NCBI GenBank assembly: GCA_918797485.1
Contig: CAKKNE010000006.1
Coordinates: forward strand, 2,542,001-2,606,000
From: Pelagomonas calceolata
Taxonomy: Eukaryota > Sar > Pelagophyceae > Pelagomonadales > Pelagomonadaceae
Length of the DNA: 64,000 bases
Direction: 5' to 3'
Shown here: in pieces, positions 1 through 64,000 of the stretch
Numbering within the stretch: the stretch's first letter is position 1
Layout: each line of letters starts with the position of its first letter
Program-made: the position numbers and the translations under genes
Notes under the pieces: generated by a model
The model's input: only the letters and a program-made list of their open reading frames with translations
What the model was told of the DNA's origin: nothing
Databases searched by the model: none

Positions 1-218
1 GTCGGCGTCGCCGTGGGCGTCATCGTGGGCGTGGGCGTCGTGGGCTTCGGCGTCGGCTCGGGCGTCGGCGTCGCCGTCGGGCCGATCGTGGGACCCGTCG
101 TGGGCGACGGCGTCGGCTTCGGCGTGGGCTTCGGCGTCGGCGCGTACATGTAGTACGGCGTCTTCGCCTCGGCGAGCGGCGCGAAGGCCGCCAGCATGGC
201 GAGTCGCCTCAGGATCAT
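1..218 (-). CDS. Pro/Thr-rich secreted protein, N-terminal part (runs off left edge)
   Basis: The minus strand reads an ATG at 218, a short hydrophobic leader (MILRRLAMLAAFAPLAEA) that looks like a signal peptide, then an unbroken series of PT, PTP, PTPS and PTPK units to the window edge. Such PT-repeat tracts are typical of extracellular or wall-associated stramenopile proteins, and a second example lies at 13678-15615. An in-frame ATG at 251 would add 11 residues, but the hydrophobic leader starts better at 218. No catalytic domain is visible in this fragment. Confidence 0.6.
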   Translation of the reverse strand, partial: MILRRLAMLAAFAPLAEAKTPYYMYAPTPKPTPKPTPSPTTGPTIGPTATPTPEPTPKPTTPTPTMTPTATP

Positions 219-251
219 GGTCGCCTGCGAAAACGGAGGGCGGTTAACCAT

Positions 252-1115
252 CATGTCAAAAAATTCGTGTGTGAGCGGCCGCGCGCGGGGCCCGTGGGCG
301 CACGACCGGCGGGCTTGCGTTGGAGCCAGGGGCGCGCCGCGGGCGCGCCGCGGCGGCCGGTAGACCAAGCCGCGGACGCCGCCCGGCGGGAACGGAAGGG
401 CCGCTGGCCCGCCCGCCGGAGCGCCGCGCCGCGCTCCGGGGCCACGCCGCCGTCGGTGCAGCCCCGCCCCAGCACCCGCGCGTCGCGTGCCGCGCCGCTT
501 CCACGTTACGCGCCATGTGATATCGGACTCGGGGCAGGACGTTGTTACGGCGCGAGCTGCCCTTTCAGGCGCGTCAAGCAGCCGTGAGCGACTTATAGAA
601 CCACAACAGGCTCGGCGTGTTGTGTGGGCAGCCAGCAGGGTGCGGCAGGGCCAAATATTGGTCGATCGGGCTGGGCGAGCTGAAAAAAGCTGGCCTGCAC
701 TTTTGGCTTAAGCGGTAACGCCACTAGCATACACGCGCGCCTCGGGGCAAAGGACGCCTCCGGAGCGAGCCGCCCGGCGACGACTCCCCCGGCGCCGCGC
801 ACAACAACACCTCGGACGCCTCACCCCCAAATACCCTTTTCCCCCGCCTGTCGTCGCACCGACCGCCGGGCAGCTTCAACAACTCTCGAAACAAGGGTCC
901 GCCGCGCGGGGACCGCTCGGCGCGGCCCGCGCGCCCCGACGGCAAACGATTTTGTTTTGCCGCCGCGCACCGTATAGGCCGCCGAGCGCTAGCTCGTGGT
1001 CCGGCAGCCGCGAGGCATCACTGTAAGAGGCCGCCGCGCCGTACGGTTGCTCCACCGCGTCGTCGGACGCCCGAGCGGCTGGGGAGTCCAACCGGTGGGC
1101 AGCCACAGGGCAGCC
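252..1115. other. Divergent intergenic region
   Basis: Between the Pro/Thr-rich gene (minus) and the IQ gene (plus). Open frames here are GC-driven and show no recognisable protein. The only notable site is a degenerate copy of the CTAG palindrome at 707-728. Confidence 0.5.
707..728 (-). promoter_or_regulatory. CTAG-palindrome promoter element, degenerate copy
   Basis: On the minus strand it reads GCTAGTGGCGTTACCGC and then a decayed right arm. It matches the left half of the element found in most other divergent intergenic regions of the window, and it lies in the divergent gap between the first two genes. Confidence 0.35.
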
Positions 1116-4100
1116 ATGCCGCCGCGCAGCCCGAGCGGTGACGACGACGAGCGGTCGCCGCGCACGCCGCGCGAGGACGACGCCCGCAGCACGGCCTCGT
1201 CGCAACGGTCCGCGCACAAGGACGACGACGACGCCCGCAGCACGACGTCGAGCCGGCGGTCCGCGCGCAAGACGCCACGTGATGAAGAGGACGACGACCT
1301 CGCGTCGGTCCAGTCCGAGCAGGACGCCGCCGTCGCGAAGGCTCGGGCCTTGCGCCTATTACTAGCCTTCGAGGACTCGGGACACAAACTGAACGACGTC
1401 CTGAAAAGCAAAGACTACGACGCCGAGGCTTTGTTGGATGCCTTCGTGGGCCGGGAACATTTGAAGGAGCTTGGTAATGATGAATGCGATGCATTGATAG
1501 CGAAAGCCGGCGACGGCGTCAATGTCACGAGAGACCAACTCGGCCACTGGCTCAAGCTGGAACGGTCGCGGCTCTGCGAGGAGCTCATGCAGCGCCTCGC
1601 GCCGGCGCCCGCGCCGGCGCCGGCGCCGGCCGTGCCCGAAGGTGAAGCGGTACCCATGTCGCCGCTGTCGCCGGCGCGCTCCGATATATCAAACGGGAGC
1701 GACCTCGGTGATTTATTATTTTCGCGCCTCGACACGCTGCCGCGCGAGGCCGGCGCGGCGGCGGCCGCCGCCGAGGCTGCGGCGCGGCAGCGGGCGCGGG
1801 ATCGAGCAAGAGCTTTGGCAAGGCGCCACCGGCGCGCGGCACGCGAGGGCCGCATCCAGAAGGGCGACTGGGCCCGGTCCTCTTTTAGACTACAGCCCGT
1901 CGTCGAGCGGGCGCCGCTGACGATGGACACGGCGCCCGTTTTTTGCAGTGTTGTGAATGACCTTGAACGTGGCTCGCGGCGATGGCGTCTTTGTGAGCCC
2001 ACGATGCCGTCGACGTGACCGTCAGAGAGTCTACGTGAACGTGGCGTGGTCGCGTCGATGGCGTCGAGCGGTGCCACGTCGCCCCGACGCCGTCGAGGCG
2101 GCCGCACGAGAGTCCAAGCGCCTCGCGAACGATCACGACGGTATCAACACGCAGGTCAAGGTCCAGGCGGCCTACCGCGGCTTCAAGAGCCGCGTCGGTA
2201 GACGTAGAGACCGGCGCGCGGCGCGGGACATCCAGACGGCTTATAGAGCGTCGAAAGCGCGCTTCGCCGCCAAAGTCATGAGAAGGCGACGAAAAAGATT
2301 GGAGAGAGACAGCAACGAGCGCCACGAGCGTTCGAAACGCTTGCAGCAGTTGCGGGGCGAGTTGGAGCGCTTGAAAGCCTCACCGGCCGAACTCGCCTCA
2401 GCATATGCCACGGTCCATGCTAAAAGAAGGGAAGAGCGCTTGAAGAGGTGGCGCGACGAGGAGGCGGAGATCATGAAGGACCTTCCGGGAGACGACTACG
2501 TCAATGAAAATGATATTGTTTGTGACTACTCCGTCGCATCGTCGACGCCGACGAAGAGTAGCAAGGAGGGCGACTCCGTCGAACAAGCCATGAATCCGGA
2601 GGAGAACAAGGAGAACATATCTCTAGAAGACGCGGACGCTGTTGAAAGGCACACGATCAAGATGTACCGCCAGTCACTGAACGATGAGACCTTTGCGGAG
2701 AAGGTCGCGGCAGGCTTGGCTGTGGAGCTGCCTCCGACACTCGTAGGACCGGACCCTGATAGTAAAGAGGAGAAAGACCTCCGATTGAAGGATCTGCGGG
2801 AGCGCGTGGAGAGGAAAGCACATGAAAGGCAAGCGAAATCAGAAGCGAAAGGGCTGGAGAGTGTAGTAGATCCGAGAGGCACGCCGGTCATGAATTTCGG
2901 GGAGCCCCTCAAGTGGATTCCGTCCAAGAAGTTCAAGCGACGGCCCATGGTCGCGTCGCTACCCGCGTGGAAATCAACCAGTGCGTCGGGCGCACTGGCC
3001 CTGTCGAGCAGTGAGGAACCAGCATGAACGCACCGTAAACTTTTGATTTCCACGCAGGTCGCTGCTGAAGAAGGCCCAGGAGGCCGAGGAGCAGGGGCGA
3101 GATGGCGACGAAGCCATCCAGGCGGAGATGAAGCCGTTCATGGATCAAGCGAGGGAGGAGCTCGGCAAGTCAAAAGAGGAGCCTCCGAAGCAGAAGAAGG
3201 ACAAGGGTTACACGCCTGGCTTTGTGAACAACAAGGGCGAGCATGTCGGCGTTACTCTCGATAGTTCCGGCACGACGGGTGCGCAGAAGACCTACGTCGA
3301 GTACTTCCAGGCCCGAGCTCGAGCAAGGGAATTGATGGTGGCCAAAAAAGCGACTGATGGCGAACGGGAGAAGATGCGTGCTGAAAGAGCCAAGATTCTG
3401 AAGCGGGCCCAGGGCTTGGTCGAACGGTTACAAAACCCGCCCAAGATCGAGTTGTCGGAGTCGTTAGGCGAGCCCGCGGACTTGGACCTCAACGATCCCG
3501 AGGAAGGTAGTGACGATCCCCGGGGCTGGTGGCGATTACCACCGGCAGGCGAGGATCGCGAGCGAGCCCAACAAGCCCATAAAAACGCGGTGGAAGCCCA
3601 TGAAAATAGGGACAAGTGGTTCTACGCGTCCGTGCCGGAAGATGCCTCGACGGTCGGTATTGATATACGCAAGGCGGGCCAGCCGAACGTGCCCTGGCCT
3701 TTTCCTTCGAAGCACCTGAAAAACGTTCCGGGTCCGGAACCGATGGATCCCGACACGGCGTCGCTCTACTGGTGGAACTGGGCGCGGAAGGGTCTTGACG
3801 ACGACATCGACAAGCGGACCGAGAAGCTCCTGGAGCACGCCGAGAAGCAGGCTCGAGCGTTGGATTTATCTGATGAGGGGACGGAGGCGGCGGTCGTCGC
3901 CGCGAGGTGTAGAGTGGTACTAGCTGCGAACGCGTCGAAGGCTACATTGAGGGAGCACTCCGAGGCGCTGCTGGAGCGAGTACGATTAGGTCCTGCTGGA
4001 AGGTTATTACAAGCTCGGGAACATGTGAAAGAAAGAAGGAAACACGTCGACCGCCTCGCGGAGCAGTACAAACTTTACTTGCTCGGCCAGAAATTACTCG

Positions 4101-4759
4101 GTAAAAAAGCGGGGCCGTCACCTTGGGCCGAAAAGAAGGATACGTCTTCAGACAAACTGCGCGAGCGGTATCTGATCCAACTCCAGGCCTGGTGGCGGGG
4201 CCAGGGCTATCGAAGGAGGACCTTCCGGGAGAAGCGCGACCGGCGGGTCGTGAACGCTTTAGCTACGCTAGTCGCGGAGTTGGGGGGAGACGCGTCGGGC
4301 GTCGCCGCCGCGGCCTCGGGCCTGTCCGACGTCTTCTCGCAGCGCAAGAAGGCCGCGCCGCCGCCGCGGGTGCCGCCGTCGGCCGCGCGCGTCTCGCGCG
4401 CCACCTCCGCCGTGCGCTTCTCTTCTGATGAAGCGCCTCCATTATCACGGCCGCCGTCCGTCGCCTCGTCGCGGCGGCCGTCTGTTGAATCAGTGCCCGA
4501 GGCCGCGCCGCCGTCGCCGTCGCCGCGGCCCTCCGTCTCTGAGGTCGCCGACGAGCCGCCGGCGTCACAAGAGTCGAGCGCGCGCCCGACGCCGCGGCAG
4601 CAGCTCTTTGTCGCAGAAACGCCAGCCGTCGTCCAGGAGCGGTCCGCGAAGGTGCGCGCGGCCGAGGCGTCCGCGCAAGCGTCCGAGGAGCGGCGGCGGA
4701 ACGCGACGGGGGCGAAGCGGCTCGCCGACCCCTCCGCGACGGGGCCGCCGCGGCTCTAA
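1116..4759 (+). CDS. IQ-motif / coiled-coil protein with introner intron
   Basis: A large, charged, mostly helical protein. The N-terminal part from the ATG at 1116 (just after GGGCAGCC) is Asp/Arg/Ser-rich. A central part has two IQ-like segments (AAYRGFKSRVGRRRD and IQTAYRASKARFAAK) that would bind calmodulin or centrin, and the rest is Glu/Lys/Arg coiled coil. A third IQ-like stretch (IQLQAWWRGQGYRRR) lies near 4160-4210. The tail is Pro/Ser-rich. The last intron is the introner at 2955-3057: splicing before GTCGCTAC and after CAG joins MVA to SLLKKAQEAEEQ in frame. An earlier intron must lie between about 1750 and 2105, because the frame shifts there, but I cannot fix its borders. The composition suggests a cytoskeletal, basal-body or flagellar role, which is inference only. 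Confidence 0.65.
2963..3057 (+). mobile_element. Introner (95 bp) in the IQ gene
   Basis: The terminal inverted repeats are CCGCGTGGAAATCAA at the left and TTGATTTCCACGCAG at the right. The 8-bp flanks GTCGCTAC (2955-2962) and GTCGCTGC (3058-3065) differ at one position and are the target duplication. The intron is the left flank plus the element (2955-3057, GT-AG, phase 2). Its removal restores an unbroken codon series with no added residues. Confidence 0.88.
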
Positions 4760-4948
4760 TTTTATAGTTTGGATCATATATTTGCTGTTCCGGTGCTGCA
4801 CAGATCCAGAAGATCGTGATTGTGTCTTGGCGGCGACGGCGTGGAGGGGATTGGGTCTAGCAGCCTTCGCACGACTCCCTACAGACGCCCTTGCAGGCGA
4901 TGGGAGGCGCGCGCTTCCCGGCCCGCGGCTACTAGTGCTTTTTACAGA

Positions 4949-5075
4949 GTGAGATTGCAGAAGTGATTGCAGTGCCAAGGGCTCATGGTGCAGCACCACC
5001 GATATTGCGAAGTGAGATTGCGGAAGTGATTGCAGTGCCAAGGGCTCAGCGTGCAGCCCCACCGACATAGCGTGC
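4949..5075 (+). repeat. Two tandem copies of a 63-bp unit
   Basis: The unit beginning GTGAGATTGC at 4949 recurs at 5012 with about 90% identity, including GTGATTGCAGTGCCAAGGGC in both. The array ends about 20 bp before the ATG at 5094, so it probably lies in the promoter or 5' leader of the Cys-rich surface protein gene. Confidence 0.8.
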
Positions 5076-5093
5076 ACCACAGGGCTGCCTAAG

Positions 5094-5951
5094 ATGAACA
5101 AGCTCCTTCTGCTGGCGTTCGCCGCTGCCGGTACCCCCCTGGATTATCATCCTGACGCTGGTTGGTGTGACGGCCCCAACCATCCAGATGACTGCCAAAT
5201 GGATGATGGTATTGCGTGTCCGAGCGGCGAGAACGCAGAGATCGCGGCGGCTTGCTGGGCCGTCTGCGAAGCAAAGTACCCAAACCTGGTGGCGGTAGAT
5301 ATCACAGCAGTAGACGAAGACGACGACGTCTATGAAGGCATGTGTCAATGCTGCTGCTCATCTGAGTGTACTTGCCTTAGCGATATCGAAAGCTCTTCCT
5401 TAGCGGTGCAATCGGGCTTGGCCTTGCCGGGCCCCTGCAGCCCAATACCGTGGCTCGCCTGCACCGACGAAGTGAGGACGTGCACGATGTCTGAGACCAA
5501 TTATATGTCTCGCGGCTCCAACTGTAACAGCGGCAACTACCGTCGCGTGCCGGGGGCGATAGCTCCTAGCGATTTCTCCTTCGAGGTTTGCAGCGCCGCC
5601 TGCATCGCGGACGTGTACTGCATCGGCATAGAGACCCACGCGGACCATGCCAGCGACATTGGGACATACTTATATTGGGACAATTGCCTGATGATCTTCG
5701 AGGACAGTTTTGAGGACTGTCCGGACGGAGATAATACTTTCTACCCGAAGGATTGCCAGTGCCCGCCGGCGCCGACGCCGCGGCCCTCATGTTTTTCAAT
5801 TCTTGGTCGAAAAGAATGCGAATCTAACGACGACGACGACGACGATGATCGTATGAGGCGCGACGAGGAATGGTTCGGGTCCGACGCGGCGGCGCGCGGC
5901 CCGCTCCTCGTGGTCTTCATCGGCGCTGTCGCCGCGGCGCTCGCGCACTAG
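5094..5951 (+). CDS. Cys-rich secreted or membrane-anchored protein
   Basis: 285 residues. It opens with a signal-peptide-like leader (MNKLLLLAFAAAGTP), continues with about 25 cysteines in clusters (CQCCCSSECTC, CNSGNY, CSAAC), then an Asp-rich run, and ends in a hydrophobic segment (LLVVFIGAVAAALAH). That end suits a C-terminal membrane anchor or GPI-addition signal. I do not recognise the family. It is probably a cell-surface protein held by disulphides. Preceded by the 63-bp tandem repeat. Confidence 0.6.
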   Translation: MNKLLLLAFAAAGTPLDYHPDAGWCDGPNHPDDCQMDDGIACPSGENAEIAAACWAVCEAKYPNLVAVDITAVDEDDDVYEGMCQCCCSSECTCLSDIESSSLAVQSGLALPGPCSPIPWLACTDEVRTCTMSETNYMSRGSNCNSGNYRRVPGAIAPSDFSFEVCSAACIADVYCIGIETHADHASDIGTYLYWDNCLMIFEDSFEDCPDGDNTFYPKDCQCPPAPTPRPSCFSILGRKECESNDDDDDDDRMRRDEEWFGSDAAARGPLLVVFIGAVAAALAH

Positions 5952-6109
5952 AATTCACTACAAATGTTCCCCCAATCAACATCAACAACGTCATCGCGAG
6001 TCGCCCGGGCCGGACCTACTCCGCCCGCGGCCGCCGGCTCCTCTCCTCTTTGAATCGCTCGGGCGCCTCGACCGCTGGTTTTCGCACTAAGACGCCATTA
6101 TTCATAGTC

Positions 6110-7336
6110 TTAAACGCGGGCGGCCTCCGCCGCGGCGGCCTCGGGCGCCGGCGAGGCGTCGGCCGGCGCGGCCGGACAAGACGGGGGGAGCGACGCCGGC
6201 GGGGGGAGCGGCGCCGGCGGCGGGAGCGAAAGGATCTTCTCGCGGAGCTGGTAGGCCTGGAGGAAGAGCCTGGCCCGGTTCTGGCGCAGGTACTTGAGCA
6301 GGTCCTCGATCTTCCGCTTCAGCCGGGGGATCTCGCCCTTGGTGAGATTGGTCTGCGCGAGGAGCTTCGGCAGCTTGATGATGAGGCGGACGAGGTGCTC
6401 GGCGCCTGTGTGGAAAGTAAAACCAGTGAGTCGGGTGCACCCGACAATTCTTCACTAAGTCATTTCTCGGCGATGACGCGACCGTCCTGGCTCCGTCGAG
6501 CGGTGAGGAACCGGCATCGCCACGCCATCGAGCAGGCGTCGCGTCGATGGCGTGGAGGACGACGCGATGATTCAGCACGATCGCGCCGTAAAATTTTGAT
6601 TTCCACACAGCTCGGCGCCGTAGAGGCGGCTCGGCGCGCCGCGGCCGCGCGCGCGGAGGTCGTACTGCTGGCGCTCCTGGCGGTAGAGGAGCAGGCGCGG
6701 CAGCGCGGCGTCGAAGTAGCTGATCAGGGCGCCGGCGAAGTCGCGCCACGCCTGGCCGTGGGCGCCGCCCTGGCGCTTCGTCGCGGCGTAGGTCTGGAGC
6801 AGGTCGGCGACGCACGGCTTCCGGGGCAGCGGCGCCCAGTGGATCGGCTTCCCGACGATCTGCTCCCAGTCGTGCGCGACGACGAGCCGGATGTCGCGCG
6901 ACAGCGGCGGCAGCTTGAGCTGGTCGTCGCCGCCGTCGGCGGCGACGCCGTCGGCGGCTCCCGTCTCGAGCGCGGCGCGCGCCGACGTGCCGGGCGGGGG
7001 GGCGCCCTCCTCGGCCGCGGCCGCGGCCGCGGCCGCGCGCCGGCCCTCTTTCGTCCGGCGGTCCAGCTTCTTCGCCGGCTTCTTCGCCAGCTTCCTCGCC
7101 GCCGGCTTCTTCGGCTTCGCGGCGGCGGCTTTCTTCCGGCGCGGCGGCGGCGGCGGCGCGGGATCGACCACAAGCGCCGGCGCCGGAGGCGGCGGCGCCG
7201 CCGCCGGCTTCGACGGTGCAGGCACGGGCGGCGCCGCGCGCGGCTGCATGCCTGCTGCAGGCACGGGCGGCGGCGGCGCGCGCGGAGGTGCTGCAGATGC
7301 ATCTTGAATCGCCCATGGATAGGGGCCGTGATCCAT
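6110..7336 (-). CDS. MRG-domain protein (MRG15/Eaf3-like) with introner intron
   Basis: 337 residues after splicing. The N-terminus (about 1-110) is Pro/Ala-rich with a Lys/Arg block. The rest is an MRG domain: HDWEQIVGKPIHWAPLP, LISYFDAALPRLLLYRQERQ, SRLYGAEHLVRLIIKLPKL and LRQNRARLFLQAYQL match the family in order. MRG proteins are subunits of NuA4-type acetyltransferase and Rpd3S-type deacetylase complexes on chromatin. The usual N-terminal chromodomain is not seen. Exon 1 is 6619-7336 and exon 2 is 6110-6405. The GC-AG intron 6406-6618 is an introner, and splicing rebuilds YGAEHL exactly. The C-terminal tail is Pro/Ala-rich low complexity. Divergent from the PQ-loop gene. Confidence 0.85.
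6406..6610 (+). mobile_element. Introner (205 bp), best preserved copy
   Basis: The terminal repeats CTGTGTGGAAA and TTTCCACACAG are perfect. The 8-bp target duplication CTCGGCGC is exact on both sides (6398-6405 and 6611-6618). Internally it has a 16-bp palindrome (GTCGGGTGCACCCGAC) and a perfect 12-bp hairpin CCACGCCATCGA / TCGATGGCGTGG. Relative to the minus-strand host gene the body is antisense, yet it still ends in CAG because the repeats are symmetric. The host's 5' splice site is GC from the duplicated target. The perfect repeats suggest the youngest insertion here. Confidence 0.92.
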
Positions 7337-7418
7337 GGTTGCTGGACGTCAGTTTTAGAATGCCCAAGGCCCTAGCCTAGCCTGATTTTACCCCCGGTTT
7401 TGATTTGGCCTTGCTCTT

Positions 7419-7441
7419 GCTAGTGCCTTTCCGCCGCTAGC
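7419..7441 (+). promoter_or_regulatory. CTAG-palindrome promoter element
   Basis: GCTAGTGCCTTTC then CGCCGCTAGC, in the divergent gap between the MRG gene (start 7336, minus) and the PQ-loop gene (start 7702, plus). Confidence 0.6.
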
Positions 7442-7701
7442 CCTACTTTTGCGGCTTGCCGCGCTCTGAACTATTTGAGCAGGCTCCTGCTACCTGCATA
7501 GCCAGCCCCGAGAGGCCAAGCTCTGTGCTCAAGAGTCACGCACTTTTCCTGTGCTGTGGGACGCTCCAGGATTTCGAGCTGACTGCCTCCGCACTGTTTC
7601 GCCTCGGAGCTCGTTCACGCGGCGTCACAAGAAGTCTCGAAAGAAGCCACGGCAGCCAAGGGCCATAGGTGCTACAAACTAGCTATAGGAGAAAGCCAAA
7701 A

Positions 7702-8670
7702 ATGGAGGCGGCCCGCCGCGTCGTCGAACGAGTCCTACGAGCCACCTACCCCTTCGCCACGTATCTGCCCCAGTACTACCTGCTCCAAAAAACGAGCAAG
7801 GAAGGCTTCGCGCCGGCGACGTGTCTGGCAGCTCTACTCGCGCGGACGCTGAGCATAGCTGCCTGGGCGAACGGCGCCCAGCCCAGGGACGCGTCCGCGC
7901 CGGCCGGCGGCGCGCTCGGTATTTTGGTGCAGCTGCTGCTCTTGGACGCCGTCGTGCAGGCGAAGCGCAAGAAGGCCGGCCGGCTCGCGCAGAAGAAGCG
8001 CTACGGCGCGACGACGCGGCAATTGGGACGGGAGGTCCGTGCGGTCATACGCGCGGCGTGCCGCGACCGCGACCGGGAGCTCGCGACGGAGCGGTTCCGG
8101 AAACTATGGAAGGCGTTCTGGGCCTGGGACGAGCTCGGGCCCTACGTCGAGGTCGTCGTCGTCTTCGCGCTTTACTTAATTGCGGCGTCGTGTTTGCTGC
8201 GGTTCCGGTGGTGGCGAACTTTATTAGTGACGGCCGCGGCGGCGGCGGACGCCGCCGCGCCAGTTCCACAAATCGTGCGTATAATACGACGGCGCGACGC
8301 GGCGGGGGTCTCCGCTTTCACCATATTGCTGCGGCTCGCGGGCGGCGTGGTCGGTGCGCGGCTCGGCGCGCGGCCGCGGTTCAGTGTGCTACAGGCGGGC
8401 CTCGACGCGTGCCTGTGCGTGCAGCTCGCGTGGTACTCGCCGCCGTTGACGCGCGTCCGCGGCGTGATAAGCGCGGCGCTCGAGCCGCTCGCCGCGCTCG
8501 CGCGGCGCGGCGCTCAGCGGCTCCGCGCGTACCGGCGGCGGTCGTACGCCCGCGTGCCGACGGGCGAGGCGCCGCCGGCGGCGCCTTCACAACGGCTCGA
8601 GGAGGGCTCCGCGTCGCCGCGGCGCGAGAGCCCGGCCAAGGAGGCGGCGGCCGCCGGAGCGGGTGAGTAG
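7702..8670 (+). CDS. PQ-loop repeat membrane protein (SLC66A2-like)
   Basis: 322 residues from the ATG at 7702 (context AAAATGG); an ATG at 7669 would add 11. Two PQ-loop units are visible: LPQYYLLQKTSKEGFAPATC near residue 20 and VPQIVRIIRRRDAAGVSAFT near 190, each at the end of a hydrophobic segment and followed by more membrane helices. The spacing and the linker (KLWKAFWAWDELGPYVEV) resemble the SLC66A2/PQLC1 group of endomembrane PQ-loop proteins. The C-terminal 80 residues are a basic, Pro-rich cytosolic tail. The substrate is unknown. Confidence 0.7.
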   Translation: MEAARRVVERVLRATYPFATYLPQYYLLQKTSKEGFAPATCLAALLARTLSIAAWANGAQPRDASAPAGGALGILVQLLLLDAVVQAKRKKAGRLAQKKRYGATTRQLGREVRAVIRAACRDRDRELATERFRKLWKAFWAWDELGPYVEVVVVFALYLIAASCLLRFRWWRTLLVTAAAAADAAAPVPQIVRIIRRRDAAGVSAFTILLRLAGGVVGARLGARPRFSVLQAGLDACLCVQLAWYSPPLTRVRGVISAALEPLAALARRGAQRLRAYRRRSYARVPTGEAPPAAPSQRLEEGSASPRRESPAKEAAAAGAGE

Positions 8671-8732
8671 GGATTGGTTTTGTGGTTTCTACTCCTGCCA
8701 CTGCCGGTCCCCAAATCTTGCAGCAAATTCTT

Positions 8733-8757
8733 GCTAGTGTCTTACAGGCCGCTCTAG
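8733..8757 (+). promoter_or_regulatory. CTAG-palindrome element in a convergent gap
   Basis: GCTAGTGTCTTACAGG then CCGCTCTAG. It is one of the best-matching copies of the left arm, but it sits between the 3' ends of the PQ-loop gene (8670) and the Cys-repeat gene (8990) rather than between two starts. No convincing plus-strand gene follows it. Confidence 0.5.
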
Positions 8758-8989
8758 AGATTGCCTACTAGCGACTACTATGAGGCTCGACGGCGTCGAG
8801 GGCGTAGTACGAGGTCTTAGGGCGGTCGGGGGCGGAGCCCGAGCGGTTCAAGGAGGAGGGGAGCCAGCGGTCAAGGGCGGAGTAGGTCCGCGCCGAGCGA
8901 CTCGGAGAGCGATCGTGATGATGGGGGGAATCTGCAGAGGAATTGGGCGACGTGGCCTAGAGCGCCGCGGCGGCGGTGGCGAGGATGCG

Positions 8990-10060
8990 CTAGAAGGCGG
9001 GGGGCACGCCCGCGTCGTCAAGGAACGCCATGGTGACCTCCTTCATGGACGCCCACTTGTTGAACGCGTCTGGATTCGCGGGGAGCGGCCCGTGCTTCGC
9101 GCGCAGCGCGGCGCCCTTCCCGGTCGTGTTGTACCACGTCGCGAGCGGCGCGTAAACCATGTTCACACGGCGCGGCGAGCACACTCCCTCCTGAGAGACA
9201 TCGACCTCCACGCCGCCCAGGGTGATTGGGGCCGGCGGCGGCGCCTCGCCCTTTGGTATTCCGCTCTGCGTTGTTTTGTGCCGGGCCTTGTACGCGGGGC
9301 AGCCCGTACACGTGAAGCAGCACAGCGCGACGCAGCACAAGATGAAGACGAGGCCGCCGCACGCGAGGCCGGCGACGAGGCCGACGTTCAGCTCGCAGCA
9401 GTCGTCCTCGTCCTCGGCGCAGCACACGTCCTTCATGCACTCGAAGTCCGAGTCGGTCGAGAAGGTGCTTCCGGTGATATAGTCGTCGTCGTCGATCGGG
9501 TTGTCGCACGAAGACCGCTCGCCGCAATCCGTGCAGTCCGTGCCACAGGCGCACAAGGACGTCGTAGCCCCAGTCTGTCCGTCGTCGCACTCCCCGTCGA
9601 CGAAATGAATGCACGAGTTCGAGCAGCCTGAATAGGTGTCGGTCACGGTGTAGTCGCACGAAGCCCGCTCGCCGCAGTCGGAGCAGTCCGTGCCACACGC
9701 GCAGTACCAGTTCACACTTCCAGCCTCCCCGTCGCCACATGCCCCGTTGTTGGCATATATGCACGAGTCGTCGCAGACCGAGAGGCGGCGACTCGTCTGG
9801 TCAGCCGCTTCTGTCTTGTCGCCCGCGTCGATGCGACCCTGGCGCTGTATGGCTTGGAACTTGTTGAGGTCCGCCTTGTCTCCCGCCTCGAGGCGGCGAC
9901 GGAACAAAGTCGGCGTCCAGTCGGCAATTTTGCTGGACTCCTCGTAAAAAGCGCCGCACTGTACATCCCACATGCCATTTTTGGCGATGTTGCAATCCTT
10001 GCATGCGGCGGAGGCGCCGACCGCGAGGGCGAGGATCGCAAGGAGGTGCTTCGTAAACAT
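8990..10060 (-). CDS. Type I membrane protein with two Cys-rich DCGxR repeats
   Basis: 356 residues. A signal peptide (MFTKHLLAILALAVGASA) is followed by a small Cys motif and a linker. Then come two tandem repeats of about 42 residues with the pattern CxxxCxxxxNGxCxDG, CxCGTDCxDCGERxSC (near residues 95-140 and 141-185). A Cys-rich stem, one transmembrane helix (VGLVAGLACGGLVFILCCVA) and a cytosolic tail of about 110 residues complete it. The repeats resemble Lin12/Notch-like Cys-rich repeats that are common in protist surface proteins, probably calcium-binding. Divergent from the release-factor-like gene. Confidence 0.65.
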   Translation of the reverse strand: MFTKHLLAILALAVGASAACKDCNIAKNGMWDVQCGAFYEESSKIADWTPTLFRRRLEAGDKADLNKFQAIQRQGRIDAGDKTEAADQTSRRLSVCDDSCIYANNGACGDGEAGSVNWYCACGTDCSDCGERASCDYTVTDTYSGCSNSCIHFVDGECDDGQTGATTSLCACGTDCTDCGERSSCDNPIDDDDYITGSTFSTDSDFECMKDVCCAEDEDDCCELNVGLVAGLACGGLVFILCCVALCCFTCTGCPAYKARHKTTQSGIPKGEAPPPAPITLGGVEVDVSQEGVCSPRRVNMVYAPLATWYNTTGKGAALRAKHGPLPANPDAFNKWASMKEVTMAFLDDAGVPPAF

Positions 10061-10193
10061 AGTTGTGTCTAGTGCGTGGGCAGCCTTAAAATGGCTGTCG
10101 ACGTAGAAACCCGCGAGCTCAGGAGGCCCGGGGCTCGATCGTGGGCAGCCTTAAGCGAGCTTGTTGCCTAGCCTAGCATCAGATTCTGGCGGC

Positions 10194-10215
10194 GCTAGTA
10201 TCTTACTACGCTAGC
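10194..10215 (+). promoter_or_regulatory. CTAG-palindrome promoter element
   Basis: GCTAGTATCTTACTACG followed by CTAGC. It lies between the divergent starts at 10060 (minus) and 10249 (plus), only 34 bp from the plus ATG. Confidence 0.65.
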
Positions 10216-10248
10216 TGGGTTACAGGGCTGGCTCAGTGCAGCGCTGCC

Positions 10249-11046
10249 ATGCGAGCCCTCGCATCTTTCCTCGCCCTGCGCTGCGCCGCGCCGCCGCGCA
10301 GGGTGCTCCTGCGAGCGCTGACGAGTGACGGCGAGAACGTGCACGCGGCCTGGACGAAGGAGGACGACTGGAAGCTCTGGCAGCATCGCGACGACGCTGA
10401 CGTCGCGGAGCTCCTGGGCCGCAAGGCCGGTGGCGTCGCGGCGCGGCTGAAAAAGCTCGAGGACCCGGCGTCGACGGCGGCGAAGCGGCTCTTCGGGGAA
10501 GTGGAGGCGGAGGAGACGATCGACATGGAAGACTACCTCGCGCTGGACGACGACGCGCTGCTGCGCCAGTGCCGAATTGATTACAGGCGAGACTCCGGGC
10601 CCGGCGGCCAGAAACGCAATAAAGTGGAGTCCGCCGTGCGGCTGACGCACACGACGAGCGGCGTCGTGGCGAACGCCATGGAAGACCGGTCGCAGCACGT
10701 CAACAAGCGCCGGGCGCTGCGGCGGCTGCGGACGAACATCGCACATAATGTAAGGAGGCCCGTCGATCTGGATGAGCCCTTCGATAATGATGATGCGTGC
10801 GCGGGCCTGCTGCCGTGGACGTCCGCTCAAAGAATAGGCGCAAAGAGCGCGCTGCGGCCGAGAGCCGAGCAGGCGCTGCTCGACGTCCTCGAGGCTTGTA
10901 ACGGTTCGATCGGCGACGCCGCTACTTATCTGGGCGGCTCGACGGGGCAGCTGTCGAAAGTCCTTACAAAAGACACGCGTCTCAAGGACGCGGCGAACGC
11001 GATCAGAAGAAACTTCGACCTCGGGCCGCTACGCTCACGAAAATAA
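10249..11046 (+). CDS. Organellar class I release-factor-like protein with SANT-like N-terminus
   Basis: 265 residues. An Arg/Ala-rich leader (about 1-25) looks like an organelle transit peptide. Residues about 33-70 (AWTKEDDWKLW, VAELLGRKAGGVAARLKKLE) form a Myb/SANT-like helical unit. Residues about 110-170 hold an RF-1 domain with SGPGGQKRNKVESAVRL. The GGQ tripeptide is the peptidyl-tRNA hydrolysis motif used by ICT1, C12orf65 and release factors. There is no codon-recognition domain, so a role in rescuing stalled organellar ribosomes is likely. The SANT-like fusion is unusual, and its role is unknown. Confidence 0.75.
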   Translation: MRALASFLALRCAAPPRRVLLRALTSDGENVHAAWTKEDDWKLWQHRDDADVAELLGRKAGGVAARLKKLEDPASTAAKRLFGEVEAEETIDMEDYLALDDDALLRQCRIDYRRDSGPGGQKRNKVESAVRLTHTTSGVVANAMEDRSQHVNKRRALRRLRTNIAHNVRRPVDLDEPFDNDDACAGLLPWTSAQRIGAKSALRPRAEQALLDVLEACNGSIGDAATYLGGSTGQLSKVLTKDTRLKDAANAIRRNFDLGPLRSRK

Positions 11047-11069
11047 ATAGTATGTGTAATTAACAGGTG

Positions 11070-13071
11070 TCATAACATGGTCTTCTCGACCACTGGCGGC
11101 TCGTCGGGGTCCTCGACCATCTCGAGCTCCGTCTGCCGCGGCTCCTCAGTCACTACTGGCGACGGCGACCGCCGCACCAAAAGCGGGTAGAGGTGCCGGT
11201 CCAAGCCCTGGAGCATGCGCAAAGGTAACGGCGCGTTCGGCACGCCCGTCGACATAGACGCCGACCGCCGCAGCCGCAAGACGGGCGAGTCGGCCGGCGG
11301 CGGCATCGGCGAGCCGTCCTCCTTCAGTTCGCAGTCGCGCGGAATACCTAAAGCGGTCAGCACGGGCACGGTCAGAGCACCGAGCACGTACATGGACACG
11401 ATGATCAGCACGATCGTGGTCGTCGCGAAGAGCGTGCGATGGTCGTGCGCGTTGGGAAACGTGTGCGCGCAGGAGAAGGCGACGGCGCCCCGCAATCCAG
11501 AAAACCAGAGCATGTGCTGCATCGCCGGCGGGATCTCGCCCGCCGTCGCCGGCTGCTGCTCCTCACGAGCTTCGGCGCGCGGCGACAGCCGCGCGCGGTC
11601 TTCCCGTTTTTCTTCGCCCAGCGGATCGCCCAGCGCGTCCTCGGTGGCCAGCGACTGGGAGAAGGAGTTCGACCGCCGCCGGGCTTGCTCCTTGCGCAGG
11701 CGCTTGTTTATTTGTCTAGATAGCGGGTAGACGTGCGCCGCCCGCCCCACGAGGCAGGCGAGGATGGCCCAGAAGGTCAGGGAGTGCGAGTAGTCGTTGG
11801 TCCAGTCGCGCGTCTTTGCTGGTACCTGTGTGGAAATCAACCAGTGTGTCGCGTGCACGCGGCCGTCCTGGCTCAGTCGAGTGGTGAGGAATCGACACCG
11901 CCACGCCGTCGAGCAGGCGTCGCGTCGATGGCGTGGAGGTCATGATTTCCACACAGGCCGGCACGCTCAATCCGAGGTACAAAAAGATGATCGTGTCCGC
12001 CAAATGAGCCAATGTAGATAAAACGGCATTAGCTACCGGTTTCGCATCGACCGTCGACGAGGATTGTAAGTTCGGCGTCGCCCAGTGCCTGACACCTATA
12101 GCCGCGAACAAGGTCGCCACAATACCTGAAAGCTCGACCAGTTCGGCCAAGAAGGTAGGGGCCCAGATGGCCGCGCAGAGCGTCACGAGTTGTAGAGTTC
12201 GAGACGTGGCAGCAGCGCCCTCGTCGGCGTCGGAATCCGCCCGCAGCATCCTCAGCGTCAACGCCGTGAACGCGGCACAAACACCACCAACTATGGCTGA
12301 ACCAGAGAAAATGACGATAAAATCAGCCACCGCTAAAGCTAAGTTCTTCGCCGTAAACGAATACCCGACGAACTTGCTGAATGTTTTGAACAATACAATC
12401 CCAACAGCGTCATTGAGGACAGATTCGCCGAAGACGAGGTAGAACATTTTTGGATCCACTCTAAGTTCGGTGAAGACGGCGATGACCGACACGGGGTCCG
12501 TTGCTGACACTAGTGCACCGAACGTTAACGTCTCCGCGAAGGTGATGTCCAGCGGAGCTAAATGGCAGACCGAGGCTATTTTGAGCACAATACCTACTAT
12601 CACGGCAGATACGAAGGTTCCTACTACGGCGAACCCTACTATTTGGTAGAACAAGCCAAATAACCACTGCGGATGGAGCTCGTAGCCACTGTAGAAGATG
12701 ACTGGTGGGAGTAGTCCTAGGAAGAACAACGCGTTGTCAAAACCTAATAGCGCACCGCTAAAGAAGCCTCTTTTACCCCTCTTGACGAAGAGTTCCTTGC
12801 ACAAAAAACCAGCCACCATGCCCACTGTTAAAACAACACAAGCCTCCGGTAGCACCTTGCACTTCCACCGATGGGCCAGCACCCAAGATAAAGCTAAAGA
12901 CACCACGATCAGCAAGATAAACGCCAGTAAAAAAGTAGCGTCCTTCTTGCTGTCCTCGTGGTAGCCCCAGGCGTGGTTCGCCAGGTCGTAGATGGGCGTG
13001 CCGCTCTCGTGCCTATCTGTGGCAGCAGCGGCAGTGAGTAGAAGCAGTGCGAAATTGGTGCGCGAGCCCAT
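11070..13071 (-). CDS. Na+(K+)/H+ exchanger, CPA1/NHE family, with introner intron
   Basis: 620 residues after splicing. A possible signal segment is followed by about 12 membrane helices. Conserved ion-path motifs are present: FGALVSATDPVSVIAVFTEL and GESVLNDAVGIVLF (the ND pair), then FLYLGLSV and HMLWFSGLRGAVAFS. The pattern fits the endomembrane NHE6/NHX5-type branch better than plasma-membrane NHE1, though I cannot be sure. The cytosolic tail is about 100 residues and Pro/Ser-rich. Exon 1 is 11965-13071 and exon 2 is 11070-11825. The introner intron 11826-11964 is GT-AG, phase 0, and its removal joins LGLS to VPAKTRDW in frame. The product exchanges protons for monovalent cations and sets organelle pH. 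Confidence 0.88.
11826..11956 (+). mobile_element. Introner (131 bp) in the Na+/H+ exchanger gene
   Basis: The terminal repeats are CTGTGTGGAAATC and GATTTCCACACAG. In the host's sense the target duplication is GTGCCGGC at the 5' side and GTACCAGC at the 3' side (6 of 8 match). The interior carries the same CCACGCC(G/A)TCGA / TCGATGGCGTGG hairpin as the MRG copy but lacks its long right part. The body is antisense to the host. Confidence 0.9.
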
Positions 13072-13677
13072 CGTCCGTTGCTGCGCGGCGCTTTCTCAAG
13101 CGGCGCGCTGGCTCTTGTGCGCTTTTTCAAGCGCGCGCTGTGATGTTTGCGCCGGCTGGGGCCGGCGGGCGGCGCTTTGCAAGCGAGGCGCAGGCGCTGC
13201 AGTAGAGGCTGCAGCTAAGGGTCTGGAGTTTCGCCTGAGCACCGCGGTTCGCCGTCCACGCAGGCGCGGCGTGAAAACACGTCTCTCTAGCGGTGAAACG
13301 CGATGAACGGTGCGTATGTCACGACACTCGTCGTCCGAGTCTCGAGCCGTCGTTTTGCTTGCTTCAGGCGGGTTTTGTTGCCTTTTGCAGAAGTAAGCCC
13401 GACGCTTCTTCCGAGCGTCGACGAGTGATCGGGAGGGATCCTAGAGGGCGCGTGTGGCTGCCCGACATACAGCCAGCCCCACTTAACTCAAAAATGTCTG
13501 GCACAGCAGCTTGGCCATTTTTCGCCCGTGGTACCCGTTCAGGGGCCGGAGACGCTTGATATTTGCGCGTGGGCGTCTGCCGTACCATAGCGGTCGGCGC
13601 GGTCGCTGCCCAACCGCGCGGGCGCGCGTCCACGCTCCCGGCGTTGGGCTAGCGGCTGCCGCAGACAGGAGTACAAA
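13072..13677. other. Divergent intergenic region
   Basis: 606 bp between the exchanger (minus) and the Pro/Thr-rich gene (plus). Close to the exchanger start it holds direct-repeat-like runs of GGCGC/GCGCGCTG (13084-13140). A lone half-site GGCTAGCGGC lies near 13648, without the full CTAG palindrome. No gene is visible. Confidence 0.5.
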
Positions 13678-15615
13678 ATGCGACATAGGATGGGGGCGGC
13701 CTCGGGCGCGAGGCCGCTCCTCATAGCCCTCGTGCTGGGCGCCGTCGCCGCGCAGACGCCGGCGCCGACGGAGCTCCCGACGTTGGGTCCCTCGTCCGTG
13801 CCGTCCGCGGTCCCGAGCTCGCTGCCCTCGTCGGTGCCGTCCTCTCTACCGACCGCGGTCCCCAGCTCTACGCCAACTTCGGTACCGACCGCGACGCCCA
13901 CGGGGCACCCGTCAGAAGCACCCACATTCGAGACCTGGCCACCAACGAATGTGCCGACGACTGCGACATGGGTCCCCTCAGAAGCGCCGACATACGAGAC
14001 CTGGCCACCGTCGGGCCTCCCCACGACGGTCCCTTCTTCCATACCCACAACGGTCCCGACTGCCGTGCCATCATCAACGCCGACGACAGAGCCGTCGGCG
14101 GCCCCCACCGTCTCGCCGTACCCGACGGGCGCACCGAGCGAATTGCCGACGTCGCTCCCCTCGTCGCTCCCCTCGTCGGTTCCAACGGTCGTGCCGAGCG
14201 CTGTGCCCACACCAGTGCCGACGTCGCCGCCGTCGGCCGAGCCCACATCCGTCCCGACGGGCACGCCCACGGCCGCTCCGACCGAAGTGCCGTCGCCGCT
14301 GCCTACGATCTCGTTCCCGCCGACGCCTGTGCCCACTGTGCCGCCGACGCCGGAGCCGTCGCCGGGGCCGTCTCCGTTGCCGTCTTCGCTCCCGACGGGT
14401 TTGCCAACAGCTGTGCCCACGACGCCACCGAGTTCCGTCCCGACGGCGTCGCCCACATCGGAGCCCAGTGGTCATCCCTCGGTACCGCCGACAGCCGTGC
14501 CCACCGTACCCCCGACGGGTGTCCCGACCTCGACACCCACGTCGCCGCCGAGCAAGCCTCCGAGCATGCCGCCGACGCCCGAGCCCTCTGCATTACCTAC
14601 CGCGGCCCCGACGTCGACGCCGACCACTGAGCCGTCTTCGCTCCCTACGGCGGCGCCGACGTCGTCGCCCTCCTCGCTTCCAACGACGGAGCCCACGGCC
14701 CTTCCGACGACGCCGCCGACGTCCGCACCGACGTCGACACCATCGTCGACGCCGACGCATTCACCGTCGGGCTGGCCGACGACGGCAATGCCGAGCCCTG
14801 CTCCCAGTCCACTACCAAGTGGCGTCCCGAGCGCTGTGCCGACCTCGACGCCAACCGCAGTACCCTCGCCCGCGCCCACGCCGACCCCCACACCCGCGCC
14901 CACCATCACAAAATACCCCACGTCGCTGTCGGTGGAAGTGAGCGTCTCGACGGGCGTGTCCTTCACCAATTTATGCCACGAGGCGTTCAACATGGACCCC
15001 GATGCCTTACGAGCGTTCCGCCTGGCCATCGTCGACGAAGTGCGAGTGGCGGACTCCGAGGACGACGTCGAGAACGTCTTCGCGTACCACGTCGCGACGA
15101 CGCCCGCGCCGACGGCGACGCCGTCCTACGCGCCCACACGAGAAAAGGATAAAGAGGACCGACGACGGTTGTCCTTGGTGCCGCCCTGCCAGGGCGGCCT
15201 CGTGGAGTTCGACGTGCGGTGTCGCTGGCTCGCGCCCGTCGACAACGTGAACGTCACGCGTGCGGAGACGTGGTGTCGGCGGACAGTACGAAAACAATTG
15301 CACTATTCATTGAACAACGGGACCCTCGCGACGGCCTTTGAAACGAGAGGCAACAACACGGCGCTCGCGGGCGCGATCATAAACGTGAACGCGACGCTGG
15401 CGGAGTTCGAGGACCATTCATCAATAGAGGAGGTCCTCACGGACGCGCCGACGCCGGCGACGTGGAGCGACAACTGCGAGTGCGTGCCCGCGGCGCCCAC
15501 GAAAATCCTGACGCTGCAGACCGCCGCCGCGTCGCCGGAGTACGGGTGTCCGCGCGTCTGCACGGTGCAGACGGGTCGCGTGAGCCCGCCTCCCTCGCCG
15601 GCGAGTAGGAGGTAA
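13678..15615 (+). CDS. Pro/Thr/Ser-rich repetitive secreted protein
   Basis: 645 residues. A signal peptide (LLIALVLGAVAAQ) is followed by about 400 residues of degenerate repeats of the type SxPSxxPTxxPS, built from many triplet-scale duplications. The C-terminal 200 residues are non-repetitive, with about eight cysteines and several N-glycosylation sequons (NVT, NGT, NTT, NAT), ending in a Pro/Ser tail. This architecture is typical of extracellular matrix or cell-wall proteins in stramenopiles. No enzyme domain is recognised. Repeat length is likely to vary between strains. Confidence 0.75.
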   Translation: MRHRMGAASGARPLLIALVLGAVAAQTPAPTELPTLGPSSVPSAVPSSLPSSVPSSLPTAVPSSTPTSVPTATPTGHPSEAPTFETWPPTNVPTTATWVPSEAPTYETWPPSGLPTTVPSSIPTTVPTAVPSSTPTTEPSAAPTVSPYPTGAPSELPTSLPSSLPSSVPTVVPSAVPTPVPTSPPSAEPTSVPTGTPTAAPTEVPSPLPTISFPPTPVPTVPPTPEPSPGPSPLPSSLPTGLPTAVPTTPPSSVPTASPTSEPSGHPSVPPTAVPTVPPTGVPTSTPTSPPSKPPSMPPTPEPSALPTAAPTSTPTTEPSSLPTAAPTSSPSSLPTTEPTALPTTPPTSAPTSTPSSTPTHSPSGWPTTAMPSPAPSPLPSGVPSAVPTSTPTAVPSPAPTPTPTPAPTITKYPTSLSVEVSVSTGVSFTNLCHEAFNMDPDALRAFRLAIVDEVRVADSEDDVENVFAYHVATTPAPTATPSYAPTREKDKEDRRRLSLVPPCQGGLVEFDVRCRWLAPVDNVNVTRAETWCRRTVRKQLHYSLNNGTLATAFETRGNNTALAGAIINVNATLAEFEDHSSIEEVLTDAPTPATWSDNCECVPAAPTKILTLQTAAASPEYGCPRVCTVQTGRVSPPPSPASRR

Positions 15616-15644
15616 AGTGAAATTCATCAATTCTAACAAACTAA

Positions 15645-18600
15645 TTAGACTATCCGCGGAAGCCCCACATCAGTCACCGGCGGCACCCTTAACCCGCGCG
15701 CCGGCGCGCGCTCGGCCGTCAGCACGTCGGCCGTCGGCGGCGGCTCGGGCGCCCGCGCCTGGAGCGAGAAGACGTCCTGCTTCGCATTCAAGTAGGTCGC
15801 GAGCGTCCGGTCCACGGTCTGCACGACGTCCTCGTCTGAAACGAGTTCATCGTCAAAGTCGCCGTCCACAATACGTGTCGCCGGCGACCGCGCTGCGATG
15901 CGGGGCCGCAGCGGCGCCCGCGGCCGCGGCAATAAATCCTGGGCCTCGCGTCTCGCTCTCTCTCGGGAATCGGGCTCGAGGGCCCAGACCTGATCATGTA
16001 AAGGAGGCAACCCGCGCTCGTTCCGTCTAGCTTTCTCCGCGGCCCGCTTCGCCAGCTTGCCGACGGACGGCCTTAATGGATTCATCATCGCGCGGTCGCC
16101 GGACAGCGCGAGGGCCAGCTTCGCCCTAGCTTTCTCCAACGACCGCCGCTTCCGCCGCGCCGGCTCCTCTATTGCTTTCTTCTGGTCGGCGAGCTTCTTC
16201 TTGCGTAATCTTTCAGCCTTCTCGGCCTTCTGGGCGGCCGCCTCGGCCTCGGCCTTCTCCAACGCCCGTTTCTTCAGCTGCCGTCTTTTATCCCTTTTTT
16301 CAGTCGCCTTGGCCGCGAGCCGCGCGGCCCGCGCTGCTCGTTTGAGGGCTTTCAAACCCTTCTTGTCCTCCTCGCCCTTCACGGTGGCCGCCGCGAGAGC
16401 CGCGCGTCTACGAGTCACCTCCAACTGTAAAGCGTTCGTCGACTCGGGGTCGTCGTCGGCCGACGGATCACTATCACTCCCAGAGTCGCCGCCCACCCGC
16501 GCCGTGTGTCTCCCGTCCTCCTCATCCGAGTCTGATGAAGGCGGCCTTAACACGGACGCGAGGCCGCTCAGCTTCGACTTCTGTAATTTCGCCACAACTT
16601 TCTCGGCGGCCTTCTGCTCCTTCTTCTCCTTACTTTCCAGGGCTTTCTGCTTCGCGGCCTGCCACTTGGCCCGGGTCATTTTTTTACCCTTGGGCTTCTT
16701 CGCGGCCCTCTTGACCACTGGCTTGGGCTTCGGCTCGACCGGCTTCTCGGAGGCGTTCGACGCGTCGGACTGGGCGCCCGGGTCGACGTCGCTCGGTAAG
16801 AATTCATTTAAACCGTCCTCGTCGTCCTCGTCGACGGGCAGTGGTGGAGGCGCGTCCTCGTCGTCTGAGAGCGTCGGGACGACCTTGGGCGTTCCTAATG
16901 ATGAGATGCCGCGCTTCTGCACCCGCAACACCTGCGTGGCAAGCACCCGTGAGTTGCGGAGACCTTCGTCGACCTCCACGCCATTCAGCAGACGCAGTAA
17001 TGGAAACATCGTCGCGTCGATGGCGTGGAGCCTCCACGCCATCGAGCAGACGCAGTTACGTGGACAATATCGCGTCGATGGCGTGAGACGCCCGAAATTT
17101 GATTTCCACGCGGCGTCACACGGCCCGCAGCTCCAGCTCCGCCCGCGACCGCACGGCGGCCGACCGGAGACTTCGGGATAGACCTATGTGCTTGTCCGCG
17201 CGCTTGTCCCGCCGAGCTTGCGCCTTCACGGCACTCCGGGCCGCCTCCGTCTCCAAGACGCCATAATCTAGCAGAGGCGCGCCGAAGGACTCGAAGAGCC
17301 GCGGCTGCACCAAGAACCCGGCCGCGGCGCCGGACCGCGCGGCGCCCTCCTCGGCGTCGTACATGCCACTCCCGTCCAAGTTACAGTAATGATACAACGC
17401 GACCATCAATTGACTCCCAACTAACTGCAGGTCTTCGACCGTGTAGTGGCCGTCCCGCATCCACGATTCCACACATTTATTTCTCAGCTCGACCTCGTCT
17501 CTCGGAACACTGGGCGCCCTTGCTCTATCCTCGACAGCTGCCATGGCTTGTTTTCTAGCGTCTTGTAGGTTTATACCGCTCTTCCTGAAGGCTTCGGCCA
17601 ACCTCTCAGTAACATCGGGCACGGGAGAAGAAGGGTCACTTCTACCTTGATAGCTATCCAGAGGCTCCGTGTCGAGCGACAGAGGTATGTCCGTCAAGTC
17701 CACACTGCGACCATCATTCAATCTACGATCGGCAGCCGCTAAGAGTTGCTGCTCTTCATTATACCCAGGAGAACAGAAGGAGGCTTCCAGTGTAAAGGAA
17801 TTGGCAATGCCAAGTTCCCGCCACGCGACGACCCGACCAGTAGCCTTCTTCGCCGCTTGGACACTAAACGAATTGTCCCTAAATGAATACAACGCACCGC
17901 CAGAAGCCCCAGAACAGGGCGCGGCGCCCGCGGCCCAGGCGCTTCGAGCTCTCTTGCGAGCCGCGCGTCGCTCTGATCTTCTTTCACTCGCCGTCAGGCC
18001 ATCATCGGAGTCATCCGACGACGACGCACAGTCATAGACGGGCCCGCCGTCGCACATTCCATTTAAATTGTTGGCGATGCGAGGGAGCACTCGAGCCAGT
18101 ACCTTGTGGTCATCGGAAAAAGTCCCGTCGCAATGCCCCGCCTCGGCCAAGGGTGGCGGTTCGCCTTCGCCCGACGCGGCCCGCTGCAACGCCTCCGTCA
18201 ACTCTCGGGGCGGTGGTGGTGCCATCTTGGGCTCGGAACAGCCGTAGAAAAAGACGTTCTTCTTTCGCGAGTGGCCGTGCATGTCGCAATAAAACAGGAC
18301 GCCTCGCGTCTCGTGCGTCGTTTTCAACAATTGCTTGATGGCGTAGACTGTGGGCTGCAGTGTGGGAGATGGGGACGCGTACCTCCGATTCAGGTCTTCT
18401 CCGGCCAATGAGCTGCGGTAGTTGCCGTTGATCACACCATCAGGATTTAACATCGGCACGACCTTGAAGACGAAGTGGTCCCGCAGCTTGATCGCGCGCG
18501 GATCTTGCGAGCAGAGGAACTCGATGCAGCCGCGCATCATAAATGATGCATTAGACTCGCCCGGGTGCACGCGCGCCGTCAACACGACGCCCGCCCGCTT

Positions 18601-20124
18601 CCGCACCGCCGCCGGGTCCCGCGTCAAAAAGTTCGTTATTGTAAGTAAATCACAATCATTTCCAGCTAGAGTAGAACAGAGCCGCCGCCGTCTTACCACC
18701 GCGGGCCCGGGGCAGTCGTCCAGGGCGACTAACTCATTCCTCAGATCCGAATACGTATAGGGAAAGCAGTGCGCTAGAAATAAGCGGTCGTCCTTCTTCC
18801 TCCTTCGCTTTCTTAGTTGCGGCGAGCGTGTTTTCGGAGATCTAGACAATAAAACCACGTCGGAGTCCGTCTCCGAACCCGTGTCATCACCACCATCGAG
18901 CGGATGGGGCAAGGCCACGAGAAAAGTTAACGTGTAGTGGTGCCGGTCGTGCTTGCGGTACGGGGCTGCATCTAACGAAGTTCTATTGTCAGTGGTAGTA
19001 GATGTTTTCCGTCGCGGGTACGTTCTACAATTCTTGAAATACGCGACGTCACTCCCGACGCGCGTCCAGCCCCTCCCTGACGAATCACTCTTCTCGCAGA
19101 ACCCCACCGGCAGCATGCCCACGTCGTACAAGCTCGACTTTTTCATCATGTTCACGATGTTGAGGCGCACTCTCAACTTTTCCGGTATGCGAGGAGATGA
19201 ATTCGCTCGACGAACGGAGAAGTAGAACCACTGGACGTGGCCGTTCGTGTGCGTGTCCTTGTTGCACAACAAATCATATTCTTGTTGGGCCCAGCTAGGC
19301 GTGTTCAGGGGCGCTCGTCCATGATTTTTTGGAGCGCCGTCGGCCTGCCTGCGATTTTCTACTCTCCACGCAGCTCGTAAGTTACCACTCTCGAACCAGC
19401 TGTCGAACTCCAAGTCGTCGAGTCTCCTATCCAAATTCTTGCCTTCTGAATCGGCGGAGTCGTAGACTAATCGACGAGTGGGCGGTTCTTGGACTTCTTC
19501 CACGGAATCCGGCCTACTCCCGGCCTTCTCACGCTCTTTTTTGTCCTTCAGAAAAGCCGCCACAGAACTCAGTGCGGTTTCACCCTTCACAGCCAAGTCT
19601 GAGTCCTCGGACGTCTCCTGAACACGTTCCTTGGCCGCCAGGGCCGCGGCCAGCGCCGCGTCGCGCCGTTTCTTCGTTTCTCTCTCTTTTTTGGCTTGGG
19701 AGGCCTCGAATTCATTTCTGTCGCGCTCGTGGAACCACCGCGCCAGGTGCAAGCCTCTTCTCGGATCTTGCAACGGTTCGCGTAGAGGCGTGCCTCTTCT
19801 TAGTGAGCTTCTGGCCACTCGATGCTTGATGATCGGTAAGGAATGCGCAAAGCCCGTCAGCGGTGGGGCGGCGTTCTGCTGCTCGTGGGACCGCGGGAAG
19901 TTGTACCTGCGCGCGAGGAGTGACGCCGGCTCGAACGACCGACGGAACGGACGCCGCGTCCCCACAAAGGCAGCGGCGGCGGGATGTTCTTCGCGAGCTG
20001 CTCGTCCTCGTCGTCGGCCATCGCGGCCGCCGGCGTGCAGCGCCCCTGGCCAGCAGTCGATTATTTGCAGCCGAGGGCCGCTATCAATCGTGTTTCGGGT
20101 GCCGCCCGGCTGTTTATTGTTCAC
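15645..20124 (-). CDS. Cytosolic carboxypeptidase (CCP/AGBL family) with long C-terminal extension; introner intron
   Basis: 1429 residues from two frames joined across an introner. Exon 1 (17122-20124) has a basic coiled N-terminus, the CCP N-domain (FDSWFESGNLRAAWRVEN, HVQWFYFSVRRA) and an M14 peptidase domain. Zn ligands are in ARVHPGESN and CDMHGHSRKKNVFFYGC, substrate residues in NPDGVINGNYRSSLAGEDLN, and the catalytic Glu in FTLEASFCSPGYNE. CCPs remove glutamates from tubulin tails. Exon 2 (15645-16931) is a Lys/Ala/Glu-rich, probably disordered or helical tail. The splice GCC / GTG TTG is phase 0 and keeps the frame. If the intron were not spliced, the protein would stop at 17116. An ATG near 17042 lies inside the introner, so a separate downstream gene is unlikely. 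Confidence 0.85.
16932..17113 (-). mobile_element. Introner (182 bp, subfamily II) joining the two carboxypeptidase exons
   Basis: In the host's sense it starts CCGCGTGGAAATCAAATTTC and ends GCCACGCAG, so the right repeat is partly decayed. The flanks are GTGTGACG and GTGTTGCG (6 of 8 match). The interior contains two tandem, diverged hairpin units of about 55 bp (each CTCCACGCCAT... to ...TCGATGGCGTG). The end GGAAATCAAATTTCGGGCG is shared with the RanBP1 copy but not with the other copies, which defines a second subfamily. Confidence 0.82.
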
Positions 20125-20375
20125 AGTTCATTTATGAGCACGAATGGGGCTGCCCCTGCGCTCGGACCCAGCGCTTTTTGCAAAAGTGCGATGGCACTGG
20201 TCGGTCCAAACCCGAACCGGTTTGTGGGTGAGGTCTGCGCCGGGAGAGGCCATGGGGCAGCGGTCCCAGGACGCCTCGGAGCGGGCGGGCGGCTCCCGCT
20301 CGGCCGGTGAATTTTTGCCGGTTAGGAATCGGCCATCGGCGCGAAGTGCGTACAGTCGCGTACAGTCGCACCACC

Positions 20376-22244
20376 ATGTACGCGGCGCTCACGTGGCTGC
20401 TCTCCCTCGCGGCGGCGCGGCGGGCGCCGCTCGAGGTGCCGACGGCGGCGCCGCTGCCCTTCCGCGCGCCCGGCGTGCTGCCCGTAGATGCGGAGCCGCA
20501 CACCGCGGCCGCGGCCGTCGGCGACCTCCGGCACCGGCTGACTGCGTTGAAAATGGGGGCGGCGCCGCAGCCGTCCAACCTCGCGGCGCCGGCTCCTCCG
20601 CGAGCGAACTTCTACGAGAGCGCGGGCTTCTGTCCCGCGCCGGCCGACGAGCCCGCTGCGGCGACTGCGCCTTCGCCGGCCGTGCCGCCCGTGCCGCCCG
20701 CGGCGGCCGCGCCGGCGGAGACCGCGGAGGCGCCATCCAAGGACCCGCTCGACGCCGTCCGCGCGTCCCTGGCCCGCACCGCGGCGCTGACCAAGGAAAC
20801 GACAACGGAGCCGCCGGATCCGGTACAGGAAGTACAAAGAAAGGCCGCGCTCAAGGCGATGCGCGAGCGCGAGGCGAAGGTCGCGCAGTTCTTTGACTTC
20901 GCGCCGCCGGTGCCCGGCTCGAAGCGGCCCGCAATCCGTCCGCGCGAGCCGTCCTTCGCGGCGCGGCAAACGCGGCGCGCCGAGGCGCTGCGCCGCCAGC
21001 GGTCCGCCGTCGTCGACGTTTCCAAGTCGCCGAGCGCGGCGCCCGCGGCCTTCGACGGCGCCTTCGAGTGGTCCGACGTCCCGGCCTTCGACGGCGCCCA
21101 CGGCAGCTGGTCCGACGCGGAGGAGACGGCGACCGAGGCCACCGTCCCGGCCGCCGAGACCGCGCCGGCGCCGGCCAGGCCTGTCCCGGCTGATTTCACC
21201 GAGACCGCGCGAATCCTCTATGATCCAACTGCTTCTGCGACCGCGGAGACCGCACCGGCACCGGCCGAAGCCGTCCTGACCGAGCCGGCCGCCCCATCCA
21301 CGCCTCAAGTGTCCTTCGCGGGCCTGCTGCTCGCCCTCGCCCTCGCGCTGTCGCTGCCCCTCTGCGTCGTGGCGCTCGCGGCGTCCGCGTTCTGGCGCCG
21401 GCGCGCGCCTCCGGTCATTGAGACCCGCGAGACGCCCATCAACGAGCGCTACGCCACGAGAACTGAACCGGCGTCGGAGCTCGTGGAGATGGACGCGGCG
21501 ACGCGCCGCGTGCACCGCGAGGCGCGAGCGGCGAGCCTCGAGGCCGAGAAATTACGTAAAATCCTCCACCGCTGGCGCGACTCACCGCGGCGCCCCTCCG
21601 TGGCGTCGCTGCTCAAGGCGCGCCGGGACCTGCGCGCTTCCAAATTCCAGGAGCGGCAGAACCGCTTCGACAGAGACGACGCGGTCGTCGCCGAGACGCC
21701 GCTGGTCAAGGAGGTGCGCTTCGACGCGCGGACGCCGGCGTCGGCGATCGTGTCGGAGAGCGACGGCGACTCGCCGGTCGTCGCGTCGCCGCCGCGGAAG
21801 TTGTACATGGAAGCGCCGCCTGTGAGGAACCGGTCCGCAATACTAGCGTGGGTGTTGCTCGCGGCCTTTGTCGCGCGCGACCTCGCGCCGCGTCGCCAGG
21901 CGCCGGCGCCGACGCCGAGGCCGAGCATGGAGCCGACGTACGTGCGCGCGCCGCCGGATCTTGTCGACGACGTCGCGATGGTCCCGGCTATCGCGATGGC
22001 GGCACCGAAGGGCCTTCGGCCGCTCGCGATCGCCAAGGCGGCGCTCGCGCCGATGGCGATCTCGGCCACAGTCCTCGCAGTCCTGCCGCCCCGGCTCCAG
22101 GCCGCGCTCGGCCTCCACGCGCTCCACGCGCTCGACCGCCTCCGACGCCTAGCTGTCGCGGCCGTCGCTTTCGTGGCACGGAAGCGGCGACGCGCTCCAA
22201 CGGGCGCGCAGCTGAGATCGGCCATGCACTTCTCGGCGCCCTAG
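20376..22244 (+). CDS. Ala/Pro-rich membrane protein, unknown
   Basis: 622 residues from the ATG at 20376 (CCACCATG context; an ATG at 20307 would add 23). A hydrophobic leader (MYAALTWLLSLAAARR) is followed by an Ala/Pro/Glu-rich region, a strong transmembrane helix near 315-340 (FAGLLLALALALSLPLCVVA), a basic helical region, a second hydrophobic segment (SAILAWVLLAAFVA) and weaker hydrophobic segments towards the end. No family is recognised. The direct repeat GTACAGTCGC GTACAGTCGC lies just upstream. Confidence 0.5.
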   Translation: MYAALTWLLSLAAARRAPLEVPTAAPLPFRAPGVLPVDAEPHTAAAAVGDLRHRLTALKMGAAPQPSNLAAPAPPRANFYESAGFCPAPADEPAAATAPSPAVPPVPPAAAAPAETAEAPSKDPLDAVRASLARTAALTKETTTEPPDPVQEVQRKAALKAMREREAKVAQFFDFAPPVPGSKRPAIRPREPSFAARQTRRAEALRRQRSAVVDVSKSPSAAPAAFDGAFEWSDVPAFDGAHGSWSDAEETATEATVPAAETAPAPARPVPADFTETARILYDPTASATAETAPAPAEAVLTEPAAPSTPQVSFAGLLLALALALSLPLCVVALAASAFWRRRAPPVIETRETPINERYATRTEPASELVEMDAATRRVHREARAASLEAEKLRKILHRWRDSPRRPSVASLLKARRDLRASKFQERQNRFDRDDAVVAETPLVKEVRFDARTPASAIVSESDGDSPVVASPPRKLYMEAPPVRNRSAILAWVLLAAFVARDLAPRRQAPAPTPRPSMEPTYVRAPPDLVDDVAMVPAIAMAAPKGLRPLAIAKAALAPMAISATVLAVLPPRLQAALGLHALHALDRLRRLAVAAVAFVARKRRRAPTGAQLRSAMHFSAP

Positions 22245-22370
22245 AGTCTAGGCGCCAACCTCCCGGGAACAAGTCCCTGTGTAACCCGTTTTTCCCCACA
22301 CTCTGGGAGCTTTCTTATCTTAGAACACATTATCACGGTGGATGCGAGCGGCGATGCGCGGATCGGCCGG

Positions 22371-23453
22371 TTAGGTCATGATGGTCAGCTCGACGATTCG
22401 TTGCTTCTTTTTGCGCGGCGACGTCACGTCCTGTTCCGAAGCTTGCAACGCAGCGGCGTAGGTCTTCGTCAGCGCGTCCACGGCCGCCGCGTCGCCGGGG
22501 CCGACCGCGGGCTGCCCGGGGTCGTCGTCGTCGTCCGGCCCCGCGGCGGGGAGCGTATCGGAGCTCCTACAACCGTCCGGCCCCTCGGGGATTGGCTCGC
22601 AGCTGCCACAGCCGGCGACGAGCAATAGCCCCGCCGCCGCCGCCGCCGCGTCCGGCCCCGGCTCGAGCGCTGGCGTCCGCGCGGCCCGCCGGACGTGGCG
22701 CTCGAGGCGCGATACGTAGCTCGCCACGCGGTCGCGGCGCTCGAGCGCCAGCCGGAGACTCCGCACGAACTCGTCCCCCTTGTACTCGAGGAAGCGCTTC
22801 CGTTCATCGGCCGGCACGGCCCGGGCGAGCAGTCTCAAGCCCTCGTCCGTGACACCCTCGACGGCCACGTGCTTCGCCTCCCTGACAGGTTGATGACCGA
22901 GGAAGTCCCGGAGCAGCTCGGTCCCGATGCCCTGCCCGCGGAACTCCGGCCGCACATATAGTGCAATTAGTTTAGGCATATCCATCGCCACGGCGTCGTC
23001 GCGCTCGTCAAATTGGTCTCCAGGGTACTGATACGCATAAAACCCAGCGGCCTCGCTGCGCCCGTCATTCGCTCTTCTCCAAAAAATCGTCGCGCGCTGC
23101 GTCGGCGCCAGCCCCGGCTGTAACAGTTCCAGGGCGACACGATCCAAATTCGCATAAAAAGGCACCTCGCACAGCCCCGCCCGGTCAGACCGCGCCATAA
23201 TTGATGTATATGTCGCCCACTGGCCGTGAACGCGCGCCGCTATCACTGTCCCATCGTTGCAATGCTGGCACCGTAATACCCTCAAGTCGTTCACGCTCGT
23301 CCGCTCGATGTATTTTTTGCCGACGGGCTGCGACGCCCAGCATTTATGGCACGTGAAGCTCCCCGACGTTTGGGTGGGGCTCTTGGGGAAGCGCTCGTGG
23401 TAGTCCGCCTCGCAGAAGAGGCCGTGGCCGTCCCAGTAGGCGCGCCGGTGCAT
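22371..23453 (-). CDS. GNAT N-acetyltransferase with N-terminal zinc-ribbon / half-LIM region
   Basis: 360 residues. The N-terminus has LFCEADYHERF, CHKC and CQHC, which resemble a LIM end and a zinc ribbon. Residues about 95-215 carry a GNAT fold whose acetyl-CoA loop is visible as ALYVRPEFRGQGIGTELLRD. The C-terminal third is Asp/Pro-rich and ends in a Lys/Arg block, possibly a nuclear signal. The substrate is unknown. A zinc module plus GNAT suggests protein acetylation, which is inference. Confidence 0.65.
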   Translation of the reverse strand: MHRRAYWDGHGLFCEADYHERFPKSPTQTSGSFTCHKCWASQPVGKKYIERTSVNDLRVLRCQHCNDGTVIAARVHGQWATYTSIMARSDRAGLCEVPFYANLDRVALELLQPGLAPTQRATIFWRRANDGRSEAAGFYAYQYPGDQFDERDDAVAMDMPKLIALYVRPEFRGQGIGTELLRDFLGHQPVREAKHVAVEGVTDEGLRLLARAVPADERKRFLEYKGDEFVRSLRLALERRDRVASYVSRLERHVRRAARTPALEPGPDAAAAAAGLLLVAGCGSCEPIPEGPDGCRSSDTLPAAGPDDDDDPGQPAVGPGDAAAVDALTKTYAAALQASEQDVTSPRKKKQRIVELTIMT

Positions 23454-23613
23454 TATGTCTTCGTCTGGAGCTGCTGGAGCGCAATTATTCGCTGCCCAAT
23501 TATTTTAGCCCCAAGCACATCTCTCAAATTACTGATGTGAGGCGACCCCTCGACCGGGCCGGCCAACGTTCTTTTCTGTCCTGGTGAAGCCTCGGACGAG
23601 TGCGCCGTACGAG

Positions 23614-23635
23614 GCTAGCGCAGTAAGGCACTAGC
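23614..23635 (-). promoter_or_regulatory. CTAG-palindrome promoter element
   Basis: On the minus strand GCTAGTGCCTTACTGCG then CTAGC. It lies in the divergent gap between 23453 (minus start) and 23723 (plus start). Confidence 0.65.
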
Positions 23636-23722
23636 AAGCCACCAAGCTGAAGAGCTGAGCCAGCAAGCATCAACCAGACGCTGGACACACTCCCTGCATA
23701 ATCCAGCACACGCATCGCAGCG

Positions 23723-24607
23723 ATGCACCCGCGACGGGTCGCGCTCCTGGCATTGGCGTCCACCGCTGCGGCCCTCCAGGCGCCACGCCAGCCGACGACA
23801 GCGCAGCAGCGCCAGCCAACCACGACAAGACGCGTCGCCACGCTCGAGCCGCCGACCACAAAGAAGCCGCTCCGCCTCAAGCTCACAAGTCCAGAGCCAA
23901 CTAACGACTTCGTGAAGCCCGACGGCACGCTCGACGTCATTCCCTTCTCCGCGCAAGCCGAGTACGAGCTCAAGCCAAGGCAGAGAGTTATTGGATTGGC
24001 CTACATTTCTACACTGTGCACAATAGTAGCATCGTCGAGGATCCCGGCCTTTTTTCGTTTACTAGGCCTACAGTACGCCGCTTTTTCGGCGTTCGAGTAC
24101 TGCTTCCACCGGTGGTGCATGCACTCGACGTACGGGACCTGGCGCGACAAGATCTTTTCGCGGTGGAATCGACTCCATGTCCAACATCATTTGGATACGA
24201 ATCCGGACATGACGATGGTCGAGGGCTACAACTGGAAAGGCATTAGGTTTAACTATTTAACCTCAAGGTTGTCTGTTGTGATTGGATCATCGGTATCATA
24301 CTTACTCGTGAAGGCTCTACGATTAGATCTCCCGTTCTGGCCCACTCCCATCGTAAGTTGGTTGCTGGCCATGTACCACGGGGTGCTGTGGAACAAGCTT
24401 CATACGGACAGTCACGATTTACAAGAGACGTTGACATGGTTTGACGGTGTCAAATATGTTCGGAATATACCGACGGGCAACCGCTACGCTAGATGGTTGT
24501 TGACGAACCACATCGGCCACCACGCTATTGATGGGAAAGGCAACTACAACATCGTCTTCCCGGGGCCGGACCACCTCGCGGGGACGTTCTACCAGCTTAA
24601 GACATGA
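23723..24607 (+). CDS. Fatty-acid-hydroxylase-superfamily di-iron oxygenase, plastid-targeted
   Basis: 294 residues. The N-terminus is a signal peptide followed by AALQAPRQP, an ASAFAP-like junction used for complex plastid import. Four hydrophobic segments surround the His boxes expected for the di-iron membrane hydroxylase fold: HRWCMH, HVQHH, HTDSHD and HIGHH. The superfamily includes sterol desaturases, sphingolipid hydroxylases and beta-carotene hydroxylases. The sequence does not settle the substrate. A plastid location suggests carotenoid or plastid lipid chemistry. Confidence 0.72.
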   Translation: MHPRRVALLALASTAAALQAPRQPTTAQQRQPTTTRRVATLEPPTTKKPLRLKLTSPEPTNDFVKPDGTLDVIPFSAQAEYELKPRQRVIGLAYISTLCTIVASSRIPAFFRLLGLQYAAFSAFEYCFHRWCMHSTYGTWRDKIFSRWNRLHVQHHLDTNPDMTMVEGYNWKGIRFNYLTSRLSVVIGSSVSYLLVKALRLDLPFWPTPIVSWLLAMYHGVLWNKLHTDSHDLQETLTWFDGVKYVRNIPTGNRYARWLLTNHIGHHAIDGKGNYNIVFPGPDHLAGTFYQLKT

Positions 24608-24651
24608 TTGTTTCTTCGGGGTGTCCCCTTCATGCGCCGTCGCCCCGCGTT

Positions 24652-24699
24652 CGTCGCGGCGATGGCGTGACAGCGGGGTTAGACGCCATCGCCGCGACG
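24652..24699. repeat. Perfect 17-bp inverted repeat in a convergent gap
   Basis: The arms CGTCGCGGCGATGGCGT and its complement are separated by 14 nt. A second small hairpin (GGTGGG / CCCACC) follows at about 24707-24726, then another ACGCCATCGCC run. It sits between the 3' ends of the hydroxylase (24607) and DnaJ (24776) genes. The CGATGGCGT core is the same as in the introner hairpin, so it could be a relic or a 3'-end signal. Confidence 0.7.
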
Positions 24700-24775
24700 G
24701 CGTGCTGGTGGGGTAGAACTCCCACCACCGACGCCATCGCCGCCGCGATATACGGGTGGGGCACAGTTGAGAGAA

Positions 24776-25438
24776 CTAGCTATCGTCCTTACTCGCCTCG
24801 GAAACAGCGGAGGTGCCGGCCTCGACGGCCTTCCCCAATGCCGAGCCCGCCAGCTTCCCCACGTTTTGCAGCCCGATGAAGGCGACGCCTCCAAGAGTAC
24901 CTAAAGCGTTGCCCACGGCCTCCGCGGACGCCTTCCGGTCGACGTCGGACCGCGACTTTTCATTGGACAGCACGTCATGGGCGTCGACGATCGTCTGCCA
25001 CGCCTTCGTCGCGGCGTTTCGCCGCGCTTCGCGCGCTTCGAGTTCCGCCCTGCGATCGTCTCCTAGAGTAGCGAGTGTCGCCGCGGCCGCACAGAGGTCC
25101 TTCTCCAGGTCCTCCCTTGTAGATTCGGCGTCCAACTCATCCAAGAACTTCCGGATTTCATTGGCTGCCTTCGCCGCGGCGTCTCCTGCTTTTGTGTCGG
25201 GCGTCCCGCTCTTCGCCAGAACCACATCCGGATGTAATGATTTGGCCTTCTCCCGGAAGGCCTTGCGGATCTCGTCGGGTTTGGCCGACGTGCGCACGCC
25301 CAGGACCTCGTATGGGGATAACTCGGTTTCTGCTTTGAGGTGGGTCCGCCGCCGGTGGGTCCGCCGCCGCGCCGTGCTCGGTTTTGTTTGGAAGCCGGCG
25401 CTCGTCAAGACGACGGACAGCAGTATGTAGAGACGCAT
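24776..25438 (-). CDS. Plastid-targeted DnaJ-like protein
   Basis: 220 residues from the ATG at 25438. A signal peptide ends at TSAGFQTKP, an ASAFAP-like plastid junction, followed by an Arg/Thr-rich transit region. The J-domain begins SPYEVLGVRTSAKPDEIRKA and contains HPD in SLHPDVV, which is needed to stimulate Hsp70. About 60 residues (Ala/Glu/Asp-rich helix) separate HPD from the last J-domain helix (AWQTIVDAHDVLSNEKSR). The end is Gly/Ala-rich with a weak hydrophobic segment. Probably an Hsp70 co-chaperone in the plastid. Confidence 0.72.
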   Translation of the reverse strand: MRLYILLSVVLTSAGFQTKPSTARRRTHRRRTHLKAETELSPYEVLGVRTSAKPDEIRKAFREKAKSLHPDVVLAKSGTPDTKAGDAAAKAANEIRKFLDELDAESTREDLEKDLCAAAATLATLGDDRRAELEAREARRNAATKAWQTIVDAHDVLSNEKSRSDVDRKASAEAVGNALGTLGGVAFIGLQNVGKLAGSALGKAVEAGTSAVSEASKDDS

Positions 25439-25643
25439 TGTGATTGCTCGACGGCGTGTGACGAGCACGTTCGTGATCCTTCGGCGCCAGAGAGCTGCTT
25501 GTACGGCGGATTTGGAGGCTCCTATGCTGGATTTTTGCACGGAAGCTAGACTGCGCAGTGCAAACGGATGTAACAGACACCTCGAATCGGTCTGTGGAGC
25601 CGAGAGCGCTGCGATATCCGCTCCCGAAACGCGGCAAATCCGC

Positions 25644-25667
25644 GCTAGCGTGCTGGTAAGCCACTAG
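25644..25667 (-). promoter_or_regulatory. CTAG-palindrome promoter element
   Basis: On the minus strand CTAGTGGCTTACCAG then CACGCTAGC. It lies between the divergent starts 25438 (minus) and 25850 (plus). Confidence 0.6.
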
Positions 25668-25849
25668 AGAGCACTTTTGAAGGTGCCAGGCAGCAGGCCT
25701 TTAAACTGCACACACCTGTGGCTCTTGTGTTAACAAGACGTTGCTCCGCAATTTATCTCGGCCACGCGCACTGCTGTGCGAAGGCTGGCGGCCCGCGAGA
25801 CGCCACCGCCGCAGATCGAGATTGAGCTCGAGACACTGCACAGCCACAG

Positions 25850-28162
25850 ATGCGTCCGCCCGCGGCGCTCGCGCGGGCGCAGCGTGAAACCGATGATGCC
25901 AGGCAAAGGGTCGCGGTGCTCTCGCGCGCGCGGCCGCAAAACAATGACGCCACGCCGAGCGTCGCCGCGGCCCTCCGACAAAAACTACAAGGCATCCAGA
26001 CCTCCTACGCCACGACCGCGGCGGACATCGCGTCGAGGGCGCCGCGGCGCCCGGCCGAGAATGTGATAAGGATCCTCGAACGCCACGAGCGCTCGCGGGA
26101 CGTGCGCGGCGCCTTCCACAAGATCAAGACCCGCATGTTCCAGGAGCGCGCCGTCGAGAAGGAGGCCGCGAGGCGGGCGACGCGCGACGCGCAGCTCGCC
26201 CTCGAGCGCAAGCGCGTGCTCGCGCGGGCCCGGGAGCTCGATTCCATGAGCGACGGCCTTGAAGCGCTACGGGACCTCGCGCACCGGAAGCGAAGGGAGC
26301 GCTTTGCAGAAATAGCGTGCGACACGCGGCGCGCTTTCAGTTTCTTCGCGGCGATGCGGCCGCGCCTCGCGCGGAGAAAGCTCGAGCGCCGCGCTTCTGG
26401 CATAGCCGCGCTCCTCCGCGTCCGGTCGTGCTTCCGGACACTCCGCGCCCAGGCGCGCCGCGGGAAGCTCGTGCGCGAGATCTCGCGGAGCGCGAATCGC
26501 CGGCATGCCCGGCGCGCTCTGAGAGCGCTGCAGCTGCTGAAACTGCGCGGCGTCGAGCGGCGCGTCGCGCTTTTGCGAGCGAACCGCGTCGCGAAGGCGT
26601 CCGCGGCGCGGCGCTCCGTACGAGCCTTTGTGGAAGGAGCGGCCTTCAACCGGACCTCGCGGCAGGCCGCGCTGCTCGCCGACGCGGCGGCGCGACGGCG
26701 CGGCCTCACGTGCTTCGCTTTGCATGCGACGGCGCGCGAGGCCGCCCGCTGCGCGCGGCACCGCGGCGGCGTCTTTTGCCGACGGAAAAGGCTGCGAGCT
26801 GCGTTCCGGCATCTGGCGGCGCTTACGTCCGCGCGGGCGGCGCGGCGCGATCGAAGGCGAAGCGCGGCGCTTGAAGCGGTGGGCGCCGCGCGTGGCCGCG
26901 GCCTCGCGGCGCTGAAGGCGCTCGTGGAGCGCGGGCGGACGCGGAGCGCCCGCGACGCTCTCTCTGACGCGGCCTTTGCAGTCAGCTGCAAGAGCCGCGG
27001 CCTCGCTTCACTAGTGGAGGCAGTCGCGCGCGCCGGCCGGCGGCGACGACTAGAAACGGCGGCCTGCGTCGGCGAGCGGGCCGTGGCGCTGCGTTCAATC
27101 GCGCGCTGGCGCCGCCGCGTCGGCGCGATCACGCACCTCAAACGGTTAATGCGCAAGGCCGCGCTGTCGAAGAAACCGTCAAAGCCGAAGCTGCGCGCCG
27201 CGTTGGATGCGTGGTGGGCGCTGCGGCGCGACAGAGCGGTCAGTAAGGCGCGCTTGGAGCTCGCGGAGGTCTGGCGGAATCGGAGGAGAGGGCGCGCGGC
27301 GCTCGCCGCTTTATTTGCGATGCGGCGCGACCGTCTTCGACAGCGCCGGGCGCAGCGCGTCGTCGAGGAGTTTCAGAGACGAAACGACAATTCCCAGAAA
27401 CAGCGCGTCTTGATTCAGCTCGCGCGGAAGTGTCAGGCACGGCGGCGGGACCGCGCGGCCTTTGCGGCCGCCCTCAAGCGCCGCCAGCGGCGGGCCTTCC
27501 CGCTGCTACAAGCGCGCGTCGCGGCGGCGAGCGCCCGCGAGGCGCGGCGCGTCGCGCGGCAGCGATTACGAAGGGGCGTCGCGCTCCTGCGCGGCCGCGT
27601 GCGTGCTCAACATCTACGCCGGGCGCGGACGCGCCTCGCGGCGCTCCACCGCCGTTCAATAGTGGGCCGCCCTGCCTTATTACGGTTGCAGGAGAGTAGC
27701 GCGCGGCGGCGGCAGAATCGCGTTTTGAGAAGGGCGCAGCACTACGAGGCCCTCGACGTCGCGTCGGCGCGCGCGCTGCGGCGGTGGCGGTTGATAGCGG
27801 CGAGCCGGAAATCGACGCGCGAGCGGCACGCCCCGCTCGTCGACGCGGCTCTTGTGTCTCTTGCATTGCGGCGAGCTAGACGTTTCCTGACGGAGTGGCG
27901 CTCGCACGTGGCGCACGCGCGCGCAACGCGGCGCGCCGAGCTACCGCGGCTCGTCGACAAGTTCCGCGCGTGGCGGCACCTGACGGAGCGCCGGCGTCAA
28001 CCGCCGCCGCCGCCGCCGCTCCCGCGTCCGCCGGTGTTGCGCCGCCTCGCGGACGACGCGCCCGTCGCCGCGCCCGTGTCGTTGTCGCCGCCGGCCTGCG
28101 TGGATTTGGTGCACCTGAAGCATCTTGGGGCGGGGCCTCATCCTTCTGGTGGTGCGTTTTAA
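25850..28162 (+). CDS. Sfi1-like repetitive Arg/Ala-rich helical protein
   Basis: 770 residues with no membrane segments, very rich in Arg and Ala. Repeats of about 25-35 residues recur with a hydrophobic/aromatic core before basic residues: AFHKIKTRM, AFSFFAAMR, CFRTLRAQ, ALRALQLLK, AFRHLAAL, ALDAWWALR, ALRRWRLIA. This is the pattern of Sfi1-type centrin-binding repeats found in centrosome and basal-body scaffolds. The end is Pro-rich. Repeat-based assignments are weak, so treat the function as provisional. Confidence 0.55.
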   Translation: MRPPAALARAQRETDDARQRVAVLSRARPQNNDATPSVAAALRQKLQGIQTSYATTAADIASRAPRRPAENVIRILERHERSRDVRGAFHKIKTRMFQERAVEKEAARRATRDAQLALERKRVLARARELDSMSDGLEALRDLAHRKRRERFAEIACDTRRAFSFFAAMRPRLARRKLERRASGIAALLRVRSCFRTLRAQARRGKLVREISRSANRRHARRALRALQLLKLRGVERRVALLRANRVAKASAARRSVRAFVEGAAFNRTSRQAALLADAAARRRGLTCFALHATAREAARCARHRGGVFCRRKRLRAAFRHLAALTSARAARRDRRRSAALEAVGAARGRGLAALKALVERGRTRSARDALSDAAFAVSCKSRGLASLVEAVARAGRRRRLETAACVGERAVALRSIARWRRRVGAITHLKRLMRKAALSKKPSKPKLRAALDAWWALRRDRAVSKARLELAEVWRNRRRGRAALAALFAMRRDRLRQRRAQRVVEEFQRRNDNSQKQRVLIQLARKCQARRRDRAAFAAALKRRQRRAFPLLQARVAAASAREARRVARQRLRRGVALLRGRVRAQHLRRARTRLAALHRRSIVGRPALLRLQESSARRRQNRVLRRAQHYEALDVASARALRRWRLIAASRKSTRERHAPLVDAALVSLALRRARRFLTEWRSHVAHARATRRAELPRLVDKFRAWRHLTERRRQPPPPPPLPRPPVLRRLADDAPVAAPVSLSPPACVDLVHLKHLGAGPHPSGGAF

Positions 28163-28257
28163 TTTTACAGTATACATGTCTGCCCCGTCGGCACCGGCAA
28201 GTGTCTCTACTAGTACGTAACTGAACTTATGAACAACATATCCTGGGAGCGGGTCTT

Positions 28258-29307
28258 CTACACATAGCCTAGCGGCACGGCGTCCGCGTCCAAGTCGGTG
28301 ATCGTCTCGTAATCCCAGATCGCGACGGACACAGGTAGAGGAGCGGTGTCGACGTCGAGGACGACGCGGAAGCCGGGCGGAAAGGCCTCTGGACCGAAGG
28401 TGAGGGAGACGCCCGGCGGCGTTCGGTAGCATATGATGCGCTCGTCATCGTGGCACGTCGAGCACGCGTAGAAGACGACCGACGCGACGCGCGCGACGTG
28501 GCACGATTCGAGCGAGGGTAGGTCGGTCATCAGTTGATTGAGGGTTCGCGGCGTCAGCGCCCCGAAGATCGAGGGATCGTAGAGCCGGTCGCCGCACTGG
28601 TCGTCGATTGTGAGTTTCTTGAGGGAGGGGCAGAAGGGCAGCGCGGAGTCCCAGTTGAATTGGGTTCGCGGTCCTACGGCGATCGTCATGGTCTCGAGGT
28701 TCGGGAGGCTCTCCGGCAGCTCCGGAGCGACGTCGGCCTCGAATCGCAAGGACAGATGTTTGAGCGTCGGGTGACCTTCCAAAGGAGAGAACGCGTCGGG
28801 GACGCTCGCATAGTCAATCGTCAGCGAGAGCGTTGTCAGCGGTGCCGCGGCGACGATGGCGCAGATGGACGACAGAAATCCATGGTACTGGTGGAATGCC
28901 ACGAGCGAAGTTGACTCGACGAGGGCCTCCACGCCACGCAGCGTTCTGGGAGCCAACAAGTGGGTCACGATGCTGAGGTCGACGGCGCGCAGGCGCGGCA
29001 TCACTTTGTGAAGCGATGACAGAACATCGTCCCTGACCCATGGCGCGTCTCCCTCGAAAAGTTCGGCGTGCCGATGCGTCTGCGCCGCGAACTCGGCCCA
29101 GGAGCGGTAGTTGCTGGCTCTGACTACGCGCGCGGTGCGGGTCATGTGTCCCCGGAAGCCGCGCGACACCACTTTTACGGCCGCCGCGGGTCGATGAGAA
29201 GCGTGGCGCGATAAGTCGTAGTCCCGTGCCAGGACGGCGTCGTCTTCATACCGCGCCGGTTGCAGGTGCTCGCAGATCGCGAGCAGAAGCTCCTCCGGTA
29301 GCTCCAT
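28258..29307 (-). CDS. F-box / leucine-rich-type protein
   Basis: 349 residues from the ATG at 29307 (an ATG at 29331 would add 8). It starts MELPEELLLAICEHLQP, an F-box-like helix pair that would bind Skp1. It continues with irregular Leu-rich units (LRAVDLSIVTHLL, LTTLSLTIDYA, LKHLSLRFEAD, LKKLTIDDQ) typical of F-box LRR substrate receptors in SCF ubiquitin ligases. No further domain is visible. Divergent from the CCR4-like nuclease gene. Confidence 0.6.
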   Translation of the reverse strand: MELPEELLLAICEHLQPARYEDDAVLARDYDLSRHASHRPAAAVKVVSRGFRGHMTRTARVVRASNYRSWAEFAAQTHRHAELFEGDAPWVRDDVLSSLHKVMPRLRAVDLSIVTHLLAPRTLRGVEALVESTSLVAFHQYHGFLSSICAIVAAAPLTTLSLTIDYASVPDAFSPLEGHPTLKHLSLRFEADVAPELPESLPNLETMTIAVGPRTQFNWDSALPFCPSLKKLTIDDQCGDRLYDPSIFGALTPRTLNQLMTDLPSLESCHVARVASVVFYACSTCHDDERIICYRTPPGVSLTFGPEAFPPGFRVVLDVDTAPLPVSVAIWDYETITDLDADAVPLGYV

Positions 29308-29389
29308 TGTGCGATTGCAGGGGAGCCTCAAAAAGGAAGGTGACCTGAGTCACCTTAATTAAGAAAAATAGGCCCCTCCCCCCCTCCTA

Positions 29390-29413
29390 CTAGTGTCTTA
29401 CAAGGCCGCTAGC
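29390..29413 (+). promoter_or_regulatory. CTAG-palindrome promoter element
   Basis: CTAGTGTCTTACAAGG then CCGCTAGC, between the divergent starts 29307 (minus) and 29487 (plus). Close to the consensus. Confidence 0.7.
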
Positions 29414-29486
29414 CCATCGCGATTATCCAGATCCACGCGCCGCCGCGGCGCAAACCGATACAAATCGGCGCGTTACGCAGCCAGCG

Positions 29487-31556
29487 ATGAGCTTCGAGCC
29501 GCGCGACGAGCTGGCCGATTACCTCGCTAGCCTCGACCTGCAGCACTACGCGCCGCAATTGCACCAGGAGGACATCCACACCATAGCCGATTTACGGATC
29601 CTGACGGCCGTCGACCTGGTCGCGTGCGGCATCGAGCACGCCGACGCGGCGACGATCCTCGAACCCGACCTGTACCCCTACCCGGACCCGAGCGAGGCGC
29701 CGACGCCGCAGCGGGCCTTCGGAGCATTACAAGCCCAGGCGCCGGCCTGGGAGCCGCCTCGACAATACGAGGCGCCCTACAAGCAGCGCGCGCGCGAGTT
29801 CCAGAACTGCCGCGGCGGCAAGACGTCGTCAGGGAGAAGTAGAGCGAGAACGAAGGCCGCGATGGCCGACGCGACGGCGAGCGCGCCGGCCCTAGCGAAC
29901 GCGCTCCGAGGCTACATCGCCATGCGCGGCGGCAGCATCCAGGCCCAGCAGCTCGCGGAGTTCTACAAGAGCCCCGCGTGCGCGGGCCTCGAGGTCCCGA
30001 AGGGTGGGGCCCTGAAATTGCTGCGAAACGTCGAGAACTCGGGGTTGAGATTCACGCACATGGCGCATCTCAACAAGTGGATCATCGCCCTCGATCACGA
30101 CGCGCCGCCGCCGCCGCCGGCCTCGGACCTTGGCGCGTCCGCGCCGGCGTTCGTGCCCGGGGCGCCGTTCGGCTACGCGCCCGAGGCCGATCTGCGGTTC
30201 GCGTCGGCGGATGTGAGCGGCCGCGATGCACCCACCGACGGCATGACCGCCAAGCAGCGCCGTCTGGCCAAACGAGCCGCAGCGCGCGAGGCCGACGCGC
30301 CGGTGCCGCGCGGCGCGGCGACGTCAGCCGAGCCCGACCCTAGATTGAGGCAGCTGCGCATGGAGTCCCTCGAGGCCCTGTCCGCCGTCCAACGCCGCGC
30401 CGACAATGCCGCCGGCGCGCCGCGCCCGCTAGGCGTCCGGGGCGCGGCGCCAGGCATCCGCGCCACAGCGTCGGGGGGAACGACGACGACGGGATATGTT
30501 AAGGCGCGCCACCCGTCCGGGGCGAAGAAGAAGATCTTCGTTCCGACCGCGCGGCCGTGGACGCGCCTGGGCCACAACCAGCCCAAGCACGCCTTCACGG
30601 TCGTCTCCTACAATGTTTTATCTCAAAAATTGTTGGATTCGCATAGATACCTCTACCACACTACTTTGAGACCGAGGATGCGCCTCGCGAACCTGCAAAA
30701 AGAGATTGGTAGATATGGCGCCCAGATCGTCTGCCTCCAAGAAATCGAACCTGAAAACTTAGAAGCGTTTACAGGCTGCGTCCGGACGTTCAAGAATGAT
30801 GATAAAGATATCAAGAGGGGTGCTGAAGTGGCCTTTGCTCCCTGCGGTGAACCGAGGACGGACGGCGTCGCCGTTCTGGTCGATGCGGGGCGGTTCAGCA
30901 TCGTTCATAGCCACGAACTCACGTTGGACGCCGACGAGGGCAAGAAGAACGCGGGCTTGGTCGTGACGTTGTCAGATCGAGAGGCCTCGGGTTCTCTGAT
31001 CGTCGCGTGCGCGCACCTGCTCTTCAATCCAAAAAGAGGAGACGCTCGCCTGAGGCAGTGCGTCGCGTTTTTAAGAGCTGTCGAGGAGGCTAAACAGCAA
31101 GCGGTGCAACCTGTCAGAGTTGTTGTCTGTGGTGATTTCAACAGCTATCCCGACTCCGCGGTCTACTCTTTTCTGAGTACTGGAAGCGTCGCTTCGATAG
31201 CTCTGGAGGAACGGACGGCCCACGATGATTGCAAGGAGCATCCGTTCAAGATTGAGAAAGGACGGTGCGTGACTGCTCATGAGCCGTACCAAGACGTCTC
31301 CATCAACAAAGTTTCTCATGCATTAGCTCTGGAGTCGGTCTATTCTTTGGGAGGTGGCGAGCCCGGCTTCACGACGTACCTACCCAAGGGCACGAAGGCC
31401 TGCGTCGACTACGTCTGGTCGAGTGACCTGGTGCCGGTCGGTAGACTCGAGCCGCCGCCGCTCGAGGAGCTGCGCGACGGGCTGCCGTCCCAAAAATTCC
31501 CGTCCGACCACGTCGCGCTGGTCGCGCGGTTCGCGCCGCCTCGTCAGCAGGCCTAG
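29487..31556 (+). CDS. CCR4/Angel-type exonuclease with SAM and LOTUS-like domains
   Basis: 689 residues. A SAM domain lies at about 8-60 (ELADYLASLDLQHYAPQLHQ). A second helical unit at about 130-200 (ALRGYIAMRGGSIQAQQLAE, LKLLRNVENSGLRF) resembles an OST-HTH/LOTUS fold. A disordered linker leads to an endonuclease/exonuclease/phosphatase domain (about 370-685) with all catalytic boxes: VSYNVLSQ, CLQEIEPEN, CAHLLFNP, CGDFNSYPDSAVY, CVDYVWSS and SDHVALVAR. The family includes mRNA deadenylases and 2',3'-phosphatases (CCR4, Nocturnin, Angel). The added domains suggest RNA or protein targeting. Confidence 0.8.
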   Translation: MSFEPRDELADYLASLDLQHYAPQLHQEDIHTIADLRILTAVDLVACGIEHADAATILEPDLYPYPDPSEAPTPQRAFGALQAQAPAWEPPRQYEAPYKQRAREFQNCRGGKTSSGRSRARTKAAMADATASAPALANALRGYIAMRGGSIQAQQLAEFYKSPACAGLEVPKGGALKLLRNVENSGLRFTHMAHLNKWIIALDHDAPPPPPASDLGASAPAFVPGAPFGYAPEADLRFASADVSGRDAPTDGMTAKQRRLAKRAAAREADAPVPRGAATSAEPDPRLRQLRMESLEALSAVQRRADNAAGAPRPLGVRGAAPGIRATASGGTTTTGYVKARHPSGAKKKIFVPTARPWTRLGHNQPKHAFTVVSYNVLSQKLLDSHRYLYHTTLRPRMRLANLQKEIGRYGAQIVCLQEIEPENLEAFTGCVRTFKNDDKDIKRGAEVAFAPCGEPRTDGVAVLVDAGRFSIVHSHELTLDADEGKKNAGLVVTLSDREASGSLIVACAHLLFNPKRGDARLRQCVAFLRAVEEAKQQAVQPVRVVVCGDFNSYPDSAVYSFLSTGSVASIALEERTAHDDCKEHPFKIEKGRCVTAHEPYQDVSINKVSHALALESVYSLGGGEPGFTTYLPKGTKACVDYVWSSDLVPVGRLEPPPLEELRDGLPSQKFPSDHVALVARFAPPRQQA

Positions 31557-31578
31557 TTTGTGATAAGTATGCTTCTCT

Positions 31579-32118
31579 GTGTGTTCGAGTAGCGATCCCG
31601 CGCGGTGTTTTTTTTTCACGTCGGTTTCCCGGCTACCACAAGAGGTCATTCTCACCTCGCAGGGCAATCTTGCGATCACGTATCAAGAGCTCGGACGGCA
31701 TGAACCATCCCTACAGATGAAGCGAGACGTCCACTCCGGATTTTTGAAGCTCAACGGCGAGGAACATGAAACGACTCTCATAGCAGCCAACAACTACGCG
31801 AATTCCCTTGGTCGTCTAGGGCGCTTCGAAGAAGCCAAGGATTTGCTGCGCAAAACGACGCCCGCAGCGCGACGCGCCCTCGGCGAGAGTAATTTAACCA
31901 CGCTCAGGATGAGGCGGAAGTACGCGGAGACGCTCTACAAGGACCCCGGCGCCACACTAGACGATCTCCGCGAGGCCGTGACGACGTTCGAGGACACGGA
32001 ACGGATCGCGCGGCGCGTGCTCGGCGGCGCGCACCCGATCACAAAGGGGATTGAGGGCGAATTGCGAGACGCGCGAGCCGCGCTCGACGCCCGCGAGACG
32101 CCGTCGGGGAGCAAGTAA
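31579..32118 (+). pseudogene. Kinesin-light-chain-type TPR fragment
   Basis: The readable part starts at about 31645 (LTSQGNLAITYQELGRH) in mid-repeat. It contains TPR units GEEHETTLIAANNYANSLGR, LGESNLTTLRMRRKYAETLY and a last unit ending in GGAHPITKGIEGELRDARAA. Complete proteins of this type have many more repeats before this point. The ATG at 31579 precedes non-TPR sequence and a run of nine T. It looks like a 5'-truncated copy of a large family, either a pseudogene or the last exon of a gene whose start I cannot see. Confidence 0.5.
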
Positions 32119-32123
32119 GGCAC

Positions 32124-33380
32124 TTAGGAATGAGTACTTAGCGTATAACTCCCGACCGATGGATCGGGCGCCCCCACGAATCGCGGTTGATTCGGATTCA
32201 CGACTACCGCCGTGCCACCGATCGTCTCGATCTTCTTCGTGATGACGCCACTCCTGATAATTTTCTGGCCCGCGACCTCGTCTTGGACGGGCACCTCGAC
32301 ACTCCGCGAGTAGCCGGAGGCATAGGAGCCCTCGCGGCCGTCGCGCCGACTGTCCTCCAAGTTCGCCTTTGCATTGACCACGCGCAGCGGCACGGTGCCC
32401 AGATCGCCGTATTCGCGCACCTTCGACTTCCGTGTCCGTTGTGATGAGGTGAGGGAAATCACCGACACGTCCAGTAATGCTTTGCCCCGCTGCCGTAACC
32501 GACAGGGCCCGTCGCGGAACGCGAACGAACCATCGGATAAAAAGCATCGCCCCTTGTACAACCGCGGCTGGGGCGACGGCGGCGCCTCCTCTTCCACTGG
32601 TTCCGCCTCGACCTCGTCGTCCTCCCTTCGGATGGCGAGCTTGGCGCCGATATCAGTATGGTGGAGCCCGCCGTTCCAGCACCGCACGCAGTACGGTCTT
32701 TTTTCAAGCGGGCTCCATAAAGTCGCCTCGTGGGGACAATTCAACGAGCAGCAGGGCACGAACGGATTTAAGTCCTCGCGCGGCTTCGACTGGTAGATCG
32801 ACGAGGACCGGCGGAGCGCGTCGACGTGCTCTTGCGGCGACATCGGTGCCGCGACGCGCTGGGGCGGCGGTTCGACATAGTTATCAGGCGGCGCCTCCCA
32901 GCCGTCCGGCCGCCAGGCCCAGCCCCGCATCGGCTCGTGGCGCTTTTTGCCGGGTCCATCATCTATAGTAGAGATGATTTCTTGGGTAGGTGCGGCCCTC
33001 CCCAACTTGTAGGGCGCGCCACGCGGCCTTCGGGATAGGTCCTGCAGCGCCCGCACGGAAATGCAGGCGAATGGCGCCTCCGTCGTCACTCCTCTCGCCG
33101 GATCAGCATAATTCTCGAGCTGCTCCAACAGGTCCGGTCGTAATCGAAACGTCGAGAGTCCCGACTTCGCCAACGGTCGATGCCGGCCTTGAGAGGCCTT
33201 CAAGCCGGGCGTTGCCGCGCCGGAACTACAACGCGGCGACGGCTCGGCGCCCAGCAGAGCCGTTCCCCGAAATTCCACGGCCTCGACGGCCTGCAGGCGC
33301 ATCCTCAGCAGCTCGTCGGCGGGCGTCGGCGCGCGGCTCCGTTGCTGCGAGGCCGGCGGGCTGCCGATGGCGAAGGCCAT
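32124..33380 (-). CDS. Hypothetical protein with a CxxxC...CxxC zinc-like segment
   Basis: 418 residues from the ATG at 33380. The frame stays open upstream to 34238, but those codons are unlike the rest and overlap the divergent gene. Visible features are a disordered Pro/Ser N-terminus, the segment ASVSVRALQDLSRR-like Arg-rich part, a probable metal site around CSLNCPH and YCVRCW, then a beta-rich region (RLYKGRCFLSDGSFAFRD, LLDVSVISLT). No family is recognised. The start is uncertain. Confidence 0.4.
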   Translation of the reverse strand: MAFAIGSPPASQQRSRAPTPADELLRMRLQAVEAVEFRGTALLGAEPSPRCSSGAATPGLKASQGRHRPLAKSGLSTFRLRPDLLEQLENYADPARGVTTEAPFACISVRALQDLSRRPRGAPYKLGRAAPTQEIISTIDDGPGKKRHEPMRGWAWRPDGWEAPPDNYVEPPPQRVAAPMSPQEHVDALRRSSSIYQSKPREDLNPFVPCCSLNCPHEATLWSPLEKRPYCVRCWNGGLHHTDIGAKLAIRREDDEVEAEPVEEEAPPSPQPRLYKGRCFLSDGSFAFRDGPCRLRQRGKALLDVSVISLTSSQRTRKSKVREYGDLGTVPLRVVNAKANLEDSRRDGREGSYASGYSRSVEVPVQDEVAGQKIIRSGVITKKIETIGGTAVVVNPNQPRFVGAPDPSVGSYTLSTHS

Positions 33381-33908
33381 CCTTTCGGCGTCCTTCTTGA
33401 TATTAGTGGCGCGTCGATGGCGTGGGGATCCGTCGGCGGCGTCGGGCTGGCCGGGTGCAGCTGCCACAGTAGAGCTCACCACGGCAGGGCGTCGGGGGCC
33501 TGGGGCAGCCCCGGAAGCGACCGTTTCCTGCGCTCGTGCTGGTGGAGAGCTCGCCCGGCCCTGTGGGATCCCGCTCCCGGCGCTCCGCGGCCGACACGAG
33601 CTGCAGCGCCGGAGCTTGTGTTGAGAGAGAGCCCCGCACTTTGCCAAGTTTTGAAGCGTGAATCCTCCATGGATTTCTGAGACGAGCGAGAGGCGTCGCC
33701 GGCGCGGGGCAGTTCCTCTCCTTCGCCGCGGCCAATCAGATTTACCTGTGGCAAACCAGGCCTGGCAAGGCCACCAGGAATTGGAGCTTAAAACTACACG
33801 AACAGGTGCGCACACGCAGCCCGCGCAAGTCAGCGCAACGCCACCGAGCTCCGCGCACCACGCGCCGCCTCTGGGGCAGCCGCGCACCGCCGCGCAGGCC
33901 CACAAACA
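33381..33908. other. Divergent intergenic region
   Basis: 528 bp between the hypothetical zinc-like gene (minus) and the tRNA-intron gene (plus). It includes one GTCGATGGCGTGG introner-like half hairpin at about 33415. It has no CTAG palindrome, making it one of the few divergent gaps without one. No gene is visible. Confidence 0.45.
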
Positions 33909-34807
33909 ATGGTTATGATCGCACCAAGCTCCTTTATCGGCTTCGGCGACCTCACGACGGACCGCAAGGCCGACGCGGTCCCGGCCAACTGGCGCGACGG
34001 CATCCCGAGCGGCGACGAGCGGTTGAGAGGAGGCCCCTTCCACCGTGACCCGCGGCCGCGCTCGTACACCGCGCCGCGGCCCGACTTCACTCCATCTCAA
34101 CAGATCAAGGGCGGGCCGCCGGCCTACGCGCACCTCATGGGCAATCCTTGTGAGTGGAGTCTGATGAGTTGCGACCGCGGGCCGTCGCAAGCCTCGAAGG
34201 GCTTCCGGTCCCCGGTCGGGTGGCAGCGCGGCCTTCATCCCGATCTAGCGGACAAGCTCTACGACGCGTCTCTGTCGAACAATCAAGCCGTCTACGAGCG
34301 CTTCGCGAAGAACGTCCGCTATTTATTCAAGGACGGCGCCCCGCAGTGTACCGCTCTGGTCTAAGGGGAGGACTCGCGGCTTTAGCCCGCGCGGTGGGGG
34401 TTCGATTCCCTCGGGCGGTTGATGGGGCGCCGCGCGCAGGTTTGTTGGCGACGACACGCGTCGGATCGCGCCACCACGACCGCCTCGTCAAGGGCTCGTC
34501 GCTCCCGGAGCCGCGAGACGTCGTCTCCAAGACGGGTGTCAGCATCGGCGTCATGGTGGGCTATGATTCTGGAGAGCCTCTGTTCGACGATTCGACGTCT
34601 CAACTAGTCGAGCCGCCCTTCGGCGACAAGCACGGCAAGTCCCTCGCGCGCGTCGAGCGGGGCGCGGGCGACGGCCTCGTCGTCTACGTCTGCCTCGACC
34701 CCGCCCATGGGACGCACCGCCTCTACGCGTGGCTCCGCCAGCGGTACTCCGCGCGCCAGCAGGCGGCGATCTTCGGCCGGCTCGTCGACGCGGACCTCCT
34801 CGCCTAA
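33909..34807 (+). CDS. Two-exon hypothetical protein with a tRNA gene in its intron
   Basis: 268 residues if exon 1 is 33909-34347 and exon 2 is 34440-34807 (GT-AG, phase 1). A GC-AG alternative starting at 34336 is also in frame and four residues shorter. Exon 1 is Pro/Gly-rich with conserved-looking blocks (GNPCEWSLMSCDRGPSQ, AVYERFAKNVRYLFKDG). Exon 2 continues to YAWLRQRYSARQQAAIFGRL. Without splicing, exon 1 would stop at TAA 34362-34364 inside the tRNA D-arm. I do not recognise the family. The intron holds little besides the tRNA. Confidence 0.55.
34350..34420 (+). tRNA. tRNA-like gene, anticodon UUA (suppressor type), inside an intron
   Basis: A complete cloverleaf can be drawn. Acceptor: ACCGCTC (34350-34356) with GGGCGGT (34413-34419). 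D stem: GTCT / GGAC. Anticodon stem: CGCGG / CCGCG around the 7-nt loop CTTTAGC. Variable loop: 4 nt. T stem: GGGGG / CCCTC around TTCGATT. U33 is present and positions 34-36 are TTA, which would read UAA. The D-arm and anticodon arm resemble tRNA-Glu (loop CTTTCAC), so it may be a Glu tRNA changed in its anticodon, or a tRNA pseudogene. It fills about 71 of 92 nt of the host intron, in the sense orientation. Confidence 0.75.
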
Positions 34808-34833
34808 GGGTCATTTAGCACATCTTAGTCGTT

Positions 34834-35498
34834 CTAGTCGCCGCGCTTGCGTTTGGCGGCGGGCTGTTCGAGGGACGCGGAGAAGAGCGCCTCCTCGACG
34901 GCGCGCGGCGTCCACAAGCCCCCGAGCTTCTTCGCTTTCGCCGAGCAGGCCTCCAGCAGCCTCTGATAAGAATCGAGGTCGTACTTCTTCGAGTGCTCCG
35001 GCTCGCCGAGGACCGCTTCTAGAGCTTCATCACTCATAACGGGGAGGCGGTCGTCGACGGCCGCGAGGCAGACCGACGCCGTCGCCACCCCAATTCCCGT
35101 CAGCGCCGTGAGCGCGTCGCAGGCTTTTCTCGCGTCGGGGATCGCGGCGATGGCGGCCTTGCTCGCTTTGCGCACCTCGTTGTCATGCATAGCTTCGGCG
35201 AAGCGCATGAGCGGCCGCATCTTGCCGCGCGTCAGCTTGTAGCCGACGACCTGTACTAGATCTTCCTTGCTGAGCTCGGACTGGCCTTGTAAATTGGTCC
35301 ACTTCTTGTGCAGGGCCTGCGTGGTGCGTGCGTTTCTTGGCGGCGGCGGCGCGACGGAAAGTTTTTGCCGCGCTGCAATTTTGCCTTCAGGCTCCCATAC
35401 TTCGTCGTCTTGCCGCTGGCCCTCATGCGCTGCTCGATCGCGTCGAGATGGCTTTCCCACACGGCTTCGTCCTCGCTTGCCCACAATGTGGCGGCCAT
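34834..35498 (-). CDS. Conserved hypothetical protein with helix-hairpin-helix-like core
   Basis: 198 residues from two exons: 35385-35498 (MAATLWASEDEAVWESHLDA...) and 34834-35316. The 68-nt intron 35317-35384 starts GC and ends CACGCAG. Splicing AAG / GCC is phase 0 and joins KYGSLK to ALHKKWTNL. The core has VGYKLTRGKMRPLMRF and LTALTGIGVATASVCLAA, the latter like a helix-hairpin-helix DNA-binding or glycosylase turn, then MSDEALEAVLG. The family is widespread and of unknown function as far as I can tell. The basic C-terminus (AKRKRGD) may be a nuclear signal. Confidence 0.65.
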
Positions 35499-35824
35499 GG
35501 CTCAAGATCAAGAGATCGCGTATTGCGTGCGCAAGTGAGCGCGCAGCGGTTGACGCGCGCAGAAATTGAAAAAGACAGTGAACGCGACGCAACGAAGGCC
35601 GTTGCGCAAGCGATTTGCAGCAATATGAGAGAGCTAATTGCGCAGAGCGGCGTCGGTCTGGCCGCGATCGGGTTCGACGCATTGCTCCGTCGTGGTGCTT
35701 AGGGATCGCCAGGGGTCTGACAAAGACCGGTGGCGTGGCATGCGAGCGGCGGCGTGAATTTTTTCTCGGCGCGGGACGACTCCCGCGCTGGCCGAACAGC
35801 AGGAAAGGTACACAACGACAAAAA
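35499..35824. other. Intergenic region, possible tiny plus-strand ORF
   Basis: Upstream of the minus gene starting at 35498. A plus ATG at 35497 overlaps that start codon and reads 13 codons to a TGA. A longer open plus frame (about 35545-35702) gives a plausible helical peptide ending LLRRGA, but I see no supported gene model. Confidence 0.3.
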
Positions 35825-36703
35825 TTACTTCACAGAAGCAGAAGCAGCCGCCGCGACGACGACCTCGTACGTCCAGAACGTCAGCGCCGCCGACGGCGCG
35901 ACGCGCAGCGCGTTCGGCCAGCACCCCTTGAAGAAGCCTCGAATACCCTCCACGCGGAACGTGTCGCCCACGCATTTCAGAGTTCGCGCTATTTCGCCAG
36001 CGGGTAAATTGCCCTTGAAATTCGAGTTCGTGTTGGGATACCGCTGCTGGACCCGCGTTTTCACGACTTGGTACGGGTAGGTCGCGGTCGCGGCGGCCAA
36101 TTTCGACACGCCACCATAAACTAGAGCCTCGGACCGGCCCGCGTCCGTGGACGGCGGCCTCAGTTCCTTCAGTTTCTCATAAACGACAAATTGCACTGCG
36201 CCGTGCGACGTCAGAAATAACGCCGGTAAAATACCTCGGTAGAGAGCCAACCAGCCCTCTTCTTTTATGATTCTTGAGAACGCATCTAAGATGCCCTTGT
36301 AGCGTTGGTCCTTCTGCAGTTGCAATCTCGTTTTCACGAGCCAGACGGGATTGGTCAACAGAACCATACAAGCACCACTTTGAATCGAAGCGACGGCGTG
36401 GTTCATCGCGCTGGCATTTTGTGGTTTGAAGCGCTCGTAGAAGTAGAAAAAGCCCCCCCAAGATAGTGCGCTTCCAAGTAATGCGGGCGAGAGGCCGTTG
36501 AAGAGCGAACGTAAGCCTTCCCTCCTGATAACGGAAGATGCCGCTGCTACGACGCCGGGCATCCGTTCCACCCTCGTGTCGGCCTGGAAGCGCACTTTCA
36601 CGAGGTCGAGCGGGTACAATAGTGTAGTGGAGCAGGCGCCGGCGGCGATGCCCGCGACGGCGTGGATGTGCGGCGGCGGGCGCTTATTTTGTGGTGGTGC
36701 CAT
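35825..36703 (-). CDS. Mitochondrial carrier family protein (SLC25A32-like folate/FAD/NAD branch)
   Basis: 292 residues, the usual length. The three carrier repeats carry the signature PxD/ExxK/R in PLDLVKVRFQ, the variant NPVWLVKTRLQLQ and YPYQVVKTRVQQ, plus six membrane helices. The atypical second and third signatures with Trp and Gln, together with FLTSHGAVQFVVYEKLKEL, are hallmarks of the pyrimidine/folate/FAD/NAD+ carriers (SLC25A32, FLX1, NDT). It probably moves a flavin, folate or NAD across the inner mitochondrial (or plastid) membrane. Divergent from the GCC-repeat gene. Confidence 0.85.
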   Translation of the reverse strand: MAPPQNKRPPPHIHAVAGIAAGACSTTLLYPLDLVKVRFQADTRVERMPGVVAAASSVIRREGLRSLFNGLSPALLGSALSWGGFFYFYERFKPQNASAMNHAVASIQSGACMVLLTNPVWLVKTRLQLQKDQRYKGILDAFSRIIKEEGWLALYRGILPALFLTSHGAVQFVVYEKLKELRPPSTDAGRSEALVYGGVSKLAAATATYPYQVVKTRVQQRYPNTNSNFKGNLPAGEIARTLKCVGDTFRVEGIRGFFKGCWPNALRVAPSAALTFWTYEVVVAAAASASVK

Positions 36704-36981
36704 GGCGCTGGCGCGGCGCCGGCCTCAGGGAGGCGAAACGCGCGCTGTGATTGCACAGCTCTGCAGGCCTCCGGCCTCTGGCGTGCGCGCGGCGCCGGCG
36801 TCAGGTGAGGCAGGCTGCAGGCAGTGCAATGCTGCTGCGTGTCAGACGGCTACGAATCGATGCGTTTTTTGCCTCAGCCTTGTAGTGGCTTCACGCAGCG
36901 GTCGTATCGACACGAAGATGTGATCTGTTTGTAGAGTTTCCCCTGCAGCCAACCCAGGACAAGTTTGACCAAAGGCCAAAA

Positions 36982-37001
36982 GCTAGTGCCTCTTAGCTAG
37001 C
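36982..37001 (+). promoter_or_regulatory. CTAG-palindrome promoter element, short-spaced copy
   Basis: GCTAGTGCCTCTTAGCTAGC, with a core 2-4 nt shorter than in other copies. It lies between the divergent starts 36703 (minus) and 37241 (plus). Confidence 0.55.
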
Positions 37002-37240
37002 TCAGGCAAACAGATCGAAGGCCCAGCGTCTCCGAGTCGTCAAGAAGCAGTGGAAGAGATACGAGAACGGTGCTCCGCGAAGCCGCACCCCGACAGACAG
37101 GCCAAGAGAGCCGGCAAAAGCGCTGTCTGGCAGCGAGGATGGCCGCCCACGAGCCGAGGTGACACCTCGCGCTTTCGAATAGCTCCACCGATCCCTCCCG
37201 GGACGCATAGTACGCGAGGCGGGCAGCTAAGGCGGGCAGC

Positions 37241-40200
37241 ATGGTGGGGCTGCCTCTCTGGCTGCTGCTGGCCGCCTGTGGAGCCGTCGACCTCGACACG
37301 GTCTTCTTCGATGGTGTGGAAGCGGAGCGCTCCTACGACTACGACCTCGGAAGAGATATTCTTGATGTTGCGTCGACCGGACTGCCTCATCATAAATTCG
37401 ACGTGAGCTTCGAGCCCGGCGTGCCTGTAGCGTTCACAGCGACGTTGCCACTTCCAGAAGACTACGTCCAGCGCGGCGTGGCCTTCGGCGGGCGGCCCTT
37501 GCCTGAAGGTCCTATTGGCGTCGCGGTTAATGGCGTCGCGATATATGCCTATAATACGAATCTTACGAAAAGAGACGGCTGCTTCGGCCACAAGATTGGT
37601 GGAGCCTATGTTTATGTGGAGGCCTTCCCCTGCCTTTTTGGAGACGACCGTAATGAGTATCACACGGTGAGAGAAGCTGCCTATATAGGCTTCGGCACGT
37701 CCGTGCGGCCCGACGGCACGGCCGCCGCGGATCCCCGCAGTAGGTTTTTTCGAAGCGGCGTCATTGGGGTGATGAACGACGGCTTTCCGCTGTACGGGCC
37801 GGTCGACGAGCACGGCAACATCCATCAAGGTTTAGATGAATGCGGCGGCAAATATGACAATGAAGGAGAGTACGCCTACTACGCGTCCCTGGAACCGCCC
37901 TACACGATCGCCTGCTTCGGTCCGGGCTACGCGGCGACGCCTCCGAGTCCCATCAAGGACGCCGTGCCGCGTACGGCGAACGACGACGCCGCGCCGGCCT
38001 GCCCCGCGGGCGCAATCGCAACGTCGAAAGGGTGCACAAACTGCCCGGCCGGGCGGTACGCCAAAGATGACGGGTGTACTGGCACGTGCCCGCCCGGCCA
38101 CTACTGCCTCGAGGGAAGCGCGGGTCCCGAGGCGGCGGTCGAGTGCCCCGGCGGTGTGTTTGGCGACGTGCGCGGTTTGAGAGATGCGACATGCGCGGGA
38201 CCGTGCCCGCCCGGGTCGTTCTGCCCCCGCGGGTCCCTAGAACCGCGGCCGTGCGGCAGTGAAGATAGGTACTGCCCGGCCGGGAGCAGTGCGCCCATCC
38301 TGGCGGACGCCGGCGCCTACACGACGCCTCAAATGGCTTCCGCGTGGGCGCATCCTGAAGCGCCGTACTGCATGGCCTCGGAGGGAGCCAACTGCACCGC
38401 CGCCGCGATCGCGTCCCGACCCCTCGCGCCGCGCCAGACCGGGATTCAACAATGCGAGCCGGGCCACTTCTGTACCCAGGGAATCAAATTCCGCTGTCCG
38501 GGTGGACGGTACGGGTCCGAGCATCATTTGAAGACGCCCAACTGCACCGCGGCGTGCCCCGCGGGGACGTACTGCCCCGAGGGATCCCTCGAACCTTCGC
38601 TATTGCCGGCGGGGCGCTACTCGCCGCGCAAGGAACTTCGGTCGTTTGATGACGCGTCGCTGTGTCCGGCCGGCTCCTACTGCCCGCCCGGCAGCAGTGC
38701 ATCAATACATTGCCCGGCGGGCCGCTTCGGCGACCGCGTTGGCTTAAAATCGGCGGCGTGCCCCTCTACCAATTCGGATGGCGACGCGCCGTCGCAGTGC
38801 CCCGCGGGCTACGTCTGCCCGAGCGGCACGGCCGTTTCTACGTCCATTAAATGCGGCAGCCCCAAGGCCCTGGATTTGTTGGAGGCGCTCGAGCGCAACG
38901 CACCATTACCAGAAAGGGGGGAGACGACGCGTGGAGGCGGCCTCGGCGCGGCGGCCTTCTGTCCGCGCGGGTCGGCGGCAGCACGACGCGTGCGCCGTGG
39001 GTATTATTCTATCGGTCCCTCCACAAAACCGCGGTCAGTTAGCGAAGACACGGATCTCAATATTCGGAGGGACGAGGTCCGATGCGAGGCGGGCCACTAC
39101 TGCGTTCAGGGCATTAGAAAACCTTGCCCCGCGGGCAGATTTGGTGATGTAGAAGGCTTAGATAACGCGCGGTGCTCGGGCCCCTGCGCGCCGGGCTACT
39201 ACTGCCCGACCGGCTCCTCGTCAAAAAATGAACACGCCTGCGGTGGGCCGGAGGTCTACTGCCCCGTCGGGAGTCCAGCACCATACCCCGTTGGGGCGGG
39301 CAACTACTCCTCCGTCGATATAGACGAGTACGAAAATGAAGATGGCACACTCGTCCCCGCCTCCACCAACATGGCATCGACAGTGGCAGCAGATGCGCGC
39401 GCGTCGCAGCGCATCTGCGAGCCGGGCTACTTTTGCGAGGGCGGCGTGCGACGACCTTGTCCGGCGGGCCACTACGGTTCCGATAGAGGTCTTTCGGCGA
39501 GGACATGCAACGGGAAATGTCCCCCGGGCATGTGGTGTCCTGAACGAGCAACAGCCGCATTACCGACGCGCAACGGCAGCTACTGCGCGACGGGGGGCTG
39601 CACGACGGAGGAGGGCGACGGGCCCTGCGAACCCGGCTACTACTGCCCCCGCGGGTCGTCTAGCAGTACCCAACGGCCGTGCTGCGACGCTAGGAGGGAC
39701 GACTTCACGGGATTATGGTATACATTTAATGGGAGAGGCTTCGGGACGTCGAATGACGTCGATGTTATTTTGCTGGTGGACAACGAAGCCGAGTGGGGCC
39801 ACTCGTTCCACCCGCCGCCGGGCGAAGTTTATGACTACGACGGGTTCCACCAGCACGCGCCCGCGCGGTTAGCTAGGACTTGTGAAACGCTCTTCTGTCC
39901 GCGCGGTTCGGCCGCGCCAAGAAACGTCTCGGAGGGCTACTACAGTACAGGTGGGAATCGAACGACGCGCCATGGCCAGGCGAAGTGCGACGGCCTCGAG
40001 AACCGGCGCCAGACGCACCGCATCGGATTAGATCGAGCTCCTTATTGTGCCACGACGGTGCAGGGTGGTTCACATGCCCCAGGCGTGGACGACGAGACTT
40101 ATGGCCAGGGGACGGCCGACGGCTTGCATGATTCCGCGCGCGCCTGGCAGCCGCCCCTGTTCTTAGGGTTGAAGGGCAAGGCGCACATCGTCGGAAACGA

Positions 40201-40387
40201 CCAGACGGAGTACGAGTGGGCGCCGCTACCGGAGGACGCGCCCTCCGAAGCGTGCTGCACGTGTTTGAATAGGGGCGCGTTCAATTTATGTCATGAGTGC
40301 CAGAGCGTGTGTCGGACGGCGTGCGACGTCGAGGCTGCGACTTGTGCTTCGCTTTTTCCGCGACTGCTCATTGACGTCGCGTCGTAA
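37241..40387 (+). CDS. Large secreted protein: YHYH-like domain plus GCC2/GCC3 Cys-rich repeats
   Basis: 1048 residues. It has a signal peptide (MVGLPLWLLLAACGAV). An N-terminal domain (about 20-240) has the order of the YHYH domain (GVIGVMNDGFPLYGPVDEHG, LDECGGKY, PPYTIACFGP), but the name-giving YHYH reads YAYY. About 750 residues follow with many ephrin-receptor-like GCC2/GCC3 units (CPAGxYCPxGS, CxPGYYCPxG), and a final CCTCLNRG...CHECQSVC cluster. No membrane segment is seen. Such proteins are extracellular matrix or surface glycoproteins in protists. The last codons lie in the 70-bp duplicated junction. Confidence 0.8.
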   Translation: MVGLPLWLLLAACGAVDLDTVFFDGVEAERSYDYDLGRDILDVASTGLPHHKFDVSFEPGVPVAFTATLPLPEDYVQRGVAFGGRPLPEGPIGVAVNGVAIYAYNTNLTKRDGCFGHKIGGAYVYVEAFPCLFGDDRNEYHTVREAAYIGFGTSVRPDGTAAADPRSRFFRSGVIGVMNDGFPLYGPVDEHGNIHQGLDECGGKYDNEGEYAYYASLEPPYTIACFGPGYAATPPSPIKDAVPRTANDDAAPACPAGAIATSKGCTNCPAGRYAKDDGCTGTCPPGHYCLEGSAGPEAAVECPGGVFGDVRGLRDATCAGPCPPGSFCPRGSLEPRPCGSEDRYCPAGSSAPILADAGAYTTPQMASAWAHPEAPYCMASEGANCTAAAIASRPLAPRQTGIQQCEPGHFCTQGIKFRCPGGRYGSEHHLKTPNCTAACPAGTYCPEGSLEPSLLPAGRYSPRKELRSFDDASLCPAGSYCPPGSSASIHCPAGRFGDRVGLKSAACPSTNSDGDAPSQCPAGYVCPSGTAVSTSIKCGSPKALDLLEALERNAPLPERGETTRGGGLGAAAFCPRGSAAARRVRRGYYSIGPSTKPRSVSEDTDLNIRRDEVRCEAGHYCVQGIRKPCPAGRFGDVEGLDNARCSGPCAPGYYCPTGSSSKNEHACGGPEVYCPVGSPAPYPVGAGNYSSVDIDEYENEDGTLVPASTNMASTVAADARASQRICEPGYFCEGGVRRPCPAGHYGSDRGLSARTCNGKCPPGMWCPERATAALPTRNGSYCATGGCTTEEGDGPCEPGYYCPRGSSSSTQRPCCDARRDDFTGLWYTFNGRGFGTSNDVDVILLVDNEAEWGHSFHPPPGEVYDYDGFHQHAPARLARTCETLFCPRGSAAPRNVSEGYYSTGGNRTTRHGQAKCDGLENRRQTHRIGLDRAPYCATTVQGGSHAPGVDDETYGQGTADGLHDSARAWQPPLFLGLKGKAHIVGNDQTEYEWAPLPEDAPSEACCTCLNRGAFNLCHECQSVCRTACDVEAATCASLFPRLLIDVAS

Positions 40388-40463
40388 ATTTCCTCAGTAT
40401 ATTTACTACCCCGCGTCGATCGCCTTCTGGGCGTCCGCGATTGATGTGGCGTCGTAGATTTCC
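40370..40463. repeat. 70-bp duplication across the junction of two convergent genes
   Basis: The 24-bp segment starting ATTGACGTCGCGTCG at 40370 recurs at 40440 with 21 of 24 identical. Both copies encode IDVAS-stop on the plus strand. The spacer on the minus strand reads IADAQKAIDAG-stop, close to the end of the neighbouring minus gene (VADAAKALEG). The whole 3'/3' junction appears to have been duplicated. Confidence 0.65.
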
Positions 40464-40470
40464 AGGAAAA

Positions 40471-41871
40471 TTACTCCCCCGCGCCCAGCGCGAGGCCCTC
40501 GAGCGCCTTCGCCGCGTCCGCGACGGCCGCCGCCACGTTGTTCACGGCCGCGCACTTCCCTTGCGCCCGGCCGCCCTTGCCGCCGCCTCGGCCTTCTAGC
40601 GCTGATAAAATAGACCCCTTGGCCGCCTCGACGAGCGCCGGCGTCGCCGACGAGATCAAGAACGCCCCGTCATTTTTTGAACCGAACGTCTGCACGAGGA
40701 CGGCGTCCGGCCGCCTTTGGTCAAAGGCGCCCGCGAGGATCTTCCCGATCTCGCCCATGTCCCTTGTAGAATCCCGCTTCGGCGCGGCGACGACGCGCCC
40801 GGGCATTGACGCGAGCTTGTCCGCCAGCAAGTCCACGACCTCCTTCTGGAGCCGCTTTTCCCGCTGCAAGGCCTCCTTGGACTTGTCCACGACGTCCCGC
40901 ACGCGATCGGGCACGGTCTCGGCGGCGGTGCACAGCGTCTCGACGCACTGCCGCTCTCTTTCAATACACGCGCCGAGTCGCTCGAGCAGGCGCGGGCCCG
41001 CCACGAAGTAGACTAGCGTGTTTCCGCCGCGCTTCGCCTCCGTCCGTATTACTTTAAACGCCTGGAGGTGGGCCAGATTCCTCACGTGCGTGCCGCAGCA
41101 GGGGTTCACGTCGACATCATTTGAAATGCGAACGAGGCGCACGGGCCCCGTCACGCTCGCTGGTAATGAACAAGACGACGCGCGCAGGCCCGGCACTTTA
41201 CAGTCCTTGACGTCGCTCGCCGAATGCCACTCCGTCTCTACTTGTATATCGTCTCTGATCAGGGCATTGACGCGGTCCTCGAGCTCCGGGACGTGAGCTG
41301 GGGTGAAGGGGCTGCCCAATTCCACGGTCGCGTCGGTCTCGCCCAGGTGCCAGGATAAAGTAGGCGCGCCGAGCCAGTCCTCGCAGACGGCCGACGCGAC
41401 GTGCTGCGCCGTGTGCTGCGTGGCGTGGGCCCACCTCCTCTCCCAGTCGAGTGCGACGTCTACTTCGTCGCCGACGGCGACTGGCTTTGATACACGGTGC
41501 ACGGCGACGCCGTCGTCGTTCGTCACTTGCGTGACCGCGGCGTCTCCAATGACGCCGAGGTCGAAGGGCTGGCCGCCGCCCTCCGGGAACAGCACCGTGT
41601 CGCTCAGGACGACGTCGTACGCGTCCTTGGGTTTCGATTTGGATTTTTTTTTGGAGGGTGGGGGTTGGACCTTCTCGCATCGCAGGACTGTGGCTTTGCA
41701 ACTCTTCGCGTAGGTGTCCTTCTGGCACATTAATTCTCCGCATCTCACACAGCTCATTTTCCAGTCGTTCGACGCGACGGCGGCTGCCATGGTGCTGTGA
41801 GTCGCTGGCCGTCGTTGAGTCCGCACGAATGCGGCGGCCTGTGTTGCACAGATGAGCCAATTTACGCGCAT
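40471..41871 (-). CDS. Alanyl-tRNA editing protein (AARSD1/AlaX-L-like)
   Basis: 466 residues at most. A later start at 41790 (MAAAVASNDW) is also possible, and the conserved part begins at MCQKDTYAKSCKATVLRCE. The editing domain shows LFPEGGGQPFDLG, then the Zn/catalytic ligands in HATQHTAQH and CCGTHVRNL. A coiled region and a DHHA1-like C-terminus (GKCAAVNNVAAAV, Gly-rich GGGKGG) follow. The family hydrolyses Ser- or Gly-mischarged tRNA-Ala in trans and has no synthetase core. Both zinc pairs are intact, so it is probably active. Confidence 0.85.
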   Translation of the reverse strand: MRVNWLICATQAAAFVRTQRRPATHSTMAAAVASNDWKMSCVRCGELMCQKDTYAKSCKATVLRCEKVQPPPSKKKSKSKPKDAYDVVLSDTVLFPEGGGQPFDLGVIGDAAVTQVTNDDGVAVHRVSKPVAVGDEVDVALDWERRWAHATQHTAQHVASAVCEDWLGAPTLSWHLGETDATVELGSPFTPAHVPELEDRVNALIRDDIQVETEWHSASDVKDCKVPGLRASSCSLPASVTGPVRLVRISNDVDVNPCCGTHVRNLAHLQAFKVIRTEAKRGGNTLVYFVAGPRLLERLGACIERERQCVETLCTAAETVPDRVRDVVDKSKEALQREKRLQKEVVDLLADKLASMPGRVVAAPKRDSTRDMGEIGKILAGAFDQRRPDAVLVQTFGSKNDGAFLISSATPALVEAAKGSILSALEGRGGGKGGRAQGKCAAVNNVAAAVADAAKALEGLALGAGE

Positions 41872-41900
41872 CTGCGCGTGATTCCACTTTCTATAATCCT

Positions 41901-41921
41901 CTAGCGTAGTAAGACACTAGC
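41901..41921 (-). promoter_or_regulatory. CTAG-palindrome promoter element
   Basis: On the minus strand GCTAGTGTCTTACTACG then CTAG. It lies between the divergent starts 41871 (minus) and 42150 (plus). The close spacing to 41871 (30 bp) favours the later start of the minus gene. Confidence 0.68.
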
Positions 41922-42149
41922 ATTACGGCCTCGAGAGCTTAAGCTCGCAGTACGAAGTCACACTGCACCCAAATTGGCCAAACACTGCTCCACAATACTC
42001 TCCACAATACGGTGGCCGCTGCGCGGCTGTGCAATCCATCGCTGCGGCTGCAAGCACGGCACCACTGGTACAGTGCCGCGGCAGTGCGCGACAGCGCGAC
42101 GTAGCGAGCAATATATTTTCAAAAGCAGAACGCCATCGACTAGACAGCA

Positions 42150-43109
42150 ATGCTCCTCCGAAATCTCACCATAACACGCTGCAACTGGAAGGCACCAATA
42201 GCGCTACCGGAAAAACTAGCCGAACGACGCGCCGCCTTCCTCGCCCGCGCGACGGGCCCGCAGCTCAAGCGGCTCTGCCAGAAGCCCCAGCTTTCAGATA
42301 GAGACGCAGCCTTACTGGACGTCTGGCGGCGCCTCGCGCCGCGCCACGCCGTCGCGCGGCGCGTGATTACCGATATTGGTATCGAACCAGCGAACGCCTT
42401 GGTCGTGGGAGCCGGCGCGGCGACGGTCGCGGCGCTGCCTTCATTTACGAAGTGTACGATGGTGGAGGCCACGCCGGAAAGGGAGGCCGCTGCTCAACAG
42501 CTGCTCGACGACCCGGGGATCGAGTATCTCTCAAATCTAGCCGCGGTCGCCACGCGCGAGCCCTCGCCCGAACAGGTCTTTGATTTCGTGATCGCGACGG
42601 ACCACTTCGTCAACTGTGATGACCCGGAGACGCACCTGGCCGTGCTCTGGGGCTGCGTGGCCGAAAATGGTCTGCTGGCCCTGATCGAACGGGAGTCTAC
42701 ACCAATACGTGAGGCGCGCTCCAGACTCATGAGCGAAGGCACGCCCCTCGAGCCGAGCACGTCGGAGCTATTGCCCCAATGCTTCGCGGAGCCGCTGGCG
42801 GGCCCGCCGCCGCGGTCGACGCGGAAAGCCGACGCCGGGACGGCCCTCAAGCGGCGGGCCCAGCGCGTCGAGAAGTTCGCGAGCTGCGTCGTAAGGCGCG
42901 GCGGCGGCGTCGAAGGCGGGCGCCGCCGCCGCGCGATCGTCACGGCGACGCCGCTGAAGCGCGCCGGCCACGTCGTCGTCGACGCGCGCGACGACCTGGG
43001 CGCGGAACGGCGCCTGACGCTGTCGCGCGCGCGGCTGCGCGAGGCGGGGACGCCGTTCAAGGACGCGCGGCGCCTGACCATCGGTTCAGTGTTGTCTTGG
43101 GACGAGTAA
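42150..43109 (+). CDS. Rsm22/METTL17-like mitoribosome assembly protein
   Basis: 319 residues. A class I methyltransferase-like core (IEPANALVVGAGAATVAAL; FDFVIATDHFVNCDDPE; LLALIERESTPIREARSRLM) is followed by the characteristic C-terminus: VEKFASCVVRRGG, IVTATPLKRAGHVVVDARDD and RRLTLSRARLR. This order matches Rsm22/METTL17, which acts in small-subunit assembly in mitochondria. The CPHxxxC-type cysteines that bind an Fe-S cluster in the family are not visible; the region after TPLEPSTSELLP has one Cys only. The glycine-rich SAM loop is also degenerate (VGAGAAT). Divergent from the AARSD1-like gene. Confidence 0.65.
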   Translation: MLLRNLTITRCNWKAPIALPEKLAERRAAFLARATGPQLKRLCQKPQLSDRDAALLDVWRRLAPRHAVARRVITDIGIEPANALVVGAGAATVAALPSFTKCTMVEATPEREAAAQQLLDDPGIEYLSNLAAVATREPSPEQVFDFVIATDHFVNCDDPETHLAVLWGCVAENGLLALIERESTPIREARSRLMSEGTPLEPSTSELLPQCFAEPLAGPPPRSTRKADAGTALKRRAQRVEKFASCVVRRGGGVEGGRRRRAIVTATPLKRAGHVVVDARDDLGAERRLTLSRARLREAGTPFKDARRLTIGSVLSWDE

Positions 43110-43429
43110 TTTTTGTGTTGTGCTGTGCCTTCCACCATCGGCATCTGCGTTCTCCCCGTCATGGATGACTTCACACATGTCTGAGCCTGCGTGTGCGGGT
43201 TTTCTCGGCAGCTCGAGCTCTGAGCCTGAAGTGCTGGCCTGTGCGCGCGCGCCGTCCGTTAGACACAGCGCACCGTCCATTTCAATTACGACGCATCGGC
43301 CAGGGCGCGAATTTGGGTCGTTTGCGACGCCAAGGCCAAATTTACTAAAATTCGAAAGTTCTACATATCTTGATTACACAGCTCGTGTGCTCGCGCCCGC
43401 CAGCCACCGTCACGCAGGCACACAACGAA
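43110..43429. other. Intergenic region
   Basis: 320 bp between tandem plus genes. Moderately AT-rich towards 43320-43380. No repeat, RNA or ORF of note. Confidence 0.4.
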
Positions 43430-43780
43430 ATGGCTCGCCTCCTCCTCGCCCTCGCCCTCGCCCTCCTCGGCTCCGCCAACGGCCTCGGGTCGTCCACCAC
43501 GCCCGAGCCCGAGCTCGTCGCGTGCCAGGTACAGGGCAGTCCCTCCGTTTTTGGGGGCAAGACTTGCACCACGCCAGGTGAGATTTGCACAATGGGAGGA
43601 CCAGCAACGGCCTATATTGGGAGCCCTGGAGCCTGTATCCTCCTCCCGAATACTTTTTTTTTATGCGGCTGCTGCTTGAATGATGTCGGTGAGGAAGGTG
43701 GTGCGATCCCTGAGGAGGGTGTGAACTACAACACGGAAGAGAACGACGGAGTTATTATTCCCAAGTGCCAGGCGCCCTAG
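43430..43780 (+). CDS. Small secreted Cys-rich protein
   Basis: 116 residues from the ATG at 43430 (CGAAATGG context). It has a clear signal peptide (MARLLLALALALLGSANG) and a mature part of about 98 residues with eight cysteines (including FFLCGCCLND). No membrane anchor. I do not recognise the family. Confidence 0.55.
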   Translation: MARLLLALALALLGSANGLGSSTTPEPELVACQVQGSPSVFGGKTCTTPGEICTMGGPATAYIGSPGACILLPNTFFLCGCCLNDVGEEGGAIPEEGVNYNTEENDGVIIPKCQAP

Positions 43781-44016
43781 GCTCCCCCGGCGGCCACGCG
43801 AGGACCTGCAGTGTCTCGTCCTCTTGAAACCCTCCGCGAAGTTACCTGGGGCCCGCGACCGAGTAACTTACCCCCCACACACACCAGACTCGTATATCTA
43901 GCACAATCTATATTTTAATCGGGGAGGAGACGAGAGAGCGGAGTCTGAGACGCCTCGCGCGTACGCCGCCGACGCCTGCTCCCGAGCAGGACGGGTGACT
44001 CACACATATGACCTAC

Positions 44017-45192
44017 TTAGAGCGCCCCCCGCGAAAAGACGGAGGCGCCGTGCTCGTCGTACTCGCTCCGCAGGACCCACATCGACTTGAACGTCGCCAG
44101 CGAGGCTAAAATAGATCCGCCAATCCAGCACGACAGGGCGCGCTCCGGCGGCGCCCGGACCCGGATCGTCGTATCCGGCAGCTTCGACCGTAGATCCTTC
44201 ACGAGCCGCTCGCCGAAGCCCGGGAACAGCGTCGAGCCACCAGCTAAAACAACGGACTCGTACATCGTAGCACGCAGGTCCAGGTCCGCCCTTCTGCAAG
44301 CCAGGGCGACGAGGTCTGCCGCGCCCGGCTCCTCGCTACCCAGCACGGAAGGGTCAAATAGCGCCTCCGACGCGCGGAACCTTTCGCCCTCCAGCCTGAC
44401 ATGAGACCCGTCCGGCAGTTTAAATGAGCGCGGCTGCGCATCTGCTAAGTTTGTGGAAGGCAGTGTCCCCTTCCGTGCCAACGCCGCGCTCATGGCATGT
44501 TCGTCGCGCGACGCGTCGGCAGATACGTAGCAGCACTGTTCCTTGATCTCGCGCACGACCTCCTTTTCAGCAGACGTCTGGGCGTGGAAGCCCGCCCTCC
44601 TTAGTAATAACTCAAGGCGCTTCGAGATGGCCCGTCCACCAACTTCGCTCCTGACGACCGCCGAGCGCACGGCCAAACCTTCGTAGACGGGCACCGCCTG
44701 GGCGACGCCGTCCCCAATATCTAGGACGAGACCTGTGGTTCTGCCGCCGGCGTACAACGACAAAGCCGCTTGCGGCGCGATATGGAGAGCAGGAACACCT
44801 AAATGCTCAAACAACACCTCCGCACATTTCTCCCTATTGGAGTCGGGATTCAGCGGCGCCTCCGTCATCAGCAGGGGATGGCCGTCGTAACTCGCCTCGA
44901 TCATGTTATAGGCGTGACTCCACACTCTTTCTGCATCCGCCCAGTCCGTCACGCGGCCGCTCTCCATCGGTCTTGATAGTACTAACGCCCCTCTGTGCTT
45001 TCTACAAGCATCTCCAATCACAACGTCCACACCTTCCAGCGCGCCGCCGGGCATGACGCGCTCATGCTTGACCCTCCCACAGATACTGTCAAACACGACC
45101 GTCGGCCGGTCGCCGCCCGCGAAGCCGGCCTTTAGGATTGCGGTGCCGTTGTCTATTACGACGGGCTGGCTGAGGAGGACGGCGCTGCTCAT
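44017..45192 (-). CDS. ARP1: Actin-related protein Arp1 (centractin)
   Basis: 391 residues. An actin fold with the phosphate and nucleotide loops visible: VVIDNGTAILKAGFAG, TGLVLDIGDGVAQAVPVYEG and VVLAGGSTLFPGFGERL. Features that favour Arp1 over conventional actin are GRVKHERVMPGGALEG, the PALHIAPQAALSLYAGGRTT segment, and the C-terminus SILASLATFKSMWVLRSEYD. Arp1 forms the short filament of dynactin, the dynein cofactor. The end (GASVFSRGAL) differs from the usual Arp1 tail. Divergence is high, so a lineage-specific Arp cannot be excluded. Confidence 0.75.
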   Translation of the reverse strand: MSSAVLLSQPVVIDNGTAILKAGFAGGDRPTVVFDSICGRVKHERVMPGGALEGVDVVIGDACRKHRGALVLSRPMESGRVTDWADAERVWSHAYNMIEASYDGHPLLMTEAPLNPDSNREKCAEVLFEHLGVPALHIAPQAALSLYAGGRTTGLVLDIGDGVAQAVPVYEGLAVRSAVVRSEVGGRAISKRLELLLRRAGFHAQTSAEKEVVREIKEQCCYVSADASRDEHAMSAALARKGTLPSTNLADAQPRSFKLPDGSHVRLEGERFRASEALFDPSVLGSEEPGAADLVALACRRADLDLRATMYESVVLAGGSTLFPGFGERLVKDLRSKLPDTTIRVRAPPERALSCWIGGSILASLATFKSMWVLRSEYDEHGASVFSRGAL

Positions 45193-45405
45193 CGTTGGCT
45201 GCTTTTTGCGCTCGTTTGCTGCTTTTGCGCGCGCGGCGCTCGTTTGTGTGTGCTCCTTTTTTTGGCGGCTCTGCGGGCGCGCAAGTTGCAGGAATGCGCT
45301 GCTGCTGGGAGATTCGATCGATGCGAAACTGACGAACGTCTCGCGCGCCGCAAGCACTGCAGTGGCTCCTCTCAGCTTGCGCGCGACGGATGCGCTTTTG
45401 GCTTC

Positions 45406-45428
45406 CTAGTGTGTCTCGAGACGCTAGC
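45406..45428 (+). promoter_or_regulatory. CTAG-palindrome promoter element, variant core
   Basis: CTAGTGTGTCTCGAGACG then CTAGC. Here the core itself is palindromic (GTCTCGAGAC). It lies between the divergent starts 45192 (minus) and 45479 (plus). Confidence 0.55.
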
Positions 45429-45478
45429 TCGTAACTTGGCGGCGTTGTAAAAATACTCGCAAAAACTCCCGCCGCCCC

Positions 45479-45838
45479 ATGGTCTACTACTCTCGCAGAC
45501 AGTGCTCCAATCCAGACGACTGCGCCGACGCGCGGACTCCGAGTCCCACCGTGGAGAGAGTATTTAACGCCATTGCGAGCTCGTCTGCTCCTGATGATCA
45601 TAAAATCTTGCGCGCATATATTGTGCTCGCCCTGAATCTCATACTATTCGCCGTGTTGGCCCGCGCTGGCTATCGCGCGCTGACGCGGCCGCGCGCGCCG
45701 CCCGCGGGGCGGCACCATCGCCGTAACTCGAGCCTGACCATGGAAAAAATGATGGACGGCATCGAAGGGTCGGACCGAGGCTCGCGAGACTCGCGAGACT
45801 CGGACGTCCGACGACGGAGCGTGACGAAGCCGGAGTAA
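45479..45838 (+). CDS. Small single-pass membrane protein
   Basis: 119 residues. An N-terminal polar region has two Cys, one transmembrane helix lies at about 45-65 (AYIVLALNLILFAVLARAGY), and a basic Ser/Arg/Asp-rich tail includes two RDSRDSD-like repeats. Family unknown. The short spacing to the CTAG element (51 bp) supports the start at 45479. Confidence 0.5.
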   Translation: MVYYSRRQCSNPDDCADARTPSPTVERVFNAIASSSAPDDHKILRAYIVLALNLILFAVLARAGYRALTRPRAPPAGRHHRRNSSLTMEKMMDGIEGSDRGSRDSRDSDVRRRSVTKPE

Positions 45839-45927
45839 ATTTATAAATTTATACAAGCCTCGACGCCGCCGCGTCGATGGCGTGAACGAAACGGATCCCC
45901 GTCCGATGCCAGAGCAAGGAAAATTTA

Positions 45928-46374
45928 CTACACTAATGTACCGCATGGATGAAGATCTTTGGGGGATCGCTTCTTCTTGAGCCAGCACCAGAATCGTTTC
46001 TTGGGCTTGCTTTCGCGCCGCGAATCGCGCGGCACCGGCATCGAGGAAGCGCTGTCGAGGCTATCGAGTGTGGATGCTTCCGCTAGCGAGGCGCCGCCGA
46101 GGCTATAGTCCGCGCCCAACCTCGGGTACTGAAGCGCTGCCAGGCTCCCGTACGGTGGTCGCGAGTTTCGGGGCGTCTCTTGCCCGTTGGCCTCGGTGAA
46201 GAGGGCGTCCGTCAAACCGGAGAGGACACTTGGCGAGATGGAGCCTTGACCTGCGCGCGGACGAGCGGTGATGCACTCCGGCCCGCCGCGACGGCGAGCA
46301 GACGTCACGTCGCGTAGCTTCGGGCGCGGGCTTCTACTCTCATCGTTGGCTTTGGTGCGCTTAATCTCATTCAT
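45928..46374 (-). CDS. Hypothetical Ser/Arg-rich protein
   Basis: 148 residues from the ATG at 46374. The frame stays open upstream to 46740, but that part crosses GA microsatellites and is unlikely to be coding. The protein is disordered, Ser/Arg/Pro-rich, with a basic Trp/Cys C-terminal patch (RFWCWLKKKRSPKDL). Family unknown. Confidence 0.4.
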   Translation of the reverse strand: MNEIKRTKANDESRSPRPKLRDVTSARRRGGPECITARPRAGQGSISPSVLSGLTDALFTEANGQETPRNSRPPYGSLAALQYPRLGADYSLGGASLAEASTLDSLDSASSMPVPRDSRRESKPKKRFWCWLKKKRSPKDLHPCGTLV

Positions 46375-46408
46375 TTCTATTAACGTTGCTAGCGCAACAG
46401 GCCACGGC

Positions 46409-46459
46409 GGAGAGAGAGAGAGAGTACTTAAGCGGTCACGAACGAGAGAGAGAGAGAGC
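46409..46459 (+). repeat. Paired GA microsatellites
   Basis: Two (GA)n runs of about 16 bp flank TACTTAAGCGGTCACGAAC, 35-85 bp upstream of the minus ATG at 46374. On the coding side these are CT tracts, which could serve as a promoter or leader element. Confidence 0.7.
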
Positions 46460-46904
46460 GGTAACTTGATCCAATGCACTGATGCAGCTGCTTGTTTTCG
46501 ACTTCGTTTACACGTTAAATTGATCGCGGGCGTAAAAAAAGTCCTACCGCTTTGCTCCCTGCTTTGCAGTCTGTATCGGCGCTCGTTTGGGCGCCGATGG
46601 CCCGATGAAGAGCCTACATAGGTGGTCGTGGACCTTCGCACGAATCCGCACGGCGAAGGTAAATAGCGCTCCGCAGCCAGTGGAGGCCCCTCGAGTCCAT
46701 TGGTTAGCGCGATAGGCGTCCCGAGATCGGCGGGAGACATGGGGTCTGCGGCGGCGGTTCCCGAGCGTACAGAGCGGCTTTAAGCTCTAAACTTCACTAT
46801 TCGGGGGTTCAGTCGGAGAGGTCTGTTTTCAAAAGCCATCCGCCTAGGCCTGTACACATGTATACATATAGTATATATCCATATATATATATATATACGG
46901 ATTC

Positions 46905-46924
46905 CTAGTGTGTCGATACGCTAG
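46905..46924 (+). promoter_or_regulatory. CTAG-palindrome element, variant core
   Basis: CTAGTGTGTCGATACGCTAG, on the left side of the gene-poor tract and 531 bp upstream of the minus gene starting at 46374. A second half-site (GCTAGCGC) lies nearer that gene, at about 46388. Confidence 0.5.
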
Positions 46925-48322
46925 ATCGCTAGTTCTTGCGGCTCGCCAAAATACACCAGCGATTGACGGTGCCTTCTACCGTCCAAATGGTCCATCATAT
47001 CAACTCCAGCCCAGTTTTCATACACAATCGACGGAACCGGAGCCGACGGCCCGCGCTCGGAGGGCGGGAAAAGAATTCTACTAGACAACTCCCGAGTTTA
47101 TGTTCGTTTCCTTCCGTTTGTTGGGGGTAGAGTCCATCCATATCGATTGAACACGTACTCATCTATTTTAGGTGCTCCGTTAGAGCCGCGCGAAACGTCG
47201 AATCCGCGACCCCACGTTTAGACGTAGCCGGTCTCAGATCCTAACCCTGCGAGTATCAGCGACGCCACTACCCAAATGGACCACAACGCCGTTGTTCTAT
47301 TCACAATCGACCGACTTGCCCGTTCTCCGCGGACGACGGTGCGGAGACGGAGCACCAGAATGGCCCCAGACCAGTGGTTTATAAAATAAATTTGCTTTTC
47401 AGGCGCTTCGGTTGTGGGACGGGCCAGAAAACCGGCCTGAGCAAGTACTACATTTGATTACTGTTCCCCAATCCTCCGCGCGGATCTTCGGTCTCGGGAC
47501 CCCACGATCTTGCTTAGACGGCGCTTCTACCCAGACCTGCGACCATCAGCCCGTGTACCATCACCATGGACCATAACGCGATCATTTGTTTCATGAACGA
47601 CGGACTTACGCGAGGTCCAGATCAAGATGTTCACGTCCCGAGCGTGGGCAATCCAAAGTACCCTTCTCGTGGTGTAGATGTCATATACTTGTAATTGACT
47701 ATCGCTGGGGTAGTATGGGGTCCAACGAGACCGCTACGGCGACTACTGGGGGCCCTCGGGTACTTGCCGTATTTGACGGGAACGGGGCGCCATCGGGTCC
47801 AAATTGCCCACTTTTTTCGGGGGCAGATCGGCTCTCGGGCGCCCTCTGGGATAGGTCTGGGGTCAGGTAGTCGCCGACACCGCATGCGTCGATTCTTGGG
47901 GCTCTCCAGAGAGCTCTGGATCCAAAACTTTGGGGGCTTGGGCTCCGGCCCGATGTCTGGCTGAGGACCTGTACTGATATGTATCTACCGATGGAAGTGC
48001 CCACGCATGCGGCGTAGGCGATTGCACGTGTCTAATACCGACCTCAAAGCGACCCCAGGGAGACCTCCGGACTGCAAATCGACAGGATTCCATCGACGCG
48101 CCCGCCCTGGTGGCGTCGTCAATATCGCGAATTAAAAAAAATATTTTTTTTAGGCCCCGGTACGTGTCCCATTGATCTCTTTGGGCCAGTAGCGAACCAA
48201 ACGACACTCGAACGACTCCGTGGCGCAGCTCTTCGGATCCCCGACGCCGTCGACAGCTGCGCGCCCGACCACTCTACACGCAGAGCCAGCCGAGCACGTC
48301 AGCTCCGTCGGAGTGAGCGCCG

Positions 48323-48376
48323 CGCGGCGATGGCGTCCGCGAGGGGACTCCTACCCGCCGGCACGCCATCGCCGCG
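48323..48376. repeat. Perfect 14-bp inverted repeat near a gene 3' end
   Basis: The arms CGCGGCGATGGCGT and ACGCCATCGCCGCG are separated by 26 nt, about 100 bp beyond the stop of the minus gene ending at 48474. It shares its core with the hairpin at 24652 and with the introner interior. Confidence 0.65.
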
Positions 48377-48473
48377 ACGCTGGTACCTTGGAATCAAGGC
48401 GTCGACTCGACGCGGTCAAGATGGAGACAGACCTTTTCTTATTGTCTGGACAGGGAGGAATGAATGCACAGGC

Positions 48474-49367
48474 CTACTTCGCCGGCGACTCGTCCTCCTT
48501 GTTCTTCTTCACCTTCTTGTGGTAGCCCTCCCTACCTCTCTTCCGGCACGCGTCGCACTTCGCGGTGTGCCGCTTGTTCGCGAAGGCCGGGATCGACCGG
48601 AACTTCTTGCAGCCCTGGCACCACTTGAAGTAGACGTCGGTCGCGCGGTGGCGCCAGGTCGACTTCGTGCAGGCGTCGCAGACGTCCTTGCATTGTTTGG
48701 GGATGACGCAGCACTGCGGCTCGCAGCCCGCCCGTCGCCGGTCCTCGGCCTCCGCTTCCCTCCCGCACATGACGCAGCGCTTCCGCTCACCTCTCCCGAC
48801 CTTCTCGAAGTTCAGCAATGTTCTAAACTCAAGGTTGTCCTCGTTGTTCTCCTCGCCCTCGACGTGCGCTGGTAACCTTTCATCGGTCACCGTCTCACTT
48901 ACAACTCCGGCGTAGTCCGTCAAGATGGACATGCGGAACCTGGGAGCGGCGCCCTTGTGGGCTTCGCTACGCTTCGAGTCGAGCTTCGGAGGCGTCGGCG
49001 GCGGCGGCGGCGCCGCGGGCTGCGAGGGCATGCCCGCTAATGTCGAAGCTACGGCTTCCGCCGAGATGGGCGGCAGGGGTTCATAATATTCATCGGGGGC
49101 GCCCTCGGGTTTTCTACCTTGCTCGATCGCCGTTCGCGCTTCATTTACCGCGTCCAAAAAAATTGAACGGACGCGGGGGTCCCAGGCTTCCGTGAGCCAG
49201 TCCATGTCCTCGGGCGGGGCGGTCGCGAGCTCGTCTATGGTCGAGGCATACAGACAAGCCTCGCGTAATGCCTCGGGCTCGTCGACGCCCCTCCCTTTGA
49301 GCCAGGTCTCGAGGGTCTTCGTTCGTCTGGCGCGCTTCGAGCGGGGGGGCTGGACGATGTCGGTCAT
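48474..49367 (-). CDS. Protein with C-terminal multi-Cys zinc region
   Basis: 297 residues. The N-terminal helical region at about 15-80 (LETWLKGRGVDEPEALREAC) is SAM-like. A Pro-rich linker follows. The C-terminal 110 residues hold at least 12 Cys in CxxC pairs: CVMCG, CEPQCC, CDACTKSTWRH, CQGCKKFRSI and CDACRKRGREG, then a Lys-rich end. The WCQGCKKF...F...H..KCDACR pattern recurs in algal DNA-binding-type proteins. Probably a nuclear zinc protein; the exact family is not known to me. Confidence 0.5.
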   Translation of the reverse strand: MTDIVQPPRSKRARRTKTLETWLKGRGVDEPEALREACLYASTIDELATAPPEDMDWLTEAWDPRVRSIFLDAVNEARTAIEQGRKPEGAPDEYYEPLPPISAEAVASTLAGMPSQPAAPPPPPTPPKLDSKRSEAHKGAAPRFRMSILTDYAGVVSETVTDERLPAHVEGEENNEDNLEFRTLLNFEKVGRGERKRCVMCGREAEAEDRRRAGCEPQCCVIPKQCKDVCDACTKSTWRHRATDVYFKWCQGCKKFRSIPAFANKRHTAKCDACRKRGREGYHKKVKKNKEDESPAK

Positions 49368-49950
49368 CTTGTTGTTTTGCGCTGCTGTGCTTCCTGGAGA
49401 ACGCGCGAGAAGCGACGGCGCGTTCTCGCGGCTTTGGCAGGAGGTGAGCGGCTTGTCCTAGGGCTGGCAGGTGCCCGGAAGGTGTTGGGTGGCCCGACGG
49501 TCGTTTCTGTCGCGTCGGCACGAAGTCGCAGCGCTCCGAACACCACAGCGCTGCAGCTGGTTCGTGTGACCCCGTGTGATCTCGGGGCTGTCTCGAGAGC
49601 TCCGGAAATCGCCTCGACGATAGCACTGATGTATTCCCAGCGGCTGGACTGTTTCCTGGATAATCACAAGGCTTTAACTGTGCCAAAACAAGGCATTTAG
49701 CACATCCTCAATCGCTCAATGTGCCATTGGAGCTCCCGGCCCGGCCTCTCTCCAAATGCGACAAGACGCCTGGAGGCGACACGTGGACGTGTCCGTCGAC
49801 TTCTATATCGCAACCACAGTCGCATCCGAGCTCCGATTTGGTAGGCAGATTTGCTCTGGCGCCGCGGCAAAAAAAAGCAGCGCGGCGCGCGGATATGGCC
49901 GTCAATTTGAATGTACAGCGCGCTGACAACATATAGTATCCTCTCGTGAC
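49368..49950. other. Divergent intergenic region without a CTAG element
   Basis: 583 bp between two divergent genes. Mixed composition, with only CCTAGG near 49457. No gene, repeat or RNA is seen. Confidence 0.4.
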
Positions 49951-51333
49951 ATGGGCATTTTCGACAAGTGGCGCCACGTCGAGAGCGATGACGACAACGA
50001 CGCTGTCATGCGCTCTCAGTCTTCAGACGAAGGCGCGGCGCCGCCGCCGAGCCCCAAAACGCCGCCGCGCCGCCGCCCGCTGACACCGCGCAACGCCCGC
50101 GCGCCGCCGCGGCCCAGCCGCTCGTCGCCGCTCAGCGACGCGCGCGCGCCGCCGCGGCCCTCCACGAGCAGCCGCGCGTCGCCGCACTTCGCGACGCCGG
50201 CGAGACCGGCAAGACCGGCTCAACAATCGCCGGCGCACGACTGGCCCGTCGAGCCGCCGCCGTCGCCGCCGTCGCCCTTCCTGCGCACGGCGGCGCCGTG
50301 GCGGCCCGTGCCCCCGACGCCGCCGCCGTCGCCCTTCCGGCCGGAGCCGGCGCGGGCGCCGCGGGCCTGGTCGCCGGCCCAGCCGCCGCTGCCGGAGGCC
50401 GCGTGGTCGCCCGCGCCACCCGCACCGGCGGCGGCGCCGTCGCCCTTCCGGCCGGCCGCGGCGACGGCGCCGGCTCCCGAGTGGCCCGCCCTTGACGACT
50501 CGTCGAACGGCATGAACGCGGGCGCCGCGGCGTGGGAGCCCGCGCCTCTCGCCGCGCCGGTTCCCGCGCGGCCCGCGCCACCGCCGCCGCCGCCGGCTCC
50601 CGTCGCACCGCAACCGGTGGCGTGGTCGCCTGCGCCGCCCGCACCGGCGCCGGCGTGGTCGCCCGCGCCGCCCGCACCGGCGGCGCCGTCGCCCTTCCGG
50701 CCGCCGCCGTCAGTCCCGGCCGCGCCGCCGACCGCGCCGCAACCGCCGGCATGGCCGGCGACGCAGCCAGCGCCGCAGCCATCCGCGTGGCCGGCCGCGC
50801 CCTGCGCCCCACCGGCGCGGGAGTGGCCCGCGGCCCCGGCGCCCGCGGCGTGGCCCGCTTCGCCGCCGGTCGCGCCGCGGCCCCAGCCGGCTCCCGCATG
50901 GCCGGCCGCGGCGCCGTTCGCCCCGCCGGCGCCGGCGCCGACGCGACCGGTCGCGCCGCCGCCGCCAGCGCCGGCGTGGCCGCCGTTCGCGCCGGAGGAG
51001 GCGCCCGCCGCGCCGCCGACGCCGCCGCGCGAGCGCGCGGAACGGAACCGGAGAGCCGCGCTCGCGCGCCGCGCGGCGAAGCGAGCGCAGCAGCGGTCCG
51101 ATCTCGACGTGGACCGCCTGCTCGCCGAGCCGTCGCCCTACGTAGCGATGCCGCCGCCCGAGGCGCCGCTCGCGCGCCGCGCGCGGCCGCGGCCCCGGCC
51201 CCGCGCGCGGCGCTTCACGCCGCCGCCGCCCGCCGCGGCGCAGACCGAGGACGAGTACTTCGTCGACGAGCTGCTCGACGCGATTGGCTGCCTCCCGTTC
51301 TCGAAGGCCCCGCTCGCGAAGCCGTCCTTCTGA
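49951..51333 (+). CDS. Pro/Ala/Trp-rich disordered protein
   Basis: 460 residues. The start MGIFDKWRHVES has Gly2, so N-myristoylation is conceivable. The middle 350 residues are low-complexity, with recurrent AWSPAPPAPA, PSPFRP and EWPA units, i.e. degenerate tandem repeats. The end (about 375-460) is basic, then acidic, with EYFVDELLDAIGCLPF, a possible short helix-forming interaction motif. No enzyme domain. The regular Trp/Pro spacing suggests a scaffold or phase-separating protein (inference). Confidence 0.5.
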   Translation: MGIFDKWRHVESDDDNDAVMRSQSSDEGAAPPPSPKTPPRRRPLTPRNARAPPRPSRSSPLSDARAPPRPSTSSRASPHFATPARPARPAQQSPAHDWPVEPPPSPPSPFLRTAAPWRPVPPTPPPSPFRPEPARAPRAWSPAQPPLPEAAWSPAPPAPAAAPSPFRPAAATAPAPEWPALDDSSNGMNAGAAAWEPAPLAAPVPARPAPPPPPPAPVAPQPVAWSPAPPAPAPAWSPAPPAPAAPSPFRPPPSVPAAPPTAPQPPAWPATQPAPQPSAWPAAPCAPPAREWPAAPAPAAWPASPPVAPRPQPAPAWPAAAPFAPPAPAPTRPVAPPPPAPAWPPFAPEEAPAAPPTPPRERAERNRRAALARRAAKRAQQRSDLDVDRLLAEPSPYVAMPPPEAPLARRARPRPRPRARRFTPPPPAAAQTEDEYFVDELLDAIGCLPFSKAPLAKPSF

Positions 51334-51455
51334 GCGACTTATGGACCCTCAAGACCCAAGCCAAGACCGAAGAGTAACCTACATTCCCCCAATCACGGTG
51401 ACAGACTAGTACACTCTCCGCGTATTAATAACTAGCCGCACCGACCCGCCTTCGC

Positions 51456-51525
51456 CGCGACTCCGCGCCGACACGCCGTCGACGCGACTCCGCGCCGACC
51501 CGCCGTCGCCGCGACTCTGCGCCCG
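51456..51525 (+). repeat. 27-bp tandem repeat, about 2.6 copies
   Basis: The unit begins CGCGACTCCGCGCCGAC and recurs at 51456, 51483 and (partial) 51510. It is in the convergent 3' gap just before the eIF4E stop codon. Confidence 0.75.
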
Positions 51526-51537
51526 CCGCCGCGCCAA

Positions 51538-52254
51538 CTAGACCCCGTGCATCTTCCACTGGAAGTCGTCCGCGCCCAGCCCGCGCCCCTTCGGCTGCTT
51601 CCCGTCCAACATCACCTCGATCATCTTGTCGAGTATCTTTTTGATGACTTTGGAATCTTTCGTGCGCAGCCAGAGCTCGATGCGAAAGACCTGGTTCGAC
51701 CCCTTATTTCCAGACTTGTCGACGATGCGCGCGCCGCAGATCTCGTCCTTGTCCTCGATCGTATGTCCGACCAACCCCAGGACGATGTTCTGCCACCAGT
51801 CGTCGATCATCGGCGAGTCCCTTCCATCTCTACTACTTTTCCGCAGATTCCACTCGCCTCCACTCATGTTCGCCGAATCCTCCCATTCCGGCGAGATGCC
51901 GTCCTTAAAGAGCGAGAAGGACTCGATCTGGCGGTCGTCCGGCGGCTTGCCCACTCGCTTCCTAGCTTTCCCGTCGTAGAACACGGCACTCGGCGTCGGG
52001 ATATGCGCGTAATATTTCCAAAACTCCTCAACAGTATCAAAGGTAAAGAGCTTCCGCTGCAGCTCGCCCCACTCCTTCTTCGACATGGTCTTCTTCTCGG
52101 CGGCCTTGTGCTCCCAGAAGGTCCACTTGTGCTCGAGCGGGTGCGGGCCCGCGTCGGCGGCGGTCGCCGGCTCCGCGTTGGCCTCAGCTACCTCGCCGTC
52201 CTCCTTATCGGGCGGCGGCGGCGGCGCATCAGCCGCCTTGGCCTCCTCCGCCAT
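51538..52254 (-). CDS. EIF4E: Translation initiation factor eIF4E
   Basis: 238 residues. An acidic, Pro/Ala-rich N-terminus is followed by the cap-binding fold. HPLEHKWTFWEH opens it, KEWGELQRKLFTFDTVEEFW carries the first cap-stacking Trp, FSLFKDGISPEWED gives the second Trp and the Glu that contacts m7G, and RIELWLR gives the Trp near the methyl group. EICGARIV supplies the phosphate-side strand. All key residues are present, so it should bind mRNA caps. The family feeds eIF4G recruitment. Confidence 0.88.
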   Translation of the reverse strand: MAEEAKAADAPPPPPDKEDGEVAEANAEPATAADAGPHPLEHKWTFWEHKAAEKKTMSKKEWGELQRKLFTFDTVEEFWKYYAHIPTPSAVFYDGKARKRVGKPPDDRQIESFSLFKDGISPEWEDSANMSGGEWNLRKSSRDGRDSPMIDDWWQNIVLGLVGHTIEDKDEICGARIVDKSGNKGSNQVFRIELWLRTKDSKVIKKILDKMIEVMLDGKQPKGRGLGADDFQWKMHGV

Positions 52255-52575
52255 AACTTTGGGGTGCGCCCGCTCGGCAGCCGCGCGCGCGGTCTCCCGC
52301 GCGTCCGGCGCCGCTGCGGACGCTGGTCGTCGCTGGCGCCTAGCTCTGGTGAGCTACGCGTCGGCGGCGACCGGAGCTGGACCTGCGCGCTGGCAGGTCC
52401 AAAGAGATCACTCAGGCACCCTTCCCTAGCTTGTGTTGCTAGGCGGGAAGGGGCCACACTGCCCACACAGGGCCGCAAAAGCGAATCGCGGACAAAGGGT
52501 GCGGGGGACGGGTTTTGCCGCGTTTTTTAAAGCCTCGAAAAATACGCCGTCGGCGCGAAACTCTCATAAATAAAC

Positions 52576-53625
52576 TTACGTCGACGAGAACGCCTCCCGC
52601 AGCGCCAAATCCAGAGGCACCAAGGGCACGCCCAGCGCCTCCACGAAGCTCGACGAATCCAACGCGACCGAAAGGGGCGCGGTCCCCGCCGGCCGCAACG
52701 CCCCGCGCACCAAATCCGCATCTAAAGCCGCGGCCGAGGCGACGGCCCGGCCGAACTGCACTCGCGAGAGAGCCATTGGCCCGCCGAGATTCAAATGTAA
52801 AAAAACAGCCGGCCGCAAGGCGCGCGCTCGATGGTGGAAGCGCGCCGTTTCGGACGGAGACAAGGCCGCGGCCTCCAACGCGCGGGCCTCGTGGTCGTCG
52901 GCGGGCTCGTGGCGGACGCCATACTTCTGAATGGCCGCTTTCACCCCGTCGCGGACCTGGCGCATCGCCACAAAACTCCTAACTTCGTCGCGCCACAGCT
53001 CGACCGTCCCCTTGTCCCTCAATGTATTTGAGACCCACTGCGCGAACTTGCCCGATTTGTCATATGGTGCGAGTGGTCCAGCGACGTTAGACATGCGGAA
53101 AATGATACAGCGGTCCCAGCCCTCGACTAAAGCCTTCTCGAAGGCCAACTTCGACCGGCCGTAGGCGTTGGTCGGGACTGGTGTCTCACAAATGCACCGC
53201 GATGCACTCTTGGCGCCGACGCCGCCATCACTAACAGGTTTTTCGTCGTCGGGCAGCACCAGATCCGTCGAGAAGTGGATCAGTAGAACATCAGGAACGC
53301 AGGCGTGTAAGGCCTCGAGGAAGTTCCGGGGGCAGTTCGCGCTCATTGCGCGTGCTTCGTCCTGCTCGCACTTTGCTGGGCTCGATATCGCGGCGCAATT
53401 GACGACGACGTCGGGGAGCGTCTCATGTAGAGTTGTTGCGATGCTGTCGTCATCACTTAGGTCTAGATAGACCGACTTCACATTTGGTATATCGAATGGT
53501 GGATTACTTCGTCGGTGCGAGTAGGCGACCTCAAAATCGTCCTTGAGGTGCGCGATCAAGTGCTGCGCGACGTAGCCGGCTCCTACAATAAGGACGCGTA
53601 GCTTTGTTGTGGGGGTGTCGAGCAT
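52576..53625 (-). CDS. RmlD/MAT2B-like NAD(P)-dependent reductase
   Basis: 349 residues from the ATG at 53625. An extended SDR with a Rossmann start (LRVLIVGAGYVAQHLIAHL; the glycine loop is GxGxxA), an acidic loop DLSDDDS, VVNCAAISSPAKCEQDE, LLIHFSTDLVLP and the active-site NAYGRSKLAFEKAL (YxxxK). This order fits dTDP-4-dehydrorhamnose reductase-type proteins and the related MAT2B group. A nucleotide-sugar function or a regulatory one cannot be separated from the sequence alone. Confidence 0.72.
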   Translation of the reverse strand: MLDTPTTKLRVLIVGAGYVAQHLIAHLKDDFEVAYSHRRSNPPFDIPNVKSVYLDLSDDDSIATTLHETLPDVVVNCAAISSPAKCEQDEARAMSANCPRNFLEALHACVPDVLLIHFSTDLVLPDDEKPVSDGGVGAKSASRCICETPVPTNAYGRSKLAFEKALVEGWDRCIIFRMSNVAGPLAPYDKSGKFAQWVSNTLRDKGTVELWRDEVRSFVAMRQVRDGVKAAIQKYGVRHEPADDHEARALEAAALSPSETARFHHRARALRPAVFLHLNLGGPMALSRVQFGRAVASAAALDADLVRGALRPAGTAPLSVALDSSSFVEALGVPLVPLDLALREAFSST

Positions 53626-53811
53626 GGCTCGCGTCGACGGCGTCGGGCGCTGCCGAGGGGCTGCAGCTGTCGATAGGTGGATTAGCCACCGAAACGCTTG
53701 CCGAAGCCGTGCGCCACGCGTCGACCTGGCTGGGAACTTAAAGTTTGAGCACCACTCGTGTCTGTAACGGCTACTTTGGCACAGCCGGACTTTTTTGCTT
53801 TTTGGGGGCAT

Positions 53812-53835
53812 GCTAGTGTCTTACGTGCCGCTAGC
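53812..53835 (+). promoter_or_regulatory. CTAG-palindrome promoter element
   Basis: GCTAGTGTCTTACGTG then CCGCTAGC, close to the consensus. It lies between the divergent starts 53625 (minus) and 54039 (plus). Confidence 0.7.
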
Positions 53836-54038
53836 TTTTGCCGACCGCGGCAGTTTTTTGACCTCCTTGTCCAGCATACGTGCCGTCGCCTCACCACTAG
53901 AGCCTCGGGACGTCCAAAAAGCTGGGGCTGGGCCGCCGGTGCCCACGCGAGAGGGTGTGAGCAGCAAATACAAATCAGCACAAAACCGGCAGCAAGAGGC
54001 CGCAGCGGTCGCGCGGGCGCACCGCAGACGCTCAGACC

Positions 54039-55055
54039 ATGGCCGAGTGCGTCTTCTGCAAAGAAGAATTCGCCGACAACCCGGACCTGGAGCCCGTCGT
54101 CTACGCCCCATGCCAACAGTGCGACGTGCTCTACTGTCGACCGTGCCTCGAGGAGTACGTCTCGAAGTACGAGAGCCAGTGCTCCGTCTGCAAGACGAAA
54201 GTGAAGGTGCGACGGAGCATCACCATGATCGCCGACGGTGAAGAAAGGCGCAGAGCCCACGACCGAAGGGCCGCCAACGAAGCGTCGCAAGTATCAGATA
54301 CTGTAAGGAGGGTCGCGCCCGTCGCCGGTGAGCTGCTCGAGCAGGCCGTGGACCCCGCGTTCCTGCTCCAAAGGAGACAGGCGGACGACGACGCCGCGAG
54401 TCGTAGAGAGGCGGAGCGCTTGCAGCGCGAGTTCAATCAGGCACCTAGTAGAGGCCCGGAGGAGCCGGACGCCGCGACGCGCGCCCTCATGGAGCAGCTG
54501 CAGCGGGAGGACGCCGAGGCGCGGCGGCGCGCGGCGGCGGAGCCGCGGCCCCAGCCGCCGCCCGCGAAGCGCCGAAAGTCGTCGGACGGCCTCGTCCAGA
54601 CGACGATCAGCCTCCAGCCGCGGGCCGTGATTGACGTGGACGACCCGGGCGACGAGACGCAGCTGTCCGGGGACCCGCCGCCTCCAGTCGACGAGACGCA
54701 GTCTCCTGATGCGGACTGGTCCGCGCCGCCGGCCGTGCCGCTGGGTGAGGCATCGAGATCGCCACCGGCCCGGCCGCCGGCGCCGGCCATGGATTTGACG
54801 CAGGACTCGTCCGGCGACGACGAGGCCGCGCCGCCGCGACGGTCGCCGCCGGCCCAAACGATGCCGGCCGTGAGGTCGCCGCCGCCGCGACCGCGCGCCG
54901 ACGACGACGAGCTGGCCTACTTCCGGAGCCAGGGCGCGCGCAACGCGTCGCTCCACGAGTCGTCGAGCAGCGACGACGACGACTCCCTGCCGCGGCGGTC
55001 GCGGTCCCGGGAGCGCCCGGCGCCGCGACCGAGCGAGGTCATTGTTATCGACTAG
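54039..55055 (+). CDS. RING-type protein with several SUMO-interaction-like motifs
   Basis: 338 residues. The N-terminal Cys cluster (CVFCKEEF, CQQCDVLYCRPCLEEY, CSVCKTKV) forms a RING-like zinc fold. Coiled coil follows (about 75-170), then a Lys/Arg patch (PPAKRRKS) and a disordered tail. In the tail AVIDVDDPGDE, MDLTQDSSGDDE and the C-terminal EVIVID look like SUMO-interaction motifs (hydrophobic core next to acidic/Ser residues). RING plus several SIMs is the layout of SUMO-targeted ubiquitin ligases such as RNF4 and Slx5. This is inference; whether the RING Zn ligands are complete needs modelling. Confidence 0.6.
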   Translation: MAECVFCKEEFADNPDLEPVVYAPCQQCDVLYCRPCLEEYVSKYESQCSVCKTKVKVRRSITMIADGEERRRAHDRRAANEASQVSDTVRRVAPVAGELLEQAVDPAFLLQRRQADDDAASRREAERLQREFNQAPSRGPEEPDAATRALMEQLQREDAEARRRAAAEPRPQPPPAKRRKSSDGLVQTTISLQPRAVIDVDDPGDETQLSGDPPPPVDETQSPDADWSAPPAVPLGEASRSPPARPPAPAMDLTQDSSGDDEAAPPRRSPPAQTMPAVRSPPPRPRADDDELAYFRSQGARNASLHESSSSDDDDSLPRRSRSRERPAPRPSEVIVID

Positions 55056-55070
55056 TAACACATGTTTTGA

Positions 55071-56929
55071 TTACCGCACGCCCCGCGCCTCGAGGACGGC
55101 GCACACAACTCTATCGCCGAGCGTCGCCAGGTCCGCGGCGATGTCGTTCGCCGCCTGCTCCAAAACGTCCGCCGCGCCGGCGCCCCAGGCGTCCTCCGGG
55201 TAGAGCACTCTCACTAAATCTTGATCCTGGAGGAACGCCTCGCGCTTGGGCATGCGTCTAAAGGAAGACACGATCCACGCGTGCACGTCCGCGTCGCAGG
55301 GCGCCTCCACGGTCCAGGGCGGGGCGCCGTCCGCCGCTCTCTCGGGAGGCGGCCGCGGCGCCGCGGGCCGCGACCGCGCGTAGGGCACGCGCGGGCGGCA
55401 CATCATTCTATTAGCGATGGACCGCGGCTGCATGTACTGCCAGGCGATCTCCGCGCTGTTCGCTTCCGAGGCCTCGACGCCGCGGCTCGGTCTCGAATTA
55501 ACAGCCAGATCGGCGTGCGGGCCGCCGACCTTCAATAAAGCACGCCAGAGCAACGAGGCGACGGCTCTTGCATTCTTCGCGGCTCTTTCCCGTTCTGATT
55601 TCACCGCAGGGGGATCACTCACCAGGAACGGCCTTAACACGACCCACGGAATTAAAACCCTCCCGACCACAAAGTTCAGCAGCAACGCCCTCAGAACGAC
55701 GGGATCTATAGGTGGTGGTGGATCATCAGGCCTTCTCTCAAAGCACCTTCCCAGAATGCGCGGCCACGGCTGCGGACAGCACGGAAACCCGTCGACGTCG
55801 TCCACCACACCGGCGTCGACGCACGCCGGCGTCGCGTCCGTGAAGTTGTCGCCCACGTACCTGTAGTCTTGGACAGTAGGCGCCGCGACGTTCAACCTAG
55901 CGCGTGCACTTTTGGCCGCGAGCGCCGCCGTCTCGTCGTCCTCGAGCTCCCACAAAGTTTGTCTAGTAGCTCCGAGCTCGTCGAACTGGAGTACTTTTCT
56001 TTCGCAGCGCCACAGGTACCAGGCCGGGGCATAGAATCTATCAATAGCCCACAATCCTGTCAGTTTGATTAATTCCGGTGGAATGTCCTCGATATTTTCT
56101 AAGACCTCCTCCACCAAGTTGTCGGCTCTCGAAGCTAACTCCAGCGCGCGCTTCCGCTGCTTATGTGCCTTTTGTGTATCATTGGGAGCCAGGTCCGTGG
56201 CTTTCTGCAGGTCGCTCACATATGCATGAGTAACGGAGCCGAGCCACTCGTGGGAGGCTTGGAAGGCGTCCAGGATAGCTGATAAGTGGGCCTCGCGGTC
56301 CTTGTCCCGCGTCGCCTGCCGTTTCCGCCGCACGGCGACGCGCGGCGCCGCCACGAAGATGAGCACGGCCCGCGCCGCCGCGCGCAGTAACCGCAGGCCC
56401 GTCGGCGGTCCTTTTTCAACGGGCACCACGTCGACTAACGTCTCCTGGAGTTCCTTGATGCGCTCTTCCAGTTCGGAGTCCACGCTGCCATCATCAGCGA
56501 GGTCCTCGGCCGCTTCTTTTTTGAGCTCTTCCAGCTTTTCCTCTAATCTCTCGAATTCCTCCTTGGGCACTTCCTTGGGGGGGTCTGTGCCTGTGCGAAA
56601 TCAACCGGTGAGTCGGGTGCAGCCGCCACGCCGTCGCGCGCGCGTCGATGGCGTCGAGGCCACGATTTGATTTATGCGCTGTCCGTGCCGATCGCGACTG
56701 AACGGGTTCTTGCCTTCTCTGCAGCGATTCTCGCATGCGTGAAGAGCGGCACTACATCCTTCTCGTCGTCGTCGTCCGAGGCGTATTTGGCCTCGGCGCG
56801 TCTTCCTCTGGGGCTGCGCAGGACCCAGTTGTAGTCCTTGTCAGTACTCTGCAGGGCCGCCTCGAAGGGGTCATGGTCGAGGAACGAGGCGAAGGGGTCG
56901 TCGTCGAGGCGGAGGCTGCCCCCTGGCAT
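55071..56929 (-). CDS. Hypothetical coiled-coil membrane-associated protein with introner intron
   Basis: 586 residues after splicing exon 1 (56689-56929) to exon 2 (55071-56590). The GC-AG intron is phase 1, and joining gives AIGTDPPKEVPKEEFERLEE with no frame break. An acidic N-terminus is followed by a coiled coil (FERLEEKLEELKKEAAEDL), a hydrophobic segment (LLRAAARAVLIFVAAP), a helical region with LVEEVLENIEDIPPELIKLT, a second hydrophobic region near 340 (LLNFVVGRVLIPWVVLRPFL) and a basic Pro-rich end. No family is recognised. Confidence 0.6.
56591..56680 (+). mobile_element. Introner (90 bp) in the coiled-coil gene
   Basis: The left repeat is CTGTGCGAAATCAACCGGTG. The right repeat has decayed to GATTTATGCGCT. 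The target duplication is GTCTGTGC / GTCCGTGC (7 of 8). In the host's sense the intron starts GCACGGAC (GC donor) and ends GCACAG. The interior keeps GAGTCGGGTGCA and the GTCGATGGCGT half hairpin. Confidence 0.85.
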
Positions 56930-57085
56930 GGTCCTTGGTTATTTATGTGGCATCTTGGGCTGCCCAAACGCGCGTGCCAGCGCTGTTGCCGGTCAAGGGC
57001 CGTCGAGGTAGTAACCACTGGGTTCTTAGGACCCAGGGCGATGTCTGGGGCCCAAAACGGCCAGTTTGTGGCGTTGGTACGAAAT

Positions 57086-57107
57086 GCTAGAGCTCGAGTA
57101 CGCTAGC
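57086..57107. promoter_or_regulatory. CTAG-palindrome element, variant core
   Basis: GCTAGAGCTCGAGTACG then CTAGC. The CTAG arms are conserved but the CTTAC core is not. It lies between the divergent starts 56929 (minus) and 57241 (plus). Confidence 0.5.
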
Positions 57108-57240
57108 TCGAGTTCCTGCCCCGTGCGTGATATTGATGGCTTTCCAAGCCGCATGGATTGAAACTGAGCACGAGCATACTATCTGAGGCTGGTGCTGCGT
57201 GCGAAACGCTGCCCCGAGACCCTCACATAGGCATAACAAA

Positions 57241-58326
57241 ATGGCACTGCGCATGGTGCGCAGCGCAACGCAGCATGCGAGCAAGACAATGCGTGCAGGA
57301 GTCTACCACGAATTTGGCGGACCCATCACTGTCGAGGACGTGCCACGACCAATCGCACCTCCAGGCGGCGTAGTGCTCGAAGTGCGCGCCACCGGTGTGT
57401 GCAGAAGCGACTGGCACGGCTGGAAGGGCCACGACGGAGATGTGATTGCGCACGGGCTGCCGTTCACGCCAGGACACGAGGTGAGTGGCGTCGTCGTCGA
57501 GCGCGGCGCGGGAGTAGACCTACCAATCGGCGCACGCTGCGCCGCACCATTCATCCTCTCGTGTGGCTGCTGCCGCGAGTGCGACCGAGGGCGCGCCACC
57601 ATATGCGAGCGGCAGCAGCAGCCCGGATTTACACAGCCTGGTAGCTTTGCACAATACGTCGCGCTGCCGCGCGCGGACCGGAACCTGCGCGTGCTCCCGG
57701 ACAACGTCTCGTTCGAAAGCGCCGCAGCTCTCGGCTGTCGCTTCACGACCGCCTTCCGCGCCGTCGTCCAGCAGGGTCGTCTGCAGGCCGGCGAGACGCT
57801 CGCGGTTTTTGGTTGCGGCGGTCTAGGCCTTAGCGCGGTCATGGTCGGCGCGGCGACGGGCGCGCGCGTCGTGGCCGTCGACCCCTCACGAGCGGCGAGA
57901 GAGAGAGCTCTAGAGCTCGGCGCGAGCTCGGCCGTCGACGCGTCGGAGGGCTGCCGCGAGGCCGTCTGGGCGGCGACGGGCTACGGCGCGGACGTGTGCG
58001 TGGAGTGCTCCGGGGCGGCGCGGGCCGTCGAGGACGCGTGCTATTCTGCGCGGAGGGGTGGCCGCGTCGTGCAGGCCGGATTGCCGTTAGGGGACGAGCG
58101 ACCCGAGGTCCCGATGGCGCGCGTCGCGGGCTGGGAGCTGGAAATCTACGGCTCGCACGGCCTCGCGAGCCACGACCTGCCGGCGATTCTAGACTTAGTT
58201 GCAACGGGAAGACTACAACCCGACGCATCAATCCAGAGACGCGTCACGCTGCAGGAGGGCTGCGACGCGATTGTAGAGATGGACTCCGAATCCAAGCCAG
58301 GCATCACCATGATAGATAAATTATGA
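57241..58326 (+). CDS. Zinc-dependent alcohol dehydrogenase (MDR family)
   Basis: 361 residues from the ATG at 57241. Catalytic Zn ligands are in GVCRSDWHG and FTPGHEVSG. The structural zinc lobe is complete (CGCCRECDRGRATIC), and the NAD(P) loop is FGCGGLGLSAVMVG, followed by VVAVDPSRAARERALELGAS. The C-terminus closes the catalytic domain. The first 16 residues could be a short organelle presequence. The substrate is not evident; the family covers alcohols, sorbitol and threonine. Confidence 0.85.
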   Translation: MALRMVRSATQHASKTMRAGVYHEFGGPITVEDVPRPIAPPGGVVLEVRATGVCRSDWHGWKGHDGDVIAHGLPFTPGHEVSGVVVERGAGVDLPIGARCAAPFILSCGCCRECDRGRATICERQQQPGFTQPGSFAQYVALPRADRNLRVLPDNVSFESAAALGCRFTTAFRAVVQQGRLQAGETLAVFGCGGLGLSAVMVGAATGARVVAVDPSRAARERALELGASSAVDASEGCREAVWAATGYGADVCVECSGAARAVEDACYSARRGGRVVQAGLPLGDERPEVPMARVAGWELEIYGSHGLASHDLPAILDLVATGRLQPDASIQRRVTLQEGCDAIVEMDSESKPGITMIDKL

Positions 58327-58343
58327 GAACATTACCGTCGAGC

Positions 58344-59162
58344 CTAGGGCTTCTCCTTGTCCGCGCCCGCCGACAGCCCCGCCAGCGCGTCGGCCGCCGC
58401 GTCCGCTTCAGCATTTGCCTCCCCATCAGCACCATCTTTAAGGGCTTTCATATGGCTCTTGGCCTTCTCAAACGCCGCCTTGTACTCCTTGGCCCCATCA
58501 GAATTGCCGAAGCGAATCGCGAAGATCGTGTCCTCCAATTCGCCCGACGAGAAGTCCCAGGCGCTCCAGACCCAGGATCTATCAGAACCGACGTTCGGCT
58601 CCAATTCGATGCGCGGGTCCACCACATGGTTGCAGATGATCTTCATCGTCTTCTCCTGGCGCATCAAGACGCGGACCATGCTGTTCTCCCGGTGCTTGAG
58701 GATTTTGACCTCGCCGACACCTCTTTCAATCCACTCCTTCTTGCCACTACCTTTATTGAGGAGCGTCTCGGAAAATCTAAATAATTTAGCGCGGATCTTG
58801 AAATCGACGTCCTCGTCCTCTTCATGTGTTTTGACCTCGACCTCGTCGAGCTGGACCACAGGCGTGAACTCCGCGGTGGACTCCTGGGCCTCGGGGTTCG
58901 CCTGTGCGGAAATCAAATTTCGGGCGTCTGCTCGACGGCGTGACGTTTCCACACGGCGCTCGACCTCGTCCTCCTTCTTGTCGCCCTCCTTTTTGTCCGT
59001 CTCTCCGAACTTCGTAGGGGCGCCGAACAAACCCTGATTACCGGTGTTGAACTCGGGGGCCTTGAAGTTGAAGCCGCCCGACGGCGACGCGACCTTGTCG
59101 GCGAAGTTGCCGAAGGACAGGGCGGGCGCGGGCGCGTCCGCGGCCTTGACCTGCTCGGCCAT
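58344..59162 (-). CDS. RANBP1: Ran-binding protein 1 with short introner
   Basis: 251 residues if the 63-nt introner intron 58902-58964 is spliced, 272 if it is retained, because it has no stop and keeps the frame. The Ran-binding domain shows FTPVVQLDEVEVKTHEE, RAKLFRFSETLLNKGSGKKEW, RGVGEVKILKHRENSMVRVL, MRQEKTMKIICNHVV and WVWSAWDFSSGELEDTIFAIRF, in the order of RanBP1. The N-terminal FGNFADK and FGAPTKFG segments resemble the FG-containing nucleoporin relatives. Works with RanGAP to release Ran-GTP after nuclear export. Confidence 0.85.
   Translation of the reverse strand: MAEQVKAADAPAPALSFGNFADKVASPSGGFNFKAPEFNTGNQGLFGAPTKFGETDKKEGDKKEDEVERRVETSRRRADARNLISAQANPEAQESTAEFTPVVQLDEVEVKTHEEDEDVDFKIRAKLFRFSETLLNKGSGKKEWIERGVGEVKILKHRENSMVRVLMRQEKTMKIICNHVVDPRIELEPNVGSDRSWVWSAWDFSSGELEDTIFAIRFGNSDGAKEYKAAFEKAKSHMKALKDGADGEANAEADAAADALAGLSAGADKEKP
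58902..58956 (+). mobile_element. Short introner (55 bp, subfamily II) in RanBP1
   Basis: The left repeat is CTGTGCGGAAATCAAATTTC and the right is GTTTCCACACGG. The interior is reduced to GGGCGTCTGCTCGACGGCGTGA. The target duplication is no longer recognisable (in the host's sense GTCGAGCG against GCGAACCC). GT at 58964 and CAG at 58902 allow a 63-nt phase-0 intron. Confidence 0.75.
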
Positions 59163-59312
59163 GGTGCTCGCTGTGTCGTCGCTGCGCGTCGCGCGGAGCC
59201 GCAGCGATGGAAGCTGGTTGAAGGAGCGCTCTTCGCGCTCGTTTGCTAGGTCCGCGGTGCCTCTCAGGGAGCACGCCGCGCCAGCGATTTGTGAATCGAG
59301 GCCCGCCGGTCG

Positions 59313-59336
59313 GCTAGTGTCTTACAAACCGCTAGC
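59313..59336 (+). promoter_or_regulatory. CTAG-palindrome promoter element
   Basis: GCTAGTGTCTTACAAA then CCGCTAGC, close to the consensus. It lies between the divergent starts 59162 (minus) and 59709 (plus). The remaining gap (59337-59708) shows no gene. Confidence 0.7.
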
Positions 59337-59708
59337 CCAGGCCTCGCATGGAACGGCGGAGGAGCTCTACCGCCGACGGCTCGCGAGAGGTGGGGCACCG
59401 GCGGCGCGCCCAGGTCGAGCGCCTGGCAAAGCCTGGCAGCGCCTGCCAAACTGGCCGTGCGTCCCGGGCCTCCGAGCGCGGAACGGGCGCGAGGCAGCCG
59501 CCACGAGACGCCGTCGAGCGCGCGAGACGAGCAATCGCAGAGACGCGTATCGGTGAGACCATCATAGAGCTGGGGGCAGCCAGTTGGGCAGCCCAGGCAA
59601 GCTCCAGGCGCGCAGCCGACGCGTAGCGGTAGTTGACCCCCGTCACGCCGTCGCCGCGACACGCGTTGCCGACGCGCCACAACCACCAGAGGCACCGGAT
59701 AGACAAGC

Positions 59709-62678
59709 ATGCCCCGCAAGGGCGCCCAGGCCAAGGCCTTCGCGGCGCAACAAGCCAAGAAGCGCGAAGCAGAGAAGCAAGAGGCAAGAGCGAAGGTCGA
59801 CGCCGAAAAGAACAACGCGAAAGGCATTTCCGAGTGCCGAGATGTAGGGCAATTGATGCGCATGCACCGCGCCAACAGTGAAAGAATAGAACACATGGAA
59901 GAAGCGCAAGAAAAAGAAGCTAAAAGGAAAGAAGCGGAACGCGCCGCGAAGGAAAAGGAGCTCGAGGAGAACCAGGGCAAGTCCTGGTGGGACCGCTTCC
60001 TGCCCAAGCCCAAAGGCCCTCGGGAAGCCACGTCTCCCAACAAGGTGCAGCAGCAGCGCGACAACATCGAGCAATTCTACGACCTGCTGAAGTGCTCGAA
60101 ACATGTGAAACGGGAGATCCAGGCGGTCTTCAAGGCCTTTGACGCGAACAAAGACGGGTCCCTCAACATTAATGAATTCCGGACTTATTTGAAAGAACCG
60201 AAGGAGCGGATGCCCTTCCTCAACAGGATCTTTTTAACGATGGACAACGACGCCATGGACGGCGCCGAGCGCGTCAATACCTATGGTATTGGCGAGCTCG
60301 ACATGTTCGAGTTTTTTGTGATTAACAGCGTCCTTTGCGTCGATGGCGTCATGATCCACACGCAGGTCGGCTACTACTCCATCTGCTCCCTACCGAGGGG
60401 CGACTACGCTATCAGATTTATTTGGGACTTGTACGATCCAAGACGCACAGGTGAAATAGACAGCGAGACGTTCCGGTGCATGATCCGCGAAGGCATGTCC
60501 GCCATGTTACCTGATTATTTATTGCGAGGGGACGAGCCGCTCCCACCGGCCGTCACGGAGCAACTCGAAAAAATAAGAAAGGAGCAGGGCGAGGAGCTCT
60601 GGACAAAATTAAGATATGGGGATGTCGCTGTTCGCACAGATGGCAATGGGGAACGGCATCTAGCGATCGTCAAGGACCACACGGACTACAGTGTCACGGT
60701 CCAAGATATATATAGTCTGGAGAACGCGATGGGCTGGACGCAGTCAGATGACAACACCTTTACCTACCACATGAATCGACACGTCGTCCATGAGCGGGTG
60801 GCGCCGCCGCTGCCCGGTGACGACTTATTCGATGAAGCTTTGGAAAAGTTCATGTTTCTGTCGGCGGACAACGACGGCGACGGGTCGATTACGTTGAAGG
60901 AATTTCGACACTTCATCCGACGACGCGTGGCTTGCGGCGAGCCGTCGCCGTATGCGGCCTTCCTAGCGTTCCAGAAGAAGCTGCGGAGTGTTGGGGGTTT
61001 GGGTGATTCGTTCTGGGACGCGCGGACTTTGGATTTAGCCGTGACGCTGGAGAAGCATGGGTTATGGAGTGCGTGGGAGCTGCATCGGCACTTCAACCTC
61101 GGTAAAATATGTAAACGGCCGCCGCCGAAAAAAGGCGGGGAGCCGCCCTTGCTACCGCCGGAGAAAGGTAAAAATGACGGTCCCGTCGACACGCTCAACG
61201 TCAAGCCGCCGCCGTTGCCCAAGAAGCCGCGGAAGAAGGCCTTGAAGGGCGAGGATCTGATCGACCAGGCGCAAGAAATCGACTTCGCCGCGATGGTCGC
61301 GGCGTCGGGTCCGAACGTCGAACAATTAGTTGCGGAGAACGCCCGTAGGGTCGTCCGAGACAAGCAGGCGCAGGGTGCCACCTTGACGGTAGTGCTACAA
61401 AAAGCGAAGGGTCTCCAACGAGTCAATGGACTACTGGAAGGTCCTAGACCAGATGTTTTTGTGACGGTCGAAGTGGAAAACGAGGAATTATTTACGTCGC
61501 CTTTGCGCTATGAGACCATAAACCCGAACTGGACGACGGAAGAAAATGGAGTTATCGAGGGCCACGCCTTCGACCCGTGCGGCGTGCCCGAAAAGTTGCA
61601 GTTTCGGCTCTGGGATCGTATAAGTGACAAGGAGCGGCAGGCGCTCGGCTTTGCGTTAATAAGGAGAAAGAGGTTGTGGGACGTCTGTACGACGAAGAAC
61701 CGCACGGTTGGCTTGCAGGTGATTGGGCGGATCGGCGGCACGGAGATCCAAGCTACTGGTGAATTGTGGGTGGAGTTGCGGTGGGAGCCGCGACCGTTTG
61801 ATCCCGCCCTCAATATTGACCAATCACCAGATAAATGGCGCCCCCCCACACCGGAGGAGGTAAGGCCAGAAACTCCCATTACCGACGACGAATCTGAGAC
61901 CTCGGAGATGCGGGCGATGCGCGAACTCGAGGAGCAGCTAGCGGAACAGGAGCGGCTCCTGACGCCCGTCCTGAAGCTGAAGAAGCCGGACTTCGAGTAC
62001 AAGCCTTTACCTCCAATAAATGATAATATGATAAGGAAGCCTCAACAAATATGTGCGTGCGGCTTCTCTTGTGGGCTGGAGGTGGACTTTCTACGGCATT
62101 GTCTTGAATGTGAATCGAGGGAAGGCGACACGGTCGACCTGCTGCTGCTGATGCGGACCTTGGATCCTGACGTTCATCGTAAGGAGGCCGCGATCCGCTC
62201 TATGTCAACCGCGCCCGCGCCGTCTCCCATAAACGTCTTGACGCTCGAGGCGGCGACGCCGTCGAAGAAGAAGAAACGCAAGAAGCGGCAAGCTGAGGCG
62301 CCGGCACCAGCAGCTAGAATGGGCCGCGAGTCCTACGACGCCTACCCGGCCGAGATTTTGACCCTGGAAGATATTCCGGGACGGCCCGAGTCCGCGGGCT
62401 TGAGGTTGGACGGGAGCGCGCTGCGGTCGCCCTTCCTCAACGCGCGCCCGGGGTCCTCGCGGCCCGGCACGGCATCGCGGCCCGGCACGGCGAACTCGGA
62501 CAAGTCCGTGACCTGGAAGCTGCCGTCCCTGCCGGCCGTGAAGCAGTCGGAGTTGGGGGAGGTCGAGGACCCGACGGCGTTCCCGGCGCCGCTCGTCGCC
62601 AAGGACGACGGCGTCAAGCCGAAGAAGAAGGGGTGGTTCGGGCGTCGTTCCCGGACGCCACCACGTACGCCACCCTAG
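59709..62678 (+). CDS. EF-hand and C2-domain protein
   Basis: 989 residues. A Lys/Glu/Ala coiled N-terminus (about 1-95) is followed by an EF-hand FDANKDGSLNINEF near 145 and degenerate EF units (FIWDLYDPRRTGEIDSETF). Another clear EF-hand is LSADNDGDGSITLKEF near 395. A basic Pro-rich linker leads to a C2 domain at about 555-690 (TLTVVLQKAKGLQRVNG, DVFVTVEVE, LQFRLWDRISDKERQALGFA). Further on are a small Cys cluster (CACGFSCGLEVDFLRHCLEC) and a low-complexity tail. A Ca2+-regulated membrane or cytoskeletal adaptor is likely. Residues 208-219 come from an introner remnant. Confidence 0.7.
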   Translation: MPRKGAQAKAFAAQQAKKREAEKQEARAKVDAEKNNAKGISECRDVGQLMRMHRANSERIEHMEEAQEKEAKRKEAERAAKEKELEENQGKSWWDRFLPKPKGPREATSPNKVQQQRDNIEQFYDLLKCSKHVKREIQAVFKAFDANKDGSLNINEFRTYLKEPKERMPFLNRIFLTMDNDAMDGAERVNTYGIGELDMFEFFVINSVLCVDGVMIHTQVGYYSICSLPRGDYAIRFIWDLYDPRRTGEIDSETFRCMIREGMSAMLPDYLLRGDEPLPPAVTEQLEKIRKEQGEELWTKLRYGDVAVRTDGNGERHLAIVKDHTDYSVTVQDIYSLENAMGWTQSDDNTFTYHMNRHVVHERVAPPLPGDDLFDEALEKFMFLSADNDGDGSITLKEFRHFIRRRVACGEPSPYAAFLAFQKKLRSVGGLGDSFWDARTLDLAVTLEKHGLWSAWELHRHFNLGKICKRPPPKKGGEPPLLPPEKGKNDGPVDTLNVKPPPLPKKPRKKALKGEDLIDQAQEIDFAAMVAASGPNVEQLVAENARRVVRDKQAQGATLTVVLQKAKGLQRVNGLLEGPRPDVFVTVEVENEELFTSPLRYETINPNWTTEENGVIEGHAFDPCGVPEKLQFRLWDRISDKERQALGFALIRRKRLWDVCTTKNRTVGLQVIGRIGGTEIQATGELWVELRWEPRPFDPALNIDQSPDKWRPPTPEEVRPETPITDDESETSEMRAMRELEEQLAEQERLLTPVLKLKKPDFEYKPLPPINDNMIRKPQQICACGFSCGLEVDFLRHCLECESREGDTVDLLLLMRTLDPDVHRKEAAIRSMSTAPAPSPINVLTLEAATPSKKKKRKKRQAEAPAPAARMGRESYDAYPAEILTLEDIPGRPESAGLRLDGSALRSPFLNARPGSSRPGTASRPGTANSDKSVTWKLPSLPAVKQSELGEVEDPTAFPAPLVAKDDGVKPKKKGWFGRRSRTPPRTPP
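60330..60365 (+). mobile_element. 36-nt introner remnant within the EF-hand/C2 gene
   Basis: GCGTCGATGGCGTCATGAT followed by CCACACGCAG matches the right end of the exchanger-gene introner (GCGTCGATGGCGTGGAGG, TCATGATTTCCACACAG) with small deletions. It begins with GT, ends with CAG before GTCGGC, and is exactly 12 codons without a stop. Either it is an extremely short intron or it is now coding (VLCVDGVMIHTQ). Confidence 0.6.
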
Positions 62679-62792
62679 GTCGAGTTCGGGTGAGGGTTGT
62701 GACTAAGATATGTCTTTGTGTATTTGCCTAACTTACGAGAGAGAACTTAGGAAAGTGGAAACGGCATCTGCGTGCCACGAGACGCGGGCATA

Positions 62793-63386
62793 TCACCGGC
62801 TGCGAAACATATGCGGACATAAATTATTGCCATAGCAAGCCTCAGTGCCGGTACCTCCGAGCCTACGGCCTTGCGCTGTACCGCAGCCCGGTAGTGGGGT
62901 GCCGTCAGCGGCAATCGGTTCACCCGAAGAGTCGTAATTGACGCAGCACGACTGCATAGGCGAAATTGTGCACGCTTCACATATTTGGTCGTAAGCCCTG
63001 GAACCGACGGGGAGGGGTTTGGCGTAGTCTGCGGGCACAGAGACTCCTTCGTCGCTGGCAGATCGCCGCCACATGTTCGAGCAGTTCTGCTGCTCCTCGG
63101 GGCAGGCAGTGCACGTGTCCGAGCAAAAATCCGAAATCTCCGGCACGTCTGGGCTCGCGCACGCGCCAAAGTGGTAGGCATGCTGACACTTTGGGACGTA
63201 AACGCCCCGTTCGCACAGCCCCGGGCCATCCTTCAATTTTGATGGCAATGAAGCGATGGCGTCACTAGAGATTAGAACCAGGACGACGGCCGCGCAGAGA
63301 GCAAATAAGGCGGCCGCCCCTACGATGACGGCGCGCGTCAACGACTTGGGGGCAGGCTCGGCCTCGGGAATTGTTGATTGCTCCAT
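62793..63386 (-). CDS. Type II-like membrane protein with Cys-rich ectodomain
   Basis: 197 residues from the ATG at 63386. A short cytosolic head is followed by one transmembrane helix (AVIVGAAALFALCAAVVLVLI) and an ectodomain of about 150 residues with roughly 17 cysteines (CERGVYVPKC, CSDTCTACPEEQQNC, CEACTISPMQSCC). Family unknown. Probably a surface or endomembrane protein stabilised by disulphides. Confidence 0.55.
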   Translation of the reverse strand: MEQSTIPEAEPAPKSLTRAVIVGAAALFALCAAVVLVLISSDAIASLPSKLKDGPGLCERGVYVPKCQHAYHFGACASPDVPEISDFCSDTCTACPEEQQNCSNMWRRSASDEGVSVPADYAKPLPVGSRAYDQICEACTISPMQSCCVNYDSSGEPIAADGTPLPGCGTAQGRRLGGTGTEACYGNNLCPHMFRSR

Positions 63387-63496
63387 GGCACCGCGTTCCT
63401 TGTGTGGTGGATAATCTGAATGACGATAATGGTAATGGCCTCGCGCTTTCACGAGCGCGCAATGAGCTCGCGCCGGAACTTGCTAAAAAATCCTTC

Positions 63497-63517
63497 CTAG
63501 TGTCTTACAGGGCTAGC
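63497..63517 (+). promoter_or_regulatory. CTAG-palindrome promoter element
   Basis: CTAGTGTCTTACAGGG then CTAGC. It lies between the divergent starts 63386 (minus) and 63588 (plus), 71 bp from the latter. Confidence 0.68.
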
Positions 63518-63587
63518 TAACAGCAGCTCGGTTCTCACTTGCCATACGAGCCCATGAATGGAGTTGATGCATGCGTGACAGGCGCGC

Positions 63588-64000
63588 ATGGCTATACCAC
63601 TGGTGCTAGACGTGCGGAGCCAGCCAACTTATGAAGCGGGGCACGCCATCGATGCGTACAACATCCCTTTTGATGAACTACGCGATAGAGGCTTCGAGAT
63701 GCCAAGCCACAAAATGCCATTGGTGGTCGAGTGCGACGCAGCCGACGTCGAGACAGTCCGGGAGTGGTTCGCCACCAGAGACGAGCGGTGCCGCTGGAAC
63801 GTCGTCGACGTGCGCGCCGCCAGCGCGGAGAAATCGGGCCCCGGCGCGCCCGGCCGATTTCTCTTCTCCGGATCACCGCTCCTGGCAGCAATGGAGCAGC
63901 ACGTGCAGGCTGCTGCCGCGGCGCCGGGGTCGCGAGCGCTCGACGTGGGAAGCGGCTCCGGCCGCGACGCGGCGCTGCTGTGCTGTCGGTACGGCTTCGA
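63588..64000 (+). CDS. Rhodanese-methyltransferase fusion, N-terminal part (cut by right edge)
   Basis: 137 codons are visible. Residues 1-65 follow a rhodanese-like fold (LVLDVRSQPTYEAGHAIDAY, NIPFDELRDRGF), but no active-site Cys loop is seen; the expected place reads KMPLVVECDAADV. After about 110 the SAM-binding loop ALDVGSGSGRDAALL starts a class I methyltransferase. This fusion is known in bacteria and algae. The substrate is unknown. Confidence 0.65.
   Translation, partial: MAIPLVLDVRSQPTYEAGHAIDAYNIPFDELRDRGFEMPSHKMPLVVECDAADVETVREWFATRDERCRWNVVDVRAASAEKSGPGAPGRFLFSGSPLLAAMEQHVQAAAAAPGSRALDVGSGSGRDAALLCCRYGF

Follow-up and report, generated by a model that had tools for sequence, protein, structure and literature searches.

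Abundant sequence-specific factors with sites before functionally unrelated genes, and also between divergent genes, are represented in yeast by Reb1, Abf1 and Rap1, the Abf1 sites being two-part with a fixed spacing. In animals, the bidirectional-promoter factors NRF1, GABPA and M1BP/DREF use one site between head-to-head genes. Among the stramenopiles, the CCAAT box (NF-Y site) of Phytophthora infestans is promoter-proximal and orientation-neutral, lies mostly no more than about 150 nt from the start codon and is typical of broadly expressed genes (PMC3599244). The oomycete core elements INR, FPR and DPEP, with the sequences YCAYTYY, MWTTTNC or SAASMMS, are short, are located at the start site and are strand-biased, with forward/reverse ratios of 1.8-5.9 (PMC3599244).

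The promoter element of Pelagomonas calceolata described here, with the full consensus TTGCTAGTGTCTTACAGGCCGCTAGC, resembles the CCAAT box in position, being orientation-neutral (site direction relative to the nearer gene, 13 against 15) and proximal (median of 156 bp to the nearer ATG). Its consensus, however, contains neither CCAAT nor ATTGG, and the element is longer, two-armed, asymmetric and usually present as one copy per divergent gene pair. With the Reb1, Abf1 and Rap1 sites it shares its abundance in the promoters of functionally unrelated genes, but the sequences are unrelated and the spacing of its arms is flexible (6-13 nt), whereas that of Abf1 is fixed. The NRF1, GABPA and M1BP/DREF sites are similar in that one site lies between head-to-head genes, without any relation in sequence. 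Like INR, FPR and DPEP, it is a lineage-specific stramenopile promoter element; in contrast to these, it is 22 bp long, strand-neutral and placed upstream, and its sequence differs from the published definitions when compared by eye. The element is thus outside both the CCAAT and the INR/FPR/DPEP families by sequence, and outside the latter also by its lack of a forward-strand bias. Its behaviour is best read as that of a site for a general promoter-proximal factor, of the CCAAT/NF-Y or Reb1/Abf1 kind, and not as that of a core promoter.

A literature search, which for the published genome covered the main text, turned up no account of this element or of any promoter signal in pelagophytes. 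In the ocean, Pelagomonas ranks with the most abundant eukaryotes. The published genome of P. calceolata RCC100 comprises six nuclear contigs (32.4 Mb) together with the plastid and the mitochondrion, at 63.6% GC and with 16,667 genes, and the main text of that paper contains neither 'motif' nor 'promoter' (PMC9481584).

Results

The assembly scanned here (32,445,274 bases in 8 contigs, 63.7% GC) contains 4,116 matches to CTAGTGN{4,14}CGCTAG, compared with 43 for the reversed control, and 2,214 matches to CTAGTGTCTTACN{0,10}GCTAG, compared with 0 for its reversed control. The element is real and genome-wide, and the 4,116 copies are divided equally between the strands (2,079/2,037). A two-arm matrix (score of 18 or more) was applied to 224 kb, made up of the window, i.e. 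the whole 64-kb stretch analysed (C6:2542001-2606000), and four 40-kb blocks from contigs 1, 2, 3 and 5; it finds 44 sites versus 0.7 in Markov-simulated sequence. This density of about one site per 5 kb would, by extrapolation, scale to some 6,000 copies in the genome. It is also denser than the usual spacing of replication origins, and although intergenic, gene-start-linked origins are known in compact genomes, an origin (ORC) binding site that happens to fall in promoters is a very improbable identity for the element. A search of viral contigs gave no exact match. The tetranucleotide CTAG is scarce across the window (132 observed versus 214 expected from base composition), so that an element bounded by CTAG stands out more.

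Alignment of 68 copies yields the consensus TTGCTAGTG - TCTTACAGGC - CGCTAGC. The flanks of these copies are unrelated, conservation ending about 4 bp outside the element. The core starts with TCTTAC in about half of the copies, with TGTTAC and TGTC as variants, and the distance between the arms is mostly 10 nt (76 of 140 copies with intact arms; 9 nt in 24, 8 nt in 14, 11 nt in 14 and 6 nt in 6). The perfect palindrome CTAGCG..CGCTAG occurs at 50 places in the genome versus 79 in the control, which is background, and CTAGTG..CACTAG occurs at 137 versus 12, as compared with the 4,116 copies of the asymmetric form. The rarity of both perfect palindromes means that one arm requires its T and the other its C: the arms are obligately asymmetric, and the near-palindrome must be imperfect. 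This requirement, and the counts behind it, argue against a site for a symmetric dimer, which is disfavoured. The same counts bear on a structured RNA, in which a 7-bp hairpin, GCUAGUG/CGCUAGC, would act in the transcript. The arms can indeed pair on one strand with G-U wobble, but the perfectly paired form is at background, arm substitutions nearly always break the pairing, compensatory changes are absent and both orientations are equally used; as the genome makes no use of perfectly pairing arms, the hairpin is to all intents excluded.

The copies in the window are collected in Table 1. All 15 places listed in the earlier note carry the element or a decayed form of it, to varying degree, but the literal GCTAGTGTCTTAC is present at four only (8733, 41909 on the minus strand, 53812 and 59313), the other places being variants of the consensus. 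For the estimate that about 13 of 17 divergent gaps carry a copy, a strict count gives 9 of 16 called divergent gaps, or about 12 of 17 when the weak copies at 709 and 36983 are added, together with that at 63497 if the ORF 62793-63452(-) is real. By our own gene calls, the copy at 8733 is in a convergent gap and those at 45406 and 46905 are in tandem gaps.

Table 1. Copies of the two-armed CTAG element in the 64-kb window, with gap classes from our own gene calls.
Position	Strand	Form	Gap	Matrix score	Distances to ATGs (bp)	Neighbouring genes
709..727	-	Decayed, right arm lost		16.8 (near background)		
7420..7440	+	CTAG element	Divergent	33.9	83/261	
8734..8757	+	CTAG element, damaged right arm (CTCTAGA)	Convergent	32.7		
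10195..10214	+	CTAG element, CTAGTA variant	Divergent	27.0	134/34	
23615..23634	-	CTAG element	Divergent	35.5	161/88	
25645..25667	-	CTAG element	Divergent	28.8	206/182	
29390..29412	+	CTAG element	Divergent	31.7	82/74	
36983..37000	+	Weak copy	Divergent	14.7		
41901..41920	-	CTAG element	Divergent	34.2	29/229	
45406..45427	+	Variant core (TGTC)	Tandem	29.8	213	Upstream of minus-strand actin-family gene (Pfam Actin)
46905..46924	+	Variant core (TGTCGATA)	Tandem	23.5		Upstream of ORF 45928-46740(-)
53813..53834	+	CTAG element	Divergent	36.5	187/204	
57087..57106	+	Variant (CTAGAG, core CTCGAGTA)	Divergent	19.6	157/182	
59314..59335	+	CTAG element	Divergent	33.6	151/373	RanBP1 gene / EF-hand gene (Pfam)
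63497..63516	+	CTAG element	Divergent if ORF 62793-63452(-) is a real gene	31.4	71	Upstream of rhodanese-domain ORF (Pfam)

Placement was assessed over the 224 kb with gene calls from our own codon-based gene finder rather than from the published annotation. The share of gaps with a site is 27/47 for divergent, 10/43 for tandem and 1/46 for convergent neighbours, and none of 15 introns has one (divergent versus convergent, Fisher p=1.4e-9; divergent versus tandem, p=0.0013), and 169 kb of coding DNA contains two borderline matches, with scores of 18.0 and 18.9. This bears out the claim, made from the window, that the element is enriched relative to coding DNA and convergent gaps. The companion claim, that tandem gaps have almost none, does not hold. 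In an independent second sample, 30 sites with exact arms taken from the beginning of contig 1, 12 are divergent, 14 tandem and 1 convergent, with 3 unresolved, so that tandem sites make up 14 of the 27 classified. Counted per gene start, the frequencies are about equal (28/94 or 0.30 for divergent and 11/43 or 0.26 for tandem starts), and the element therefore marks gene starts in general. The genes flanking it include those for RanBP1, actin, a release factor, DnaJ, an epimerase and a tRNA-editing-like protein, among others, with no evident common function. The distance to the nearer ATG is 110-220 bp for 23 of the 28 sites in divergent gaps, a spread of about 100 bp. A search upstream of genes for a second, start-site-like element gave nothing clear.

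Divergent gaps are distinctive in that they contain two starts but as a rule a single copy, placed centrally. The excess of divergent over tandem gaps with a site (57% versus 23%) is in fact not far from the expectation for two independent starts per gap, and a special divergent role consequently rests on the single-copy rule and on the central placement. One gap of the 47 has two copies, where about 6 would be expected from independent placement (P=0.0006), and the site is central within the gap (KS p=2e-5). A single, orientation-neutral, central copy fits one element serving two genes.

These features also bear on two further explanations, the first of which, as the main rival, is that the element is a chromatin boundary or insulator (CTCF- or BEAF-like) which separates neighbouring promoters without activating them. 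One copy midway between two starts would suit such a role, as would the tandem-gap copies, which are often near the 3' end of the upstream gene; in these gaps, however, the copy is more tightly positioned relative to the gene start, and about 20 of the 47 divergent gaps have no copy at all, which makes an insulator unlikely. A bidirectional core promoter element, itself setting both transcription starts, is consistent with a central site in short divergent gaps (median length of 365 bp with a site versus 537 bp without). It is distinctly more doubtful, given that the element is without orientation bias, unlike the oomycete INR, FPR and DPEP (PMC3599244), is also found upstream of single tandem genes and varies in its distance from the ATG. 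Of the two functions proposed in the earlier note, the bidirectional core promoter is accordingly not supported, whereas a binding site for an abundant factor is, by the copy number, the tight placement before genes, the equal use of both orientations and the conservation in a related species.

When prokaryote genomes were scanned, the element turned up in a marine MAG that bears the label Spirochaeta sp. MED672 (GTDB). In all, 10 contigs of that scan carried it, of which L047, L048 and L053, as well as pieces of L049, L058, L059 and L060, match the genome of Pelagomonas; the matches in L050, L054, L055 and L056 look like chance. Over 7.8 kb, contig L047 of MED672 shares 82% identity with P. 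calceolata C6:477195-485026, and pieces of three other contigs match at 78-86%. MED672 therefore includes contigs from a related pelagophyte, those concerned (L047, L049, L051 and L058-L060) being nuclear pelagophyte DNA with 78-86% identity to Pelagomonas. The MED672 MAG is, in other words, contaminated with nuclear DNA of a Pelagomonas relative. Two contigs of other MAGs, L048 and L053, have partial-length matches to Pelagomonas at 90-96%.

The comparison with another pelagophyte, as the earlier note had proposed, shows the element to be kept in both species at all five orthologous loci compared, with unchanged orientation and 60 of 60 arm bases identical, within flanks (90-100 bp) that have diverged to 43-84% identity. 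At one of these loci the core and its length have changed (TGTCGTGC versus TCTTACATGA) and the arms have not. As the contigs were found via the motif, this test is one-sided, and its five loci are a small number; what was free to differ in P. calceolata was the presence, the orientation and the exact arms of the element. A divergent gap without a site in MED672 (L047:3826-4370) is site-free in P. calceolata too. On L051, a tandem gene array has one copy in the same orientation before each successive gene (462, 2199, 4291 and 5353).

Orthologous conservation also tells against an origin of the element in mobile DNA. A footprint of transposon insertion or excision, with CTAG...CTAG as the target duplication, would account for the CTAG at both ends and for thousands of dispersed copies, but most left halves have the right half within a few bases (1,741 left halves, as compared with 1,529 full two-arm copies counted with a slightly looser inner pattern), the flanks are unrelated and the placement is fixed to gene starts, and the footprint is scarcely credible. 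An introner element or transposon remnant was likewise rejected on the basis of the unrelated flanks beyond about 4 bp, the absence from all 15 introns and the conservation at orthologous loci.

Discussion

The element is probably a promoter-proximal site for one abundant sequence-specific factor that activates or opens promoters in either direction; from its copy number, its position before genes and its conservation in a related species, a landing site for a general gene-switching protein is the likeliest identity. Such a factor would read a pair of half-sites, GCTAGTG and CGCTAGC, that are related yet unequal and that flank the TCTTAC core, with some tolerance in their spacing. Bound mostly 110-220 bp before the start codon, it may keep the promoter nucleosome-free or recruit activators, and in a head-to-head gap one copy in the middle could serve both genes because the element would work in both orientations. 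A bolder generalization, which we put forward tentatively and at somewhat less than even confidence, is that a large share of pelagophyte genes is run by a lineage-specific, obligately asymmetric two-half-site element that forms a single shared bidirectional control point and is bound by a general regulatory factor whose class of DNA-binding proteins is not known to use such sites.

In practical terms, a strict 22-bp signal present in about half of the divergent gaps could be used as bait in a factor pull-down, lets promoters be annotated from sequence alone and can inform the design of expression vectors. With it one could also test cleanly whether a shared site is what maintains the head-to-head order of genes.

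Other recurrent sequences were observed as well. TCGATGGCGT is strongly over-represented in upstream DNA, partly as a minisatellite, and is found in L045 at ~8364-8630 (C5 block 28364-28630) and at many places in the window (2055, 6522 and 17017-17075 among them). GGGGCAGCCC/GGGGCTGCCC is over-represented upstream of genes, as at 20146 and 33502 of the window and in other blocks. An identical 22-mer, CTAGTGAGTTTTGCGCCACTAG, recurs on C1 (1196660, 2231511, 2722326, 2884445 and 3004753, among other positions) and is probably part of a separate dispersed repeat.
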